A stretch of 64,000 bases of DNA from NCBI GenBank assembly GCA_000024525.1, contig CP001769.1, positions 1,474,001 through 1,538,000 of the forward strand. The letters are read 5' to 3'. A program made the position numbers and the translations under genes. The stretch comes from Spirosoma linguale DSM 74. Its GTDB lineage: Bacteria > Bacteroidota > Bacteroidia > Cytophagales > Spirosomataceae. Of this stretch, positions 1 through 64,000 are shown one piece after another (position 1 is the stretch's first letter; every line of letters begins with the position of its first letter). The notes under the pieces were generated by a model. It was given only the letters and a program-made list of their open reading frames with translations, was not told where the DNA came from and did no database searches.

Positions 1-2
1 AC

Positions 3-263
3 ATTAAGCTGGCCGGCCGGTTGGTAGATATGGAAATCGACGTATTCCGGGATAACGAAGGACAGGAAGATGACGAAGACGTTGACCTGATGGAATTCTC
101 GGATGAGATCGACGAGTGGATGATCCAGGAACTTCGAAAAGTGGGTCTGGATACCGCTAAAAGCGTACTGGCCCTGAATAAAGAGGAGCTCGTTCGCCGT
201 ACCGATCTGGAAGAAGATACCGTCGAAGAGATTTTGAATATCCTGAAACAGGAATTTGAGTAA
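3..263 (+). CDS. nusA: Transcription termination/antitermination factor NusA, C-terminal end (partial)
   Basis: The reading frame is open from the window edge and ends at a TAA; the first in-frame start-like codon is a TTG at 21, but the frame continues upstream, so this is the 3' end of a longer gene. The visible residues include IKLAGRLVDMEIDVFRD, typical of the end of the KH region of NusA. An acidic stretch rich in D and E follows, then a helical tail (EEDTVEEILNILKQEFE). NusA binds RNA polymerase and nascent RNA and modulates pausing, termination and antitermination. The next gene is infB, and nusA-infB is a widely conserved order, which supports the call. Confidence 0.85.
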   Translation: MKLAGRLVDMEIDVFRDNEGQEDDEDVDLMEFSDEIDEWMIQELRKVGLDTAKSVLALNKEELVRRTDLEEDTVEEILNILKQEFE

Positions 264-400
264 GATTACTGAGAGGTGAAGAGCCGAAATTAAAAACAGA
301 ACGATTGGTAAGAAAGGTCATTCTTTAAATTTCACTCTTCATTCTTGAAGTAAGGGATTTTTATTGTTGGAACTGGTGTTCATACCTTACCAACACCTAT

Positions 401-408
401 TAAATTTG
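401..408 (+). promoter_or_regulatory. Candidate Bacteroidota -7 promoter element upstream of infB
   Basis: TAAATTTG matches the Bacteroidota sigma-A -7 consensus TAnnTTTG. It lies 18 bases before the ATG at 427, which would give a very short leader. The -33 TTTG box is poor (only TGTT near 377-380), so this may be chance. The 163-base gap between nusA and infB (264-426) shows no gene and no strong terminator. Confidence 0.3.
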
Positions 409-426
409 CCGAATATAAACCGAAGT

Positions 427-3400
427 ATGGCAGAAGAAAAGTCAATGCGCCTGAGCCAAGTGGCAAAAATTCTCAACAAAGGGCTTTCCTCTGTTGCGAG
501 TAGTCTGTCTGCCAAAGGGTTTAAGGTTGAGATTAATCCTAACACCAAAATCAACACAGAACAGTTGGAGGTGTTAGCGAAGGAGTATAAATCTACGGAA
601 CTCCTGAACGGAACTCGCCGGGCTGAACCGCCGGTTGTAGCCGCCGAGCCACCGCGTCGTCAGGAGGAGGATGTCGTTCTATACCGTCGTGATGACGCGA
701 GACGTCCGATTGTTGAAAACAAACCAGAGTCAGCTCCGGCTGATCTGCCCAAACCGGCTCCGGTGGAGTCGAAACCAGCACCGCAAACTGCTCAGACCGG
801 TTTGCCAGGCTTGAAAGTACTGGGCAAAATTGACTTGAACGCCAAGCCGTCAGCTCCACAGCCCCAGCCTGTTCCTCAGGCAAAAGCACCGGAGCCACCG
901 GTAGCGAAGCCCGTCGTAGCTCCGCCCGTCGAGTCAAAGCAGCCTGAAGTACATGTACCGGTACCGGCGCCTACTCCCGTAGAAGTGCCTAGACCTGTTA
1001 CTCCACAGCCCGTTGCACCTGTAGCAAAACCGGTTGCTGATGTCCCTAAAGCAGTACAAACACCGCCTGTTGAGGTAAAACCAGCGCCAACCCCTGTGGT
1101 ATCTGCACCGGTACCTCCTGTGGTTAAGGAAGAAGTAGCACCTAAGGAAACACCTAAACCAGTTGTGGCTGAATCTAAACCTGCTCCTGTTCAGGCTGCT
1201 CCAGCGGCACCGGTAGCTGCTGCACAGCGGCCAGCACCAGCCGCTCCTTCCGTTTCGACCCCTGTAGAGACGCCTAAACCGGTGTCTCAGGAGAAACCGA
1301 GGGATAACCGGCCCGCTAATCAGGCCAATCCGCCAAAACAGGAAAGCCAGCCAGCTAAACCGGCCTCGGCAGACGAGCCGGACGCAGCAACGGAAACAAT
1401 CCGGGCGGCTGGTAGCCACCAACTGGGCGGACTGAAAATTCTTGGTAAAATTGAGTTGCCAGTTAATAACCCCCGTCAGGGAGGTGGCGGCAACAACGCT
1501 GATAAGAAAGGAAAGCGCAAGCGTATTCGTGGCGGTCGTGAGGGAGGTAGTAATCCTAACCAGCCAAACCAGGGCGGTGGGCAACCACAGGGTCAGGGTG
1601 GTAATCGACCCCCGCGCGAAGGCGACCGTGGACCGGCAAACCGCACCCAGGGAGATCGTCCACAGGGTGACCGCACGCCAGCTACAGGACAGCCTCCACG
1701 TGATGGTAACCGTTCACAGGGACAAGGTCAGGGAGACCGTACAGCAGCACCAGCTAACCGCACGGGTGGTGCCGGTCAGAATCAGGGAGGCAATAACAAC
1801 GCTAACCGAAACGGCCAGTCCAACACGAACACGAATGCAAACGCCAACAACCGTTCTGGAGGTGGCAACAACAACAACAACGCCAATCGGGGTGGGTCCG
1901 GCAATGCCAATCGCGGTGGAACCGGCAATAATGCCAACCGTGGCGGTGGTGGTCGTCGTGAAGCGCCAACGCAGGCCGACGTTCAAAAGGCTATCCAGCA
2001 AACGAATGCACGGATGCGGGGTAATACCCCAAATCGAGGTGCTGATCGCCGACGGGATCGCCGAAGCCAGCGCGAAGAAGATCGCCGTTTGTTGAACGAG
2101 CAGGAGGAACTGGAAGCAAAAATCCTGAAGGTTACCGAGTTCGTGTCAGCCAATGATTTGGCGTCGCTGATGGACGTATCGATCAACGAAGTTATCTCGG
2201 TTTGTTTGAACCTGGGTATGTTCGTGTCGATCAACCAGCGTCTGGATGCAGAGGCTATCACCGTTATTGCCGATGAATTTGGCTATGACGTACAGTTTAT
2301 ATCCGCTGAAGATGAAACCGAGGCTGGTATCGACGTAGAAGCTGATGAACCGGACGACTTGCAGCCACGGGCACCAATTGTGACCATCATGGGTCACGTT
2401 GACCATGGTAAAACATCCTTACTTGACTATATCCGCCGGGCTAAAGTAGCCGCTGGTGAAGCTGGTGGTATTACACAGCACATTGGTGCCTATAGTGTGA
2501 AACACAGCGGTGACCGGATGATCACATTCCTGGATACGCCCGGTCACGAAGCCTTTACGGCCATGCGTGCACGGGGAGCTAAAGTAACGGACGTCGTTAT
2601 TATCGTAATCGCTGCCGATGACAGTATCATGCCGCAAACGCGTGAGGCTATCAACCACGCACAGGTTGCCGGTGTACCGATTGTTTTTGCTTTCTCGAAA
2701 GTAGACAAACCGGGTGCTGATTCTGAAAAGATTCGGACTGAACTGGCCGCTATGAACATGCTCGTTGAAGAATGGGGTGGTAAATACCAAGCGCAGGAAA
2801 TCTCGTCCAAATCGGGTATGGGTGTCGACGATCTGCTCGAAAAAGTGCTGCTTGAAGCAGAACTGCTCGAACTTAAAGCCAACCCATCACGCCGGGCATT
2901 GGGAACTGTTATCGAAGCCTCTCTTGATAAAGGTCGTGGCTATGTATCGACTGTACTGGTTGAGAATGGTACACTGCACCAGGGCGACATCATGCTGGTA
3001 GGTGCCCACTACGGCCGCATCCGGGCCATGACAAATGACCGGGGTGAACGAATCAAAGAAGCTGGCCCATCGACACCCGTTCAGATACTAGGTCTGCCCG
3101 GAGCTCCGCAAGCCGGTGATAAGTTCAATGTAATGGAAACGGACCGTGAGGCCCGCGAGATTGCGAACAAACGTGAGCAGTTGCTACGTGAACAAACACT
3201 GCGCACCCGCAAGCACATCACTCTTGAGGAGATTGGTCGCCGGAAGGCAATCGGTACCTTCAAAGAATTGAATGTGATTGTGAAAGGTGACGTGGATGGC
3301 TCGGTAGAAGCCTTGTCAGATTCGCTGCTGAACCTTTCTACAGAAGAGGTTCAGGTGAACATCATTCACAAAGCCGTGGGTCAGATTTCTGAATCGGACG

Positions 3401-3873
3401 TTCTGCTGGCGTCGGCTTCGGATGCGGTTATCGTCGGCTTCCAGGTACGGCCGTCGGCAAGCGCCCGAAAATTGGCGGAACAGGAACAGATTGAAATTCG
3501 TCTCTACTCGATCATTTACGATGCGATCAACGAAGTGAAAGACGCTATGGAAGGGCTGCTTGCTCCGACTGTGGAAGAAGTTATCGTTGGTAATATCGAA
3601 GTTCGTGACGTCTTCAAGATTAGCAAAGTTGGTACGGTAGCCGGTTGCTACGTAACCGAAGGTAATATCAAGCGGAACAACAAGATTCGAATCATTCGAG
3701 ATTTCATTGTCGTACACACGGGTGAAATCAGCGCGCTAAAACGCTTCAAAGAAGATGTGAGTGAAGTGAAGTTCGGCTACGAATGTGGTTTGAGCATCAG
3801 AAACTTCAACGACATTGAAGTAGGTGACGTTATCGAAAGCTTCGAACTGAAAGAAGTGAAGCGAACATTGTAG
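427..3873 (+). CDS. infB: Translation initiation factor IF-2
   Basis: This GTPase delivers initiator tRNA to the 30S subunit and promotes subunit joining. I start at the ATG at 427 ([19 protein letters not shown]), the usual Bacteroidota N-terminus with its IF2_N helix domain; a TTG at 364 in frame would add 21 atypical residues. The product is 1148 aa, long for the family. Residues about 80-330 are rich in Pro, Ala, Lys and Val, and about 348-555 are rich in Gly, Asn and Arg with RGG-like patches. A second IF2_N-like segment follows. The G domain has GHVDHGKT (about 656-663) and DTPGHEAF. The G4 motif reads SKVD (757-760) instead of NKxD. Domains II, III and IV follow to the C-terminus. A terminator lies 28 bases downstream. 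Confidence 0.97.
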
Positions 3874-3901
3874 TCCGGGCCGCCGAAGCGGTTCAGATAT
3901 T

Positions 3902-3934
3902 AGCCCTGACAGGTTTTCCTGTCGGGGCTTTTTT
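3902..3934 (+). terminator. Rho-independent terminator after infB
   Basis: A 12-bp stem (3902-3913 with 3918-3929) carries one G-T wobble and a TTTT loop, and is followed at once by a run of T. It sits 28 bases after the infB stop and just before the next start at 3963. This is a standard intrinsic terminator and ends the nusA-infB transcript. Confidence 0.9.
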
Positions 3935-3962
3935 GTACCTTTTCGCTTTGAACATCATCTGT

Positions 3963-4667
3963 ATGAAACTCCTCGCCATTAGTGATCTTCACGGAAGGAC
4001 CGTTTGGAAAGAAGCAGACCTTGACCAATACGACCGGGTTGTCTTCCTGGGTGACTATACGGATAGTCATACCTTTGATGATGAAACCATATTCAATAAC
4101 CTGCTTGATATCATCTGGCTTAAGTACCAGAACCCCGCAAAGTTTATTCTGCTTATTGGCAACCATGATGCGCAATACCTGCATTTTCCGCAGTATCGTT
4201 GTTCAGGGTTTCGGGAGAAAGCACAGCCTGAGTTGAGTTTCTTATTCACAACACACATTAACCTGTTTCAACTGGCTTATCAGGAAGGTAATTACCTGTT
4301 TACTCATGCCGGTGTAACCAAAAAATGGCTGGCGCATTTTCTTGTAAAAACCGGTAAAAAACTAATTGAACGTACATCTGTTGATAATCTGGCCGGATTA
4401 TTGAATAAGGTGCATAAAGAAGACATAAGTTTTCGAAGCCTGCTTTTTGAAGTTGGACCGAAACGGGGAGGCTTTGATGCCTACGGCGGGCCTGTTTGGG
4501 CAGATCGCTCGGAAACCTCTGTTGACTTCCTGATGGGATTTCAGCAGGTTGTAGGACATACGCCCGTTTTTGATTTTTCGACAATATACGGTGAAAGTGG
4601 GTCGATTACTTATACGGATGTTTTGCAAACCAAAACGGCATTTTATGAAGTCATAATCCGTGACTAA
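3963..4667 (+). CDS. Calcineurin-like metallophosphoesterase
   Basis: A 234-aa cytoplasmic phosphoesterase with no signal peptide. It has the full metallophosphatase motif series: D8-x-H10 (SDLHG), GDYTDS (G30-D31), GNHDA, an isolated histidine in HAGVT, and GHTPV near the end. These residues bind two metal ions in the PPP-type Ser/Thr phosphatase superfamily. I chose the ATG at 3963, which gives the canonical MKLLAISDLHG start; a TTG at 3933 would overlap the T-run of the infB terminator. It stands alone between a terminator and the next gene. The natural substrate (phosphoprotein, nucleotide or other phosphoester) cannot be told from sequence. Confidence 0.85.
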   Translation: MKLLAISDLHGRTVWKEADLDQYDRVVFLGDYTDSHTFDDETIFNNLLDIIWLKYQNPAKFILLIGNHDAQYLHFPQYRCSGFREKAQPELSFLFTTHINLFQLAYQEGNYLFTHAGVTKKWLAHFLVKTGKKLIERTSVDNLAGLLNKVHKEDISFRSLLFEVGPKRGGFDAYGGPVWADRSETSVDFLMGFQQVVGHTPVFDFSTIYGESGSITYTDVLQTKTAFYEVIIRD

Positions 4668-4743
4668 CTTAGGGACTAAAGAAACGAAAGGTCTATACCG
4701 GGCCGTTATTAAGAAAACCCTGTTTGCTACGCAAATACCCTGA

Positions 4744-6846
4744 ATGAATTTTCTCTATCCTTCCTTTCTGCTTGGGTTGCTGTCGGTCTCCGTCCCGATT
4801 GCCATTCACCTGTTTAACTTTCGACGGACAAGGCGGGTTTTCTTCTCGAATGTTGCCTTGCTGCGAACCGTTCAGACCGAAACAAAATCGTTTCGGCGAC
4901 TCAAACACTGGCTCATCCTCGCCTGTCGTTGTTTGTTTCTGGCTTGCCTGGTTCTGGCGTTTGCGCAGCCCTTTATTCCCAGTAAGAATAAGCTGGGTTT
5001 GTCGCGTCAGGGGGTAACGAGTTTGTATGTCGATAACTCATTCAGTATGCAGAATGAACGCAATACAAAGCGATACCTCGATATAGCCATTAGCAAGCTG
5101 GATGAGTTGCTCACGCTATTCCGTAATGCTACATCGCTCCAGTTACTAACCAACGACTTCTCCGTGGCTGAACAGCAGGCCGGAACAGCTGAGGCTGTTC
5201 GTGACCGCGTGACGTCCATTCGGTTTGCCCATACCCCCCGCACCCTCGAAACCGTTTACCGTCGTCAGCGTAACCTCCTGAGTTCGTTGAATCCGGGCGG
5301 GCACAACCAGCTATTCTGGTTTTCTGATTTTCAGAAAAGTACGGTGGGGGATTTATCAAGGCTTAAGATCGATACTACAGATCGGTTGTTTATCGTACCT
5401 CTCGATGCACAGGCTACCAAGAACGTCTATGTCGACTCGGTCTGGCTCAGTACGCCGTTTATTCGCGAAATGCAGAATAACAGTCTCAATGTTAAGCTGA
5501 ACAACGCGGGTCGCGAGAATGTCAAAAACCTGCCGGTTCGGTTATATCTTGACGATACTCAGACATCGACGGCCACCGCGACGCTGGCACCGGATGGTTC
5601 TGCAACGGTTTCGCTGAATTTTAACGTAACTTCGAAAGGATACCACCGGGGACGTATTGTTTTTGAAGATTACCCCATCACCTTCGATAACCAGTACTTT
5701 TTTGTCATTGAAGCCTCCCCGGCCGTTCGGATATTGCATCTGTATGAACAGAAATCAGGTCCGGCGGACCGAACATCGGACTATATAAATGCCGTTTATT
5801 CGAATGACAGTTTGTTTGTTCGCCAAAGTTTCAGCGTGCAGAATTTCGATGTTGGTCAGTTAAAAGAAACGGATCTGATCGTGCTGGAGGGTGTTACAGA
5901 CGTGAATGGTACACTGCGTACCGAACTGGAGCGCTTTGTTCGGCAGGGGGGGAGTATAGCTATCATTCCGCCTGTCAATCCCAACACTACCTCATACAAT
6001 CCGTTTCTACAGGCGTTAGGTGTCGGTGCCGTTCAGACGACTGCCACGGTAGGGGGGACGCCAGCTACGGTGCCGGTAGCTGATCCCGACCGGCGTAATC
6101 CATTTTTTCAGGATGTTTTTCAGCAGAGTTATCAGTCCGAGCCGCTAAATATGCCAACGGCCGCCCCGGTTTGGCGATGGAGTTCGGGCCAGCGGTTGCT
6201 GAGCCTGCGTGACGGCAGCCCGCTACTCACACAAACCAGGCTGAGCGGAGGGACCACTGCCCGTCAGGGAAGCGTTTATATGCTGGCTAACCCGTTGGCA
6301 ACTGCATACGGGAATCTGGCGGAACACGCGCTGTTTGTTCCTATTATGTATAAAATGGCGGCTTTGAGCGTTCGGTCGCAACGGACGGCTTATTCGTTCG
6401 ATGACAATCTGATCACCATTTCGGTTAGTAATCCATCTGAAAAGGCCGTTTACAAGCTGAAACATGACAAGCTGGAAATTATTCCGGTGCAGCGCATCGT
6501 TGGTAACCAGCTTCAGCTCGAAATGCCGAAAAGCAACGAACTGGCGGCTGGTCAGGAAGTGGAAGCAGGATATTATGAACTGCGGCTGAATGACAAAATC
6601 GAACGATTGCTGGCTTTCAATCATGGAAATCAGGAGTCGACAATGAGTTTTTACTCGGCTGATGAGCTTCGGAAGATCTTCGTCAACCAACCGAACGTCG
6701 AAATTTTCGACAGCATACAGGACGGCGATTTTGTGCAGGTACTGGAGCAGGAAAATCTGGGCAAAAGCCTCTGGAAATATTTCCTGATTGCCTCCCTCGC
6801 CTTTCTGTTGATTGAGGTTGGGCTGGTACGGTTTATGAAAGGCTGA
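4744..6846 (+). CDS. BatA-type membrane protein with a VWA-like domain
   Basis: A 700-aa inner-membrane protein. Residues 1 to about 76 match the BatA (aerotolerance regulator N-terminal) domain of Bacteroidota: a first hydrophobic segment (FLLGLLSVSVPIAIHLFNF), the RRTRRVFFSNVALL stretch, then a second hydrophobic segment (HWLILACRCLFLACLVLAF). A VWA-like domain follows with a MIDAS-type DxSxS in YVDNSFSMQ. The large middle part is probably periplasmic, and a last hydrophobic segment (YFLIASLAFLLIEVGLV) lies just before the end. Such proteins are usually near MoxR/Bat operons, but here the gene stands alone. Function is unknown beyond an envelope role. A strong terminator follows. Confidence 0.8.
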   Translation: MNFLYPSFLLGLLSVSVPIAIHLFNFRRTRRVFFSNVALLRTVQTETKSFRRLKHWLILACRCLFLACLVLAFAQPFIPSKNKLGLSRQGVTSLYVDNSFSMQNERNTKRYLDIAISKLDELLTLFRNATSLQLLTNDFSVAEQQAGTAEAVRDRVTSIRFAHTPRTLETVYRRQRNLLSSLNPGGHNQLFWFSDFQKSTVGDLSRLKIDTTDRLFIVPLDAQATKNVYVDSVWLSTPFIREMQNNSLNVKLNNAGRENVKNLPVRLYLDDTQTSTATATLAPDGSATVSLNFNVTSKGYHRGRIVFEDYPITFDNQYFFVIEASPAVRILHLYEQKSGPADRTSDYINAVYSNDSLFVRQSFSVQNFDVGQLKETDLIVLEGVTDVNGTLRTELERFVRQGGSIAIIPPVNPNTTSYNPFLQALGVGAVQTTATVGGTPATVPVADPDRRNPFFQDVFQQSYQSEPLNMPTAAPVWRWSSGQRLLSLRDGSPLLTQTRLSGGTTARQGSVYMLANPLATAYGNLAEHALFVPIMYKMAALSVRSQRTAYSFDDNLITISVSNPSEKAVYKLKHDKLEIIPVQRIVGNQLQLEMPKSNELAAGQEVEAGYYELRLNDKIERLLAFNHGNQESTMSFYSADELRKIFVNQPNVEIFDSIQDGDFVQVLEQENLGKSLWKYFLIASLAFLLIEVGLVRFMKG

Positions 6847-6880
6847 GTTTTTGCCGGGCCTGCCTTTCGGTGGGCTTGTG

Positions 6881-6923
6881 AAGAAGAGGCCAGTCATTTG
6901 AAAAATGACTGGCCTCTTCTTTT
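6881..6923 (+). terminator. Intrinsic terminator after the BatA-type gene
   Basis: A perfect 19-bp stem (6881-6899 with 6903-6921), a GAA loop and a short T tract lie 35 bases after the stop codon at 6846. Both strands are T- or A-flanked, but the only nearby upstream gene is on the plus strand. Confidence 0.85.
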
Positions 6924-7152
6924 ATAGAGTAGCTTTATGAGAACAGGTAGTACGCCCGGCGTATGGTTGTAGGCTGAAAGCGAGTTATGATAAACCGACA
7001 AATGACTCACAAATTTTCTGTCATTGAAAATGCCCTCAATGAGTCAGTAATGGATATTTTAATTTTATTCTGAAAAAATAGTGCTAATCAATGTGAGGTA
7101 ATGAAGCCCGAACTTGTCTACCTTAAGCACTACCCGATTAACGGAAGTTTGT
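6924..7152. other. Gene-free leader before the ECF sigma gene
   Basis: Together with the terminator this is a 306-base gap. It is AT-rich towards the 3' end. A 7-bp inverted repeat (TGACTCA near 7004, TGAGTCA near 7040) is visible and could be an operator, but it is short enough to be chance. I see no clear TAnnTTTG element and no gene. Confidence 0.4.
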
Positions 7153-7836
7153 ATGCAGCTATTACCGTTGCCGTTTACTCAACCCAAAAGCGATGGACCA
7201 ACCCTGCCGCTGGAAAATCAACACCCCGAACCTTCGGTCAAGATAACTGATGACGAACTTATACTTCGTCAGTTATTTAGTGAAAATGCCATGAACGGAT
7301 GTGCCCTGCTGTTCCGGCGTTACTATACGAATCTGGTCAATCACGCCGTTCGGTTTGTTTATTCCAAGGAAGTGGCTGAGGACCTTGTCGCTGAGGTTTT
7401 TGCGGTCTTCTGGCAGGACCGTACGTTCGAACACATTACTACGTCATACCGGGCGTATCTGTATAAAGCTGTTCGTCACCGGGCCTACAATTACCTGCGC
7501 TGGGAGTTGCGCGAATCTGATTCACTCGAATCCGCTGACAAACAGTCTATCCCGGCATCCCTACAACCCGATCAGGTGCTGCATTACAGCGAATTACACC
7601 AGAAGATCGAGTCTATTATTCAGAACCTTCCTCCACAATGCCAGCGTGCTTTTCTACTAAGCCGAATCGAAGGCAAGAAGTATGCGGAGATAGCGCAGGA
7701 TATGAAAATTACCAACAGCGCTGTCGAAAAATTACTCATCCGTGCCATTAGTAAGCTACGGCAGGACCTAAAAGCAGACTGGTTTATTGTACTGATTGTG
7801 TCGATCGGTGTCGATTCCCTCTGCTTGCTGGGGTGA
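7153..7836 (+). CDS. ECF RNA polymerase sigma factor (FecI-like, Bacteroidota expansion family)
   Basis: A 227-aa sigma-70 family factor with sigma region 2 (LLFRRYYTNLVNHAVRFV, then EVAEDLVAEVFAVFWQ) and region 4 (LPPQCQRAFLLSRIEGKKY, then a helix-turn-helix with ISKLRQDLK). I use the ATG at 7153; a TTG at 7114 is possible. The C-terminus ends in a hydrophobic tail (WFIVLIVSIGVDSLCLLG), common in this family. The gene is followed after 46 bases by a FecR-type anti-sigma gene and then by SusC and SusD. This is the standard layout for substrate-triggered trans-envelope control. It probably transcribes the downstream uptake genes once the SusC protein binds its ligand. Confidence 0.9.
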   Translation: MQLLPLPFTQPKSDGPTLPLENQHPEPSVKITDDELILRQLFSENAMNGCALLFRRYYTNLVNHAVRFVYSKEVAEDLVAEVFAVFWQDRTFEHITTSYRAYLYKAVRHRAYNYLRWELRESDSLESADKQSIPASLQPDQVLHYSELHQKIESIIQNLPPQCQRAFLLSRIEGKKYAEIAQDMKITNSAVEKLLIRAISKLRQDLKADWFIVLIVSIGVDSLCLLG

Positions 7837-7882
7837 GGTAACGTGTACTCAACTTGTCTATCAGGCAAACTATGAATCAATT

Positions 7883-8884
7883 ATGAAGCCGTCGCTCACG
7901 AAACATATAATTTTTGACTTCTTTGACGGGAAAGCTACGGCTATCCAGCGAAAATATATTGAAGCCTGGATTGCTGACGAAGAGAATCAGGAGCTGTATT
8001 ACCAATACCTGGATGAGTGGGAAAGCCAGCGGCCTCAATTTGCGGTCGACTCTGAAAAAGCCTTCGGGGCTTTTCAGCAGATATTACAGGAAACCCAGCC
8101 CCGCCCTCCGCAACCCGTTCTGGTTAAAAATAATGCACCTTTCTGGACAAATAGGGCGCTTGGCTGGCGTATTGCTGCATCGGTGCTAGTGGTGAGTTTG
8201 CTGGGTGCTTATCTGTTTCGGGCTCAAATCCGCTTCAAAACCTACCAGACCGCCTATGGGCAAACGGCTGTTTATCAACTAGCGGATGGAACAACCGTGA
8301 CACTTAATGCCAACTCGCTGCTGCGGGTTCCCCGCTTTGGGTTTGGCTCAGATACCCGTGAGGTATTTCTGGAAGGAGAGGGCGAGTTCAGAGTAACGCA
8401 TACGGCCGATAATCAGCGGTTTGTGGTACGAACCGCCGACAAATTTCAGGTGGAGGTGCTCGGTACTGAATTCGTCGTGTATGCCCGACAGCGGGGTAAG
8501 CGCGTCTTCCTGAACAAAGGCAAGGTAAAACTCGAACTCGCCCAGGGGCAGCAGGTATACATGAAGCCCGGCAACGTGGTAACCGTGGCCAACTCGGGCC
8601 AGTACCAGCTTCGCCAAACAGCCCCCGCCCGGCCGTTTGTGGCCTGGAAGGAGCACTGGTTTTATTTCGACAATACACCCGTTGCCGAAGTAGCCATCCA
8701 GATTCAGGAACGATTCGGGGTCAACGTTGTCGTTCCTGAAACGGATCTGGCCCAACGGCGGATTGCCGGAAATTTTAAAGCCGAAAAAGCCGACGACCTG
8801 CTGGAAATATTAGCTGATCTGCTCCAGCTAACTGTTGTTAAGACCCGCCACCATATCGAATTACGAACCATTAAACAATCCTAG
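7883..8884 (+). CDS. FecR-family anti-sigma factor
   Basis: A 333-aa membrane regulator that holds the sigma factor and relays a signal from the outer-membrane receptor. The cytoplasmic N-terminus (about 1-85) is sigma-binding. One membrane helix lies at about 92-110 (WRIAASVLVVSLLGAYLF). The periplasmic FecR domain follows (TAYGQTAVYQLADGTTVTLN, FLEGEGEFRVTH, VEVLGTEFVVYA). The C-terminal DUF4974 module (FDNTPVAEVAIQIQERFGV) resembles an STN fold. I start at the ATG at 7883, which gives MKPSLTKHIIFDFFDG, typical for the family; the longer frame runs back into the sigma gene. The SusC start is only 5 bases after the stop, so translation is probably coupled. Confidence 0.92.
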   Translation: MKPSLTKHIIFDFFDGKATAIQRKYIEAWIADEENQELYYQYLDEWESQRPQFAVDSEKAFGAFQQILQETQPRPPQPVLVKNNAPFWTNRALGWRIAASVLVVSLLGAYLFRAQIRFKTYQTAYGQTAVYQLADGTTVTLNANSLLRVPRFGFGSDTREVFLEGEGEFRVTHTADNQRFVVRTADKFQVEVLGTEFVVYARQRGKRVFLNKGKVKLELAQGQQVYMKPGNVVTVANSGQYQLRQTAPARPFVAWKEHWFYFDNTPVAEVAIQIQERFGVNVVVPETDLAQRRIAGNFKAEKADDLLEILADLLQLTVVKTRHHIELRTIKQS

Positions 8885-8889
8885 TAACA

Positions 8890-11800
8890 ATGCCTCTTCT
8901 ACGTCTACCTAAAATCAGTCTGGTCCTGTTGGGGTTGCTGTGTCAGCAACTGGCTACGGCCCAGGCTATTGTCTTCGCCCGCCAACAGCGGAAAGCGAAT
9001 AACCTGGCGCAAATCGCTCCGGTCGAGAGCCAGAAACTTAAAGAAGTGCTGACGGATATGAGCCGCCAGTTTCAGGTTAGTATTCTATTTGAGGAAGCAA
9101 CCGTTAAGGGAATCACCGTGCCGGTCGATGCTCGTCCGGGCACTGGAAAGCTGGAAAAGCAACTTCAGTCCCTGCTAAAACCGTATGGGCTGATGGCCCA
9201 GAAGAAGGGTGAACAGGCGTATTATGTCATCAAAATCCCGGCTAAGGAGAGCGCGACCTCGGTCAGAATGATCCAATCCGAAAACGGAATGGTGCCCGCT
9301 ATTGAGAATAGCGTATCGGCGCTTCAGCCGTTGGCACCCACATTGACCGAAAAAGTAACGGCCGACATTCGGGTCACCGGCCGCGTAACCAGCGAAAAAG
9401 GTGAAGGGTTACCCGGCGTTAACGTCGTCATTAAAGGGGCCATCCGGGGTACGAACACTGACGCCGACGGACGCTATCAACTAAATGTGCCCGATGCGAA
9501 CACAACGCTGGTATTCAGCTTTGTTGGCTACGCTACGCAGGAAGCGCTGGTAGGTAACCGGACAACGCTGAACATTCAGCTACAGCCCGATAACAAATCG
9601 CTTAACGAAGTGGTGGTAGTGGGCTACGGTACGCAGTCGCGGAAAAACCTGACCAGTGCAGTGAGCACCATTAAGCCCGACGAACTGAACCGGGGGGCTA
9701 TCAGCGACGTAGGCCAGTTGTTGCAGGGTAAAGTGCCGGGCCTGAACATCTCGGCCAATGGTGACCCAAACGCACCAGCCGCCGTAATTCTGCGGGGAGC
9801 GTCTACGATTAACAGTTCGCAGGGACCATTTTATGTGATTGACGGGGTGCCGGGCGCTGATATTTCCATTATTGCCCCCGACGATATTGCGTCGATTGAT
9901 GTGCTGAAAGATGCCGCTGCTACGGCTATTTACGGTAACCGGGCTGCCAACGGTGTTATCATGGTAACGACGAAGCGCGGTAAAAAAGGCCAGATGCAGA
10001 TTACCTATAGTGGCTATGCCGGTATTGAAAAAGTATCGAGCAAGCTCAATATGATGAATGCCAGCCAGCTTCGCGACTTCCTGACGAAGAACGGGCAGTC
10101 GTTCTCGCCAAACGATGATAAAGGAGTGGATACCGACTGGCAAGCCGCCGTTCAGCGCAGCACGGCCATTTCGCATAACCACAATATCTCGATCAGCGGG
10201 GGCACTGAACATAGCACCTACAGTGCCAGTATCAACTACCTCGATAAGCAGGGGATTTTGCAGAGTAGCTCGCTGAATCGGGTTATTGCCCGTCTGGCTG
10301 TTGAGCAAATGGCCTTTAACGACAAACTGAAGTTGGGACTGAACGTGACCAACTCCAGTAGCAATGCCAACAACACGCCCCTGCGCAACAACGTCCTGAA
10401 CCAGATGGTGAATCACCTGCCGGTTTCGCCCGTAACCAATCCAGACGGTACCTACTTCGAGAACTTCCAGAACACCGGCTACTTCAACCCGGTGGCGATG
10501 ATCAATTATGCCAAGGACAATACAAAGTATAACAACCTGGTTGGTTCTCTGTTTGCCCAGGTGAAACTGCCGTTTGGTCTTTCGTACGATCTTAACCTGT
10601 CGTACCAGAGCAATACGTCGCTGCATGGTGAGTCGTACGCCAGCTATTACACGCAGTACAACAGCGCCAACTTCTATAACTACCCCGATCCGCCACTCGT
10701 ACACAGCCTGCTCAACTTCGGTACCAACGGGTCGGCGCTGCGGAATACTTACCAGACCACACGTAAGGTGCTGGAAACCTTTTTTACCTGGAACAAGGAA
10801 TTTGGCGACCACTCTGTGAATGCCGTTCTGGGCTATTCGTGGCAGGGTAATGTTTCGGGCGATGGTTTCCAGACGTCGACAACCAACTTCCCCGTCGATA
10901 ACATTGGCTACAACAACTTCGCGCTGAGTAACCCCTATGCAGTTTCGTCGTACCGGATCAACTTTGGCCCTGACGGTATCTACCAGGAAACGCGGCTGAT
11001 TTCTGATTTTGCCCGGTTGAACTATAATTACAAAAATAAATACCTGCTGCAGGGCTCGATCCGACGCGACGGTAGCTCGGTGTTTGGTAAAAACAACCAA
11101 TGGGGATATTTCCCGGCAGCGGGTGTCGCGTGGCGCATCGACCAGGAGAAGTTTATGCAAAACCAGAACCTGTTCAGCGACCTGAAATTCCGGGCCAGCT
11201 ACGGAGTAACGGGTAACTCGTCGGGCTTCAATGCCTACACGGCGCAGTTTATCTCGGGTAGCCTGGGTACATATTATTACAACGGTATCCAGACGGCCGC
11301 TTATGGCCCTACGCAAGCCGCTAACCCCGATCTGCACTGGGAAAAAACGGCAACGGCTAACATCGGCCTTGATTTTACCATCCTGAAAGGCAAGTTGAGC
11401 GGTACCGTTGAGTGGTATAATAAAGAAACCACCGGTATGATCTATGCCTACCGGGTCAATCCGGTGCTTGTACCGGCCGGTAGCATCATTGCCAACGGTG
11501 GCAGCATGAGCAACAAAGGTGTTGAGGTTAGCCTGAACGCGACACCGGTGCAAGCGGGTAAATTCAGCTGGACAACGGGCTTGAACCTGGCGCACAACAG
11601 CAACCGGATCAATAGCTTAACGAATCCGCTGTTTGTAGGTGGCGACTCTGTCAGGACCACGCAGCCCGAAGGGGCCGGACAAACGGGCAGCACCCTGCAA
11701 ATCCTGAAAGCGGGTATGCCGCTAGGACAGTTCTTCTCGCTTGAGTATGCCGGTAAGAACGACAAAGGAGTGTCGCAGTACGTGAGTCGAAACGGTTCCC

Positions 11801-12303
11801 TCACCACGACACCGGTTATTGGTACGGACTACAAATACCTGGGTAGTCCACAACCCAAACTGCTGGTTGGCTGGACTAACACCCTACGCTACGGAAACGT
11901 TGATCTGAACGTCTTTTTCCGCGGAGTCTTCGGCAACAAAATCTTCAATGCCACCCGCGCCGATTTGTTCCGGCCAAGTACAGCCCAGTTTACGAATATT
12001 CTGGTCGATGCCGCCGATGAAAAAGCAACCGACGTTAACTCGTTCAAATACTCAAGCCGCTACATAGAAGATGGCAGCTACGTTCGACTCGACAACGCCA
12101 CGCTGGGCTACACCCTCAAAAATCTGGGTCAGTACATCCGCAACGTGCGTATTTATACATCGGTCAACAATGCGTTCGTGATCACCGGTTACAAAGGAAT
12201 TGACCCCGAAATCAATCAGGGCGGCCTGGCTCCGGGTATCGAAGCCTACAATTTTTATCCAAAGACCCGCACATTCCTCCTGGGTGTAAACGTGTCATTT
12301 TAA
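8890..12303 (+). CDS. SusC/RagA-type TonB-linked outer-membrane receptor with STN domain
   Basis: A 1137-aa outer-membrane transporter for oligosaccharides or similar ligands. In order: signal peptide (1 to about 25), STN signalling domain (about 48-118), a carboxypeptidase-regulatory-like beta domain (about 155-235, with GLPGVNVVIKGAIRGTNTD), the SusC signature SLNEVVVVGYGTQ, a plug (VLKDAAATAIYGNRAANGV) and a large beta-barrel ending in an aromatic residue (LLGVNVSF). The STN domain marks it as a transducer type that contacts the FecR protein. It is translated close behind fecR and just before its SusD partner. The ligand is not visible in the sequence. Confidence 0.96.
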   Translation: MPLLRLPKISLVLLGLLCQQLATAQAIVFARQQRKANNLAQIAPVESQKLKEVLTDMSRQFQVSILFEEATVKGITVPVDARPGTGKLEKQLQSLLKPYGLMAQKKGEQAYYVIKIPAKESATSVRMIQSENGMVPAIENSVSALQPLAPTLTEKVTADIRVTGRVTSEKGEGLPGVNVVIKGAIRGTNTDADGRYQLNVPDANTTLVFSFVGYATQEALVGNRTTLNIQLQPDNKSLNEVVVVGYGTQSRKNLTSAVSTIKPDELNRGAISDVGQLLQGKVPGLNISANGDPNAPAAVILRGASTINSSQGPFYVIDGVPGADISIIAPDDIASIDVLKDAAATAIYGNRAANGVIMVTTKRGKKGQMQITYSGYAGIEKVSSKLNMMNASQLRDFLTKNGQSFSPNDDKGVDTDWQAAVQRSTAISHNHNISISGGTEHSTYSASINYLDKQGILQSSSLNRVIARLAVEQMAFNDKLKLGLNVTNSSSNANNTPLRNNVLNQMVNHLPVSPVTNPDGTYFENFQNTGYFNPVAMINYAKDNTKYNNLVGSLFAQVKLPFGLSYDLNLSYQSNTSLHGESYASYYTQYNSANFYNYPDPPLVHSLLNFGTNGSALRNTYQTTRKVLETFFTWNKEFGDHSVNAVLGYSWQGNVSGDGFQTSTTNFPVDNIGYNNFALSNPYAVSSYRINFGPDGIYQETRLISDFARLNYNYKNKYLLQGSIRRDGSSVFGKNNQWGYFPAAGVAWRIDQEKFMQNQNLFSDLKFRASYGVTGNSSGFNAYTAQFISGSLGTYYYNGIQTAAYGPTQAANPDLHWEKTATANIGLDFTILKGKLSGTVEWYNKETTGMIYAYRVNPVLVPAGSIIANGGSMSNKGVEVSLNATPVQAGKFSWTTGLNLAHNSNRINSLTNPLFVGGDSVRTTQPEGAGQTGSTLQILKAGMPLGQFFSLEYAGKNDKGVSQYVSRNGSLTTTPVIGTDYKYLGSPQPKLLVGWTNTLRYGNVDLNVFFRGVFGNKIFNATRADLFRPSTAQFTNILVDAADEKATDVNSFKYSSRYIEDGSYVRLDNATLGYTLKNLGQYIRNVRIYTSVNNAFVITGYKGIDPEINQGGLAPGIEAYNFYPKTRTFLLGVNVSF

Positions 12304-12323
12304 CTTATTAGCCGGTAAAATCA

Positions 12324-13943
12324 ATGAAAAAGCATATATCCTTCGGCGCGCTACTGGTACTGTTGACGTACCTGTTTTCGGCCTGTCATGATGTTAATGT
12401 ACCCATTACGACCTCATTAACCCCCGATATTTTTCCGCAGAATACAGCGCAGTTTATTCAGGCATCGGGACCGCCTTATGCAGCTCTGCGCGGGAACTTC
12501 TCGCTTGATTACTGGTTCATGCAATCACTGAGCACTGACGAAGCCATTCTGCCCGCCAGGGGTGGAAACTGGTACGATAACCAGGGCTACCGGATGCTCC
12601 ATTACCACGACTGGACCAAAGATCACGGTACGACAAACAGCACCTGGAACTGGCTCTCGCTGGTGATCGGCACAACCAACCAGGCCATGTCGATCCTGAA
12701 CACGACAATACCAGCCTCAACTCCCGGCAAAGCAATGAATCTGGCCGAACTGAGAATGGTCCGCGCCCTGTCGTATTTTATGATGATGGATTTATATGGT
12801 AACGTACCCATCGACACGACCTACGGCGACTTTGCGCCACGCCCTAATACGCCCCGAGCGCAGGTATTTTCGTTTATTGAGCGGGAAGTAAAAGCGGCTC
12901 TGCCCAATCTGAGCCGTGCGTCGGGCCAGGCGATTTATGGACGGGCCAATAAATTCACTGGTTTTGCTCTGCTGGCCAAAATGTACCTGAACTCGGAGTA
13001 TTACACCGGTACCCAGCGGTATAATGATGCCATTATCGCCTGCGACAGCGTGATCAATTCGGGCTTGTATGCCATTGAACCCCGGTCAACGTATCTGCAA
13101 ATGTTCTATCCGAACAATGGCCCGCAGATGAAGGAATTCATTTTTGCCATTCCCTACGATCCGGCGGCCGGGGCCTTGCCTGGTACGAACAGTAATATGT
13201 ACCATGCGCGCTATGATGTGCCCCGTTCGGAAACAAAAAAGTTTGGCCTTCCCTTTACGCCCAGCGCTCCAAGAAGCACATTGCCTGAGTTTTATGCCAA
13301 CTTCAAAGATCCGAACGACATTCGAAATAACCAGTGGTTAACGGGTCTGCAATTTATGAACGATGGCGTAACGCCCGTTACCGTGACGACGACCAAAAAA
13401 GGGTACGACCAGTTCTATACGGGCTCTGATGGGTCGGCGCCCTACACGTACCAGGTGAACCTGACGCCTGATGTTGTATTGCGTCAGGATGTGGCCACGT
13501 ACGATTGCGGAAACGACGAAATTGCCTGGAATATGGGCTACCGGAACATAAAGTTCTATCCTGATGGTACGTCGACCTCACGTAACCAAAACAATGACGT
13601 ACCCCTGTTCCGATATTCCGATATCATTCTGATGAAAGCTGAAGCCATTCTTCGCGGAGGTGCGCCGACAGGAGGGCAAACGGCTCTCTCATTGGTGAAT
13701 CAGTTGCGATCAAACCGGACGACATCGCCTGCTTTAACCAGCGTGACGCTGGAGGATATTTACGCGGAACGTTGCCGCGAATTTACCTGGGAAACCTGGC
13801 ACCGGAACGACATGATCCGGTTCGGCAAGTTTGAGGGCAAATGGGGCTTTAAAACCGATGCCAGCGTAAACAAGCGGATCTTCCCAATTCCAACAGGAGC
13901 ATTCACGGTCAACCCGTCGCTAGTACAGAATCCGGGGTATTAA
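12324..13943 (+). CDS. SusD/RagB-family surface glycan-binding lipoprotein
   Basis: A 539-aa lipoprotein with a type II signal ending LFSAC, so it is lipidated and surface exposed. The body has the SusD tetratricopeptide-like helices (NLAELRMVRALSYFMMMDLY, GNVPIDTTYGDFAPRPNTP, YGRANKFTGFALLAKMYLN) and the typical C-terminal YAERCREFTWETWHRNDMIR. It forms the lid of the SusC transporter encoded 20 bases upstream. Nothing in the sequence gives the ligand. The 40-bp inverted repeat right after the stop may limit readthrough into the next gene. Confidence 0.95.
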   Translation: MKKHISFGALLVLLTYLFSACHDVNVPITTSLTPDIFPQNTAQFIQASGPPYAALRGNFSLDYWFMQSLSTDEAILPARGGNWYDNQGYRMLHYHDWTKDHGTTNSTWNWLSLVIGTTNQAMSILNTTIPASTPGKAMNLAELRMVRALSYFMMMDLYGNVPIDTTYGDFAPRPNTPRAQVFSFIEREVKAALPNLSRASGQAIYGRANKFTGFALLAKMYLNSEYYTGTQRYNDAIIACDSVINSGLYAIEPRSTYLQMFYPNNGPQMKEFIFAIPYDPAAGALPGTNSNMYHARYDVPRSETKKFGLPFTPSAPRSTLPEFYANFKDPNDIRNNQWLTGLQFMNDGVTPVTVTTTKKGYDQFYTGSDGSAPYTYQVNLTPDVVLRQDVATYDCGNDEIAWNMGYRNIKFYPDGTSTSRNQNNDVPLFRYSDIILMKAEAILRGGAPTGGQTALSLVNQLRSNRTTSPALTSVTLEDIYAERCREFTWETWHRNDMIRFGKFEGKWGFKTDASVNKRIFPIPTGAFTVNPSLVQNPGY

Positions 13944-13959
13944 TGTAGTATCAGCTAAT

Positions 13960-14068
13960 GTAATACCGTAACGACGGCCCGGCGACCGTCCCGGCCGGGT
14001 GAGCCTGACTAACTGCTAGTCGAGCCTGCCCGACCGGGACGGTCGCCGGGCCGTCGTTACGGTATTAC
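13960..14068. repeat. Paired-palindrome (REPIN-like) intergenic element
   Basis: Two 40-base arms (13960-13999 and 14029-14068) are reverse complements with a single mismatch and are separated by 29 bases. Each arm contains smaller inverted repeats, including the 10-base palindrome CCCGGCCGGG in the left arm. The element fills the gap between susD and the next gene. It would form a very stable RNA hairpin and could attenuate transcription or protect the susD transcript. Confidence 0.85.
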
Positions 14069-14082
14069 AAACTCAATCAACT

Positions 14083-15852
14083 ATGAAAGACATTACAAGA
14101 AAGACCTTTCTGTATCAACTGACTGGCCTGAGTGCTGCCGTTGCTTTGTCACCCTTAATCGCCTGGAAAGCCGATCAACAGGCAGATGATGAATTTTATC
14201 AGAAAGTGGTTGAGGCAAACACGAGAGAAGTGGCTAAACTACTTCAAACGTTCGCGTCGGATATCACCGAACTCCGGCGACGGCTGGGCTTCGATCTGGC
14301 CAATCTGGCGGCTGCATTTAGTGAACCCAGCTCGCCCTATTACCGGAAGACGGAGCTGGTGCCAGTCATGGATAAAATCATTCGCTTTCTAGTGGCGAAA
14401 CAGCAGGACGATGGTACGCTCGATTTGGGCAATCTGGCTTCTCCGCCCGATACGGCCTTTATTCTAGAGCCGCTTTGTACGGCTGCTACTATTCTAAAAA
14501 CGGCTGATCTACCCGCGTTGGTGGAGGTAAAGGCGCAGTTAAAACAGTTCATCCTGAAGGCGGGTGAAGCCCTGCGAACGGGGGGCATCCATACCCCAAA
14601 CCATCGGTGGGTGGTGTCGGCCGCGCTGGCCAAGATCAATGCTTTGTTCCCGAACCCGGGCTATGTCAGGCGGATTGATGAATGGCTGTCGGAAAGGGTG
14701 TTTATTGACAAAGAGGGGCATTACCTCGAACGGAGCATGATCTATTCGGAGGTGATCGACCGTTGCCTGATTACGATGGCGCACCTGCTCAAACGACCTC
14801 AACTGCTGGAGCCGGTCCGCCGGAACCTGCAAATGACTTACTTTTATCTGGAACCCAACGGCGATCTGGTCACGAACGATTCGCGACGGCAGGACCAGTA
14901 TATGACCGTCAACTGCTTGCCGTACTACCTTGATTACCGCTATATGGCCATTCAGGATACGAACCCTGAGTTTGCCACTATCACCCGGTATATTGAAACG
15001 GTAAAAGGTTTTGACGAGCGAACTGGTCCAGACTTATTGGCCTATTTTCTGGAAACGCCCCTCTATAGGAAGTCGCTGCCGACGCCCAAAGCACCGTCGA
15101 TAAACTTTGAAAAGTTTTTCCAGGAAACGAACCTCGTCCGAATCCGACGAAACCATACGACGACCACTATTTTTGGCGGTACGGACTTCCCGTTTATTGT
15201 CGCTTCGGGACGGTCGGCAAGCCCTAACTTCTTCGCTTTTCGTAAGGGAGAGGCTATTCTGAACTACATGCGCCTGTCGACCAGCTTTTTCAATACCGGC
15301 TATTTTCACAGTCAGGGTATTACCTACAATCAGGGGGAATACGTACTACATCAGAAAATCGACGCGCCCTATTACCAGCCCTTACCCAACAAGTACAAAC
15401 TCGCGACGGGAGACTATAAACATTCTCCCAGCACCGACGGGCGTTTCTGGAATAAAATGGATTTTGGCCACCGACCCCAGAGCAACATCAAAACCATCGA
15501 AACCCGTATTGCCATTCGTGAAACCAACGGAGCAAACGAACTGCGGTTTTCGGCGAAAGGAGCGGCTGGCGTTCAGGTAACGATTGAGCTTTGCTTTAAA
15601 GCAGGCGGGCAGGTGAGTGGGCTGAAAAAAATAGTCGATACGGCCGACAACTATTCCATAGACGGCGAATCGGGGCAGTACACCTATGGTAAAGACACCA
15701 TTCAGTTCGGGCCGGGTTTGTTTACGCATAAGAAAATCAGCGGCCTTGAAGGGGAAGTCTACTCGTCTCATTTCGGCAGCCTAAAAACAGAAGGTATTCA
15801 TGTGTACCTGACAGCCGTTACGCCCTTCGAGCATACCTTTCGCATTGGATAA
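14083..15852 (+). CDS. Secreted protein of unknown function, possibly lyase-like toroid plus beta-sandwich
   Basis: A 589-aa exported protein that I cannot assign firmly. The N-terminus (TRKTFLYQLTGLSAAVALSP) looks like a signal peptide. Residues about 40-330 are mainly helical with repeated hairpins, including GGIHTPNHRWVVSAAL and HYLERSMIYSEVIDRCL. The C-terminal part is beta-rich, with many Tyr, Asn and Gly residues. This helical-toroid then beta-sandwich plan resembles heparinase II/III-like polysaccharide lyases, and the NHRW and YSEVID histidine/tyrosine sites could be catalytic. It follows susD on the same strand, which suggests a role in handling the same substrate. The function is inference only. 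Confidence 0.55.
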   Translation: MKDITRKTFLYQLTGLSAAVALSPLIAWKADQQADDEFYQKVVEANTREVAKLLQTFASDITELRRRLGFDLANLAAAFSEPSSPYYRKTELVPVMDKIIRFLVAKQQDDGTLDLGNLASPPDTAFILEPLCTAATILKTADLPALVEVKAQLKQFILKAGEALRTGGIHTPNHRWVVSAALAKINALFPNPGYVRRIDEWLSERVFIDKEGHYLERSMIYSEVIDRCLITMAHLLKRPQLLEPVRRNLQMTYFYLEPNGDLVTNDSRRQDQYMTVNCLPYYLDYRYMAIQDTNPEFATITRYIETVKGFDERTGPDLLAYFLETPLYRKSLPTPKAPSINFEKFFQETNLVRIRRNHTTTTIFGGTDFPFIVASGRSASPNFFAFRKGEAILNYMRLSTSFFNTGYFHSQGITYNQGEYVLHQKIDAPYYQPLPNKYKLATGDYKHSPSTDGRFWNKMDFGHRPQSNIKTIETRIAIRETNGANELRFSAKGAAGVQVTIELCFKAGGQVSGLKKIVDTADNYSIDGESGQYTYGKDTIQFGPGLFTHKKISGLEGEVYSSHFGSLKTEGIHVYLTAVTPFEHTFRIG

Positions 15853-15868
15853 ACAATTTCGTGCTGTT

Positions 15869-16819
15869 TCAGGGCAGCAACTTCCTGATCTGAGCATCCA
15901 GTTCGGCGGCTTTGGCCTGTGCTTCGGTGAGGGGCAGGCCCACGTTCATGCCGGGGCGTTTGTGGCCGGTGGCGGTCAGCCACGCATCTTTCATCAGGCT
16001 CTGACGGGCGGCAATAAGTTTGATAATCTGCCCCGAATTAGGAACCATAGCTACCGAAGCGGCCAAATCGGGGGCGCTGGCTACGGCTTTCTCGCCCATT
16101 CCCAGTAAGATGCTTTTCGCCATGATCCAGTGGCCCACATCGCCGGGATGGACGCCATCATTCGCCAGCGCGAACCCATTAATCCCAAAGGTTGCATCAA
16201 CCTTTCGGTGGGCTTCCAGATACGTTTTCATGGGGTAATGAAGATCGATGACCGACCAGTTCGCTGTTGATTTCTGGCTCAGTAGCCAATCGGAGTAGCG
16301 GTCGAGGACGGCCGCATAGCCTTTGCTGCTGCCCCGCTGTTCATCATAAATAGGCGGAGTCAGGTGAACGATAGGCACGCCCAGTTTGACGACTTCCGCA
16401 TGAAGCCAGTTGATTCCATCCCTGAATTTCTGAAACCGGCTCTCATCCAGTGGCAGATAAATACCATCGTTCATGCCGTAACAGGCGAAAACGAAATCCG
16501 GCTTGGTGAGTTTTAGTACCCGTTCCAAACGTTCGTGCAGGTCGGGGCGGGGGAATTTGCCATCGGCATGACCTTCCTCCGACAGCCCTGAAACGGTTTC
16601 GCTAGGCAGACCGACATTGATGAACTCAATCGACTGGTTGGGATAACGCAACCGGAAATAAGCGTCTATATCCGTGACGTACGTACCAGCGTAGGTAATA
16701 CTGTTGCCCAGAAATACTACCCGATGCACATTGGCGGGGAACGGAGTTTGGGCTTGAGAAACGCTAGTCAGCCCGCCACTGAAAAACAAAAGCAGGAGTA
16801 CCCGTCGAATGGTTGTCAT
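15869..16819 (-). CDS. Secreted SGNH/GDSL hydrolase (probable carbohydrate esterase)
   Basis: A 316-aa exported esterase with a signal peptide (LLLLFFSGGLTSVSQAQ). The SGNH blocks are clear: block I GNSITY (Ser nucleophile), block II Gly in GLPSETVSGL, block III GMND (Asn), and block V DGVHP (Asp and His). Members commonly remove acetyl groups from plant polysaccharides. The start codon overlaps the stop of the upstream GH106 gene by 4 bases (ATGA), so the two are co-translated. It converges on the gene ending at 15852 with only 16 bases between them and no terminator seen. The exact ester substrate is unknown. Confidence 0.85.
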   Translation of the reverse strand: MTTIRRVLLLLFFSGGLTSVSQAQTPFPANVHRVVFLGNSITYAGTYVTDIDAYFRLRYPNQSIEFINVGLPSETVSGLSEEGHADGKFPRPDLHERLERVLKLTKPDFVFACYGMNDGIYLPLDESRFQKFRDGINWLHAEVVKLGVPIVHLTPPIYDEQRGSSKGYAAVLDRYSDWLLSQKSTANWSVIDLHYPMKTYLEAHRKVDATFGINGFALANDGVHPGDVGHWIMAKSILLGMGEKAVASAPDLAASVAMVPNSGQIIKLIAARQSLMKDAWLTATGHKRPGMNVGLPLTEAQAKAAELDAQIRKLLP

Positions 16820-19455
16820 AAGCTGGATGGGGTTAAGATGACCGGGCCGAGCAAGCCGGAGGGTACAGCCGCCCAGCGTGTAGCATCAAAAGGCTTATAC
16901 CGAATATCGACGATGTTGATGTCGTAAAACTTCTTCCAGCCGGGGTTTAGCCGGTCGTAAAGCCGCATGTAGTTGGCCGATAGGTTGGTTACGTCGATTT
17001 CCAGTTGATTCTCACCCGTTTTCAGGCGGTTAGCGGGTATCGTTAGCTGAAACGGGATGCACCAGGCCGTTCCCAATGGCTGGCCGTTCAGTCGCACCTC
17101 CGCCAATTCCCGAACATCGCCGAGGTCGAGAAGGTAAGCGGAGGTCGCAGCGCCAGCGGGGATGTTGACCGTTGTGGTGTAGCGTGCCGTTCCGGAGAAG
17201 TACCCGGCCGAGTCGGAAAGTGTTGTCCAGTCGGTAAGAGTGGGTAGTGTAACCGATAGCCTAAGCGCCGGCTGACCCTGTTCCGGATTTCGCTTGATAA
17301 ACTGAATGTGCCAGGGTTTTTTCAGCACAATAGATGTTCCAGTGGGGTTTATAACCCGCTGTAGTGCTGCTGCATCGGTAAAAACGGGCGTTCCCGGACG
17401 GACATTGATAAAACACGATTGCCCTGATTCAAGAGATAGATACACATCGTTGTGGCCATTCTTCCCTTTTCGAACGGGTAATGCCGTCGTCAGATTTGTT
17501 AACGGGTTATACTGACTAACGAGGCCCGTTGCTGAAAGGGTAATCCAGCCCTGCTTAAACCGGTTGCCAAGATTCGTGATAAAATACTGCGTGGTATCTG
17601 CCGAAAGGCCGGATTTCGACATGCCCGAACCTTGCCGTTTACGAATGAACGACAACCCCTCTGCCGCCCAGGTTTCCGAGCGAACGCCCGATTTGTTCAG
17701 AGTTTCGAACAGGTTGGCACTGACCGTGACAGTTGGCCGTTTCTGAAGCGTTTGGCCAAGCTGCTGTACGGTTGCTGTTTGCGCCTTGTGGTCATAAAAG
17801 CCAGCCGCCTGCTGAGGCAGCTGCCCGTCGAAAACGATTCTGGCGCCTTGCTGAGCCAGTTTGTCTAATAACCGAAGTGTAGTAGTGGGAATATAGGTGG
17901 TTTTCGGAACCACAATGACCTGATACGTAGCCCCGCTTGCCGCCCGAATGCCCTGTTTGGTTACGGTTAGGCTCTTGAGCAATTCGTCGGAAATGAAGTC
18001 GAACGCATACCCGCGCTCCGACAACTGCTCGCACAAACGCCCGAATGGTTGCGGCAACAGCCAACGCTCCACATGGTGAACCTCCAACTGATGAATCCCG
18101 CCCGCTGATTTCGCCCGGGTTGCCCAGAGATCGTGGATGGGGAAATAAACCAGCACGTCGTTGTCGGGTTTGCTGCGCTGTAACCGCGCCTGACAGCGTT
18201 CGATGTACTGATTCAGCAGCGGTAGATGCGGCCAGAAATGGGAACTTGGACCGTAGTTTGTTGACGCATAAAACGACCAGCCTGGCCAGCGTTCAGCCGG
18301 GGGCGAGTAGGGGATACCGTGGTAAAAAATATGGTTGATCCCCGACGCCAGTAACTCATCGACCTGCGGCTTTACCTGCGATAGCGACACCTGAAAATGG
18401 TTAGCTAGCCAGGTGCCGGTTTCCGAACTTACCAGCAGTTTGCCCATCAGGTGAGCCGCCGACGAAGCGAACTTCATAGCGAGCGGATTAGGCGTGCCAA
18501 AGCGGTCTACTTCATAGTTGGCATCGACGCGCAGACCCGGAATAGTAAACCGGCTGGAGCCGAACGACTCGGTTTCGGGAATGTCGGTGGCAGCGTAAAG
18601 GTCGATCAGGTTACCGGGCGAGCCATGCGCCTGGTTGCGAGTACGGTAGCCCGACTTATGCGCCCAGTTGTCCCAGGGTTTCGCAAAGCCGTCGAGCAAC
18701 AGCTCAGACAACGTTTGGTGGTAATCCTGATGAACGAGAATGCTGGTTTCAGTCTGATTCGTATCCAGAAAAGCAGTTAACTGGCTTTGGAGATCATAGC
18801 CTCGCCGGGCTTTAAATTCGGTTAGGAAATTATCTGTCCAGTTCGCGCCATACACTTCGTAGGAGTCATTGTAGACGGCGCGGGGCTGCTGGGGCGAATG
18901 CGCCAGCGTTGAATCGAACCGGTGGAGATACCGTTCCACCGCTTGTTTGCTGAAATAATCAATAACGGGACCCTGTGCGCCCGGTGCGGGGCGTTTGACC
19001 TGTTGTTTGGTTGGAACGGCCGTCAGTTTACCGTCAACTAGTTTCCATTCTTTAGCCGCCATCGCCGTTGATACGCCCGGCCCGCCAAAGGGCCAGCCGG
19101 TGCCGGTGGTCAGGTCAACGCCCAGCCCGAGCCGGTTGCCTTCACGAACGGTATGCCCAAAAACGGCCAGCCATCTGTCAGACAGGTAGGGAATGAATTT
19201 GGTTTCGTAGCCTTTAACCCCATAAATCGGGATGATATGGACGCCCCCCAGCCCGGCTTTGGCAAACTGTTCGAGCTGGTGGGTGATGTCTGCTTCGTTG
19301 ACTGCATTACCCATCCACCACCAGTACGTCCAGGGGCGGGCAGTATGGCCCATTGCCTGCTGCTTTGGTGCGACTTGCTGCTGTTGAGCGCAGACTACCG
19401 GGCTAAGATGCAGCCCCAAAAGAAGAAGTAAGGCCGCCGGGAAAGAGTACTTCAT
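16816..19455 (-). CDS. GH106-type alpha-L-rhamnosidase-like glycoside hydrolase
   Basis: An 879-aa secreted enzyme with a signal peptide (LLLLLGLHLSPVVCAQ). The start of the mature protein is typical of GH106: RPWTYWWWMGNAVNEADIT, then LEQFAKAGLGGVHIIPIYG and LGVDLTTGTGWPFGGP. A long catalytic region and a C-terminal beta-sandwich (AEVRLNGQPLGTAWCIPFQL) follow. GH106 enzymes remove alpha-L-rhamnose from rhamnogalacturonan and related glycans. The downstream SGNH esterase overlaps by 4 bases. The gene begins 69 bases after the MG2/plug protein, so it may belong to the TonB-receptor operon upstream. A second GH106 gene starts at 62885. Confidence 0.85.
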   Translation of the reverse strand: MKYSFPAALLLLLGLHLSPVVCAQQQQVAPKQQAMGHTARPWTYWWWMGNAVNEADITHQLEQFAKAGLGGVHIIPIYGVKGYETKFIPYLSDRWLAVFGHTVREGNRLGLGVDLTTGTGWPFGGPGVSTAMAAKEWKLVDGKLTAVPTKQQVKRPAPGAQGPVIDYFSKQAVERYLHRFDSTLAHSPQQPRAVYNDSYEVYGANWTDNFLTEFKARRGYDLQSQLTAFLDTNQTETSILVHQDYHQTLSELLLDGFAKPWDNWAHKSGYRTRNQAHGSPGNLIDLYAATDIPETESFGSSRFTIPGLRVDANYEVDRFGTPNPLAMKFASSAAHLMGKLLVSSETGTWLANHFQVSLSQVKPQVDELLASGINHIFYHGIPYSPPAERWPGWSFYASTNYGPSSHFWPHLPLLNQYIERCQARLQRSKPDNDVLVYFPIHDLWATRAKSAGGIHQLEVHHVERWLLPQPFGRLCEQLSERGYAFDFISDELLKSLTVTKQGIRAASGATYQVIVVPKTTYIPTTTLRLLDKLAQQGARIVFDGQLPQQAAGFYDHKAQTATVQQLGQTLQKRPTVTVSANLFETLNKSGVRSETWAAEGLSFIRKRQGSGMSKSGLSADTTQYFITNLGNRFKQGWITLSATGLVSQYNPLTNLTTALPVRKGKNGHNDVYLSLESGQSCFINVRPGTPVFTDAAALQRVINPTGTSIVLKKPWHIQFIKRNPEQGQPALRLSVTLPTLTDWTTLSDSAGYFSGTARYTTTVNIPAGAATSAYLLDLGDVRELAEVRLNGQPLGTAWCIPFQLTIPANRLKTGENQLEIDVTNLSANYMRLYDRLNPGWKKFYDINIVDIRYKPFDATRWAAVPSGLLGPVILTPSSL

Positions 19456-19524
19456 GGATTGATTAACTGTATAAAAAGCCCTGCAAGGAATACAACGTAC
19501 CCATTATGGCCGTACTGTACTCAC

Positions 19525-21930
19525 CTACTTCGGGCTGTTTTTTACCTCAAACAGCGTGTGCTGGCTACCGGCTTTCCCATCGGCGGTTAACCCATTCACT
19601 TCAACAACGTAGGTGCCGATCTGGTCGGACGTGTAAAACTCAGCCCGGCCTTTGCCCTGAGCGTCGGTTTTTAAATTTGGGTTCCAGTACAAGAGGGTCC
19701 GGCCATCGGGTAGGCGGCTGGTGGGCTGCCGGGGGGTGTCGTAACGGGGCAAATAGAACTCCCGTTGCAGTTGCAGTCCGTCGTAATCCAGCTTCAGCAG
19801 GCGGGGGTCGAGCGGAAAACCAGCCAGATCGCCTTTGTAGGTCATGAAGCTGATAACGCCGGGGAATAGGGCCGGACCAATAAAAAACTGGTTGGTAATG
19901 ACGTCGATCTGCTTGATTTTCAGGGGGCTGAATTCAATGACTTTGTCCATGTTAAACAGGGGCACGCCATCGAGCATAACCAGCGATGGGTCCTCGAATA
20001 TTGTCCGGTAAGGCTCATTCGGGACATAAAGCCGGAAATGTCCCTGTTTTTTCCGGGGCATCACCCCCAGAATATACTCCCGCAAAACCTCTTCCATACG
20101 TGGAAAACGGGTGTACACATCCAGCAGGTACGATTCACCGGGTTTTCCGTAAAACGCCGAGCTGTCGACCGCCGGGTATTGGTACTGGATAACCCGGTCG
20201 CCCCAGTACGTAGCCTGTACCTGCATGGCTACACTGCGATTGAGTAGCTGGCTGGTTTTCGATTCAGATACGGAAAGCGCGGGCAGGCGCGTGGTTGAAA
20301 ACGTGCTGGAAAATGGATTGGCAATTGTTATTTTATACAGACTGTCCTGCGGATTGGTCTGGACGACGATGTTTCGGGCACCGTAAAAGTCCTGCATCTC
20401 GAAGCGAATCCGCCCTGACGAGTCACTCCGCGATACATATAAACGAACAGGTTTACCGGCTGATGATAAGTACGTAACAATATTTGGTATCGGCCTTCCG
20501 GTCAGGCTATCGCTTATAGTTCCGTGAATGAGCAACCCGTTATGTTCGGGAGTGAATGGGCGTTTGGACTGCTTTTTCCCCGGAGCGGGGCTGTTGAGTA
20601 CATCCTCCCACCGGAACCTGCGCCAGCCATGGGTGAGCATCAGATTGTCCGTTGCCAGCGCTACACCCTCATTGCCGGGTTGCAGGTAATAGTCGGGAGA
20701 TTCGATGTGTCCCTGCAAATCGGAGGTCATCCACAAGTAACTAAGTAGGTTACCCGAAGCTGTTTCGGCCAGCGAATCAAGCCGGTAAACTGCCATCGAC
20801 AAATTCGCCTGACGACCCTGAGCCGCAGTAGCTACGGATGCGTCCAAGGTTACTTTCGTGCGGGAGGCATACGAGGGCTGGTCCGGTTTCAGGGCAATCG
20901 CCAGTGGCTGCGCGGGTCGTTTGAAAAACAGCCGCTCGCAAACAGGCTTGCCTTGGGCGTCGAAGACAGTGAAGTGGGAAATGCCGTCACCCAGTGTTTT
21001 TTTGTCAATCGAAAAGGTTGTTTCCCGTTGAATAGGCCGAACCTCGGCCACTTTGATTTCATTTCTGGTGTGTGCAAACAGAGATACTAATGAACTCCCC
21101 TCCAGATTGGTATTAACTGTAATAGTCAGTTTATCGCCGGTAGATTCTTCCAGCCGCATGGTGTACCCCTGTGGATAAATCGTTGGCAGGGGCCGGGTAA
21201 CGGTGCGTCCCTGTCCATCCCGAAATACGATCCGATAGGGTACTTTTTCGGATGGGGTTACCGAAAAGGTACCAATACCAAATTTATGGGAAGTGAACCG
21301 CGCCAGCGTGTCGTTTTGTCCCGAAAGTAGCCAGCCCCGAACAGTTACGCCCCGCCCCGACGCGTCGGCCACTTTAAAGGCCACTTTACTGGCAAGTCCC
21401 TGCACCAGATTGCCCCCTTCGGGAAAAAGCTGAACGTCATACTCGGGTACCTCACGCAGCAGCGGCAAGCCCAATGGTTTAAAAGGATTGACGATGGTCA
21501 GGGTCTTTTCAAAGAAAAAGTTGGCACTAAAGTTCTTCATCCAGCTTGTGTAGGCACGCAGCAGGTAGTTACCCGAATTCAGGGATGACGGCAAAAAGAG
21601 ACTGCCGTTCCCACCGTCCGGATTGAGGGCAACTTTGGTTTGCAGCACTGCCTTTTTCTCTTTGTCCAGCAATTCGACGTACGTGACTGTACTGACATCG
21701 AGCGGCTGGTGACGGGAACCATCCACGTAATAGACCTTAAACCACATGGTTTCGCCGGTGAGGTAAAACGCCTGATCGGTATGGACAAACAGTTTTTCCT
21801 GGAGCGTTTGCTGGCGGTATTGCTCAAACGACTGTACAGGCCCGCTGCCCGATGGCATAGACTGCCCCCGTAACAGCACCGGAACGAGGAAAAGCAGGGT
21901 GAAAAATACGCGTGATATAAAAACAGGCAT
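19525..21930 (-). CDS. MG2-domain surface protein with a TonB-plug-like domain
   Basis: An 801-aa exported protein with a signal peptide (FFTLLFLVPVLLRGQS). The first part has the macroglobulin MG2-like pattern KLFVHTDQAFYLTGETMWFK followed by LPSSLNSGNYLLRAYTSW. The middle has several beta-sandwich repeats. Near residues 600-720 there is a plug-like segment (SLVMLDGVPLFNMDKVIEF and IDVITNQFFIGPALFPGV) with no following barrel. A last beta domain closes the protein. Such proteins occur next to DUF4249 and TonB-receptor genes in Bacteroidota, as here, and may form an outer-membrane complex with them. The precise function is not known. Confidence 0.7.
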   Translation of the reverse strand: MPVFISRVFFTLLFLVPVLLRGQSMPSGSGPVQSFEQYRQQTLQEKLFVHTDQAFYLTGETMWFKVYYVDGSRHQPLDVSTVTYVELLDKEKKAVLQTKVALNPDGGNGSLFLPSSLNSGNYLLRAYTSWMKNFSANFFFEKTLTIVNPFKPLGLPLLREVPEYDVQLFPEGGNLVQGLASKVAFKVADASGRGVTVRGWLLSGQNDTLARFTSHKFGIGTFSVTPSEKVPYRIVFRDGQGRTVTRPLPTIYPQGYTMRLEESTGDKLTITVNTNLEGSSLVSLFAHTRNEIKVAEVRPIQRETTFSIDKKTLGDGISHFTVFDAQGKPVCERLFFKRPAQPLAIALKPDQPSYASRTKVTLDASVATAAQGRQANLSMAVYRLDSLAETASGNLLSYLWMTSDLQGHIESPDYYLQPGNEGVALATDNLMLTHGWRRFRWEDVLNSPAPGKKQSKRPFTPEHNGLLIHGTISDSLTGRPIPNIVTYLSSAGKPVRLYVSRSDSSGRIRFEMQDFYGARNIVVQTNPQDSLYKITIANPFSSTFSTTRLPALSVSESKTSQLLNRSVAMQVQATYWGDRVIQYQYPAVDSSAFYGKPGESYLLDVYTRFPRMEEVLREYILGVMPRKKQGHFRLYVPNEPYRTIFEDPSLVMLDGVPLFNMDKVIEFSPLKIKQIDVITNQFFIGPALFPGVISFMTYKGDLAGFPLDPRLLKLDYDGLQLQREFYLPRYDTPRQPTSRLPDGRTLLYWNPNLKTDAQGKGRAEFYTSDQIGTYVVEVNGLTADGKAGSQHTLFEVKNSPK

Positions 21931-21956
21931 AGGGGAGGTCGTTTTGTGGCTGGCTC

Positions 21957-23072
21957 TTACTGCCAGAAGTCAGGTCTTTTGATAACACCACCCCGCAGTC
22001 GGCAATCTACGCAGAACGTAGAGGTAGTGAGGTAGCGTGTCATGTCGTACAGAGTGATGACCGCCGGTTGATTCTTGCGGATTTCAGCCAGGGTGAGGGT
22101 GTCCGTCGTACAGCTCTCGTAGCCCGTAATGGCGCGGAAGTCAGGAATTTGTGACCGACTGATAAAGAGTCGTTTGGTTGCCACCGAACCCACGCGGAAG
22201 AAACCCAGCACAAGTTCATTGCTATTGGTGGCGCAATACAAATTGCCGGTAATCTGCGAAGGTTGCGGGTCAAAAATAGAGCCGATGTTTTGGGTTATTT
22301 TGGCGAGCTGGTCATAGTAGTCGAAGCCCGTCTGGCTCAGTGCGATCTGCCGAACCAGTATGCTGTACTTAACGCCTAGTTTTATAGAACTGCCGGGAAT
22401 AAACGTCAGGGGGAATTGGCTTACCACGTCCTGACTCAGGCGGGTAGTCGAGGTGGTCATGATATTGGTTGAACTGGCGTTGCTCCAACACCGGTCGACC
22501 TGTACGGCGCGGCTGACAAGCTGGTTGTTAATCAGCTCATAGGTGGATGTGTAAGCTGAGTAATACTCCCAGGTCTCATCGAACTCCCAGCGGTAATACC
22601 GGGTGTTGTTCGTTGGGTCGTGGGTGTTCACGTTGATCTGCACACCATTGTTTTCCTTCCGCCAGCTAATGCTATCAATCGGGGGCGTCTGAATGACAGG
22701 CACATAGGCCGAGAAGTACTCGACTCCTTTGGCCGTGCGAATATGCAGCCGGTAGTTCTCGCCCGTTCTGGGCGTAACGCCCGCCAGGGTATATGTACCG
22801 GCGGTACCTTCGGCGAGTGTGTAAACGGCCTTGTTCTGGCTCTCAATCGTTACGACCGCTTTGGTTTCGACGGTGGGTGCTTTGGTATCGGCCAGATTCT
22901 GCGTTCGCGACAGGCGGATGGTCGTGGGCGCGCCCGGTGCACTGTCGAAGAAGCCATTCACGACCAGATAACTGTTGGGCGACGCCACTTCGGGCGGGCG
23001 ATACGGGTCAACGCAACCACCAACGAACAGGATTAATAACCAGGCGAGTATGTTTATTGAAGTAGTTCTCAT
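21957..23072 (-). CDS. DUF4249-family lipoprotein
   Basis: A 371-aa lipoprotein with a lipobox ending VGGC, after which the family hallmark CVDPYRPPEVASPNSYLVV appears. The rest is beta-rich (APTTIRLSRTQNL, GENYRLHIRTAKG), and the C-terminus contains paired cysteines (FCVDCRLRGG). DUF4249 proteins are usually encoded beside a TonB-dependent receptor, probably as its accessory surface lipoprotein. The neighbours here, a receptor upstream and an MG2/plug protein 26 bases downstream, fit that layout. The ligand is unknown. Confidence 0.88.
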   Translation of the reverse strand: MRTTSINILAWLLILFVGGCVDPYRPPEVASPNSYLVVNGFFDSAPGAPTTIRLSRTQNLADTKAPTVETKAVVTIESQNKAVYTLAEGTAGTYTLAGVTPRTGENYRLHIRTAKGVEYFSAYVPVIQTPPIDSISWRKENNGVQINVNTHDPTNNTRYYRWEFDETWEYYSAYTSTYELINNQLVSRAVQVDRCWSNASSTNIMTTSTTRLSQDVVSQFPLTFIPGSSIKLGVKYSILVRQIALSQTGFDYYDQLAKITQNIGSIFDPQPSQITGNLYCATNSNELVLGFFRVGSVATKRLFISRSQIPDFRAITGYESCTTDTLTLAEIRKNQPAVITLYDMTRYLTTSTFCVDCRLRGGVIKRPDFWQ

Positions 23073-23086
23073 CGTATTGTCAAACT

Positions 23087-23182
23087 GTTACGCAGAGATT
23101 CGCAGAGAAAAATGAGATTCGCGGAGGATTAGTAAAAAAAGCTCTGTGTATCTCTGTGCTCCTCCGTGTATCTCTGCGTAAC
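23087..23182. repeat. CACAGAG-type intergenic inverted repeat
   Basis: The left arm (23087-23107) and right arm (23162-23182) are reverse complements at 18 of 21 positions. The spacer contains further GCAGAG and CTCTGTG copies, so the whole 96-base stretch is built from about 10-base CGCAGAGAT-like units. It fills the gap between the receptor stop and the DUF4249 start. Related sequence is found at 32700-32767 and 33973-34016. Confidence 0.75.
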
Positions 23183-23188
23183 AACCAT

Positions 23189-25960
23189 TTAAAATCTGAA
23201 ATTATACGTAATTGACGGAATCGGATTGCCGAAAATGGATAGCTGATACCCATTGATCCGGCCATTTTCCGATTTAAAATACACCGAATACGCGTTATGC
23301 CGACCCAGTAGATTGTATACGGAGATCGTCCAGGAGCTATGCGCGAGCTTTTTTACCTTGTGGTTGCCTTCAATATTCATAGCAAAGTCTGCGCGGTAGT
23401 AATCCGGAATCCGGTACTGGTTGCGCTCCGAATACAGCAGTCGGGCGGCATTGTCGAGGGTGTATTTGCCCACCGGCAGCGTAATGGGTCGCCCCGTGCT
23501 ATAGGTAAAATTCAACGACAGACTAAATCGACGGTTAATCTTGTAATTGCTGATCATCGTGAAATCATGCGGTTTGTCGTAGCTGCTCGGGTAGAAATTG
23601 CCCTGGTTGATGGTTTCGCTGCTGTTCAGCCCGTTGGTGCGCAGGAGGGTTCGGGCGTAGGTGTAACTTATCCAGCCGTTCAACTTGCCCGTCATTTTTT
23701 TTGCCAGCAGTTCGATGCCATAGGCCATGCCTTCTGCCCGCACCACATCGGTTTCGATATGGTGGTTCAAAATCAGCGAAGCCCCGCCCCGGTAATCGAG
23801 CAGATTCTGCATGGTTTTGTAATAAGCCTCTGCGGATAGCTCAATGGTATTGGTCCGGTTGTTTTTGTAAATACCCACGGCATACTGGTCGCCAACCTGC
23901 GGTTTGATGTTCGGGTCGCTGAGCTTCCAGATATCGGTGGGGGAGATGACCGTCGTGTTGGAAAGCATCTGAATGTACTGCCGGGTCCGGTTGAAACTGG
24001 CTTTCACCGAAGCCGTGTTGGAGAGCGCATAGCGGATGGCCAGCCGGTACTCCGGCCCCTGATAGGTCGAAATGGCTTTGTTGGCACCGTAAGCAAGGGT
24101 GTCAATGATGGTGTTCACCGACTTGGGTAGGCCTGCTGCGTACTGATAAACCGAATTGGGGCCCAGATAGGTGTAGATCGAATAACGCAACCCGCCACTA
24201 ATCGACAGTCGGGGGCTGATGTCGAATCGGTCGCCAATGTACACCGCACTTTCCAGTGCCTGCTCCGTGGGCACAACATCGGGCAAAATCAGCGACTCAC
24301 GCCCTTTGGGCTGAAAATTGCCCGGCGAGATTCGGTAATGAGTACTGCTGATGCCAAAATCAACCGCGTGCTGGTTGGTTGGGTAATAGTTGAAATCAGC
24401 CTTTATCTGCGATTGTTTGATGGCGAAGTCGAGCTGGTAGGCGTTCACCGGATTTTTTTCACTCGCCACGTCATACTCGTAGCCGCTGTAATTACCCGTA
24501 AAAACGCTGTACAGTTTGTTATTAAAGACGTGCTTCCATTTTAGCGTTGCTGTCTGGTTCTGATACCGGTACGACGTATCGCTGTTGAGCTTGAACTGGT
24601 CGCGGCTCATGTAACCGGTCAGGTACAGGGTGTTTTTTTCGTTGGCTTCGTGGGTGATGTGCAGGTTGATGTCGTAGAACTGCGCCTGACTTTTCTGGAA
24701 CGACGCATTCTGGAGCTGTCTCAGCAACCAGTCGGAGTACGACGAGCGGATACCGGCAATAAACGAGGTTTTGTCTTTAAAGATCGGTCCTTCCAGCGTT
24801 AAACGGCCGGTGAGCAGCCCAATCCCGCCCGAGCCGACAAACTTCTTTTTGTTGCCATCCCGCGTCTGTACATCCAGTACCGACGACAGCCGCCCCCCAA
24901 AGCGCGATGGAATAGCACTTTTGTAGAGTTCGGCGCTTTTGATCATGTCGGGGTTAAAGGCCGAGAAAAAACCGAACAGGTGCGACGAGTTATAAATCGT
25001 GGCGTCGTTATACAGAATCAGGTTCTGATCCGTAGCACCTCCACGCACGTTGAGTCCGGTTGAGCTTTCACCCACGGTTTTTACCCCCGGCAAGGTCTGG
25101 ATAACCCGTAACAAATCGGCCTCGCCCAGCGCCGTAGGCACCTGCTTGATGCTTTTAATATCGACCCGCTCCTGACCCATTTGAAGACCCGAAATATTCT
25201 TGTCTTTTTCGGCTTCGATCACTACCTCTTTCAGGGCAATGACATCGTCTTCCATCTCGATGTCGAACTTGCCATCGGCATAGAGAATAATCCGGCGTCG
25301 GGTATCTTTCAGGCCAATACTCCGCAGCTTCAGGTCATGTTTACCACGCGGCAGGGTAATTGAATAATAACCAAACTGATCGGAGATGGTGCCAACGCGT
25401 GGGTTGTCCAGATAAACGGCAGCGCCCACTATGGGTTCGCCCGATGATACGTTACGGACATACCCCGCCAGGGTAGCCCGCCCAGGCCGGATGGGCGTTG
25501 TCGGTTTGCCAATTTCGTAGACCTTTGTTTCCGGTTCTACCTGTTTTTTCTGAGTTTCGGTCAGGTAGCCCGCCAGGGTTGAGTCGGCTCCGGCACCTGA
25601 CCCCCCACGTACGAAGAAACCAATGGGCAGTTCGGTTCGGATGGGTCGGGTTGTGGTGATATAAACCCGCTGTTGCTCATCCATGGAAAACCCATATTTG
25701 GTGCCGTTGAACAGTTGCTGAAGAACAGACCGCAGCGGCTGCTTCTCAACCCGTATATCAATGCGGATACTGTCGGCATCGGTAGGATTGTAAAAGAAGC
25801 GGTAAGGCGACTGTGCTTCAACTTGCTGAACAAACTGGGTAAAGGAGGTATTTGAGAAGTCGCCACTAATGGGTTTATCGGTGGGAGTCTGGCTAAAGGC
25901 CGTTGTCAGGAAGCAAAGCAATCCGATGAAAAGGAGCGTTGTCCGGTAAAGTTGAATCAT
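23189..25960 (-). CDS. TonB-dependent outer-membrane receptor with STN and carboxypeptidase-regulatory-like domains
   Basis: A 923-aa outer-membrane receptor. In order: signal peptide (LLFIGLLCFLTTAFSQ), an STN-like domain (about 38-103, FTQFVQQVEAQSPYRFFY), a linker, a carboxypeptidase-regulatory-like domain (about 165-245, ATLAGYVRNVSSGEPIVGAA), a plug (ATDQNLILYNDATIYNSSHL) and a beta-barrel ending in NFRF. It is not a classical SusC: it is shorter and lacks the SusC signature. It is paired with DUF4249 rather than SusD. A small secreted protein ends 2 bases before its start, so they are probably co-transcribed. The substrate is unknown; downstream rhamnosidase genes suggest a pectin fragment. 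Confidence 0.9.
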   Translation of the reverse strand: MIQLYRTTLLFIGLLCFLTTAFSQTPTDKPISGDFSNTSFTQFVQQVEAQSPYRFFYNPTDADSIRIDIRVEKQPLRSVLQQLFNGTKYGFSMDEQQRVYITTTRPIRTELPIGFFVRGGSGAGADSTLAGYLTETQKKQVEPETKVYEIGKPTTPIRPGRATLAGYVRNVSSGEPIVGAAVYLDNPRVGTISDQFGYYSITLPRGKHDLKLRSIGLKDTRRRIILYADGKFDIEMEDDVIALKEVVIEAEKDKNISGLQMGQERVDIKSIKQVPTALGEADLLRVIQTLPGVKTVGESSTGLNVRGGATDQNLILYNDATIYNSSHLFGFFSAFNPDMIKSAELYKSAIPSRFGGRLSSVLDVQTRDGNKKKFVGSGGIGLLTGRLTLEGPIFKDKTSFIAGIRSSYSDWLLRQLQNASFQKSQAQFYDINLHITHEANEKNTLYLTGYMSRDQFKLNSDTSYRYQNQTATLKWKHVFNNKLYSVFTGNYSGYEYDVASEKNPVNAYQLDFAIKQSQIKADFNYYPTNQHAVDFGISSTHYRISPGNFQPKGRESLILPDVVPTEQALESAVYIGDRFDISPRLSISGGLRYSIYTYLGPNSVYQYAAGLPKSVNTIIDTLAYGANKAISTYQGPEYRLAIRYALSNTASVKASFNRTRQYIQMLSNTTVISPTDIWKLSDPNIKPQVGDQYAVGIYKNNRTNTIELSAEAYYKTMQNLLDYRGGASLILNHHIETDVVRAEGMAYGIELLAKKMTGKLNGWISYTYARTLLRTNGLNSSETINQGNFYPSSYDKPHDFTMISNYKINRRFSLSLNFTYSTGRPITLPVGKYTLDNAARLLYSERNQYRIPDYYRADFAMNIEGNHKVKKLAHSSWTISVYNLLGRHNAYSVYFKSENGRINGYQLSIFGNPIPSITYNFRF

Positions 25961-25962
25961 AG

Positions 25963-26688
25963 TTACTTCAGTAGGTCTTCGTACCGGTTTGTTACCTGCG
26001 AAATGGCTTCTTCCCGTTTTTCATCGTTGAATTTAAGGCCGTTTGACCGCATGAATTTGCGCAGCAGTTTGGCCTGTTCCGGAAATACGTTAAGCAGCGA
26101 ACGCTTCGATTTTACCTCGTAATAAACTCCTTCTTTCAGGATAAAAAATCGGTCTTTCACCAAGTATTCTGCCTGGTACTTACCACTCGAAATATCTTCA
26201 TGAACCACTTTAACCCGGCGGGCCAGTGCCTTCAGACGGCCATTGTGCAGGATTTCGTAAAAACCCGTAGGGACACCCGCAGCGCTATCGCCTACGATGC
26301 GCATAAAGGGATGTCCGCCAATGATAAAGGACGCTATGTAGTCGTTGCGCGGTCGGAGTCGAAATCCACCTCCCGGCGGCTGAATCGCCAGTTGGTCACG
26401 AACAACATCGTACAGCATCTTTATGTCCGAATACTGCACTCCCCGGTAAATAATTGTACAGGACAGGAGACTATCGACGCCAAAGAATGGATGAATTTTA
26501 ATGCGGTGGTCGTGTGCAATGTATTCGTTGCCCTCGTACACATGCGCCTGTTCACGCAGATCCTGCTCGTAAGCACGAACGGCCTGGTTGCGGGCTAGTT
26601 GCCGAAAGGAACTGTCAGGAGTAAGTGTTTGTCCTGTAGCCTGGGTTGTTAGCCAGCCAATAAGAAACAGGACAAGCGAATAACGCAT
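25963..26688 (-). CDS. Secreted protein of unknown function, first gene of the TonB-receptor operon
   Basis: A 241-aa protein that I do not recognise. I start at the ATG at 26688, which gives a clean signal peptide (MRYSLVLFLIGWLTTQATGQ); the longer frame to 26778 adds 30 residues ahead of it. The mature part has a repeated charged pattern (LARNQAVRAYEQDLREQAHV), a mixed alpha/beta core (GGHPFMRIVGDSAAGVPTGF) and a basic, helical C-terminus (LLRKFMRSNGLKFNDEKREE). No catalytic motif is evident. The stop is 2 bases before the receptor start, which suggests translational coupling and a role with the receptor or its substrate. Confidence 0.65.
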   Translation of the reverse strand: MRYSLVLFLIGWLTTQATGQTLTPDSSFRQLARNQAVRAYEQDLREQAHVYEGNEYIAHDHRIKIHPFFGVDSLLSCTIIYRGVQYSDIKMLYDVVRDQLAIQPPGGGFRLRPRNDYIASFIIGGHPFMRIVGDSAAGVPTGFYEILHNGRLKALARRVKVVHEDISSGKYQAEYLVKDRFFILKEGVYYEVKSKRSLLNVFPEQAKLLRKFMRSNGLKFNDEKREEAISQVTNRYEDLLK

Positions 26689-27126
26689 CTTCTGGGAGAG
26701 GTAAAAAGGTAGCTTATAACTCATTAATATGTTAACATACTTGTTACAGGAATACAGGATCGGCTTTTTTCTACTCAACTGCCATCAATGAATTAATACC
26801 TGTTTCAGGATTAGCTGTTTCCATACGGTACAACTATACGTAACCCCTGAAAGCCAGTTCGAAAATACCTTACGATGTGTGTGGTAGGCGCTTACCGCCC
26901 AGATGGTTTACTTACAGCTAAGATATACCAGTCTATTTATAAATTCAGTGGTAAGCCGACCTTATAGAAGTAATAATATGGCTACTAACATTTGGTATGT
27001 TAAGGTAGTTTTGCCAGTTTTAAGCCCGGATAGTCATTCTAGCAAATACTGTACAGTTAACTATCTGTTTTCACAACAGCCAGCCTGTTACCTATTCGTT
27101 GAGCCTATATCTCAATCGCAGTCAGA
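26689..27126. other. Gene-free divergent promoter region
   Basis: This 438-base AT-rich gap separates the minus-strand receptor operon from the plus-strand response regulator, so it should hold promoters for both. On the minus strand TACCTTTT about 15 bases before the ATG at 26688 is a near match to the -7 consensus TAnnTTTG. A 75-codon frame at 26903-27130 exists but has no recognisable features. No operator or repeat stands out. Confidence 0.4.
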
Positions 27127-27591
27127 ATGAACGATGGAACAAAAGCCCATAGTGGGCGTACGCACAGGGGGGCTAAAATCTTGTTAATCGATGATAGTCC
27201 TGATCACTGTTCATTGATCCAAACGGTACTACGGGAGTCGATTCCCGACTCTCATTTACTGATTGCGTCTACGCGGGAGCAGGCTATAAGTCAGCTCAAA
27301 AGTTGCCAGGATGCGAAAGAAAGTCTACCTCGTCTGATTTTACTGGATCTGTATTTTCCCCTGCGTGATGATGGCTGGCAAGTATTACAGCTACTGAAAG
27401 AAAGCAGTTCGCCCTACCGGCTTATCCCCGTAACGGTGCTAAGTTATTCCAGTCAGGCCGAAGATATTCAGACGTCCTACGACCTGGGAGCTACTTCCTA
27501 CATCGTTAAGCCGGGCACTTTTCAGCAATGGATCGCCTATTTTGAGGCTTTACGACAATACTGGTGGCAGACGGTGAGCCTGCCTATCTAG
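27127..27591 (+). CDS. Single-domain response regulator (CheY/Rcp1-like receiver)
   Basis: A 154-aa receiver domain without an output domain. The acidic pair is D22-D23 (LLIDDSP), the phospho-acceptor is D74 (LLDLYFP), the switch Ser/Thr is near S106 (VLSYSS) and the conserved lysine is K128 (IVKPG). The insertion PLRDDGW after the phospho-site is typical of Rcp1-type regulators of phytochrome-like kinases. It is convergent with a sensor kinase and shares its stop palindrome. It probably relays a signal by protein contact. No DNA-binding part is present. Confidence 0.88.
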   Translation: MNDGTKAHSGRTHRGAKILLIDDSPDHCSLIQTVLRESIPDSHLLIASTREQAISQLKSCQDAKESLPRLILLDLYFPLRDDGWQVLQLLKESSSPYRLIPVTVLSYSSQAEDIQTSYDLGATSYIVKPGTFQQWIAYFEALRQYWWQTVSLPI

Positions 27592-28886
27592 TTATTATAA
27601 TGAACAGGAAAACGGATGCGGAATAAACTACCCCGCCCTTCCTCTGTTTCAATTTCCAGACTGGCGTCCAGCAGTTCACATAACCGCTTAACAAGCTGAA
27701 GGCTAACTCCTTCCCGATGGGTTGAATTAACGGCTGTCTGCGCCAGAACGGACCCCTCCGGTATGTCATGCTCATTTGTGGGGAGAACCGAAACCGGGTC
27801 GCTCTGATCCGGCGACAGCACGCTGACAGGCTCCACATTGGGTTTCAGCTGTTTCGTTAACAAACCTGCCAGATTGCCGCTTATGCCCGCTCCTGAATCC
27901 TGAATGCTTAAAATCCAGTGAAAATCATTTTCTGTTATCCAGGATACGGATATGAACCCCGACGAGGTGTATTGGAGGGCATTCTGAAGAAGATGATAAG
28001 CAATCTGGTGAAGCTTACCGGGATCTGTTTGCGCTATGATTGATTCCGGTCCGTCGGCAGAGAGTACCAGACCACGCTCGCTGGCCAGGGGCAATGCATC
28101 GTCAATAAGTTTTTTTACCAATCCGACAACGTCAATCGTTTGAATCTGCAACATGTCTTCACCGGCTTCCAGTCGCGATAGATTCGTGAGGTTTCCCAGC
28201 ATGGACTGCACGTTGGTCAGGTTTCGGTTCAGCATCTCCAGGAATTGATCGCGTTCTTCCTGGCTTAGCCCGTCCATTTTAAGGAGGTGAGCGGCACTAT
28301 TTATAATTCCAAAGCTACCCCGCAGGTCATGCGACGTGGTACGGAGCATGGTACCGCGCAGCTGAGATAGCTCGGTCATCTGATCGATCACCTTTTGTAA
28401 CGAAGAAGCACGGTTAGCGGCTTCCAGCCGTTGCAATTCATCGTATTTTTTAACACTGCCATCAATAGTTTCACTCATGAACTGAGCAATCAGGCGGTGT
28501 ACCTGGAGAAGAAAGCGGGCTTCCGTTTTTGGGAAAAGGGCATGAAAGGCTTCCAGCTCATTGTAAAGTATCTGCGTAAAGTGGTTCAACTCCCGAATCG
28601 TTTCCAGCAGCGCATGCGATTTTTGCCAGCGGTGTAATCCGTGCGAGGTTGCTGCGATGGCCGGATCAACGTCTTCCGGTTCCTTCATCAGACGTTTTTC
28701 GAGAAGAGTTAAAACGATTGGAATCAGGTTGTTGAACTCGTCCCGGCTCAAGGTTGATATCTTGCCCAGGAACGCGTCGTTTTCGCAGGTGATGCGCCAG
28801 TTATTCAGGATAGCTTCCCGGCGGGTGAAAAAGTACGAGACTAATTCGGCCAGGGGTTGCGGATTATTAGAAGATCGTGTAGTCAT
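27588..28886 (-). CDS. Soluble sensor histidine kinase
   Basis: A 432-aa kinase with no membrane segment. The N-terminal 150 residues are helical and look like an RsbRD-type sensor (EAILNNWRITCEND). The dimerisation domain has the phospho-acceptor H186 in TTSHDLRG, the N box has N302 (LLQNALQY) and the G1 box is QDSGAGI. The ATP-lid region is unusual: residues about 335-390 hold a low-complexity insertion with a duplicated PVSVL-P unit, and the G2 box is degenerate (REGVSLQLVK). It may therefore be a weak kinase or a phosphatase. Its partner is probably the convergent receiver gene, with which it overlaps at the stop codons. Confidence 0.85.
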   Translation of the reverse strand: MTTRSSNNPQPLAELVSYFFTRREAILNNWRITCENDAFLGKISTLSRDEFNNLIPIVLTLLEKRLMKEPEDVDPAIAATSHGLHRWQKSHALLETIRELNHFTQILYNELEAFHALFPKTEARFLLQVHRLIAQFMSETIDGSVKKYDELQRLEAANRASSLQKVIDQMTELSQLRGTMLRTTSHDLRGSFGIINSAAHLLKMDGLSQEERDQFLEMLNRNLTNVQSMLGNLTNLSRLEAGEDMLQIQTIDVVGLVKKLIDDALPLASERGLVLSADGPESIIAQTDPGKLHQIAYHLLQNALQYTSSGFISVSWITENDFHWILSIQDSGAGISGNLAGLLTKQLKPNVEPVSVLSPDQSDPVSVLPTNEHDIPEGSVLAQTAVNSTHREGVSLQLVKRLCELLDASLEIETEEGRGSLFRIRFPVHYNN

Positions 28887-29033
28887 GGGCGTGTATGGGT
28901 CGTGTGAAAATCCAACTTCTATACGTTCGGTTTGTTCAAGGATAGAAGAATTCGTCCGAAAAGGTAATGGTACCCAGTCGTCGGAATCAGCGAGACAGGT
29001 TATCCTTGTGCCCGTTCGGCTACGGCCCGTTTG

Positions 29034-29831
29034 TTACTTCACGTAGAGGTTGAGCGGGCAGGATTTCAGTTGCTTAAGGCCGTCTACCACAGCGGCTGCG
29101 TTTAATTTTGCCCCGGCGGCATTGGTGTGGACATTATCTTTCACAAAATAGGTAGCCTGTAACAGGGCTGAGTCGCCCACGACATCGTATTTGCGGGCAA
29201 CGATTTCGTTGAGGTCAATGAAATAGGTTTTTAGTTTACCGTCGGTTTCTGACTTTGCCACTTCAGATGCCCATTTGCCGTAATTATCAGCTCCCCGAAC
29301 GACTTTGCCATCTCTCCAGCCGTTACGCGGCACCAGCGACAGAACGATGGGTATGGCCCCTCGGGCTTTGGTTTCGGTCACGTACTTTCGCAGGTACCAG
29401 CCGTAACTGTGCACTACCTCGTGTTTTTTAGTGATCAGGTTGTCAATCTCCTGGGTTTCTTCGCCAATGCCTTTTATCGTTCCTCTCGCCCGCAGCGTAT
29501 CATTGATGGGGCTGGCGTCGTTGTGGCCAAACTGCATCATCACAAAATCGCCGGGTTTGAGCGTTGTCCGGATTTTCTCCCAGCGACCTTCGGTCAGGAA
29601 GGTCCGGCTGCTTCGACCTCCGATGGCATGGTTCTCGATGTTAATCCGGGTTGTATCGAAATAAGCGTCGATAAAATGACCCCAGCCCCACATGCCGCCC
29701 TCACCTTTATCATTGGAGTTTTTTACGGTCGAATCGCCGATCAGGTACAGCGTTGGTTTCTGTGGAATGATGGCAGCAATCCAGAGACAAGCGCTAACAA
29801 GTAATAGTGTAACGGCCGGTGCTGGTTTCAT
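29034..29831 (-). CDS. Rhamnogalacturonan acetylesterase-like SGNH hydrolase
   Basis: A 265-aa exported esterase. The SGNH blocks are GDST (Ser), GGRSSRTF (Gly), FGHND (Asn) and DNVHTN (Asp and His). This pattern matches the CE12 rhamnogalacturonan acetylesterase family, which removes acetyl groups from rhamnogalacturonan I. I start at the ATG at 29831, giving a hydrophobic leader (PAVTLLLVSACLWIAAI); an earlier in-frame ATG at 29876 adds 15 basic residues. A related esterase lies at 41905-42660. The gene stands alone, with a promoter-like region on the far side for the next operon. Confidence 0.85.
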   Translation of the reverse strand: MKPAPAVTLLLVSACLWIAAIIPQKPTLYLIGDSTVKNSNDKGEGGMWGWGHFIDAYFDTTRINIENHAIGGRSSRTFLTEGRWEKIRTTLKPGDFVMMQFGHNDASPINDTLRARGTIKGIGEETQEIDNLITKKHEVVHSYGWYLRKYVTETKARGAIPIVLSLVPRNGWRDGKVVRGADNYGKWASEVAKSETDGKLKTYFIDLNEIVARKYDVVGDSALLQATYFVKDNVHTNAAGAKLNAAAVVDGLKQLKSCPLNLYVK

Positions 29832-29976
29832 AAGTAGGTGTTGCCGGGTGATATACTTTTTAAAACGTCGGAACATGGGGGATAGCTTGTTTGATGACTA
29901 TTTAATCGGATTCGCCTGTAGATTGTTATGAGGTAGCACCTTAAAATCCGGTAATCTATCCGAACTGTTGGCTCGG

Positions 29977-30011
29977 TTCTGGTAAAATACCCCGCCATTC
30001 GATTAAGTTTG
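29977..30011 (+). promoter_or_regulatory. Candidate promoter of the RidA/PLP-enzyme operon
   Basis: TAAGTTTG at 30004-30011 matches the Bacteroidota -7 consensus TAnnTTTG. A weak -33-like TTCTGG lies at 29977-29982, about 21-22 bases upstream. The start codon follows 43 bases after the -7 box. It is one of the better promoter matches in the window, though the -33 box is poor. Confidence 0.4.
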
Positions 30012-30054
30012 CAGACCTACTAATTTAACGTTGTTATTAACAGTTCACTCAAGT

Positions 30055-30531
30055 ATGCAAGCTGACAGCCCTTCGCCCGAAAAAAACTTTGCTGATACCG
30101 GTCTTACATTGCCCCCTGCGCCACAGCCGCTCGGCGTTTACAAGCCCTATCTGATCGACGGTAAATACCTGTACGTTTCCGGACATGGGCCGGTTCAGGA
30201 TGATAAGAGCCTGATCATTGGCCGTATTGGCGACGATATGGATATCGAACAGGGTAAACTGGCCGCCCGGCAGGTTGGGCTGACTATTTTATCGACCATC
30301 CGCACCAATCTGGGTAGCCTTGATCGGGTAAAGCGCGTCATTAAAGTGCTTGGCATGGTCAACTGCACATCCGATTTTGGCCGTCATCCCTATGTCATTA
30401 ATGGATGCAGCGAACTGTTCGCCACCGTTTGGGGATCTGATAACGGCATCGGTGTACGGTCGGCGGTGGGTATGGGCTCACTTCCCGATAATATTCCGGT
30501 CGAAATAGAAGCCTTATTCGAACTGGTCTGA
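30055..30531 (+). CDS. RidA/YjgF-family enamine/imine deaminase
   Basis: A 158-aa cytoplasmic protein of the RidA superfamily (YVSGHGPVQDD, LAARQVGLTILSTIRTNLG, VINGCSELFATVWG, PVEIEALFELV). RidA proteins hydrolyse reactive enamines and imines released by PLP enzymes. The start is taken at the ATG at 30055; a TTG at 30031 in frame is possible. The next gene, a PLP-dependent enzyme, starts 3 bases after the stop, so the two are translated together. This pairing suggests that the partner releases an enamine such as 2-aminoacrylate. Confidence 0.88.
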   Translation: MQADSPSPEKNFADTGLTLPPAPQPLGVYKPYLIDGKYLYVSGHGPVQDDKSLIIGRIGDDMDIEQGKLAARQVGLTILSTIRTNLGSLDRVKRVIKVLGMVNCTSDFGRHPYVINGCSELFATVWGSDNGIGVRSAVGMGSLPDNIPVEIEALFELV

Positions 30532-30534
30532 TCT

Positions 30535-31650
30535 ATGGAACAAACACCCTGGTATTCGATTGCCGACATTGCCCGACTCGATACGCCCGCCCTGGTGATT
30601 TATCCCGAACGGGTAAGACAGAATATTGCCTCGCTGGTTCGATCTATTGACAGCGTAGATCGGTTGCGTCCGCACGTCAAAACCAGTAAGTCGCGGGAGG
30701 CTTCGCAGTTGCTGATGGATGCCGGTATTCGCAAGTTAAAATGCGCCACCATTGCCGAAGCCGAAATGCTGGCGTCGATCGGGGCGCCTGATGTACTGCT
30801 GGCCTATCAGCCAAACGAAGCCAAGATGCACCGGCTGCTGAGCCTGATAAAAGCGTATCCCGAAACGATATTTTCCTGTCTGGTCGATAACGTGACCACT
30901 GCCCACCAGCTTTCAGAACTGGCCGTGGGAGCCGGGGTCGTCGTGCCTGTTTATATCGACTTAAATGTGGGTATGAACCGCACGGGCATGGTACCCGGCG
31001 AGGCCGTACTGACTCTGTACACCGAATTGTCGTCCTTGCCGGGTATCCGGCCAATGGGACTTCATGCGTACGATGGACACCTTCGCGACCCGGATCTGGC
31101 CGTTCGGACGGCTCAGTGCGACACCGCTTTCTGGCCCGTCAAACTGCTGAGCGATACGATTGCAGCTCGTGGGCTCGGCAAACCCATTCTTGTGGTAGGC
31201 GGAAGCCCGACGTTCCCGATCCACGCCAAAAGGCCCGATGTGGAGTGCAGCCCCGGCACGTTTATCTACTGGGACAAAGGGTATCAGTCTACGCTGGCTG
31301 AGCAGCCGTTTTTACCGGCGGGTATGGTCGTGACGAGGGTTATTTCCCTGCCCGACGCCACCAAAGTCTGTCTGGACGTTGGCCATAAATCCATTGCTGC
31401 CGAAGGCGAATTAAGCCAGCGGATCACCTTTCTGAATGCCCCCGAACTGAATGCCATTGGGCAGAGTGAGGAGCATCTGGTTGTGGAAGCGGGTGAAGGC
31501 CATTCCTATAAAGTAGGGGATGTGCTCTACGGCCTGCCCCACCACATTTGCCCAACCGTTGCCCTCTACGAGCGAGCTTACACGGTTGAGAACGGAGCCC
31601 TTTCGGGCGAGTGGCGTACCGTCTCCCGCGACCGGGTGATATCAATATAG
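30535..31650 (+). CDS. D-threonine aldolase / D-serine dehydratase-like PLP enzyme
   Basis: A 371-aa member of the alanine-racemase N-terminal fold (type III PLP enzymes). The entry motif is DTPALVIY, and the PLP lysine is probably in RPHVKTSK. The C-terminal metal site is HHICPTVALY (His and Cys), as in D-threonine aldolase and metal-dependent D-serine dehydratase. The reaction would be D-threonine to glycine plus acetaldehyde, or D-serine to pyruvate. The tight link to a RidA gene slightly favours a dehydratase, but the sequence does not decide. A 34-bp perfect hairpin follows the stop. Confidence 0.82.
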   Translation: MEQTPWYSIADIARLDTPALVIYPERVRQNIASLVRSIDSVDRLRPHVKTSKSREASQLLMDAGIRKLKCATIAEAEMLASIGAPDVLLAYQPNEAKMHRLLSLIKAYPETIFSCLVDNVTTAHQLSELAVGAGVVVPVYIDLNVGMNRTGMVPGEAVLTLYTELSSLPGIRPMGLHAYDGHLRDPDLAVRTAQCDTAFWPVKLLSDTIAARGLGKPILVVGGSPTFPIHAKRPDVECSPGTFIYWDKGYQSTLAEQPFLPAGMVVTRVISLPDATKVCLDVGHKSIAAEGELSQRITFLNAPELNAIGQSEEHLVVEAGEGHSYKVGDVLYGLPHHICPTVALYERAYTVENGALSGEWRTVSRDRVISI

Positions 31651-31651
31651 G

Positions 31652-31723
31652 ATGGTCTTGGTGTGGTGTAAGGTGGTGTCGGGTTTGAGAACCCGACACC
31701 ACCTTACACCACACCAAGACCAT
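31652..31723. repeat. Perfect 34-bp hairpin between convergent genes (REPIN-like)
   Basis: Arms 31652-31685 and 31690-31723 are exact reverse complements around a 4-base loop (TGAG). It starts 1 base after the stop of the PLP-enzyme gene and ends 9 bases before the stop of the convergent methyltransferase, so it can serve as a terminator for both. The core GTGTCGGGT/ACCCGACAC is shared with the element at 38056-38132. Confidence 0.9.
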
Positions 31724-31732
31724 GTTAGCAAC

Positions 31733-32542
31733 TTACAGCGGTTGCTGTCCTTCAACCGCTAATAGATAAACGGTCATTGACTCACCAACAGTGGCAATCC
31801 AGGTATCATAGTCGCTGATGGCCTTCAGCCGCTGCTCTTCGGTAAGATACCCATCCTGCACCAACTGAGGGCCCCGAAGCTCGGCTACTTCGGCCCACAA
31901 CCGGCTGGCTATGCTAAAGTTCGGGTCATTTCTATCGGTTATCTCGAACTGCTTTTCAACCTCTACGGAATCAAAACCAACGAAGTGCATCAGCGTCTTC
32001 AGGTTGTCGGCAATGGCGTTGTCGAAGCCGGCATCCTGCCGCCAGTTCAGGAAGGCGTTATAAAATAGTTGCATAGCGCCCGGTGGTTCGGGCGTCCAGG
32101 AAATTTTTTCGTGGTTGAAGTCAAGGATAGCCAGATGCCCGCCGGCCTTCACGAACCGCTTCATGTTACGTAAGGCGGCTTCGGGTTGCGCCAGCCACTG
32201 AAGCGTTCGGGCGCAGGTGACCAGGTCGAAACGTTCGGGTGTATCGAATGCATACACGTCGGCCTGCTGAAAGTTCAGACCGGGTGTGTCGCCTGCCTGC
32301 TGCCGGGCTAGCTCAATCAGATTTCTGTTCGGGTCTATGCCGAGTACGCTTCCGGTAGGGCCGGTCTTTTCGGCGATGCTGCGGGTGATAGCCCCCGAGC
32401 CACAGCCAACATCGAGAACAGAGAGGCCTGGCCTTAAATACTTCAGTAGATTACGATTTGCGTTTTCGACGGTTCTCCGTTCAAGAACAGGATTATGGCC
32501 GGTCGGCATCGTTGCCCGGTCCGTACCAGGTTGATTCGTCAT
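31733..32542 (-). CDS. SAM-dependent class I methyltransferase
   Basis: A 269-aa cytoplasmic methyltransferase. The SAM-binding motif I is VLDVGCGSGAITRSIAEK, followed by an acidic turn (VLGIDPNRNLIELA) and motif IV-like FDLVTCARTLQWLAQP. The rest matches the UbiE/Methyltransf_11-25 type. The acceptor is unknown; small-molecule acceptors are usual in this group. The two downstream neighbours are not functionally related, and the gap to the mutarotase holds two inverted-repeat elements. Confidence 0.85.
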   Translation of the reverse strand: MTNQPGTDRATMPTGHNPVLERRTVENANRNLLKYLRPGLSVLDVGCGSGAITRSIAEKTGPTGSVLGIDPNRNLIELARQQAGDTPGLNFQQADVYAFDTPERFDLVTCARTLQWLAQPEAALRNMKRFVKAGGHLAILDFNHEKISWTPEPPGAMQLFYNAFLNWRQDAGFDNAIADNLKTLMHFVGFDSVEVEKQFEITDRNDPNFSIASRLWAEVAELRGPQLVQDGYLTEEQRLKAISDYDTWIATVGESMTVYLLAVEGQQPL

Positions 32543-32590
32543 TGGTTGGTGGTTATTGGTTATTGAGTGATTGGTTAATAGTTAATGAGT

Positions 32591-32654
32591 GTACTTACGG
32601 GCTTTAGCCCGTAATTCAGACTACTGTCATATACGGGCTAAAGTCCGTAGGTAC
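32591..32654. repeat. Paired-palindrome element with self-complementary arms
   Basis: Arms 32591-32613 and 32632-32654 are reverse complements at 21 of 23 bases with an 18-base spacer. The left arm is itself a palindrome (TACGGGCTTTAGCCCGTA), and the right arm is a mutated copy of it. This is the architecture of a REPIN: two REP hairpins in inverted orientation. Confidence 0.85.
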
Positions 32655-32699
32655 ATCCTAATTACCCAATTTAGTTAACGAGTAAAGAATAACTCAATA

Positions 32700-32767
32700 A
32701 ACACAGAGGCACAAAGTACACAGAGGTTTCGGGGCTGATTCCTCTGTGTACTTTGTGCCTCTGTGTT
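32700..32767. repeat. CACAGAG-type perfect inverted repeat
   Basis: Arms 32700-32726 and 32741-32767 are exact 27-base reverse complements with a 14-base loop. The arm consists of two CACAGAGG units flanking CACAAAGTA. It lies 18 bases from the stop of the mutarotase gene, so on the minus strand it could act as its terminator. It is directly next to the element at 32591-32654. Confidence 0.9.
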
Positions 32768-32785
32768 CAATATGTATGCTACCGA

Positions 32786-33949
32786 TTACTTCTTTGTCGA
32801 GAACTGATAGATGGTTGTGCTTTTGTACGTCTGACCGGGTTTCAGCTCTGTAGTTGGGAAAGCCGGATGGTTTGGCGAATCGGGGTAGTGTTCCGTTTCC
32901 AGGCAGAGGGCGTACCGTTTTTTGTACGGAAATCCTTCCCGGCCGGTAACGCTGCCATCCAGAAAATTGCCGGTATAGAATTGTATGGCGGGCTCCGTTG
33001 TGCGTACTTCCATAACCCGGCCCGATGTGGGTTCGTAAACGGTAGCGGCCAGTTTCAGTGAATCACCGGAACCGTTCAGCACCCAGCCGTGGTCATAGCC
33101 ACCGCCGTATTTAATCTGGGTATCCGTCGAATCGTTGATGCGCGACCCCACAACCGATGGCTTGAGGAAATCGAACGGAGTGCCCGCTACAGGCTTCAGT
33201 TCGCCGGTCGGAATCAGCGTCTGGTCTACGGCGATCAGCTTATCGGCGTTGAGCGTTACCACATGGTCCAGAATATCGCGCTTGGCACCACCCGTCAGAT
33301 TGAAATACGTGTGGTTGGTCAGGTTCACCACCGTTGGTTTGTCTGTTGTGGCTTTATAATCGATCTTAAGGGCATTGTCTTTTTGCAGCGTGTATGTTAC
33401 TTCCACCGACAGGTTGCCTGGATAGCCTTCTTCGCCATCTTTTGCCGTGTACGCCAGCTTAAGTGCGGGCTCGTCGCCCTCAACTGGAGTGGCTGTCCAG
33501 AGTACTTTATCGAAACCTACTTTACCGCCATGCAGGTGGTTGCCCATGTTGTTGATGAACAGGTCGTAGGTCTTGCCATCGAGGGTAAATTTACCTTTGG
33601 CAATCCGGTTGCCATACCGGCCAATCAGCGCGCCGAAATAAGGGTTGTTCTTTACATAACTTGACAGCGAGTCCTGCCCTAATGTAACATCCTCAAACTT
33701 GCCATCTTTGTCGGGCGTTTTCAAGCCTACAATGATGCCGCCATAGTTGGTAATCTGGGCTGTCATACCGGCTGCGTTGCGTAGGGTATAGAGATCAGCC
33801 GTTTGTCCGTCGGGGAGTTGCCCGTAGGTCGTTTTTTCGATACCCGGCTTTTGGTCGTCGGATTCGTTTTCTTTTTTAGAAGAGCAAGAGGTCATAGTTA
33901 GGCAACTTGTTAACAGAGCCAGCGATAGGAGTTGGGGCAAAAACTTCAT
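32786..33949 (-). CDS. galM: Aldose 1-epimerase (galactose mutarotase), lipoprotein type
   Basis: A 387-aa exported mutarotase with a lipoprotein signal (LLTSCLTMTSCSSKKEN), so it is membrane anchored outside the cytoplasm. Motifs are GRYGNRIAKGKF, NHLHGGKVGFDK, the catalytic His in NLTNHTYFNL and the catalytic Glu in CLETEHYPDSPNHP. It interconverts the alpha and beta anomers of aldoses. At the end of the arabinose series, its likely job is to equilibrate L-arabinose or galactose released by the arabinofuranosidase. It could also act on other pectin sugars. Confidence 0.9.
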   Translation of the reverse strand: MKFLPQLLSLALLTSCLTMTSCSSKKENESDDQKPGIEKTTYGQLPDGQTADLYTLRNAAGMTAQITNYGGIIVGLKTPDKDGKFEDVTLGQDSLSSYVKNNPYFGALIGRYGNRIAKGKFTLDGKTYDLFINNMGNHLHGGKVGFDKVLWTATPVEGDEPALKLAYTAKDGEEGYPGNLSVEVTYTLQKDNALKIDYKATTDKPTVVNLTNHTYFNLTGGAKRDILDHVVTLNADKLIAVDQTLIPTGELKPVAGTPFDFLKPSVVGSRINDSTDTQIKYGGGYDHGWVLNGSGDSLKLAATVYEPTSGRVMEVRTTEPAIQFYTGNFLDGSVTGREGFPYKKRYALCLETEHYPDSPNHPAFPTTELKPGQTYKSTTIYQFSTKK

Positions 33950-33972
33950 GAACTAATGAGGATTAAAAGTTT

Positions 33973-34016
33973 TGACACAGAGATTCACGGAGATAAAGAA
34001 GATACACAGAGAAAGG
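33973..34016. repeat. CACAGAG-type repeat, half element
   Basis: GACACAGAGATTCACGGAG and a second ATACACAGAGAA lie here in direct orientation. They match one arm of the 23087-23182 element but have no inverted partner nearby, so this looks like a degenerate or single copy. It fills the gap between araD and the mutarotase. Confidence 0.55.
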
Positions 34017-34086
34017 TTTTTGTGTAGCAGTTGACGTGAATCCGGTTAGTAAAGGGTAACGAATCTTATTCATACCCTAGACAGGA

Positions 34087-34788
34087 CTAGCAACCCTGTC
34101 CGTAGTAGGCGTTTTTGCCGTGTTTGCGCTCGTAGTGTTTTAATCGTAACGTATCCTTGATGCGGGGTGTATTGGGGTTAATTTGTAAGGTTAGATACGC
34201 CATTCGGGCCAGTTCTTCCAATACAGCGGAGTTGTAAACGGCTTTCTCGGCCGATTTGCCCCACGTAAACGGCCCGTGATTTTGCAGTAGGACCATTTCC
34301 ATTTCCGTATGGACCAACCCTTTTTCGGAGAAGCAGTTAAAGATCTGGTGGCCCGTTTCGTGCTCATAATCGCCCTGAATCATCTCATCGGTCAGCGCCG
34401 GGGCGCAGGGGATATCCTGGTGCGTATGGTCAGCGTGCGTGGTTCCGAAAATCGGAATATCCATGCCCGCCTGCGACCAGGCTACGGCGTGAGTACTGTG
34501 GGTATGGGAAATGCCTCCCAGGGTATCCCAGGTTTTATAGAGCAGCGCGTGGGTTTTTGTATCGGATGAGGGCCGCAACTGACCCTCAACAACACGACCC
34601 TCATAATCGCAGATGACAATATCGTCGGCCGTCAGCTTTTCATACGGAACTCCGCTGGGTTTGATGGCAAACACCGCCCGCTCGCGGTCAACCGCGCTAA
34701 CATTCCCGAACGTAAACAGCACCAGCCCCAGCTTGGGAAGCTGCATATTAGCCTCGTAACATTCTTCTTTTAGGGATGTATACATCAT
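34087..34788 (-). CDS. araD: L-ribulose-5-phosphate 4-epimerase
   Basis: A 233-aa class II aldolase-fold epimerase that converts L-ribulose-5-phosphate to D-xylulose-5-phosphate, the last step of arabinose use. Landmarks are the FGNVSAVDRE phosphate loop, KPSGVPYEKL, the metal-binding ISHTHSTHAVAWSQAG and LLQNHGPFTWG. I start at the ATG pair at 34785/34788 (MMYTSLKEEC); the 23 extra residues back to 34857 are translated from the neighbouring repeat and are not protein-like. It lies in the order araB, araA, GH51, araD, mutarotase. Confidence 0.95.
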   Translation of the reverse strand: MMYTSLKEECYEANMQLPKLGLVLFTFGNVSAVDRERAVFAIKPSGVPYEKLTADDIVICDYEGRVVEGQLRPSSDTKTHALLYKTWDTLGGISHTHSTHAVAWSQAGMDIPIFGTTHADHTHQDIPCAPALTDEMIQGDYEHETGHQIFNCFSEKGLVHTEMEMVLLQNHGPFTWGKSAEKAVYNSAVLEELARMAYLTLQINPNTPRIKDTLRLKHYERKHGKNAYYGQGC

Positions 34789-34789
34789 G

Positions 34790-34877
34790 AATTTTGAATG
34801 AGTGAATGATAGAATGAGTGAATAATAAAATAGTTCTTCGGCCATTCTATCATTCACTCATTCTATTATTCAAAATT
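34790..34877. repeat. Inverted repeat between the GH51 gene and araD
   Basis: The left side has a 16-base unit in tandem (GAATGAGTGAATGATA, then GAATGAGTGAATAATA). The right side (34844-34863) is the exact reverse complement of 20 bases of it, and the outer AATTTTGAA pairs with TTCAAAATT at the end. The right arm includes the stop codon of the GH51 gene, and the left arm touches the araD start codon. Confidence 0.75.
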
Positions 34878-36417
34878 AAAGTTCCAGCACCACCACCGAT
34901 ACCGGAGGCAGGGTTACGGTCAGTTTGTCGCTACTAAGTTTTGCCCCGTTAAAAGCGACCGGCTTTATTTTCGTTAAATTCTCAAACGTGTTGTGATCGC
35001 GTACGTTAGCCGAAGTGAGAATGCGGCCCGTTAGTCCGGATGATTTGATGCCGTTTAGATCGACCGAAATTTCCTGTGGCTTCGTTGGGTCGATGTTCAC
35101 GAGCGAAATGTGGACTTTCCCGGCTTTGTCGCGGGAGGCCGACACCGACACGGCCGGCAGTTTGTCTTTCCCAAACGTGAAATCGTCGGATTTTACGCTT
35201 ACCGGCAGCAGGGTAGCATCCTGGTGTACGTTGTACATTTCCAGCACGTGATACGTTGGCGTCAGCAGAATTTTGTCGCCTTTGGTCAGGATCACCGCCT
35301 GTAGCACGTTGATGGCCTGGGCCAAATTGGCCATGCGCACGCGCTCGGCGTGTTTGTGGAAAATGTTGAGGGTGGACCCGGCCAGTACGGCATCCCGCAT
35401 GGTGTTTTGCTGATACAGGAATCCCGGATTGGTACCCGGCTCCACATTGTACCAGCCGCCCCACTCATCGACAATGAGGGCCACCTTCTTCTCCGGATCG
35501 TACTTGTCCATCACGGCCGAATGTTTCTCGATCAGTTCGTCCATCAACAGGGCTTGCTGCATCGTTTTGAAGTACTCCTCGTCCGTAAACTGAGTCGCCG
35601 AGCTTTTCTTGCCTTCGCCCCACGAGAGCACCGAGTAATGGTGCATGGCCAGCCCTTCCATCATGGTAGACGGAATGTTTTTCATGAGCGTTTCGGTCCA
35701 GGTGTAGTCATTGTCACTGGCTCCCGATGCAATCCGGAAAATCTTGCCATCGCCCACCTTGTTGTTCATAAAGGTGCTGTACTGGCGATACAGGTTGGCG
35801 TAATAATCGGGCTTCATATTGCCGCCACAGCCCCAGGCTTCGTTGGCTACGCCCCAGTACTTCACGTTCCAGGGAGCCTGACGACCATTTTGCTGACGTA
35901 AGTTCGCCATCGGGCTGTTCTTCTCGAAATTGACGTACTGAACCCAGTCCGACAATTCCTGCACGGTGCCACTACCCACGTTTCCGGCCAGATACGGCTC
36001 GGTGCCCAGCAGTTCGCACATGTTGAGGAAGTCGTGCGTACCAAAGCTATTGTCTTCCGTAACACCTCCCCACCAGGTATTCACAATTTTTGGGCGTTTC
36101 GCTTTCGGGCCGATACCATCTTTCCAATGGTAGGTGTCGGCAAAGCAGCCCCCCGGCCAGCGCAGGTTCGGGATTTTCATCTTTTTCAGGGCGTTGACAA
36201 CGTCCAGCCGAACCCCGTTTTTGTTGGGGATTTTGGTGTTATTGTCGCCTACATAAAAGCCATCGTAGATGCTGCGGCCCAAATGTTCGGCGAAGTGGCC
36301 GTAAATATGTTTACTGATGACCGTTTTGCCGTCTCCGGCATTGATCGTCACTTTGTTCTGGGCCGACGCAAAAAGAGCCAGACAGGCAAAGGATAGGGTT
36401 AGGATTTGTTTTTTCAT
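34876..36417 (-). CDS. Alpha-L-arabinofuranosidase, GH51
   Basis: A 513-aa secreted enzyme with a signal peptide (MKKQILTLSFACLALFASAQ); the longer frame to 36522 runs into the araA end and is rejected. The GH51 catalytic residues are the acid/base Glu in VANEAWGCGG and the nucleophile Glu in LIVDEWGGWY. The family start KVTINAGDGKTVISKHIYGHFAEHLGRS is also present (KTVISKHIYGHFAEHLGRS). It releases terminal L-arabinofuranose from arabinan and arabinoxylan side chains and feeds araA, B and D. It lies between araA and araD, each separated by an inverted-repeat gap. Confidence 0.95.
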   Translation of the reverse strand: MKKQILTLSFACLALFASAQNKVTINAGDGKTVISKHIYGHFAEHLGRSIYDGFYVGDNNTKIPNKNGVRLDVVNALKKMKIPNLRWPGGCFADTYHWKDGIGPKAKRPKIVNTWWGGVTEDNSFGTHDFLNMCELLGTEPYLAGNVGSGTVQELSDWVQYVNFEKNSPMANLRQQNGRQAPWNVKYWGVANEAWGCGGNMKPDYYANLYRQYSTFMNNKVGDGKIFRIASGASDNDYTWTETLMKNIPSTMMEGLAMHHYSVLSWGEGKKSSATQFTDEEYFKTMQQALLMDELIEKHSAVMDKYDPEKKVALIVDEWGGWYNVEPGTNPGFLYQQNTMRDAVLAGSTLNIFHKHAERVRMANLAQAINVLQAVILTKGDKILLTPTYHVLEMYNVHQDATLLPVSVKSDDFTFGKDKLPAVSVSASRDKAGKVHISLVNIDPTKPQEISVDLNGIKSSGLTGRILTSANVRDHNTFENLTKIKPVAFNGAKLSSDKLTVTLPPVSVVVLEL

Positions 36418-36442
36418 AAGGATGGCAAAGGATGAAAGAACG

Positions 36443-36496
36443 AAAGAGGACAATAGCGAAAGGGAGTAGAATCGCCTTTTCGCTATTGCCCTCTTT
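36443..36496. repeat. Inverted repeat between araA and the GH51 gene
   Basis: Arms 36443-36461 and 36478-36496 are reverse complements with one mismatch (19 bases, core TTCGCTATTG). It begins 7 bases beyond the araA stop and ends 26 bases before the GH51 start, so it lies within the probable polycistronic transcript. Confidence 0.8.
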
Positions 36497-36502
36497 TGCG
36501 CT

Positions 36503-37993
36503 CTATTTATAATACACCTCACTCCAGCGCAGCTCGTTTTTCAACTGCCGCAGGTTCGTATTTCGGTCGATGACCACCAGCTCTACACCGAAAATATCGG
36601 CGAAATCCTCGATGTGATCCGTGGTCAGGTTTTGGCTGTACACGGTATGGTGCGCTCCTCCCGCCAGAATCCAGGCGGCACAACCCGTTTGCATGTCGGG
36701 CATAGGTTTCCAGATGGCCCGCGCAACGGGTAGCTTGGGCAAGGCTTCCGGTACGTCGATGGCTTCGACTTCATTGACCAGAATTCGGAAACGGTTGCCC
36801 ATGTCGATCAGCGACACGTTGATGGCCGGACCAGCGGGCGCATTGAACACCAGTCGGACGGGATCGGCTTTACCGCCAATACCGAGCGGGTGAATCTCGC
36901 AGGTTGGTTTGTCAGCGGCAATGGACGGGCAGATTTCGAGCATGTGGGAGCCCAATACCAGCGGATTCGATGGGTCGAAGTGGTAGGTATAATCTTCCAT
37001 GAACGAGTTGCCACCCGGCAGTCCCGACGCCATCACTTTCATGGTCCGTACCATGGCTGCCGTTTTCCAGTCGCCCTCGCCCCCAAACCCGTAGCCATCG
37101 GCCATCAGTCGCTGGGAGGCAATGCCGGGTAGCTGCGTCATACCGTGAAGGTCTTCAAACGTATCCGTGTAGGCCGTGAAGTTGCCGTCTTTCAGAAAGG
37201 CCCGCAAACCCAGTTCTATTTTGGCCGCATCCCGAAGCGAGCTGTGCTGAGCGCCACCGCGCAGCAGCGAGTCCATGAGCGTGTAGCTGTCTGCATATTC
37301 AGTTACCAACTGGTCAATCTCCGCGTCGGAAATCTGGTTGATAACGGCCACCAGATCGCCAATACCGTGCGTATTCACCGACATGCCGAAGGTGATCTCA
37401 GCTGCCACTTTATCGCCGTCGGTTACGGCTACCTGCCGCATGTTATCACCGAAACGCACAACTTTCATGGTTTTTAGCTCGTAAGCCGCTACCGAAACCC
37501 GGCTCCAGTCGGCAATTTTGGCCAGCACATCGTCCTGCTCCCAATAACCAACCACGATTTTGCGGTTCAGCCGCATCCTCGACATGATGAAGCCAAACTC
37601 CCGGTCGCCGTGGGCCGACTGGTTGAGGTTCATGAAATCCATGTCGATGGAACTCCACGGAATGTCGCGGTTAAACTGAGTGTGCAGGTGAAGCAGGGGC
37701 TTTTTCAGCACCGACAAGCCACGAATCCACATTTTAGCTGGGGAAAACGTGTGCATCCAGGTGATAATGCCGACACAGTTAGGGGCTACGTTGGCCTCCT
37801 GACAAATGGCATAGATTTCATCCGGCGTTTTGACTACTGGCTTGTAAACCACACGCACCGGAATGGTTGGCGACTGGTCGAACGACCGCGCAATAATCTG
37901 CGAATGGTCAGCTACCTGACGAAGGGTTTCCTCGCCATATAAATGCTGGCTTCCCGTGACGAACCAGACTTCAAATTGTTTCAGATCGAGCAT
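36503..37993 (-). CDS. araA: L-arabinose isomerase
   Basis: A 496-aa cytoplasmic isomerase, the usual family length, converting L-arabinose to L-ribulose. The N-terminus reads [60 protein letters not shown], and the metal-site residues in [19 protein letters not shown] and [18 protein letters not shown] are present. The start ATG is at 37993. The gene follows araB after a 180-base gap that holds a paired palindrome. No unusual features. Confidence 0.97.
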
Positions 37994-38055
37994 TAGTTTA
38001 CTTTTTTAGAACGGACCGTACCGCTGGAGCGGTGGTGTACCTGGTGTTGGTTCCT

Positions 38056-38132
38056 TATGTGGTGTCGGGTCCTCAGACCCGACACAGGTTGCTGACGCGA
38101 GTGTGTCGGGTCTGAGGACCCGACACCACATA
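38056..38132. repeat. Paired-palindrome element with self-complementary arms (30 bp, perfect)
   Basis: Arms 38056-38085 and 38103-38132 are exact reverse complements with a 17-base spacer. Each arm is also a hairpin: GTGTCGGGTC, a 4-base loop, then GACCCGACAC. The same GTGTCGGGT core is present in the element at 31652-31723, so the two are members of one repeat family. It lies between the araB stop and the araA start. Confidence 0.9.
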
Positions 38133-38174
38133 TCAATGGCACCACGTAAACCCCGATACCACGAAAAATGGTCC

Positions 38175-39809
38175 TTATTTATTTTCCACAAATTCACCCA
38201 GTTTCAGATACTTCTGATACAGCGTTTCGTAAATAGCGGCCTGCTCAGCACGGGGATGGTATTCGGCGTCGAAGCCCGAACCCATGGCTTTCTGGGCCGC
38301 TTCCATCGTTGGATGAACACCAGCCGCCACGGCTGCACACATGGCCGCACCCAGCGCACAGGCCTGGTCGGCGCTGGCTACCTGAATGGGCTTGTTCAGC
38401 ACATCGGCGAGGGTTTGCATCACGAAGGGCGATTTTTTGGCGACGCCACCAATGGCAATTACTTTTTTGATCGGGACGCCTTCCTCGATAAACCGCTCCA
38501 TGATACTCCGCGATCCGAACGCGGTTGCTTCCACCAGCGCTTTGAAAACTGCCGGGGCATCGGTGCCCAGATTTAAACCCGAAATGGCGGCCTTGAGCGT
38601 GTGGTTGGCATCGGGTGTTCGCCGTCCGTTGATCCAGTCCAGCGCCACAATATCGTTTTCCGTAACGGGCAGTTTTGCCGCCTGTGCCGACAGGTGCGGA
38701 ATCAACTGCTTCGACAGGGCGTCGGCCGCTTCGGTGCCCAGCAATTCACGGACGGGGCCGGTAATCAGGCGGGCGAACCAGGCGTAAACATCGCCAAAGG
38801 CCGATTGCCCGGCTTCCAGCCCAAGCATTCCCGGCGCTACGGACCCATCCACCTGTCCGCAAATGCCGCGAATCAGCCGGTGACCAATCTCTTCGTTCGG
38901 AGCCATCAGAATATCGCAGGTCGACGTACCGATGATTCGGACGAAGGCATACGGCTCAATTTCGGCCCCGATGGCTCCCATGTGCGCATCGAATGCGCCA
39001 ACGCCAACGACAACATTCGTTGACAGCCCTAATTTATCGGCCCATTCTGCCGACAGCTTACCCATGGGTAGATCGGAGGTGAACGTATCCGTGAACAGCC
39101 GCTCACGCATACCGCCCAGCAGCGGGTCGAGCTTTGTTAGAAATTCAGTGGAGGGTAAACCGTCGAACTCGCTATGCCAGAGGGCTTTGTGCCCCGCTGC
39201 ACAACGCGACCGGCGGAGGGTCAGCGGGTTGGTGTTGCCGGTAAGCACCGCCGACATCCAATCGCAGTGTTCAACCCAGGAAAAGGCGTGTTCACGCACG
39301 GCTTCATCGACGCGCAGGGTACGGAGCATCTTGGCCCAGAACCACTCGGAGGAGTAAATACCGCCTACATATTTCGTGTAGTCGGTATCCCAATGGTGAG
39401 CCAGGTTGTTGATTTCTTCGGCTTCCGCATTGGCCGTATGGTCTTTCCACAAGATAAACATCCCGTTGGGGTTTTCGGCAAAATCGGGCCGGAGGGCGAG
39501 GGGGAGACCCGTTTCGTCGACCGGGCCGGGTGTAGAGCCGGTGGTGTCGATGGAGATACCAACAACCCCTTTCCGAACGTCTTCCGAAACGTTGGCCAGT
39601 GCCCCGGTTATGGTTGCTTCCAGCCCTTCGAGGTAGTCGAGTGGGTGCTGCCGGAACTGAGAGGTGGCTGGATTACAGTAAAGACCCTGTTTCCAGCGGG
39701 CGTATTCGTGGACGTGGGTTCCGGCGGTTTCGCCGGTCTGGGCATTGACAACCAGCGCCCTGACCGAGTCAGTACCGAAGTCAACGCCAATCACATAGGA
39801 ATTAGTCAT
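38175..39809 (-). CDS. araB: Ribulokinase
   Basis: A 544-aa FGGY-type sugar kinase that phosphorylates L-ribulose to L-ribulose-5-phosphate. The N-terminal ATPase motif is VIGVDFGTDSVRALVV, followed by ISIDTTGSTPGPVDETGLPL, and the C-terminal half has GVGAFDAHMGAIGA, the FGGY-like region and IAIGGVAKKSPFVMQTLADV. It is the first gene after the regulator and probably leads the arabinose operon. The 201-base gap upstream (39810-40010) contains a candidate operator. Confidence 0.96.
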   Translation of the reverse strand: MTNSYVIGVDFGTDSVRALVVNAQTGETAGTHVHEYARWKQGLYCNPATSQFRQHPLDYLEGLEATITGALANVSEDVRKGVVGISIDTTGSTPGPVDETGLPLALRPDFAENPNGMFILWKDHTANAEAEEINNLAHHWDTDYTKYVGGIYSSEWFWAKMLRTLRVDEAVREHAFSWVEHCDWMSAVLTGNTNPLTLRRSRCAAGHKALWHSEFDGLPSTEFLTKLDPLLGGMRERLFTDTFTSDLPMGKLSAEWADKLGLSTNVVVGVGAFDAHMGAIGAEIEPYAFVRIIGTSTCDILMAPNEEIGHRLIRGICGQVDGSVAPGMLGLEAGQSAFGDVYAWFARLITGPVRELLGTEAADALSKQLIPHLSAQAAKLPVTENDIVALDWINGRRTPDANHTLKAAISGLNLGTDAPAVFKALVEATAFGSRSIMERFIEEGVPIKKVIAIGGVAKKSPFVMQTLADVLNKPIQVASADQACALGAAMCAAVAAGVHPTMEAAQKAMGSGFDAEYHPRAEQAAIYETLYQKYLKLGEFVENK

Positions 39810-39886
39810 GGTAGAAATTGATCGAACTGCCGAATGGACTAAAATTCGTGTGCAGATTCAGCATAGAAGGGCTATTTCTGGAATAG

Positions 39887-39901
39887 TGTGTATCTGACAC
39901 A
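39887..39901. promoter_or_regulatory. Candidate AraR operator upstream of araB
   Basis: TGTGTATCTGACACA is a perfect 5-bp inverted repeat with a 5-base spacer, in the gap between araB and araR and about 78-92 bases upstream of the araB start. It is the only clear dyad in the gap. The position fits an arabinose-responsive repressor site, but I did not find a second copy in front of araR. Confidence 0.4.
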
Positions 39902-40010
39902 ATACTACTACAATATTAGCTGATTCCATGAGAAAGCGTTCTTATTTTTCTAAAGGGTGAAGGGATTTCGTACGTCTGCGTATGCCAAAGCAGGGATTTC
40001 GGGCCGTCTA

Positions 40011-40712
40011 CTATGCCAGCGTCAACTCCGGGAAGAAACTCACGTAGTCGGTGAGGTATTGCTGGTACTTTTCCGCATTGAGCCGGTATAGCTGCCCTTT
40101 TTTGGTGACCGAAGCCGTGTCTTTTTCGCCGGTGCCAATGAGCAGATCGGTAGACAGGATCTTGCGACTGAAATTGCGCCGGTCGAGCTGTTTGGTATAA
40201 ATGGCTTCATACACTTTCTGAAGCTGGGGAATGGTAAATTTCTCCGGCATCAATTCAAAGCCAATGGCGTGAAGTGCTGCTTTGTACCGTAGTCGGTGAA
40301 GGGCCTGTTCAACCATCGTATTGTGGTCGAAAATCAGGTTTGGTTTCTCATTGAGACCAATCCAGGAGGCATTATGGGATCGAATGGCGTTCAAATCCTG
40401 ATCCTGAATATTGACCAGCGCATAATAAACGACCGAGATCGTTCGCTCTACGGGGTCGCGGTTGACGGCCCCAAAGGTCTGCAATTGCTCCAGGTAGGTA
40501 TTTGTGATGCCCGTCAGGTCGAACAAAATGCGTTGTGCTGCCGATTCAAGGTCTTCATCTTCCTTCAAAAAACCGCCCATCAATGACCATTTGCCCCGCT
40601 CCGGCTCGAAATTTCGCTTGATTAACAGTAGTTTAAGTTCTTCGCCATCAAACCCGAATATAATACAGTCTAAAGCAACAAGTATTCTGTTTGGATGCGT
40701 GTAATGGATCAT
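40011..40712 (-). CDS. araR: Nudix-type L-arabinose regulator AraR
   Basis: A 233-aa regulator with an N-terminal Nudix fold and a C-terminal winged helix (FTIPQLQKVYEAIYTKQLDR), as in the NrtR/AraR group of Bacteroidota. The Nudix box is degenerate: after G47 the expected REUxEE reads RILFDL (61-66), so the catalytic glutamates are missing and hydrolysis is unlikely. Family knowledge is that such AraR proteins bind L-arabinose in the Nudix pocket and repress the arabinose genes. Position directly upstream of araB, A, D supports this. Both genes point the same way, so autoregulation would need its own promoter upstream of 40712. Confidence 0.85.
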   Translation of the reverse strand: MIHYTHPNRILVALDCIIFGFDGEELKLLLIKRNFEPERGKWSLMGGFLKEDEDLESAAQRILFDLTGITNTYLEQLQTFGAVNRDPVERTISVVYYALVNIQDQDLNAIRSHNASWIGLNEKPNLIFDHNTMVEQALHRLRYKAALHAIGFELMPEKFTIPQLQKVYEAIYTKQLDRRNFSRKILSTDLLIGTGEKDTASVTKKGQLYRLNAEKYQQYLTDYVSFFPELTLA

Positions 40713-40886
40713 TAGACAATAGCAGGGATGTGATGGACTACTGGTATTTTCGTAAGAATAGCGGTTGAAGCCGCTAAATAGGAATAAATATGGTTTTCCG
40801 GAAACCTACTTATGACTTCTTCTGAATCCAGCAGTGGGCGAAGGCGGTCGGTAAGAAGGGTAAGGCTATGAATGAACGGGTCTAAT

Positions 40887-41873
40887 CTACATGTTGAAGA
40901 CTTTTTTGAGAAAGTTGAGCGTATACGTCATCGTGGGCTCAAACCAGGGGTGAAACAACCAGAATGGGTGAGGAGCATCGGCAAAAGTATGTACTTCCGA
41001 GTAAATGCCCCGAGCACCCAGCTGCTTTCGCAGGTCGTCGCGTCCGGCGTGCATGCGTTCGGCCGAGCTGTTGAGGAATAGAATCGGTACGGTTTGTTGC
41101 CGGGCATATGTGAGCGCCGACGCTTCGTGCCACAAATCCAGCGTTTGGGCTTTGGGACCACCAAACCAGTACGTAGCGGCCGAGATGGATTTACTGTCGT
41201 TCCCTTCTGCCGACTCCGGGTGGTCGAAAGCCAGCACGCCATCCACATCGACAATGGCCTGTACCGCACTCGAACGCCCATCGGCGCAACCGCTGCCTTC
41301 CAGCGCAGACACGCCATTGGTAGCACCCAGCAGGGCGGCCAGCTGCCCACCCGCCGAACACCCCAGTACCGCCAGTCGGGTGGTGTCAATGGCGTACTCC
41401 TTTGCATGGGCATGCAGCCACCGGATCGCTGCTTTCAGGTCATGAACGGCCGCCGGGTAAAGGGCTTCGGTCGAGAGCCGGTACTCGGCCGTGACGGCCA
41501 CGTAACCATTGGCCGCCAGGTATTGCGCCATCGGAATCTGCTGCGAACGATCGCCGGAACGCCAGCCGCCCCCATGAATAAGCAGCACCGCCGGACGCCG
41601 TTCAGCACGAGCTGTCTGGGCTGGATAATAGGCATCCAGGTATAACGAGCGGCCATTACGCTGGCAGTAAGCGATGTTTTCGGCCGCTTTGACACCTGAA
41701 GGCAGTAGCGGCTTCACAATCTGAATAGCCGGGTATTGCCCTTTTAATTTCTGATACGTGCTCCAAACTGCAAACGACGTATCCCGAACGCCCGTCAGGC
41801 CGTTGACCGGCTGAGCCGGGAGGGAGGCTACCGAAAAATAAGACAGGAGTAAGAAAAGGGCCTTTTTTACCAT
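40887..41873 (-). CDS. Secreted alpha/beta-hydrolase esterase (BD-FAE/CE10-like)
   Basis: A 328-aa exported esterase with a signal peptide (KKALFLLLSYFSVASLPAQ). It has the HGGGW oxyanion-hole motif (LLIHGGGWRSGDR), the Ser nucleophile in LGCSAGGQLA, a probable acid residue in HAGRDD and the catalytic His in APHPFW. This matches the carbohydrate esterases that remove acetyl or feruloyl groups. It lies 31 bases after a rhamnogalacturonan acetylesterase gene and is convergent-free, so the two are probably co-transcribed with the uronate genes upstream. Confidence 0.82.
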   Translation of the reverse strand: MVKKALFLLLSYFSVASLPAQPVNGLTGVRDTSFAVWSTYQKLKGQYPAIQIVKPLLPSGVKAAENIAYCQRNGRSLYLDAYYPAQTARAERRPAVLLIHGGGWRSGDRSQQIPMAQYLAANGYVAVTAEYRLSTEALYPAAVHDLKAAIRWLHAHAKEYAIDTTRLAVLGCSAGGQLAALLGATNGVSALEGSGCADGRSSAVQAIVDVDGVLAFDHPESAEGNDSKSISAATYWFGGPKAQTLDLWHEASALTYARQQTVPILFLNSSAERMHAGRDDLRKQLGARGIYSEVHTFADAPHPFWLFHPWFEPTMTYTLNFLKKVFNM

Positions 41874-41904
41874 GACTAAATCACAAGGGTATACTATACC
41901 GAAC

Positions 41905-42660
41905 CTATTTGGGCTGGGGTTTCACAATCCGATTGGCCAGATCGAGGTTCAGGGACTTAATGTTTGCCAGTACCAATTCCGCCATTTTTCGGGCGCCGAG
42001 TTCGTTAAAATGGGTGTTGTCTTCCTTGCCATCGGGGTAATTCGGGTGTTCTCCCGGTGCCAGCTGGAGAAACAGCAGTCGCGACGTTTCGGGGCCAAAC
42101 GCCTGTAGTAGGTCCATGCTCTGTTTGCTCATGTCGATAAGTGGCGTGTTGGCACTGCGGGCAACGGAGCGGGTGAGTTCGGCATAGACGGCGTGTGTAT
42201 CTTCAATTTTCCCGGCGGGGTCAAACTGCCGCCGGGCAACGGGTGTCAACAGCACCGGAATGGCTTTTTTGGCCCGGCTTTCGCTGATGAACCGATTCAG
42301 ATTTTTCTGAAATTCATCCTCCGTCGTATAACTCTTCTTGCTCTTTACTTCGTCGTTATGGCCGAATTGAATGAACACATAGTCGCCTTCTTTCAGGTTA
42401 TCCACCACCGACTGCCATCGGTTTTCCTCGATAAACGTTCGGGTACTGCGGCCATTCTGAGCGCGGTTATCGACGGTAACGCTTTCGTCGAAAAAATAGG
42501 CAAACGGCATTCCCCAGCCCGTTTCGGGGTACGCCTTCACCTGCTTGATCGACATGGTTGAGTCGCCAATCAGGTAAACAGTGATTTTAGCGGGCGGGGC
42601 CGTAAACGAGCAGAGAACGACAAGCAACAGCAACGTGCTGAATCTGAATGGGTAGGGCAT
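41905..42660 (-). CDS. Rhamnogalacturonan acetylesterase (CE12-type SGNH hydrolase)
   Basis: A 251-aa exported esterase. I start at the ATG at 42660, which gives a signal peptide (RFSTLLLLVVLCSFTAPPA); the longer frame back to 42741 crosses an inverted repeat and is unlikely. The SGNH blocks are VYLIGDST (Ser), QNGRSTRTF (Gly), FGHNDE (Asn) and DNTHFN (Asp and His). It removes acetyl groups from rhamnogalacturonan, which allows other pectinases to act. It is close to, but not the same as, the enzyme at 29034-29831. Confidence 0.88.
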   Translation of the reverse strand: MPYPFRFSTLLLLVVLCSFTAPPAKITVYLIGDSTMSIKQVKAYPETGWGMPFAYFFDESVTVDNRAQNGRSTRTFIEENRWQSVVDNLKEGDYVFIQFGHNDEVKSKKSYTTEDEFQKNLNRFISESRAKKAIPVLLTPVARRQFDPAGKIEDTHAVYAELTRSVARSANTPLIDMSKQSMDLLQAFGPETSRLLFLQLAPGEHPNYPDGKEDNTHFNELGARKMAELVLANIKSLNLDLANRIVKPQPK

Positions 42661-42688
42661 ACGTTTTCTAATATAAGCGAGTGTAAGG

Positions 42689-42742
42689 TTTGCCGTCTTG
42701 CAGCGTGGACGTCCGAGCAATGGCATTCTGCAAGACGGCAAA
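42689..42742. repeat. Inverted repeat between fructose-bisphosphatase and the acetylesterase
   Basis: Arms 42689-42703 and 42728-42742 are exact 15-base reverse complements (core TGCCGTCTTGCA) with a 24-base spacer that contains GGACGTCC. It lies 32 bases beyond the FBPase stop and 28 bases before the esterase start. Unlike the larger elements, its arms are not themselves palindromes. Confidence 0.65.
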
Positions 42743-42774
42743 GGCTTTATGTCAACAACGATTCAGACAGGAGA

Positions 42775-43776
42775 CTATCCCAGATGACCCATCAGGTTCT
42801 CGACCATAACAGGGGCACCAATGAACAGCGGAGTACGCTGGTGTAGACTCGTCGGTTTAATATCCAGAATGGCCTGATGCCCCGATGTGGCCAGACAACC
42901 GGCTTTTTCGGCCAGAAACGCGAGCGGAAAGGCTTCGTAGAGCAAACGCAGTTTACCCGTTGGCGACTTTTTGGTGGGTGGGTACAGGTAAATGCCCCCT
43001 TTGAGCAGGTTACGGTGAAAATCGGCTACCAGCGAGCCGATGTAGCGGGCGGTATATTCTTTCTGACGACAGATCGTTAGGTACTCCCGAACACCTGCTT
43101 CGTAGCTATCCAGGTTGCCATCGTTGCAGGAGTACGTTTGCCCATCGGCGGGGCTATGAATGTCGGGGTGCGACAGGATGAACTCGCCGAGTGAGGCATC
43201 GTAGGTAAACCCGTTGGCACTGTGCCCGGTCGTATACACCATGATGGTCGATGAGCCGTACAAAATGTAGCCCGCAGCCACCTGCCGACGGCCTCCCTGT
43301 AGAAAATCGGCCAGCGAGGGCTCCGTACCAATGGCTGTTACGCGTCGATAAATGGAAAAGATAGTGCCAATGGATACGTTGACGTCAATGTTCGACGAGC
43401 CATCCAGCGGGTCAATCGCGACCACATATTTGCCGTTGTTGTTGCCGGTGAAGATAATGTCTTCGTCCTCTTCCGAGATAATGGCGCAGGCTTCACCCCC
43501 GTTTTTGAGCGCCCGGCTAAAGCGGATATTGGCAATCATGTCCAGCTTCTGTTGACTCTCTCCCTGAACGTTCTGGACGCCCATACCCCCTGTCAGGTCA
43601 ATGAGACCGGCCCGGTTTACCTCCCGGTGAATGATTTTTCCGGCCAGTGCAATGTCGCGCAGTAACTGCGATAGTTCGCCGGTGGCATAGGGGAAAGCGG
43701 TTTGCCGGTGCATGATGTACCGGTCGAGGGTTACACCAACGGGTAATGCCAATGGGTGAGAAGCGGTGATTTCCAT
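42775..43776 (-). CDS. fbp: Fructose-1,6-bisphosphatase, class I
   Basis: A 333-aa cytoplasmic phosphatase that hydrolyses fructose-1,6-bisphosphate to fructose-6-phosphate in gluconeogenesis. The class I motifs are [18 protein letters not shown], the metal-binding ISEEDED, and [20 protein letters not shown]. It sits between the uronate transporter and the pectin esterases on the same strand. Galacturonate is broken down to pyruvate and glyceraldehyde-3-phosphate, so cells living on it must make hexose phosphate through this enzyme; that explains the location. A hairpin separates it from the transporter. Confidence 0.95.
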
Positions 43777-43855
43777 ACCGTATCTGGTTTGAGGTATAAT
43801 TGAGTAGTACGTTTCATGAGTTAGTTATCTAAAGGCTTATAAAAGAATAGGTTGT

Positions 43856-43892
43856 GAAAACCGATAAGATCTTTAAGACCTTATCGGTTTTC
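43856..43892 (-). terminator. Hairpin downstream of the uronate transporter
   Basis: An 18-base stem (43856-43873 with 43875-43892, one mismatch, core CCGATAAG) lies 2 bases beyond the transporter stop codon. On the minus strand the stem ends in TTTTC, so it may work as an intrinsic terminator or as an mRNA 3' end stabiliser. Confidence 0.6.
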
Positions 43893-43894
43893 GG

Positions 43895-45214
43895 TTACGA
43901 TACCGGCTCGGTCTCGGCCAGTCCCAGTTGAACGGGTTGCATTTTCGGGGCCAGCAGGTGCATCACCAGCCAGGCCAGCATGTAGGCCGAACCGCACATC
44001 AGGAAAATGATGCCGTAGCCGCTCTGCACATCGCCCGCCTGTTTATAGCTGTCCAGGATACGGCCAACAATTTCGGGGAAGATGATGCCGCCGACCGATC
44101 CCGCCATACTGCCAATGCCCACTATGGAGCTAACCGCCCGTTTCGGAAACATATCCGACGCCGTGGTGAAAATATTGGCACTCCATGCCTGGTGAGCCGC
44201 ACCAGCCAGGCCAATCAGGGCAACGGTTGTCCAGATACCCGGCCCGAAACGGACGGCGATAACCGGAATAACCAGCAGCGCAAAAATGAACATGGACGTT
44301 TTACGGGCTTTCCAGACACTCCATCCCCGGCCAATCAGCGCCGACGACAGGTATCCCCCGCCAATACTGCCGATGCTGACCAGCGTGTAGAGTACGGCCA
44401 GATACAGGTTCGGCTTTTTGGTGTCGAGGTGGAAGGTGGTGGAGAAATAATCCTGTAGCCAGAAGAGGAAAAACCACCAGATCGGGTCGGTGAGCATTTT
44501 TCCGAAGACGAACGCCCATGTCTGGCGAACACTCAGCAACTTACCCCAGGAAACAGGCTTGCCGTGGTCGGCAATGTCGTCGGGGGTGGTTTCGTTGTCG
44601 CTGTGGATGTAGTCGAATTCTTCTTTGCTGAGTTTGGCCTGTTTGGCAGGTATTTCGTAGCTAACGTACCAGAAAACCAGCCAGATGAAGCCAACGGCTC
44701 CGGTTACAATAAAGGCCATTTGCCAGCCGTAAATGCCCAATATCCAGGGAACCAGAATAGGCGCAACAACGGCACCGATATTAGCCCCGGAGTTGAAAAT
44801 GCCCGTTGCCAGCGCCCGTTCTTTCTTGGGGAACCACTCTGCCACCGTTTTGATAGCTGCCGGAAAGTTACCGGCCTCGCCCAGGCCAAGGCCGATCCGG
44901 GCGAAGATAAATCCCATGGTACTCGTTGCCAGGGCGTGGGCCATAGCCGCGATACTCCAGAAGATGATAGCGATGGAATAGCCTGTTTTGGTGCCGATCC
45001 GGTCGATGAACCGGCCGAAAACGAGCAGACCAATGGCGTAAGCCGCCGAAAAGACCTGCACGATCCGACTGTAGTCCAACTCCGACCAGTTAAACTCTTT
45101 TTCCAGCGTGGGCTTCAGCAAGCCTACTACCTGCCGGTCGAGGTAGTTGATGGTCGTCGCGAAGAAAAGCAGGGCGACGATGGTCCAGCGATAATTTCCC
45201 AGCGGTTTGTTCAT
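43895..45214 (-). CDS. ExuT-like MFS transporter, hexuronate uptake
   Basis: A 439-aa inner-membrane transporter with about 12 hydrophobic segments. The start YRWTIVALLFFATTINYLDR and GLGLGEAGNFPAAIKTVAEW are typical of the anion:cation symporter group to which ExuT belongs. It would import galacturonate or glucuronate across the inner membrane. The start codon overlaps the stop of the KDPG aldolase gene (45211-45214, ATGA), so the two are translated together. The neighbours (KDG kinase, aldolase, tagaturonate reductase) support galacturonate as the substrate. Confidence 0.9.
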   Translation of the reverse strand: MNKPLGNYRWTIVALLFFATTINYLDRQVVGLLKPTLEKEFNWSELDYSRIVQVFSAAYAIGLLVFGRFIDRIGTKTGYSIAIIFWSIAAMAHALATSTMGFIFARIGLGLGEAGNFPAAIKTVAEWFPKKERALATGIFNSGANIGAVVAPILVPWILGIYGWQMAFIVTGAVGFIWLVFWYVSYEIPAKQAKLSKEEFDYIHSDNETTPDDIADHGKPVSWGKLLSVRQTWAFVFGKMLTDPIWWFFLFWLQDYFSTTFHLDTKKPNLYLAVLYTLVSIGSIGGGYLSSALIGRGWSVWKARKTSMFIFALLVIPVIAVRFGPGIWTTVALIGLAGAAHQAWSANIFTTASDMFPKRAVSSIVGIGSMAGSVGGIIFPEIVGRILDSYKQAGDVQSGYGIIFLMCGSAYMLAWLVMHLLAPKMQPVQLGLAETEPVS

Positions 45215-45879
45215 GCGGATTTAGACGTAAAGGATGAAACATGCTGAACCAAAGAGGCTACCCGTTCCTTTAGGGCTTCGGGGGTTAGATTCTGACCCGA
45301 AAACAATTGTGAGCCAATGCCTACGGCCGTCACGCCCGCCTGAAACCAGGCCGTCAGGCTATCCGTGGTGGGTTCAACGCCACCCGTTACCATAAGTTTA
45401 AGACCCGGCATGGGGCCTTTGATGGCTTTGATGAAGCCCGGACCAACCACGTTGCCGGGAAACACTTTTACCAAATCGGCACCCAGCACCGTGGCCTGAT
45501 ACAGTTCATTCAGCGTTGAACCCGCCGGAACCCAGGATACACCTCGCTCGCGGCAAACATCACCCACGGCGGCTGTCGTAACAGGTTGCACCACAAAGTC
45601 AGCACCGGCATCCAGAAACAGTTCAGTGTCGGCGGGGGTAAGGATGGTGCCAATGCCCATAGCCATATCGGGGCAGTTGGCGCGTACGTATTTCACCAGA
45701 TCGGTAAAAACGGGCAGGGCCATCTCGCCCCGGTTAGTGAATTCAAACACCCGAAGACCGCCATCATAGCAAGCCTGAACGATAGACTGGGCATGGGCGA
45801 TGTCAGGATGGTAAAAAACCGGTACAATCGGGTGATTACTGACCAGGTCGAGGATTTTTTCGGAAGTGAAAGCAGACAT
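45211..45879 (-). CDS. eda: KDPG aldolase (4-hydroxy-2-oxoglutarate / 2-dehydro-3-deoxyphosphogluconate aldolase)
   Basis: A 222-aa class I aldolase that splits KDPG to pyruvate and glyceraldehyde-3-phosphate. The Schiff-base lysine is in DLVKVFPGN, and the flanking residues EFTNRG and LMVTGGVEPT match the family. The gene starts 7 bases after the KDG kinase stop and overlaps the transporter start by 4 bases. This is the final step of the uronate pathway here. Confidence 0.95.
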   Translation of the reverse strand: MSAFTSEKILDLVSNHPIVPVFYHPDIAHAQSIVQACYDGGLRVFEFTNRGEMALPVFTDLVKYVRANCPDMAMGIGTILTPADTELFLDAGADFVVQPVTTAAVGDVCRERGVSWVPAGSTLNELYQATVLGADLVKVFPGNVVGPGFIKAIKGPMPGLKLMVTGGVEPTTDSLTAWFQAGVTAVGIGSQLFSGQNLTPEALKERVASLVQHVSSFTSKSA

Positions 45880-45886
45880 AAGGGTA

Positions 45887-46915
45887 TTAGGGTAAAGCTG
45901 TTATTGGAGAATAGCGATTTGTGATGTCGGTAATGGTTTGGTTGGTGGCATCGCCCAGTTCCTGCAATTTGCCGAAAGCAGCCGCAGCGGCAAAATTGAC
46001 CACCTCCTGCGGTGCATGTTGCTTGTACAAGCCGTAAATCAAGCCCGCCATGAAGCAGTCGCCACTGCCTACCCGGTCAACGACCGAATCGGTCAGCAAC
46101 TCGGGCGAAACATACTGCTGGCCTTCGGTAAATAGCGTTGTGTAATACCGAAGACCCGTTGGGGGCGTGTCGAACCGGAAGGTGTTGGCCACGACCTTAA
46201 CGCGGGGGAACCGCCCCTGAATGGCTTCCGATGTGGCCTGAGCATGGGCCAGATAGTCGGTTGGGCGCCCTTTGGCATGAATATGCTCATCGACGGGAAT
46301 CCCCAGCAGCGCATTGGCCGCCCATATGTTGCCCATCACCACATCGCAATAGTCTACAAGGCCGGGCATAATGTCTGCCGGATCGGCACCGTACTGCCAG
46401 AGCCGCGCCCGATGATTCAGGTCCATCGAAACGGTAATGCCTTTGGTCGAGGCCACCGCCATCAGTTCCCGGCAGGCTTCGGCCACGTCGGCGCTCAGCG
46501 CCGGACTTATCGCGCTGACGTGCAGCCACTCGGTATCCTGTAAAACAGCGTCCCAGTCTACCTTGCCCGGAGCCAGCTCCGAAAAGGCTGAATGAGCCCG
46601 GTCGTAGATAACACCCGCATTTTTGAGATCGGTGCCCTGTGGCAGGTAATACGTGCCAACTCGTTGACCGGACCGGACAATGCCCGACGAGTCGATGCCT
46701 TTCGCGTCGATATGGTGTATAATGTCATCGGCCAGGGTATTTTGTGGAAGAACCGTACTGTATTTAACCGGAACGTCCCACTTTGCCAGGGCCGTAGCTA
46801 CATTGAGTTCGGCACCACCCACAAAGACGGGCATCGACGTTTGCCGAATCCATTCGCCGTTGGCAATGGGGGAAAATCGTAGTAATAATTCGCCGAAGCA
46901 ACAGATTTTGGTCAT
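45887..46915 (-). CDS. kdgK: 2-dehydro-3-deoxygluconate kinase (PfkB family)
   Basis: A 342-aa cytoplasmic kinase that phosphorylates KDG to KDPG. PfkB motifs are the N-terminal GGAELNVATALAKW and the C-terminal DRVGSGDCFMAGLIYGL; the catalytic Asp is in GSGD. The substrate call rests on the neighbouring aldolase and uronate genes. It starts after a 329-base gap from tagaturonate reductase that holds a large paired palindrome and may have its own promoter. Confidence 0.92.
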   Translation of the reverse strand: MTKICCFGELLLRFSPIANGEWIRQTSMPVFVGGAELNVATALAKWDVPVKYSTVLPQNTLADDIIHHIDAKGIDSSGIVRSGQRVGTYYLPQGTDLKNAGVIYDRAHSAFSELAPGKVDWDAVLQDTEWLHVSAISPALSADVAEACRELMAVASTKGITVSMDLNHRARLWQYGADPADIMPGLVDYCDVVMGNIWAANALLGIPVDEHIHAKGRPTDYLAHAQATSEAIQGRFPRVKVVANTFRFDTPPTGLRYYTTLFTEGQQYVSPELLTDSVVDRVGSGDCFMAGLIYGLYKQHAPQEVVNFAAAAAFGKLQELGDATNQTITDITNRYSPITALP

Positions 46916-47104
46916 AGAATAAAAAGTATCCTGCGTGAGCCCTTACGCTTTCTAAGAAACGGCTCTACTAAGTTCATAGAAGAAAGAGCATGTGTGAGCC
47001 GTTCTTTACCCAAAGATTCAGTTAAAAACTGCCAGAGCATGGTGTGTTGACCGATTTTGCGTTGTCTCGTTCTGGCTATATGGCGGAATAACCCAGGACC
47101 GCTC

Positions 47105-47221
47105 GGCATAGTCTGTGACTATGTCGGTGTGTTATCCGGTCTCTGACCGGAGTTTATCGAATAGCCTGATAAGTACCGGTCAGAGACCGGATAACATACC
47201 GACATAGTCACAGACTATGCC
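47105..47221. repeat. Large paired-palindrome element (46-bp arms) between uxaB and kdgK
   Basis: Arms 47105-47150 and 47176-47221 are reverse complements with one mismatch and a 25-base spacer. Each arm contains two smaller hairpins: CATAGTC-TGT-GACTATG and CCGGTC-TCT-GACCGG. It begins 23 bases beyond the uxaB stop. It is the longest such element in the window. The other 190 bases of the gap (46916-47104) hold a weak 12-base inverted repeat (46954-46965 with 46996-47007) and nothing else of note. Confidence 0.88.
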
Positions 47222-47244
47222 CAACGCTCCCCTGGCAACAGTCT

Positions 47245-48822
47245 TCAACGAGTTTCCATTGACTCGCTTACGACCGTTCCGTACGCGTCAATCCGGGCCG
47301 CCAGGGTTGCGGTAGCACCCTGTTCGAGCAGTTGAAGCAGGTTATGGCTGACAGCCTCGGCGAAACCGGGTAAACGGCTCAGATCGGTCCCCCACAGGTC
47401 GGTGTTTTTCAGGGTTGTATCGACAAGTGCTGCGGGCGATAACCCGGCCCATAATCCGGCGAAGTAATCCGCCTGGCTATCGTTGATGGGGTATGCTTCG
47501 CCAGCCCGTTCGCCCTGCCAGACGTTCTCCTTTTGGGTTACGCCCCGCATGAACAGCAGATAAGCCGCAAAGCCTAACGCTATATACTGCGGAGTGGCCG
47601 GTTGGGTTGTTGCGTCGGCCTGTTCGTAGTGATGGAGCAGAACCGGAATAATCCGCATCTTCATTTTGGCCGAATATTGCATGGTGATGCCCAGCCAGCG
47701 ATGTTCGATAAAGGGGTTGCGGAAGCGGTCGAGAACCTGCATACCGAAACGCCGGGCTACGGCCTCGTCAATCGGGTAGGGAATGCCCGGAATGAGGTCG
47801 GTTAGCATGACCCGGCTAACGAAAGCCGACAATTGCTCATCTTCCATTCCCTCGCGAACGGTAGTGAAGCCGCCCAGAAAGGCCAGCCCGCAACTCAATG
47901 TGTGTGTGCCATTGAGCAGCCGCAACTTCAACTCCCGAAAGAGGTCGATGTCGGGCTGAATAAATACGGAACTGTCGGCCTGATGAAAGGACAGCGTATG
48001 TTTGATATGCGCTTCGTCAGAACCGGCGGGCACATCAATGGCCCATAATCGGTACACTTCCGAAATGGTCAGCAGGTCATCTTCGTAGCCAAGCTCTTCG
48101 GTGAGCGCTTTCCGGGTTGCTGCGTCGGGGTGTCCGGGTACGATCCGGTCGACCAGCGAGTTGCAGCAGGTATTGGCTGTTTCAAGCCAGTGAATGAACT
48201 CACTTCCGAGTTCGTTGCGGTGTGCCAGTTCACGCAAAATAGCTGCCAGCGCCGTCCCATTATCGGGAATGAGTTCGGTTGGAACTATAACTAATCCTTT
48301 ATTGAGGTCGCCGGAAAAGGCTTTGTAACGGGCGTACAGGACGGCCAGTAACTTACCGGGAAATGAGTCCGGGGGCGACAGCTGAATGCTGTCCTGAGTT
48401 AGCTGAATACCTACTTCCGTGGTGTTTGAAATCACGATTTGCAAATCCGGGCTGGCGGCAAGGTGTAAAATTTCATCCCATTGCTGTTTCGCCGATAACA
48501 CACGGCTGATGGCCGAACAGATTACATTTTCTTCGACCGTCTGCCCGTTTTCGATGCCCCGGATGCAGAGCGTATACAAATTGTCCTGCCGGGCGAACGC
48601 GGTCATATCGCCCCCATCGGTTGATTTGACAACGACGATACGGCCATTGAAAATACCCTGCCGATTGGCTCGATCAATCAGGTAATCGGGCAGGCCACGC
48701 AACAGAACGCCCGTTCCGAACTGCAAAACCCGCTCGGGCAGTCGCTGAACATGGGCGGGTGGCAGGCTGATGGCGGTTGGGCAAGCATGCGTGGCGAGCG
48801 TCGTTATCGATAAGGTGCTCAT
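47245..48822 (-). CDS. uxaB: Tagaturonate reductase (altronate oxidoreductase)
   Basis: A 525-aa NAD-dependent enzyme of the mannitol-dehydrogenase family. The NAD fold starts with RVLQFGTGVLLRGLPDYLID and continues with IVVVKSTDGGDMTAF and VISNTTEVGIQ. The catalytic region has GTHTLSCGLAFLGG and a C-terminal helical part. It reduces D-tagaturonate to D-altronate in galacturonate catabolism. Length and neighbours favour tagaturonate over fructuronate. The isomerase and the altronate dehydratase needed beside it are not in the window. The gene is divergent from a LacI regulator. Confidence 0.9.
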   Translation of the reverse strand: MSTLSITTLATHACPTAISLPPAHVQRLPERVLQFGTGVLLRGLPDYLIDRANRQGIFNGRIVVVKSTDGGDMTAFARQDNLYTLCIRGIENGQTVEENVICSAISRVLSAKQQWDEILHLAASPDLQIVISNTTEVGIQLTQDSIQLSPPDSFPGKLLAVLYARYKAFSGDLNKGLVIVPTELIPDNGTALAAILRELAHRNELGSEFIHWLETANTCCNSLVDRIVPGHPDAATRKALTEELGYEDDLLTISEVYRLWAIDVPAGSDEAHIKHTLSFHQADSSVFIQPDIDLFRELKLRLLNGTHTLSCGLAFLGGFTTVREGMEDEQLSAFVSRVMLTDLIPGIPYPIDEAVARRFGMQVLDRFRNPFIEHRWLGITMQYSAKMKMRIIPVLLHHYEQADATTQPATPQYIALGFAAYLLFMRGVTQKENVWQGERAGEAYPINDSQADYFAGLWAGLSPAALVDTTLKNTDLWGTDLSRLPGFAEAVSHNLLQLLEQGATATLAARIDAYGTVVSESMETR

Positions 48823-48976
48823 AAATTAGCGGACGGGTTAATAGTGACCAAAGAAGATCGAAAATTATCTTTTTCTAGGAATAGTCTGTGATGAAACCGG
48901 CGTGTGTCTTCTGAGAGACAGCTTAAGAGTAAGGAGGGTATTTATTAAATAGAAGAATTAAGCCATATTTATTCAC

Positions 48977-49000
48977 GCAAACGTTATCGGGAACGTTACC
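48977..49000. promoter_or_regulatory. Candidate LacI-family operator in the uxaB/lacI divergent gap
   Basis: The core AACGTT-ATCGGG-AACGTT is a symmetric dyad, flanked by GC on the left and ACC on the right. It matches the site at 59228-59251 at 19 of 24 positions. It lies about 155 bases upstream of uxaB and 116 bases upstream of the LacI gene, so it could control both. The 293-base gap holds no gene. Confidence 0.6.
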
Positions 49001-49115
49001 ACGTTTAGGAATGCGTTTGGGTAATTGGCCTATGGGTAGCAAACGGGCCGAAAGACCTTATTAAAGCAGGCTGTCTGGGTGCCAGCAATTTTTTGTATTT
49101 TACTAATACGCCAAC

Positions 49116-50120
49116 TTGGATACGATTACGATAAAAGATATTGCCCGTGCGTTAAATCTTTCGACCTCAACCGTTTCGAGGGCGTTGCGGGATAGCTATG
49201 AAATTAATCCCGAAACCAAACGGCTGGTCACCGAATACGCAGAGCGGCTCAACTACCGGCCCAACCCCATTGCGCTGAGTTTAAAGGAAAACCGAAGCCG
49301 GGTTATTGCGGTAATCGTCCCGCAGATTGCCAATAATTTTTTCTCGCAGGTGATCAACGGCATAGAGGCCATTGCTTACAACCGGGGGTACCACGTCATT
49401 ATTTTTCAGAGTCACGAGTCGTATGAACGGGAGATGCTAACGATACAGCAGGCAGTGGCCCGCAAAGCCGATGGCCTGCTTATTTCGTTGTCGAGCGGCA
49501 CGCTCGACGTAACTTACCTGCGAGAGTTACAGGATAAAAAACTGCCCATTGTTCTCTTTGACCGGGTATCGGCTCAACTGACCAGCCCCAGTGTATCGGC
49601 CGATAATTTTGCCGGTGCTTTTGCGGCTACCGAGCATTTACTGCAAAGCGGTCGCCGACGGATTGCCCATCTGACCATGCCCGCCCATATTTCAGTAACA
49701 CAGGAACGGCTGGCCGGTTATCGGGCGGCTCTGGAACAGTATGGAATAGACTATGATGAGAACCTGGTGCGGTACGGCTGGTTTGGGCAGGATGAAGTAG
49801 AGCCGCTGGTCGACGAACTATTGACGTACACTCCCGATGCGTTTTTTGCGGCTGGCGACCGACTGACATTGGGCTGTCTGGCTGCGTTGAAGAACCGCAA
49901 TATTGCCATTCCCGACGACATGTCACTGATCGGTTTCACGAACAGCACGGTTGCTGATCTGCTGGCTCCGCCCTTAACGACTGTCGAGCAACCGGCTCTT
50001 GATATTGGTCAGATTGCCGCCGAACAGTTAATCAATCTGATTGAAGGCAAACAGCGTGATCCGCAGCCCAACCCGATCAAAATTCCAACCCGGCTAAATA
50101 TCCGGGCATCCTCGAAGTGA
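49116..50120 (+). CDS. LacI-family transcriptional regulator, probable uronate-pathway repressor
   Basis: A 334-aa regulator. The helix-turn-helix is ITIKDIARALNLSTSTVSRA, the hinge helix is LNYRPNPIALSLKENRS, and a periplasmic-binding-like ligand domain follows (VIAVIVPQIANNFFSQVING to SLIGFTNSTVADLLAPPLTT). It starts at a TTG (49116); no ATG is available. It is divergent from the uronate genes and has a candidate operator in its own gap, with a second copy upstream of the polygalacturonase. A KDG- or uronate-sensing role is inferred. Confidence 0.85.
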   Translation: MDTITIKDIARALNLSTSTVSRALRDSYEINPETKRLVTEYAERLNYRPNPIALSLKENRSRVIAVIVPQIANNFFSQVINGIEAIAYNRGYHVIIFQSHESYEREMLTIQQAVARKADGLLISLSSGTLDVTYLRELQDKKLPIVLFDRVSAQLTSPSVSADNFAGAFAATEHLLQSGRRRIAHLTMPAHISVTQERLAGYRAALEQYGIDYDENLVRYGWFGQDEVEPLVDELLTYTPDAFFAAGDRLTLGCLAALKNRNIAIPDDMSLIGFTNSTVADLLAPPLTTVEQPALDIGQIAAEQLINLIEGKQRDPQPNPIKIPTRLNIRASSK

Positions 50121-50122
50121 CA

Positions 50123-50202
50123 AGTGTACCCGACAGCATCTTGCTGTCGGCGCTAACCAGCTTATTTTTAGCCGCCGACAGCAAGATGCTGTCGGGTACA
50201 CT
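50123..50202. repeat. Paired-palindrome element between convergent genes
   Basis: Arms 50123-50152 and 50173-50202 are exact 30-base reverse complements with a 20-base spacer. Each arm contains a hairpin CCGACAGCA-TCT-TGCTGTCGG. It starts 2 bases after the LacI stop and ends 5 bases before the GH78 stop, so it can end both convergent transcripts. Confidence 0.9.
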
Positions 50203-50207
50203 CCACC

Positions 50208-53063
50208 TTAATTTACGGCGCTGAACTGGTACGTTCCGGAACCAACGGTTACTTGTAGGTATCCGTCTCTGGCACCAATCACCCGAATGTCCTGGCTGGC
50301 TGTCAGGGCTTTATTGCTTTCCAGAACGCTGTCCGGCTTAGTAATCGGGATGAACACAGTAGCGGTGGTATTCGCTGGAACGACGACCTTCATCCGAACA
50401 CGATTGCCCTCTTTTTTCCAGGACGACACTATCGTTCCGTTGATGGATCGATAACTAGCGTTCACAAAGTTGATCCCTTGCGGTGCCAGCTCGGGCCTGA
50501 TGATGAACGTTCGGTAGCCCGCTTCTGCTGCTTTTATCCCGGCCGCATTACCAAACAGCCACTCGTTCACGGAACCGAATGCGTAGTGGTTAAAGGAGTT
50601 CATGCCTGCGTTGTTTTCGAATCCTTTTCCTTTGATGTAGCTGTTCCAGCGCTCCCAGATGGTATTGGCTCCGTTCACCACCTCAAAACCCCAGGACGGG
50701 TACTCGGTGCTCAGTAAAAGTTTGTACGCTTCGTTGCTGTGCCCGGTCATGGACAACGAGGGCAAAAGTGGTTTCACTCCCAGAAATCCGGTCGAGAGTT
50801 TGTTGTCGTTTGCTTTGATCAGGTCGACCAGCCAGTTGCCCGCTTTCGGGGTTAAATCCGGGGCGATCATGTTCATGTAAATGGCATTGGCGTAAGCGGT
50901 TTGCGTGTGGCCTTCGAACCCCATTTCGCCATCGACGTAGCCTTCGCCATTGCCATAAGCGGCACTGTTTGTTTTAAAGCGGCCCGTTTCATCGGTGTAA
51001 TGAGCCCTAAAAGCCTGTTTTATCTTTGTAAACATGGTGGTGTAATACGTGGCTTCGTCGGGCTTTCCAATGGCCTTTGCCATGTCGGCCATCATGGACG
51101 CTGCGTAGCCAAAATACAGGGTCGCCAGCATGTCGGGAGGTGTTTTCTTGCCGACAGAGAGCCAGTCACCGAACCCGCCTTTGGGAGAAACTTCGGCAAA
51201 AGAGCCTTCCTTGTAAACGTAAGTGCCCTGGCTCTTGGCTTCCATAAACTTCAGGTACGCCACCATATTCGGCCAGAATTTTTGAATCACACGGGTATCG
51301 CCGTAGGTTTTGTAGATCGTGTAAGGGCAGATGATCCCGGCCTCCGACCAGCCAGGCGAGTAGGTATCCGTTTTGCGGACGTTGGGCGCGGGGGCGTAGA
51401 TCGGGTAGGCGTTGTCGGGTCGCTGGGCGTCGTTGAGGTCGACCAGCCATTTGGTGAAAAAAGCCGAAATGTCGTTGTTAAACGTCGCCGATTGAACGTA
51501 GGCCTGGGCATCGCCGGTCCAGCCCAGCCGCTCATCCCGCTGCGGACAATCGGTGGGTACCTCAACATAGTTGGAACGCTGCGTCCAGACGATGTTCTGG
51601 TAAAGTTTGTTAATCAGCTTGTTGTCGGTTTCGAACGAGCCCGTTTCGGGTGTTGCGGAGGTTAACACGATTCCGGTAATAGCATCCAGGCCGGGCGCTG
51701 ATTTAAAACCCGCTACGTCTACGTATTGAAAGCCGTGGTAGGTGAATTTAGGCGTCCAGGTTTCGCCCTGCGGGTCACCCTTGAGGATATACGTGTCCGT
51801 AGCGCGGGCTTTGCGCAGGTTTTCGGTCATGATGTCACCGTTGGGAAACAGTACTTCGCCGAAGCGCAGACGAATGGTATCACCTTTGTTGCCCTTTACC
51901 CGGAGCCGCACCATACCCGCAAAGTTTTGCCCCAGGTCGAACAGGTAATGCCCGCCCGCTTTGGGTGTAACCGTTTTGGCTTTCAACTCCTGAAAAACGC
52001 GAACAGGATTTCCCGGATACGCTTCAAGCTGCCTATCAGGTTTATCCGGAAAAATGGTACTGTTTTTCCAGCCCGCGTCGTTAAAACCCGTTTTGCTCCA
52101 GTTATCGAAGGCCAGATTGGCGTTATAGGTTTCACCATTCAGGATGTCGGCTTCCAGGATAGGGCCGTGACTGGTCTTCCAGCTTTGGTCGGTGGCGATG
52201 GTTTCGGTTTTGCCGTTGGTGTATTCGATCTCAAGTTGTGCTTTCAGGAGAGGCACATTCCCGTAGAAATTTTTCACGACCGGGTTTCCAACGAGCAGCG
52301 CGTAACCCAGATAGCCCGCATACCAACCATCGGCGAGGATGGCCCCCAGCGCGTTTTTGCCGGGTTTTACATCGGCCGTCACGTCGTAGGTCTGGTAGTA
52401 AACCCGCTTGTTGTAATCGGTCCAGCCGGGCGTAAAGTAGTCGTTCCCGATCCGTTTGCCGTTGATCTGATATTCGTACAGTCCCAGTGACGTTACGTAC
52501 AATCGGGCTTTTTTGACGGGGGCTGTCAGTTGAATTTCTTTTCGGAAAAAAGGCGACGGCGGCAGGTGATAGGTTTTGCCCTTTCCCAAAGCGGTCAGGT
52601 CGTTCCCAATCCAGTCAGCTTTCCAGTCGGCTTTGGTGAGCAGGCCCATCTCCCAGGTAGCCACCGCGCTCCAGGGGCCGGGTTGGCCGTTTTTGTCCCA
52701 GCTACGAACTTTCCAGTAACAAACCGTTCGGGAGAGGAGGGTTTTACCTGAATATTCAATCTGATTGGTGGCATTACCCGCCACTTTGGCGCTCTGCCAG
52801 AGGTCGGCTTTTTCGGCATTCAGCAACGCAGCCGACGATGCGACCAGTATCTGATAAGCCGTTTGAATCTGCCCGCGTCCGGTAGCCGTCAATTCCCAGC
52901 TTAAGCGGGGTTTATCGACATCGACAACCGGATTTCGTTTGTACTCCGTTCGTAAATTAACGGGGGTTAAATCGGCGGAGATTGCCTCCGATATTGTGAA
53001 TGAAACCGTTATGAAGGACGTTATTAACCAGACGGTCAACGTATTGAGCCGGGCGAATTTCAT
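50208..53063 (-). CDS. Alpha-L-rhamnosidase, GH78
   Basis: A 951-aa secreted enzyme with a signal peptide (TVWLITSFITVSFTISEA). The N-terminal fibronectin-like part (TPVNLRTEYKRNPVVDVD, PRLSWELTATGRGQIQTA) and the carbohydrate-binding-like beta domains are followed by an (alpha/alpha)6 catalytic domain with CPQRDERLGWTGDAQAY, which contains the conserved acidic residues, and GFEGHTQTAY. A C-terminal beta domain (VNASYRSINGTIVSSWKKEG) closes the protein. It removes alpha-L-rhamnose from rhamnogalacturonan or flavonoid glycosides. It leads, or is co-transcribed with, two sulfatase genes on the same strand. Confidence 0.95.
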   Translation of the reverse strand: MKFARLNTLTVWLITSFITVSFTISEAISADLTPVNLRTEYKRNPVVDVDKPRLSWELTATGRGQIQTAYQILVASSAALLNAEKADLWQSAKVAGNATNQIEYSGKTLLSRTVCYWKVRSWDKNGQPGPWSAVATWEMGLLTKADWKADWIGNDLTALGKGKTYHLPPSPFFRKEIQLTAPVKKARLYVTSLGLYEYQINGKRIGNDYFTPGWTDYNKRVYYQTYDVTADVKPGKNALGAILADGWYAGYLGYALLVGNPVVKNFYGNVPLLKAQLEIEYTNGKTETIATDQSWKTSHGPILEADILNGETYNANLAFDNWSKTGFNDAGWKNSTIFPDKPDRQLEAYPGNPVRVFQELKAKTVTPKAGGHYLFDLGQNFAGMVRLRVKGNKGDTIRLRFGEVLFPNGDIMTENLRKARATDTYILKGDPQGETWTPKFTYHGFQYVDVAGFKSAPGLDAITGIVLTSATPETGSFETDNKLINKLYQNIVWTQRSNYVEVPTDCPQRDERLGWTGDAQAYVQSATFNNDISAFFTKWLVDLNDAQRPDNAYPIYAPAPNVRKTDTYSPGWSEAGIICPYTIYKTYGDTRVIQKFWPNMVAYLKFMEAKSQGTYVYKEGSFAEVSPKGGFGDWLSVGKKTPPDMLATLYFGYAASMMADMAKAIGKPDEATYYTTMFTKIKQAFRAHYTDETGRFKTNSAAYGNGEGYVDGEMGFEGHTQTAYANAIYMNMIAPDLTPKAGNWLVDLIKANDNKLSTGFLGVKPLLPSLSMTGHSNEAYKLLLSTEYPSWGFEVVNGANTIWERWNSYIKGKGFENNAGMNSFNHYAFGSVNEWLFGNAAGIKAAEAGYRTFIIRPELAPQGINFVNASYRSINGTIVSSWKKEGNRVRMKVVVPANTTATVFIPITKPDSVLESNKALTASQDIRVIGARDGYLQVTVGSGTYQFSAVN

Positions 53064-53110
53064 AGAGTGAATGGGTATATGGACACTATAAGTAACAGAC
53101 AGGTGGTGAC

Positions 53111-54580
53111 CTACTTATAATATGGATTGCCCAGCGAGTCGATGTAAGCCCAGGGGTAATTCCATTTATCCATGTATACGTTTCCGGCCTGGAAGTTATC
53201 GTTGGCGGCCCGGAGTTTTTGCGCTAGAATACCCTCAAGTTGTTTCTGAGTCCCGGCCAGTTTAGGCTCATTGGCCAAATTCGTCAGCTGGTAAGGGTCC
53301 TGCTGATTATCGTACAACAGCCACGGGCCTTTCAGGTCGCGCACGTAAGTATACCGTGCTGTACGAATTCCCCGATATTCGCGGCCACCGCGCCCATAAT
53401 TCCATTGGTGGAACGGTACGATACAGGCAATCAGCGCGGCATCGTCCGGCCGGGGAGCGCGGGGCTGGCGAATCAGGCTGGCAACGTTCTGCCCCTGTAC
53501 ACTGGCCGGAATGGTCTGGCCGCTCAGCGACAGCACCGTAGGCATTACATCGGTAAGTGTGATGGGAACATCCAGCGTGCGGCCTTTCCGACTCAGTCCC
53601 GCCGGGTATTTGAGCAGAAACGGTATCCGGATCGACTCGTCCCAGGGCTTTTGTTTGTTGATCTGATCGTGCGAGTACAGCATATCGCCGTGGTCGGAGG
53701 TGAACACGAAAATGGTGTTTTCGTCCAGTTTAGCCCCTTTAAGCGCAGCCTGTAACCGACCGATGCAGTCGTCGAGGGCGTTGATATGCGCGTAATATCC
53801 TTTCAGAGCCCGGTTGGCTTCCATCGTGTCTTTGGCGGGTACATTGGGGCGCAGGGACAACGTTTTGTCGGCGTACCGTTGTCGGTATTCTTTCGGGGCC
53901 GTCTGGTACGGGTCGTGCGGTGGCCCCCAGGCGAGCACCAATAGAAACGGCTCCTTGCGCGACTGGGTCATGAACGAAATGGCCGAATCGGTCTGGCTGA
54001 TGGCATCGTACTGCTGCCAGACGAACCGCTTGTTCACCTCGTTGTAGTAAGGCGAGTTGTTGTAGTCGTGGGTGCATTCCAGCCCCCGCCAGTACTCGAA
54101 GCCCTGTCGGCGGTCAACGGGAATCGGTGCCAGACGACCGGCTGCGAAGTCCTTGGCTAACCCGCCGTTGATATGCCATTTGCCAATGAATCCGGTTTTG
54201 TAGCCGTTTTGCTGGCATACTTCGGCTAAGGTGACGGCTTCGTTGCGTAGCGGTCGGTCGTTATAAAACACTCCGTGGGTAGTAGCGTGCTGCCCCGTTA
54301 GCAGGCTGGCCCGGCTCGGTGAGCAGACCGGCACTTCGGCCACGCACAGGGGGGCGTTAACGGACTCCAGGGCCAGTTTATCCAGATTCGGCGTGATCAC
54401 CTCCCGATTGCCCGCATAGCCCAAATCCTGCGCCCGCCACTGGTCGGCCATGACGATCACGATGTTGGGTTTACGGACACCGGCCTGACTGGGCGTTGGC
54501 CGAATGGGTGCGGGCGATGGTTTCCCGGCGATCAGACCGGTTAGCAGCGCACCGGCTACACAAAGGGATATATACTTCAT
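53111..54580 (-). CDS. Secreted sulfatase (type I, FGly)
   Basis: A 489-aa exported arylsulfatase-fold enzyme. The formylglycine signature is intact: C86-S-P-S-R90 (VCSPSRASLLTGQ). Other motifs are PNIVIVMADQWRAQDLGY, GYKTGFIGKWH and the metal residues near FVFTSDHGDMLYSHDQ. It removes sulfate esters from sugars and needs a formylglycine-generating enzyme, which is not in the window. The start is in a signal peptide (MKYISLCVAGALLTGLIAG). The target may be a sulfated rhamnose-containing glycan, judging from the GH78 neighbour. Confidence 0.9.
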   Translation of the reverse strand: MKYISLCVAGALLTGLIAGKPSPAPIRPTPSQAGVRKPNIVIVMADQWRAQDLGYAGNREVITPNLDKLALESVNAPLCVAEVPVCSPSRASLLTGQHATTHGVFYNDRPLRNEAVTLAEVCQQNGYKTGFIGKWHINGGLAKDFAAGRLAPIPVDRRQGFEYWRGLECTHDYNNSPYYNEVNKRFVWQQYDAISQTDSAISFMTQSRKEPFLLVLAWGPPHDPYQTAPKEYRQRYADKTLSLRPNVPAKDTMEANRALKGYYAHINALDDCIGRLQAALKGAKLDENTIFVFTSDHGDMLYSHDQINKQKPWDESIRIPFLLKYPAGLSRKGRTLDVPITLTDVMPTVLSLSGQTIPASVQGQNVASLIRQPRAPRPDDAALIACIVPFHQWNYGRGGREYRGIRTARYTYVRDLKGPWLLYDNQQDPYQLTNLANEPKLAGTQKQLEGILAQKLRAANDNFQAGNVYMDKWNYPWAYIDSLGNPYYK

Positions 54581-54601
54581 GGCTGATTATCGGTTGGCCG
54601 G

Positions 54602-56017
54602 TTATCTGGCGGCTTCTTTGAGTTGGTCAAAAATGGGCAGCAGTGACTTCTTTGCTGCTTTTCCTGTCGGCTCAACCGCCAGATTACGAAGTTCCAGCGG
54701 GTCGGTTTTCAGGTTGTATACTTCTTCGTAACTGTCTGCCGGTTCGCGGAGATTGTAGTAGTGAACGTACTTTCTATCGGCGCTCAGCACCCCTTCGGAT
54801 TGAGGAATAAATACGGCAGGCGTATTAAACATGTGCTCAAAATAGAAGGCCGTTCGCCAGGGTGTTTTGAGTGCTGCGCCGTCGCGGGCGTCCATCAGTT
54901 GCGTAAGGCTGCGCCCCTGCATCCGGCCCGGCACCGGTACCCCCGCCAGCGTGAGCAGGGTAGGAGCGAAATCAATGTTGAGCGTATACTTGTCGGTGGT
55001 GCGACCTTGCCGATTCGGTTGGCGGGGATCGTAAATGATGAGCGGTACCCGGATCGACAACTCATGGCCGTACCATTTGTCGGCAAAGCCATATTCGCCT
55101 TCGTAAAACCCGTTATCGCTGGTGTATATGATGATGGTATTGTCGGCGAGTCCCCGCTCCTGTAAGGTTCGGCGGAGGTTACCCACGACGTCATCAATAC
55201 CCGTAATCAGCCGGTTATACGATTTGGTGGTCTGCTGAAACATCGAATCCGTAGCGAACCGGCGGCTCCAGCGAATGCGGGACTCGTTCTGGTCGTTATG
55301 CCGAAACCAGTCTGGAAACTGTCGGTAGTATTTATCATCGGCGGCAGCGGGGCGTTTTAGCGTCTGGTCGCGGTAGAGGTCGGTGAACCGTTCGGCATAG
55401 GGGAATTCAGGGTTGGCCGCATCCTGTGCGTGGGGCGCTTTGAAGCTCACCGATAAGCAGAACGGCTTTCCGGCCGGATTTCCCTGAAGAAACTCGTCCA
55501 TTTGCTGGCCCATTAAATCGGTCAGGTGAATCGGCTTCCCCTGCGCATCCTTGGCCGCATAGTTACCCTGCCCATCGAAACCCCGCCAGTAATCATATTC
55601 ATTGATGGGCATCACATTTCCCACGCCATACTTACCAATGAATCCCGTTCGGTAACCGGCTTTCCGGAGCAGCGCCGGGTAGGTCTGCGCCAGAGCAGAA
55701 TCGGTAAAGGGCGTCACAAAATCCACAATCCCGTGCCGGCGGGCGTACTGCCCGCTCAGGATACTGGCCCGGCTGATGCAGCAGATAGGCGTAGTCACGT
55801 ACGAACGCCGGAAATAGAACCCCTCCCGCGCCAGCCGGTCGAGGTTAGGCGTCTGGATTGTTTTATTTCCGGCAACACCCAGGGCATCCCACCGCTGGTC
55901 ATCGGCCAGCAGGAAAATGATATTGGGAGCCGTGGGCGGGCGCGATGCCGGGTCAATCGGCTGCCGAAGGCCGAGCGCCCCGGCCAGGACGATAAGGGAT
56001 AGCAGAAGTCGTTTCAA
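54602..56017 (-). CDS. Sulfatase-family enzyme with an altered active-site motif
   Basis: A 471-aa protein of the alkaline-phosphatase-like sulfatase fold. The motif position reads C79-C80-I81-S82-R83 (PICCISRASILSGQ), so the usual C-x-P-x-R has Ile for Pro. Metal and core motifs are present (PNIIFLLADDQRWDALGVAG, GYRTGFIGKYG, IYTSDNGFYEGEYGF). I start at a TTG at 56017, giving a strong signal peptide (MKRLLLSLIVLAGALGLRQ); a TTG at 56068 in frame adds 17 residues. It lies 21 bases upstream of the other sulfatase on the same strand. Whether FGly formation tolerates the change is uncertain. Confidence 0.8.
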   Translation of the reverse strand: MKRLLLSLIVLAGALGLRQPIDPASRPPTAPNIIFLLADDQRWDALGVAGNKTIQTPNLDRLAREGFYFRRSYVTTPICCISRASILSGQYARRHGIVDFVTPFTDSALAQTYPALLRKAGYRTGFIGKYGVGNVMPINEYDYWRGFDGQGNYAAKDAQGKPIHLTDLMGQQMDEFLQGNPAGKPFCLSVSFKAPHAQDAANPEFPYAERFTDLYRDQTLKRPAAADDKYYRQFPDWFRHNDQNESRIRWSRRFATDSMFQQTTKSYNRLITGIDDVVGNLRRTLQERGLADNTIIIYTSDNGFYEGEYGFADKWYGHELSIRVPLIIYDPRQPNRQGRTTDKYTLNIDFAPTLLTLAGVPVPGRMQGRSLTQLMDARDGAALKTPWRTAFYFEHMFNTPAVFIPQSEGVLSADRKYVHYYNLREPADSYEEVYNLKTDPLELRNLAVEPTGKAAKKSLLPIFDQLKEAAR

Positions 56018-56404
56018 TACTTTTTTAGGAAAGGGTTGGAAATGAGGTTGTTCGTTCAAAGATGTCAAAGCTTAGCGGACCTTAAATGCACTGTTTTAGT
56101 GCGAGCACAGCACATAGCATCCTATAGACAAACAAAGCTGCATTATTACGGGTAAAATTGAAATTTTTTTAGGAATTTATGAATCCTTTTAAGGATTGCT
56201 ATGCCTGTAAGTAAGTTTCCTAAGCCTATACACCTTAGAAAGGGGCATAGGCCAGAACTTTATATGTCGGTAGACGTTAAGCTATCGTTTTGAGGGTGAT
56301 GAACGAAAGGCCAGCGCCCTTGTGACATTGATTGGCTGCTTTCGTCCGAATAATAGCCTTATCGTGACACGGTTGTCCCGATTTTCAATTGTTAATTCAG
56401 TCTA
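56018..56404. other. Divergent promoter region without a gene
   Basis: This 387-base AT-rich gap separates the minus-strand sulfatases from the plus-strand amidase. It has a small palindrome (AATCCTTTTAAGGATT, near 56188) but no long repeat, operator or gene that I can support. Confidence 0.45.
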
Positions 56405-57448
56405 TTGCATCTGTTAGCCCTACTTATCATTTGCCTGACATTTTCAGGAATTACTTCTTCGGAAGCCGTTCGTGCCCCGTCTTATAGTATACGGGGTATC
56501 AGTCGCAACCAGCAATCGGGTCAGAAAAAGAAGAAGGTCAGTAAATCGCCCCGGCAAACGAAGAAGGTACGAAAAACCAGTGCGCGTAAGCCCGTTCAGG
56601 CCCGCCCCAAGTCGAAAAAGACTCGCCAGACCCTGCCTGCTGCCAAACGAAATCGTACAATTGTTTCCACAAAAAAAAGAAAACCCGTTGTTAAAAAAGT
56701 ACCCTTGCCCGTAAGCCGACGACTCGCTATTATGGGTAGCCGGTACGCAACCATCCCAACCCTGGACGGTCAGCTTAGCGGAACGGTGTATTACCTGGCC
56801 TCCGGGCATGGCGGTCCTGATCCGGGCGCTATTGGCAAGTATGGAAAACAACGACTTCCCGAAGATGAGTATGCGTATGATGTGACCCTGCGGCTCGCGC
56901 GGCTGCTGATTCAGCACGGGGCCGCGGTCTACATGATCGTGCAGGATCGGAATGATGGGATTCGGGATGTAGCGGTGCTCCCCATCGACTACGATGAAGT
57001 GGCGTATCCCAATCAGGCTATTCCGTTGAACCAAACCAGTCGGCTACGCCAGACAACCACGGCGGTCAATAGTGAATACGCCCGCCACAAAGGTCGGTAT
57101 CAGCGGTTCGTGACCATTCACGTCGACAGCCGGAGCAAAGGCGAAACGACCGATGTGTTTTTCTACCATCACCCCCAGAGTAAAGTCGGGTTGCGACTGG
57201 CGCGGCACATTCATAAAACGTTTCTGGCCAACTACCGACGTCATCGCCCCGCCCGGCCGTACATGGGTCGGGTGAGCAGCCGGGGGAGCTTATACGTGGT
57301 GAAGAACAGCCACCCGCCCACGGTCTTCATTGAACTGGGTAACATCCAGAATTCACTGGATCAGCGCCGGTTTTTGATCCCGCAAAACCGGCAGGCCCTG
57401 GCCAACTGGATGTGCCAGGGCATACTGACGGATTACAGGACACGGTAA
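56405..57448 (+). CDS. N-acetylmuramoyl-L-alanine amidase (Amidase_3 type)
   Basis: A 347-aa exported zinc amidase that cuts the bond between MurNAc and the stem peptide. It starts at a TTG (56405) with a signal peptide (HLLALLIICLTFSGITSS). A basic linker, rich in K and R, spans about 40-110. Zinc and catalytic residues are His in LASGHGGPDPGA, Glu in DEYAYD, His in TIHVDS and Glu in VFIELGN. It is not related to the pectin genes and converges on the polygalacturonase gene with 12 bases between the stops. Confidence 0.88.
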   Translation: MHLLALLIICLTFSGITSSEAVRAPSYSIRGISRNQQSGQKKKKVSKSPRQTKKVRKTSARKPVQARPKSKKTRQTLPAAKRNRTIVSTKKRKPVVKKVPLPVSRRLAIMGSRYATIPTLDGQLSGTVYYLASGHGGPDPGAIGKYGKQRLPEDEYAYDVTLRLARLLIQHGAAVYMIVQDRNDGIRDVAVLPIDYDEVAYPNQAIPLNQTSRLRQTTTAVNSEYARHKGRYQRFVTIHVDSRSKGETTDVFFYHHPQSKVGLRLARHIHKTFLANYRRHRPARPYMGRVSSRGSLYVVKNSHPPTVFIELGNIQNSLDQRRFLIPQNRQALANWMCQGILTDYRTR

Positions 57449-57460
57449 GCAACACCCGAT

Positions 57461-59095
57461 TTATTTCTTCATAGTGAGGGCATTGGCCGGGGCGGACGCG
57501 TCGGTTTCTACCGTTTTTTTCGCGTGCGTAGTGTCGGTGTTCAGAAGCCGGATATTGCCGGACCGTTCCCCTGCTATGTGCATCAGCAAGTCAGCTTTAT
57601 CCGTAAAGTGAATGGTATCCAGCGTAATGTCGCGGCTGTTCTGCACTTGCATAACCGTTTTGTTGGTGGTGAGCAGCGACACGTTTTTCAGCCGGATATT
57701 TTCCGCTTCGATGCAAACCAGTCCTTTCCGGCTTTGCAGCACCGCATTTTCAATCAGAATATCTTTTACCGCCATTTCGGGTAAGCCCCGGATCAGAATG
57801 GCGGTTTCGGCACCTTTGCAGGTCACGTTCCGAATCTGAAACGACCGGAACTGGGGCGTAGCTTCGGAGAGGGGTTGCGGTTGAATAACGGGCAGTTCAT
57901 TGCTTTCGCCCTGTTGAGGCACCGGGTCTTTGGCGGCATAATACATGTCGAACAGAATCGCTTCACCGGCAATGTCGGTCATGTCGATGCCGTCCACGAA
58001 AATGTTTTCGACCACGCCACCCCGGCCCCGCGCCGTTTTAAATCGCAGACCAACATCGGTGCCCATGAACGTACAGTTCGACACGTACAGGTTTTTTACC
58101 CCGCCCGACATTTCGCTGCCAATCACAAACCCACCGTGGGCATGGTACACCCGGCTGTTCCGAACGGTGATGTTTTCGGTCGGAACGCCCCGTTTGCGGC
58201 CCTGTTCATCGCGCCCCGATTTAATACAGATACCATCGTCGCCCACATCGAATGTACAATCGTCGACAAGCCCGTTTCGGCAGGATTCCAGGTCCAGACC
58301 GTCGCCGTTCTGCGCGTACCACGGGTTTTTAGCCGTAACCCGGCGAAGGGTAATGTCTTCACAGAGAAGCGGGTGCAAACACCAGGCGGGTGAATTCTGG
58401 AAGGTAACCCCCTCCAGCAAAATGCGTTTGCAGCGGGTCAGGCTCAACATATTGGGACGCAGGAAATCCTTAATACCCTCATAATACGTCATTGGCTGTC
58501 CTGCTTTTACCGGTTCACTGGCTCCTTTCAGCGATTGCGCGGTTGGGTACCAGGTATCCTGTTTATCATTCAGCACACCGCCAGAGGCAACCAGTTTTTT
58601 CCACTGGTCGGAGGTGAGTTTACCTTTCTTGACCATCCGCCAGGCTTCCCCGGCCCCATCCAGAATACCCTCGCCCGTAATGGCGATATTTTCCAGCCCA
58701 ACCCCCGATATGGGGGCCTGATTTCGAATAGCTTCTTCGCCCTCCCAGGTCGTATTGATGAGTGGATACACCTCGCGCCGGTTCGTAAACTGAAGCAACG
58801 CGCCTTTGGCTAAATGCAGGTTTACGTTACTTTTCAACGTAACAGGCCCCGTCAGCCATAACCCACGTGGAACTAACACAACACCTCCACCGGCTTTAGT
58901 ACACTGGTCAATAGCTTTGTTGATGGCGGCTGTATTCAGGGTCAGGCCATCAGCCACCGCGCCCAGCTTACTGATCGCGATCGTGTCCTTCCGAAAGGTA
59001 GGGACGGATACTTTGGGAAGATCTGCCGGGCTGGCCGACACAAATTGGGCGATGGCGGCCAAGCACAGCGTAGCGAATCCGGTTGCTGTTTTCAT
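57461..59095 (-). CDS. Polygalacturonase, GH28
   Basis: A 544-aa secreted enzyme of the parallel beta-helix fold. I start at the ATG at 59095, which gives a signal peptide (MKTATGFATLCLAAIAQF); the frame to 59146 is longer but lacks one. The GH28 catalytic blocks are NGDGLD, GDDGICIKSG, HGGFVIGSEMSGG and RFKTARGRGG. It hydrolyses polygalacturonan or rhamnogalacturonan backbone bonds and would release galacturonate for the uronate genes. A 24-base operator candidate 133 bases upstream matches that in front of uxaB. Confidence 0.93.
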   Translation of the reverse strand: MKTATGFATLCLAAIAQFVSASPADLPKVSVPTFRKDTIAISKLGAVADGLTLNTAAINKAIDQCTKAGGGVVLVPRGLWLTGPVTLKSNVNLHLAKGALLQFTNRREVYPLINTTWEGEEAIRNQAPISGVGLENIAITGEGILDGAGEAWRMVKKGKLTSDQWKKLVASGGVLNDKQDTWYPTAQSLKGASEPVKAGQPMTYYEGIKDFLRPNMLSLTRCKRILLEGVTFQNSPAWCLHPLLCEDITLRRVTAKNPWYAQNGDGLDLESCRNGLVDDCTFDVGDDGICIKSGRDEQGRKRGVPTENITVRNSRVYHAHGGFVIGSEMSGGVKNLYVSNCTFMGTDVGLRFKTARGRGGVVENIFVDGIDMTDIAGEAILFDMYYAAKDPVPQQGESNELPVIQPQPLSEATPQFRSFQIRNVTCKGAETAILIRGLPEMAVKDILIENAVLQSRKGLVCIEAENIRLKNVSLLTTNKTVMQVQNSRDITLDTIHFTDKADLLMHIAGERSGNIRLLNTDTTHAKKTVETDASAPANALTMKK

Positions 59096-59227
59096 AAGGG
59101 TTTTTATCCCAAAGAAGCCGGAACAGATTCTGCCCCTGGCTTCCAAAGCGGGTTATTCAGTTGGTAATTCTTTTTAAAGTGACTTTAAATCCAGCATTCA
59201 TTCAAGCGATACCACCGTTTTTTTTGT

Positions 59228-59251
59228 GCAATCGTTGCCGGGAACGATGCC
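59228..59251. promoter_or_regulatory. Second copy of the LacI-type operator candidate
   Basis: ATCGTTGCCGGGAACGAT is a near-perfect palindrome, with GCA and GCC on its flanks. It agrees with the 48977-49000 site at 19 of 24 positions, with the changed bases largely compensating across the dyad. It is in the 386-base gap (59096-59481) between the GH28 gene and the CE1 esterase gene and could control either. The gap also has a TACTTTTG -7-like box at 59387-59394 and a 15-base repeat (GGCCTC-CGCCATAA type) at 59427-59461. Confidence 0.6.
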
Positions 59252-59386
59252 GAACCTTGATTTCAGATTGGCTTGAATGGCAGAACACACCATTCCTGCT
59301 TTAGCAAGCTGCAATAAATCGTGCTAAATAGTCCTGAAAAATTCACAAATGGCTCTTTGGCCGTGCTATTGAAAAGGAACTTTATG

Positions 59387-59394
59387 TACTTTTG
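59387..59394 (+). promoter_or_regulatory. Candidate -7 element for the CE1 esterase genes
   Basis: TACTTTTG fits the Bacteroidota -7 consensus TAnnTTTG on the plus strand, 88 bases before the start codon. No convincing -33 TTTG was found at the expected spacing, though TTTG at 59356-59359 is 27 bases upstream. Confidence 0.3.
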
Positions 59395-59481
59395 ACACAA
59401 AGACAATGAGCGATGGCGCGGGCTCTGGCCTCGCGCCATAATCACCGGCCTCACGCCATAAACTTCTGAACCTCTAAACGT

Positions 59482-60639
59482 ATGATAGTCAGTATGAATA
59501 CTTCCCGTTTTTTAGCCACGCTTTTTGCAACAGTTGTTGCGGTTGGCGCTCTGGCGCAGGCCCCCCAGCGGACGCCCACGCCCAACGACACACTCAAATC
59601 ACCCAAAGTACTGGACGACAAGCGGGTCATGATTCAGATTTACGCGCCCAAAGCCAGTGAGGTAACCGTTGGGGGCGATTTTCTGTCGGGAGGCAAGCCC
59701 ATCAGCCTGACAAAAAATGACGTGGGTGTGTGGTCGGCAACAACCAGCCCGCTCCGCCCGGACTATTATTCGTACACGCTCATGGTGGATGGTGTTCGGA
59801 CGATGGACCCCAAGAACCCGGTCATTAAACAGGGAATCAGCAGCCTCGAAAACATCATGCTCGTGCCGGGTGCCGAAACCGCTTTCGAAGACATCAAGGC
59901 CGTGCCGCATGGCGAAGTACGGGAGGTCTGGTATTCATCAAAAGCACTCAACATGATGCGCCGGATGCACGTCTATACGCCACCGGGCTACGAAAAAGGC
60001 ACGACTAAATACCCGGTTTTTTACCTGCTGCACGGGGCTGGCGACGATGATTCGGGCTGGAATACCATTGGCCGGGCGGGCTTCATTATCGACAACCTGC
60101 TGGCTGCCGGACAGGCCAAACCCATGATTGTGGTCATGCCCAACGGGAGCATGCCGCTGCCCCCATCGAGTGGAATGAATGCCCAGGCCATGAATACCAT
60201 CCGGTCGATGTTCGCCAATGACTTTCTTAATGATGTGATGCCCCATGTGGAGAAAACGTACCGAACCCTTCCCAATCGCGAAAACCGGGCACTCGCGGGC
60301 TTGTCGATGGGGGGCTTCCAAACGCTGGATGTGAGCCTGACCCGCCCCGAACTGTTCAACTACGTTGGTGTATTTAGCTCCGGGTTTTTCGGGGCTTCCA
60401 TCGATGAAGCTGAAACCAAGTATGCTAAAGCCTTGAATGACCCTTCGTTCAACAAAAACAAGAAGCTGTTCTGGATCGGCATCGGTAAAGATGATTTTGT
60501 GATGGACGCTAACAAGAAAACGCTGGCCCTGCTCGACAAGCACCAAATCAAATACCAGTATAAAGAAACCTCCGGTGGGCACACCTGGATCAACTGGCGG
60601 CAGTACCTCAATGAATATGTACCGCTGCTGTTCAAGTAG
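59482..60639 (+). CDS. Secreted CE1-type esterase with an N-terminal E-set domain (first of three)
   Basis: A 385-aa exported esterase. After the signal peptide (FLATLFATVVAVGALAQA) comes an immunoglobulin-like E-set domain (about 40-130, VMIQIYAPKASEVTVGGDF). The alpha/beta-hydrolase domain has the oxyanion motif YLLHGAGDDDSGW, the Ser nucleophile S275 in LAGLSMGG, an acid residue in IGKDDF (about 338) and the His at about 367 (GGHTW). It resembles CE1 feruloyl or acetyl-xylan esterases and enterochelin-esterase-like proteins. It could remove ferulate or acetate from pectin side chains. The gene at 61692 is a close paralog. Confidence 0.88.
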   Translation: MIVSMNTSRFLATLFATVVAVGALAQAPQRTPTPNDTLKSPKVLDDKRVMIQIYAPKASEVTVGGDFLSGGKPISLTKNDVGVWSATTSPLRPDYYSYTLMVDGVRTMDPKNPVIKQGISSLENIMLVPGAETAFEDIKAVPHGEVREVWYSSKALNMMRRMHVYTPPGYEKGTTKYPVFYLLHGAGDDDSGWNTIGRAGFIIDNLLAAGQAKPMIVVMPNGSMPLPPSSGMNAQAMNTIRSMFANDFLNDVMPHVEKTYRTLPNRENRALAGLSMGGFQTLDVSLTRPELFNYVGVFSSGFFGASIDEAETKYAKALNDPSFNKNKKLFWIGIGKDDFVMDANKKTLALLDKHQIKYQYKETSGGHTWINWRQYLNEYVPLLFK

Positions 60640-60673
60640 ATTTGTGGTAAGTTACCCCACGGCAGCGGCCGAC

Positions 60674-60772
60674 CACCCCAACCCCTCCCCTAAAAAAGGG
60701 GAGGGGCTAATGAACGACCTACCTTTTTTTGGCCCCTCCCCTTTTTTCAAGGGGAGGGGTTGGGGTGGGGTG
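60674..60772. repeat. Paired-palindrome element of C/G-rich units
   Basis: The left arm (60674-60707) and right arm (60732-60772) are reverse complements apart from an indel and a short extension of CACCCC. Each arm is itself a hairpin of the type CCCCTCCCC-loop-GGGGAGGGG. It fills the gap between the first and second esterase genes. The frame of the second esterase runs back through it, but that is not real protein. Confidence 0.85.
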
Positions 60773-60799
60773 TTTTTAAACCATTCTACAGTCCAATCA

Positions 60800-61675
60800 A
60801 TGAACCCAATCCGATTACTTTTCCTGTTTTGCTTCCTTTGTTTTTCTGCGCTTTCCTTTGCCGCTAAAGTCGACACGCTGGATATACCGTCGGCGGTGAT
60901 GCAGAAAAACCTGCGGGCGGCCGTCGTTTTGCCGAATTCCTATGCTAAAGGCAACGCAACGTACCCTGTTTTGTACCTGCTTCACGGTGGGGGCGGGCAG
61001 TTTAGTGACTGGCTCAAACAAACTCCTGATAAGATGCTGGTGCATAAACTGGCCGACCAGTACAACATCATCATTGTGATGCCAGAGGGCGAAAAACTTA
61101 GTGGCTACCTCGATAGCCCCTTCCAGAAAGACAACCAGTTCGAGACCTATATCACGAAAGAAGTTGTCGGAAAAATTGACAACACCTATCGCACCATCCG
61201 GGACCGGAAAGGGCGGGTGATTACGGGGTTAAGTATGGGCGGTCATGGGGCGTTGTACCTGTCGACCCGGCATCCGGAGTTGTACTGTGCCGCTGGCAGC
61301 ATGAGCGGAGCCGTGGACCTAAACCGAAAAAAATGGAAGATAGACGCCGAATTTGCCAAACGTATCACTCCCGAATTCGAGCGTATTTTAGGGCCTGAAA
61401 ACGCAACACCTGATTTACACGCGGCCAATTCGGTAATTAATATGGTCGACAAAATGAAAACCAATGGCCTGAAGATCATCATCGACTGTGGCGTAGACGA
61501 TTTCCTGATAGAACCCAACCGGGAACTGCACCATCGGCTGGTATACAATAATACCCCGCACGAGTATACCGAGCGTCCCGGCGCTCATACCTGGGATTAC
61601 TGGGAAAACTCACTCCCCTCGCATGTCTTGTTTTTTAGCAAAGTATTGAAGCAAAACGGCATTGTTGTTCCCTGA
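60800..61675 (+). CDS. Secreted CE1-type esterase without E-set domain (second of three)
   Basis: A 291-aa exported esterase. I start at the ATG at 60800, which gives a signal peptide (LLFLFCFLCFSALSFAA). The oxyanion region is YLLHGGGGQFSDW, the nucleophile Ser is in ITGLSMGGHGA, the acid is in DCGVDDF and the His is in GAHTWDYW. It lacks the N-terminal E-set domain of its two neighbours, and resembles acetyl-xylan or S-formylglutathione-type esterase D. It starts 160 bases after the first gene, past the palindromic element, and ends 16 bases before the third. Confidence 0.88.
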   Translation: MNPIRLLFLFCFLCFSALSFAAKVDTLDIPSAVMQKNLRAAVVLPNSYAKGNATYPVLYLLHGGGGQFSDWLKQTPDKMLVHKLADQYNIIIVMPEGEKLSGYLDSPFQKDNQFETYITKEVVGKIDNTYRTIRDRKGRVITGLSMGGHGALYLSTRHPELYCAAGSMSGAVDLNRKKWKIDAEFAKRITPEFERILGPENATPDLHAANSVINMVDKMKTNGLKIIIDCGVDDFLIEPNRELHHRLVYNNTPHEYTERPGAHTWDYWENSLPSHVLFFSKVLKQNGIVVP

Positions 61676-61691
61676 TTTACCCGTGACTTGT

Positions 61692-62819
61692 ATGAAAAAG
61701 CTAATCATCTGCCTTAGCCTGTTGGCTACCGGACTGTCTCAGGCGCAGAACTTTCCGGCTCGCACCCCGACGCCCAACGATACCCTCGTTTCGGCAAGAA
61801 TTTTATCCGATAGCCGGTTGCGCTTTAGTATCTACGCGCCCAAAGCGACCGAGGTAACGGTGAACGGCGACTTTCTGGCCGGGCAGCCAGCCGCCAGCCT
61901 AACGAAACAGGCCAATGGCGTGTGGACAACCACCATTGGGCCATTGGCTCCCAATCTGTATACCTACGATTTTACGGTGGACGGCATCAAAACGTTCGAC
62001 CCGAAAAATCCGCAGTATAAAGAGAGCCTGAACGGTTTGTCGAATCTGGTTACTATACCAGGGAAAGAGACCGATTACCTGAGCGAAAAAAATGTACCTC
62101 ATGGGCGGGTCGAGATTGTCTGGTACCCGTCGGCTTCATTGGGTATCACCCGCCGAATGCACGTGTACACCCCACCGGGTTATGAAAAATCCACGGCCAA
62201 ACTACCCGTGTTGTACCTACTGCACGGCGGGGGCGATAACGATGCCAGCTGGATGACCGTGGGCCGGGCCAATTTCATTCTGGATAACCTGCTGGCTGAA
62301 GGGAAGATGAAACCGATGCTGGTGGTCATGCCTGCGGGCCATACACCCACCCCCGGCATACACATGGGGGCTGGCCCGGAGCAGGACCCGTTTTGCATTG
62401 ACTTTTTGGGAAGCGTGATGCCATTCATTGAGAAGCAATACCGCGTATCGACCCGGCGCGAAGACCGGGCTATTGCGGGCCTGTCAATGGGGGGCATTCA
62501 GGTATTGAACATTGCCCTCTGGCATCCGGAAAAATTCAATTATGTAATTCCTCTGAGTACCGGCTACTTCCCGCCAGTAATTAAAGAACTGGAAGAGAAG
62601 TACCAGGCTGTGTTGAAAAATCAGGAAATCAACCGGATCAACTTACTCTGGATTGCCATGGGCGGCCCAGCCGATATTGCCTATCAGAACAACAAGAACA
62701 TGATGGCACTCTTCGATAAGAACCAGATAAAATACCAGTATGTCGAAGTGCCCGGCGGACACTCGTTCCTGGCGTGGCGCAATAACCTGCATACGTTTGC
62801 CCCGTTACTGTTTCGCTAA
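61692..62819 (+). CDS. Secreted CE1-type esterase with an N-terminal E-set domain (third of three)
   Basis: A 375-aa exported esterase very similar to the product of 59482-60639, including the RTPTPNDTL opening, the E-set domain (LRFSIYAPKATEVTVNGDFL), VYTPPGYEKSTAKLPVLYLL, the nucleophile in IAGLSMGG and GGHSFLAW. I start at the ATG at 61692. At the position of the acid residue the text differs (AMGGPADIAY instead of IGKDDF), so the acid position may be shifted. The pair arose by duplication with the second esterase between. Confidence 0.87.
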   Translation: MKKLIICLSLLATGLSQAQNFPARTPTPNDTLVSARILSDSRLRFSIYAPKATEVTVNGDFLAGQPAASLTKQANGVWTTTIGPLAPNLYTYDFTVDGIKTFDPKNPQYKESLNGLSNLVTIPGKETDYLSEKNVPHGRVEIVWYPSASLGITRRMHVYTPPGYEKSTAKLPVLYLLHGGGDNDASWMTVGRANFILDNLLAEGKMKPMLVVMPAGHTPTPGIHMGAGPEQDPFCIDFLGSVMPFIEKQYRVSTRREDRAIAGLSMGGIQVLNIALWHPEKFNYVIPLSTGYFPPVIKELEEKYQAVLKNQEINRINLLWIAMGGPADIAYQNNKNMMALFDKNQIKYQYVEVPGGHSFLAWRNNLHTFAPLLFR

Positions 62820-62884
62820 CTACCTGCGATCAGGGGACTGCTCTTTAAAACCAGCTTTCGTATTTCCCGACTTGTACCCCCTTC

Positions 62885-64000
62885 ATGAAAAGACGCTCCT
62901 TCCTTAAAAATAGCTCCACGGCTGGGTTGATGGCCATTATCACGCCAACCGGCATTCTGGACATTCGTAAAAAACAGCCTGCACAGCCAGCGGCCGTTGC
63001 CGAATCATTTGCCGATGCGTTCCTTAATCCGCCAGCCTCGGCACGGGCGCAGTGCTGGTGGCACTGGATGAACGGCAACGTCACCGCCGACGGGATCACC
63101 CGCGATCTCGAAGCCATGAAGCAGATCGGGCTGGGTGGGTTCCAGAACTTCGACGCCGGCACGGGTATTCCCAAAGGTCCCGTGGTGTATCTGAGTCCCG
63201 AATGGCTGGCGCTGAAAGAGCATACCATTAAGGAAGCGGAACGGCTCGGGCTGGAGTTTACCATGCATAACTGCCCCGGCTGGTCGTCGAGTGGCGGGCC
63301 GTGGATTACGCCCGAACTCGCTATGCAGCAGGTGACCTGGAGCGAAACGGTTATAACGGGTGGACAGGCCGTAAGCATCCCACTGGCTCAACCGCTCACC
63401 AACCTGAATTATTACCGGGATGTGGCGGTCATCGCGTATCCGTCGCTCCCCGGCGAAGTGTCGCTCCCGACCGTTGTTCAGCAGATTAGCGCGAATGGGG
63501 GCGGGGTGGTTTCTGCCGATGAACTGGCTGGAAGCAAAGGTGTGTCGATAGTTGGGGATGCCGACGATAAACCTGTTACACTACTTATTGAATTCAAACA
63601 GCCCTACGAAGCGCATTCCCTTGCGTTTTTGAGCAAACCCCTGGGTAAACCCCGGCCATCGGGTGGTTTTGGGGGCGGTCCGCAACTAACGCTTGAGGTG
63701 TCGGACGATGGACAGCAGTTTCGTAAACTAACGTCGATTGGCACCGGCCGGTCGTCGGAACTGTCGCTGAGTCTGGCGGAGTTCCCGGCTGCGAAAGCAA
63801 AGTTTTTTCGGATCACATCGCCCGGCGCACGTCAGTTTGCCCAGCTTCGGTTTTCGGGAGCCGCGCGGCTGGCCGACTGGCGAAAGAAAGCCAACAGTGC
63901 CTTTGGCGTGATGGGCGTTACGCCCGACCAGGACGGCAGCAGCAAAGCCGCGATCAAGCTGGATTCACTTGTTGACCTGACCCGGTTCGTGAAAGACGGG
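62885..64000 (+). CDS. GH106-type alpha-L-rhamnosidase-like enzyme, 5' part (runs off the window)
   Basis: The frame is open for 372 codons to the last base of the window. It starts MKRRSFLKNSS, a twin-arginine (Tat) type export signal. The mature start has the GH106 pattern: AQCWWHWMNGNVTADGIT, LEAMKQIGLGGFQNFD and LEFTMHNCPGWSSSGGPW. A beta-sandwich-like insertion follows (PVTLLIEFKQPYEAHSLAFL). It begins 65 bases after the third esterase and probably continues the same operon. It is a second member of the family of 16816-19455. Confidence 0.85.
   Translation, partial: MKRRSFLKNSSTAGLMAIITPTGILDIRKKQPAQPAAVAESFADAFLNPPASARAQCWWHWMNGNVTADGITRDLEAMKQIGLGGFQNFDAGTGIPKGPVVYLSPEWLALKEHTIKEAERLGLEFTMHNCPGWSSSGGPWITPELAMQQVTWSETVITGGQAVSIPLAQPLTNLNYYRDVAVIAYPSLPGEVSLPTVVQQISANGGGVVSADELAGSKGVSIVGDADDKPVTLLIEFKQPYEAHSLAFLSKPLGKPRPSGGFGGGPQLTLEVSDDGQQFRKLTSIGTGRSSELSLSLAEFPAAKAKFFRITSPGARQFAQLRFSGAARLADWRKKANSAFGVMGVTPDQDGSSKAAIKLDSLVDLTRFVKDG

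Follow-up and report, generated by a model that had tools for sequence, protein, structure and literature searches.

Inverted doublets of intergenic REP sequences (REPINs) and their RAYT (TnpA_REP) transposases have been described from E. coli, Pseudomonas and Stenotrophomonas; in the available text of PMC8266576, a genome has several families, each with a transposase gene that has copies of its REP on the flanks, and a GTGG or GTAG foot stands at the outer base of the hairpin. Among TnpA_Y1 enzymes, subclasses 2.4 and 2.6 both occur in Bacteroidetes, the former with long and "double foot" REPs and the latter with "atypical secondary structures" that have copies elsewhere in the genome, while the table of the same paper lists "no" REP for subclass 1.2 (Quentin 2018, PMC6006769, as far as its text was available). 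No Spirosoma case of subclasses 2.4 or 2.6 turned up in the literature searched. Related arrangements in the accessible part of PMC3733652 are the TIRYT genes, tyrosine transposase genes bracketed by long terminal inverted repeats which, like the genes considered here, may form small families, and the GTAG/CGTC palindromes, of which the CGTC repeats, also found in Bacteroidetes, were reported without a transposase.

The paired palindromes of Spirosoma linguale share with the described systems the inverted intergenic doublets, the several families per genome with transposase genes flanked by the same repeat and, in families B and D, the GTGG or GTAG foot. They differ in the GTAC foot of families A and C, in family E, whose arms each comprise two hairpins and lack a foot of this type, and in that no cognate was found for A and B in S. 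linguale and that of C is broken. We conclude that the elements are very probably REPINs of several independent dispersed families, each with its own RAYT/TnpA_REP-type HUH-Y1 transposase, family F standing outside this claim.

Results

Paired hairpins in the window

An inverted-repeat search of the window, i.e. the whole 64-kb stretch of S. linguale DNA analyzed, returned near-perfect inverted pairs at all seven sites (Table 1). At one fixed threshold the window contains 12 close inverted-repeat clusters, including all seven sites, whereas 30 dinucleotide shuffles contain 0–3 each, 0.4 on average. A first-pass annotation had described at least six gaps with inverted copies of hairpin sequences, and the six it listed all read that way, with arms 82–100% identical; the seventh, proposed to be a single hairpin sharing the core of 38056, does share it and appears among the matches of the latter. 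The cores sort into six multi-copy families (A–F) in the 8.49-Mb genome. The family D site has the foot GTAA where other D copies have GTAG, and an inner core GACCGTCCCGG(T/C)C, and each family E arm comprises two hairpins, CATAGTC/GACTATG and CCGGTC/GACCGG. The 31652 hairpin begins one base past the end of ORF 30535–31650, and the 50123 element lies between the ends of two convergent ORFs.

Table 1 Paired palindromes in the window.
Position	Strand	Family and form	Arms	Arm length (nt)	Arm identity	Foot and core
13959..14069	.	D, REPIN, long-arm form	13959–14011, 14017–14069	53	89%	
31652..31723	.	B, single long hairpin	31652–31685, 31690–31723	34	100%	"double foot" GTGG...CCAC
32590..32655	.	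A, REPIN	32590–32613, 32632–32655	24	92%	GTAC; TACGGGCTTTAGCCCGTA cores
38056..38132	.	B, REPIN	38056–38086, 38102–38132	31	100%	GTGG; TGTCGGGTC...GACCCGACA hairpins
47096..47230	.	E, REPIN	47096–47158, 47168–47230	63	89%	
50123..50202	.	C, REPIN	50123–50152, 50173–50202	30	100%	GTAC; CCGACAGCATCTTGCTGTCGG hairpins
60673..60768	.	F, paired palindrome; no cognate transposase found	60673–60706, 60735–60768	34	82%	CCCCAACCCCTCCCC...

Copy numbers and genomic location

None of the cores is unique: blastn of six stretches against their own genome (E ≤ 10, both strands counted) gave at least 57–108 match rows per stretch, the 31652 stretch being outside these queries and seen only via the matches of 38056. 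With genes called from ORFs alone, gene overlap is below 20% for 78 of the 86 distinct copies, but for only 29 of 258 positions drawn at random from these loci (intergenic copies by family: A 20/20, B 15/16, C 4/6, D 8/8, E 27/29, F 4/7). Among the 81 copies with a gene overlap under half and a neighbor on both sides, the adjoining genes are unidirectional for 42 copies, convergent for 36 and divergent for 3.

This distribution, with most copies 3' of genes and only three of 81 between divergent ones, together with the ORF ends adjoining 31652 and 50123, is what would be expected if the sites were unrelated terminators or mRNA-stabilizing hairpins that arose independently at gene ends. However, every core is found again at many places, RAYT genes have these repeats on their flanks and the element is missing at three sites in the sister genome G027, and we regard such an origin as very improbable. 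A host role as terminator after insertion is possible.

Cognate transposase genes

A RAYT-type Y1 gene flanked by its own repeat was found for five of the six families (A–E), as the first-pass annotation had predicted, and its statement that the window itself holds no such transposase is supported by a PF01797 search, which gave seven genome matches at E ≤ 0.001, all elsewhere. In S. linguale, E and the D core adjoin intact RAYT genes, the E repeat lying on both sides of L035 and the D core flanking L036, while the C repeat flanks a frameshifted RAYT at C1:6142735-6143432; open C genes are found outside this genome, in the loci L162 and L163. The cognates of A (L181, genome G008) and B (L170, L161 and L160) were found only in sister species. 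The PF01797 search revealed no A or B cognate in the S. linguale genome, but the broken C gene escaped it, and so might degraded genes of A or B. The E cognate of G027 (L174) carries an in-frame stop. In total, the S. linguale genome has at least eight repeat families (A–G and the L030 type), seven Y1 genes and a broken eighth.

L034, L035 and L036 all score above the PF01797 cut-off and have the HUH motif; the Y-x-NP pattern is present in the first two, with no match in L036. On NCBIfam NF047646 (REP-associated tyrosine transposase, cut-off 80 bits), L034 (112.4 bits) and L035 (93.2) are both over the cut-off, whereas L036 (71.2) is under it, though over that of Pfam. By motif description in the available text of PMC6006769, L035 (NHVH, YIHENP) and L034 (NHLH, YIHYNP) come near subclass 2.6, and L181 and the C genes (NHxH, YTLQNP) near subclass 2.4, the Y motifs of L034–L036 being an inexact fit to the published consensus.

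We constructed a tree of 40 proteins, from which two pieces of less than 140 aa were dropped; of the six subclass 1.2 rows, two were kept as outgroup. Among the loci fetched, RAYT clades agree with repeat families. Clades with starred support are D (L175, L163b, L162b, L036), C (L162a, L163a and the pseudogene piece L061, with one weak inner fork), the B type (L160, L161, L170, L172, L179, L151, inner forks open), E (L035, L174) and G (L034, L159); L036 groups with the C genes, and two A-type rows, L173 and L181, sit at an open fork. A single RAYT clade for the GTAC foot is not supported: the GTAC rows need three changes on the tree; one of these is a doubtful single match in L178.

The elements are short and intergenic with inverted ends, as would also be the case for MITEs, i.e. 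non-autonomous relatives of a double-strand (DDE) insertion sequence, with inverted repeats at the termini and duplicated targets. Each arm is however a hairpin in itself, the same sequences flank Y1 genes, and the pairing with cognate RAYTs speaks against this origin, which we consider very improbable. Because the RAYTs are flanked by the same repeat and their clades match the families, the REPIN reading holds for A–E; the original proposal also covered F, for which no cognate was found.

Family F

Family F is present in at least 14 of 36 genomes at E ≤ 1e-8, including G006, where a PF01797 match is absent, yet no F match was found in the transposase loci of relatives at E ≤ 0.01 (69 relatives' loci). 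By eye, no PF01797 place lies within 1 kb of F among the F matches listed, and ORF inspection recognized no transposase at three ORF-listed F loci of S. linguale. As no cognate RAYT was found in these searches, F was not filed as a REPIN. Whether F alone is a palindromic repeat of a different kind, moved by no Y1 enzyme, is evenly balanced: the genome distribution, the unmatched transposase loci and the lack of a GT[AG]G or GTAC foot favor it, whereas F shows the same paired architecture and dispersal as the other families, the F places listed are a lower bound, and the orphan state is not peculiar to F, since A and B are also orphan in the S. linguale genome.

Feet and hairpin structure

Counting both strands of each palindrome, the foot GTGG was found in 29 of 42 contexts in family B, and no GT[AG]G or GTAC foot in E and F; the foot is GTAG or GTAA in D, and GTAC in A and C. 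The GTAC foot in place of GTAG/GTGG goes beyond known REPs, and no mention of it was found in the available text of Quentin 2018 (PMC6006769).

In family E, 98.3% of cells are paired across the four local hairpins of 30 copies (one analysis took 30 of the 33 E copies), and 19 cells changed on both sides, compared to 3.6 in shuffles (0/500 as high), showing compensatory changes. Long-range arm–arm pairing is weaker than that of the local hairpins and was rejected: 6 pairs show both-side change vs 5.1 in shuffles (188/500 as high), though 17 cells changed on both sides vs 8.0 in shuffles (0/500) and the covariation score is reached by only 2 of 500 shuffles. Concerted evolution within E was also rejected and is not used as support: arm agreement averages 0.763 within a copy and 0.734 across copies, and in 21 of 33 elements it exceeds that element's inter-element mean. 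Same-copy E arms are barely more alike than those of separate copies, since the two ends of E differ from each other.

Orthologous sites in sister species

The elements A, E and C are missing from G027 at the syntenic sites, where the length residues are −5, −11 and 16 bases. With one genome per species and flanks that are 80–90% identical, neither a target site nor a clean insertion junction could be made out, so that mobility is what we infer. Five of the seven sites (B, B2, C, D and F) carry a hairpin, unchanged in form or altered, in at least one sister species, which indicates old rather than recent insertions; only the A and E sites have no hairpin in any of three relatives. The 13959 site in G007 has the short-arm form of D, and the 31652 hairpin is kept in G027 and G007 with altered arms. 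Both arms changed together between species at three of the seven sites, and one spacer was inverted.

A hairpin-GTAG tag beside subclass 1.2 genes

The other four Y1 genes of S. linguale (L030–L033) have the motif Y-x3-Q-x2-HH and a short IS200-like core, placing them in subclass 1.2. Contrary to the published "no" REP (Quentin 2018, PMC6006769, available text), REP-like flanking repeats are present beside such genes in and beyond Spirosoma: in 55 of 80 Bacteroidota-dominated loci they are flanked by a short hairpin with a GTAG after it, in most cases at 14 nt 3' of the loop, with 135 hairpin-GTAG motifs in 61 kb vs 0–2 in shuffles. The consensus is GTCCC-GT(T)A-GGGAC-NNAATATN-GGTAGAAAA, with a hairpin of 5–7 bp and a GT(T)A-type loop. 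Around the gene, the arrangement with the hairpins on the outer side and GTAG on the inner side is the more frequent one. The tag form is absent from L032, L033 and 25 of the 80 named loci, and Persicobacter L361 has no hairpin-GTAG motif. As an inverted repeat of at least 36 bits in a flank was also seen in 24 of 120 random intervals, a repeat shared between left and right was taken as criterion; the flank-repeat summaries cover loci in which both flanks measure at least 400 bases. Flavo-1 RNA (Rfam) was observed downstream of two subclass 1.2 genes, in L272 without overlapping the tag.

Four nested paired copies of the tag are dispersed in the S. linguale genome. Repeats of the L031 type have only four weak matches elsewhere in it (E 6e-4 to 0.18), and the count leaves aside two weak matches of the L030 type (E 0.33 and 0.61). 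Dispersal outside Spirosoma is slight at best, the far regions of the 80 loci having 8 motifs in 252.6 kb vs 1–9 (mean ~3) in 20 shuffles. On a Bernardetia plasmid the L360 array occurs at five places in the record (E ≤ 10); in two 50-kb stretches read by pattern, the matches were confined to the flanks of a single transposase gene.

The GTAG/CGTC palindromes carry their tag at one palindrome end (PMC3733652, accessible part), whereas here GTAG lies 14 nt 3' of the loop. The tag beside subclass 1.2 transposases across Bacteroidota is undescribed. Its geometry departs from that of canonical REPs and is, we presume, closer to an IS200/IS605 right end.

Discussion

In the REPIN reading, the cognate Y1 enzyme would probably recognize the hairpins in single-stranded DNA together with the tetranucleotide at their 5' foot (B, GTGG; D, GTAG; A and C, GTAC), and would cut and rejoin single strands such that the pair is copied or moved to another single-stranded intergenic site. 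That the cognate enzyme binds, cuts and moves the elements is our inference, as is the target site. Family C probably moved via the gene that is now broken, and A and B are probably relics or mobilized in trans.

A broader model appears slightly favored. Here, subclass 1.2, published as related to IS200 yet lacking both IS ends and REPs, would be the enzyme of a second, geometrically distinct Bacteroidota REP system, with a 5–7 bp hairpin and GTAG 14 nt 3' of the loop as substrate and paired non-autonomous copies spread in Spirosoma; in the RAYT families of S. linguale, REPs with the GTAC foot would redirect cleavage, and the two hairpin arms would stay alike through copying from one arm to the other, with inversion of the spacer.

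In the available text of PMC8266576, a change from GTAG to GTAC is reported to shift cleavage by Marinomonas TnpA to GA and GT, and to abolish cleavage by Stenotrophomonas TnpA. If the guide-sequence model holds, families A and C would thus be predicted, from the Marinomonas result, to be cut at GA or GT, making the GTAC-foot families a natural test of that model. The tag is a candidate substrate for an enzyme class without one in its defining paper, and would bear on how IS200 transposases turned into domesticated REP enzymes. One genome here presents the RAYT–REPIN partnership as a set: intact pair, broken gene and no gene found.

Repeat families in the window and in the genome

The seven stretches of the REPIN-like set described in the first-pass annotation were found to have the layout it gave them, and close inverted-repeat clusters were more numerous in the window (12) than in 30 dinucleotide shuffles of it (mean 0.4).

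Paired-hairpin repeats and their window positions; the foot is the short sequence at the outer base of the hairpin
Family	Position	Foot	Structure
A	32590-32655	GTACC	
B	38056-38132	GTGG	
B (B2)	31652-31723		single hairpin
C	50123-50202	GTAC	
D	13959-14069	GTAGTACC	
E	47096-47230		arms with two hairpins each
F	60673-60768		

Counting each core genome-wide, the check proposed in the same annotation, showed all six families to be repeated in the 8.49 Mb genome, with at least 69 match rows for A, at least 82 for B, 57 for C, at least 108 for D, at least 84 for E and 65 for F (E ≤ 10; 40 candidates scored each for A, B, D and E). Because each strand of a palindrome is matched in its own row and weak matches were counted too, the copies are fewer than the rows. 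The copies were largely intergenic: 78 of the 86 distinct copies whose flanks were obtained overlapped a predicted gene by less than 20%, compared to 29 of 258 random positions at the same loci (genes predicted from ORFs alone). Among the 81 copies with less than half gene overlap and a neighbour on either side, 42 had unidirectional, 36 convergent and 3 divergent neighbours. Alignment of 30 of the 33 extracted family E copies (two incomplete and one rearranged copy omitted) revealed 98.3% of hairpin cells to be paired, with 19 cells changed on both sides compared to 3.6 in shuffles, a value reached in none of 500.

Two more inverted repeats, of an ACAGAGG/CTCTGCGTAACA type that is not assigned to any of the named families, were seen at 32700-32767 (perfect 27-nt arms) and 23086-23183, and their syntenic sites in sister species hold inverted repeats too. 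Another, at 34796-34872, is located at the start of ORF 34087-34857, occupies the same place at a similar length in each of the four species compared, and may be regulatory rather than mobile.

Cognate transposases

RAYT genes, which the first-pass annotation had suggested looking for beside the cores, were found for families A-E, either in the S. linguale genome or in relatives. S. linguale encodes seven Y1 transposases (PF01797, E ≤ 0.001), of which the RAYT-type L035 has family E on either side, L036 is flanked by the inner core of family D, and L034 by family G, seen outside the window. A frameshifted RAYT-like gene missed by the PF01797 search (C1:6142735-6143432) lies between two family C copies.

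PF01797 matches occurred in 29 of 36 genomes of the genus, S. linguale included. The window elements were compared with transposase loci of relatives, 69 in all (29 from the search and 40 fetched, RAYT-like first; E ≤ 0.01). Matches to B or B2 adjoin RAYTs in L170, L161, L151, L160, L172 and L179, matches to C in L162 and L163, the D core in L162, L163 and L175, family E in L174 (its gene carries a single in-frame stop) and family G in L159; family A adjoins L181, of which the ORF and both flanks were read. Only a few kb separate the RAYT genes of D and C in S. linguale (G000:C1:6139430 and 6142735) and likewise in the relatives G007 and G015 (L162, L163), and this two-enzyme neighbourhood thus looks inherited; the C gene of S. 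linguale is the only one seen broken among these neighbours. In a 40-protein tree, RAYTs that adjoin the same repeat family clustered together; the groups of B, C, D, E and G carry starred support, and the two A-type genes have no resolved place. It is mainly because repeat families and RAYT genes pair across species that we call A-E REPINs.

Comparison of orthologous sites

Syntenic regions were compared in G027 (approximately 90% identity), G007 and G015. In these orthologous gaps, where the first-pass annotation proposed to look for precise presence or absence, A, E and C are missing from G027 and the length residues are -5, -11 and 16 bases, respectively; none of the junctions is clean. 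Single hairpins were found at the C site in G007 and at the B site in G027. At the D site, G007 has the same core without 16 extra bases present in both S. linguale arms, and at the B site 16 extra bases occur in both arms of G007, where the spacer matches the reverse complement of that in S. linguale (13-base run, compared to 5 in direct orientation). Three species retain the B2 hairpin; G007 shows a compensatory change in it, and in S. linguale the arms on both sides are longer. Both arms have therefore changed jointly at three of seven sites (D, B and B2), from which we infer arm-to-arm copying on the hairpin, by template switching or gene conversion; the spacer inversion would result from recombination between arms.

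At the family F site, G027 has a worn form and G007 an L030-type paired palindrome in its place. Paired palindromes unlike those of the window were seen in the same gaps in a joined stretch of G007 (38704-38828 and 64292-64441; L198, L200), where the window has a different small hairpin (near 36443-36496) in one gap and family F in the other. The genome G006 has family F matches but no PF01797 match.

A hairpin-GTAG tag at subclass 1.2 genes

The remaining S. linguale transposases, L030-L033, carry the Y-x3-Q-x2-HH motif of subclass 1.2. In Quentin 2018 (PMC6006769) this subclass is listed with "no REP", whereas here its genes often had hairpin-GTAG flanks. Within the genus, a repeat shared between left and right flanks (at least 36 bits) was found in 18 of 27 subclass 1.2 rows (17 of 26 with a duplicate gene removed), 17 of 26 RAYT rows and none of 120 random intervals. 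Named genomes were scanned with 14 subclass 1.2 proteins, and the best 80 of at least 588 loci were analyzed, 77 of them under Bacteroidota titles; 37 of the 67 genes with long enough flanks on either side had shared repeats, compared to 1 of 107 control intervals at the same loci.

The common form in these repeats was a hairpin followed by GTAG. Of 768 hairpin ends, 125 were followed by GTAG 7-9 nt downstream, compared to 3 of 267 in controls. When 13-15 nt from the loop was allowed, 126 of 135 motifs had GTAG at 14 nt. No upstream GTAG peak was seen at the canonical foot position of the 768 hairpin ends; a rise 24-30 nt upstream is taken for neighbouring units. The 135 motifs fell in 61.4 kb near subclass 1.2 genes, compared to 0-2 in 20 shuffles. 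At least one tag was present in 55 of the 80 named, mostly Bacteroidota loci (L260-L339; 6 of 138 control intervals) and at two of the four S. linguale genes. Across Spirosoma it was seen in 14 of the 27 rows for subclass 1.2, where one gene counts twice, and in 2 of the 27 for RAYTs. The hairpin lay outward and GTAG inward in 84 of 129 tags (gene on +: left, 44 on + and 20 on -; right, 25 on + and 40 on -). The L030-type repeat was found in five further places in S. linguale, four being nested inverted pairs of the same polarity, and in one place in G007; dispersal of the tag was demonstrated within Spirosoma only, not outside. Of 20 loci scanned, two had an Rfam Flavo-1 RNA (L272:3109-3168 and L292:3178-3281) downstream of the subclass 1.2 gene, at a distance of approximately 160 and 225 bases.

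Significance

On the features tested, window families A-E behave like REPINs and for the most part qualify as such, their RAYTs being close to subclasses 2.4 and 2.6; family F is left outside this reading. RAYT-linked REPINs are an already known kind of element, and no paper on REPINs in Spirosoma was found in the open-licence literature, preprints excluded. As far as the literature was searched, neither the GTAC foot of families A and C nor the subclass 1.2 tag has been reported. The GTAC foot matters because changing GTAG to GTAC was reported to shift cleavage by the Marinomonas TnpA to GA and GT and to abolish cleavage by the Stenotrophomonas TnpA (PMC8266576).
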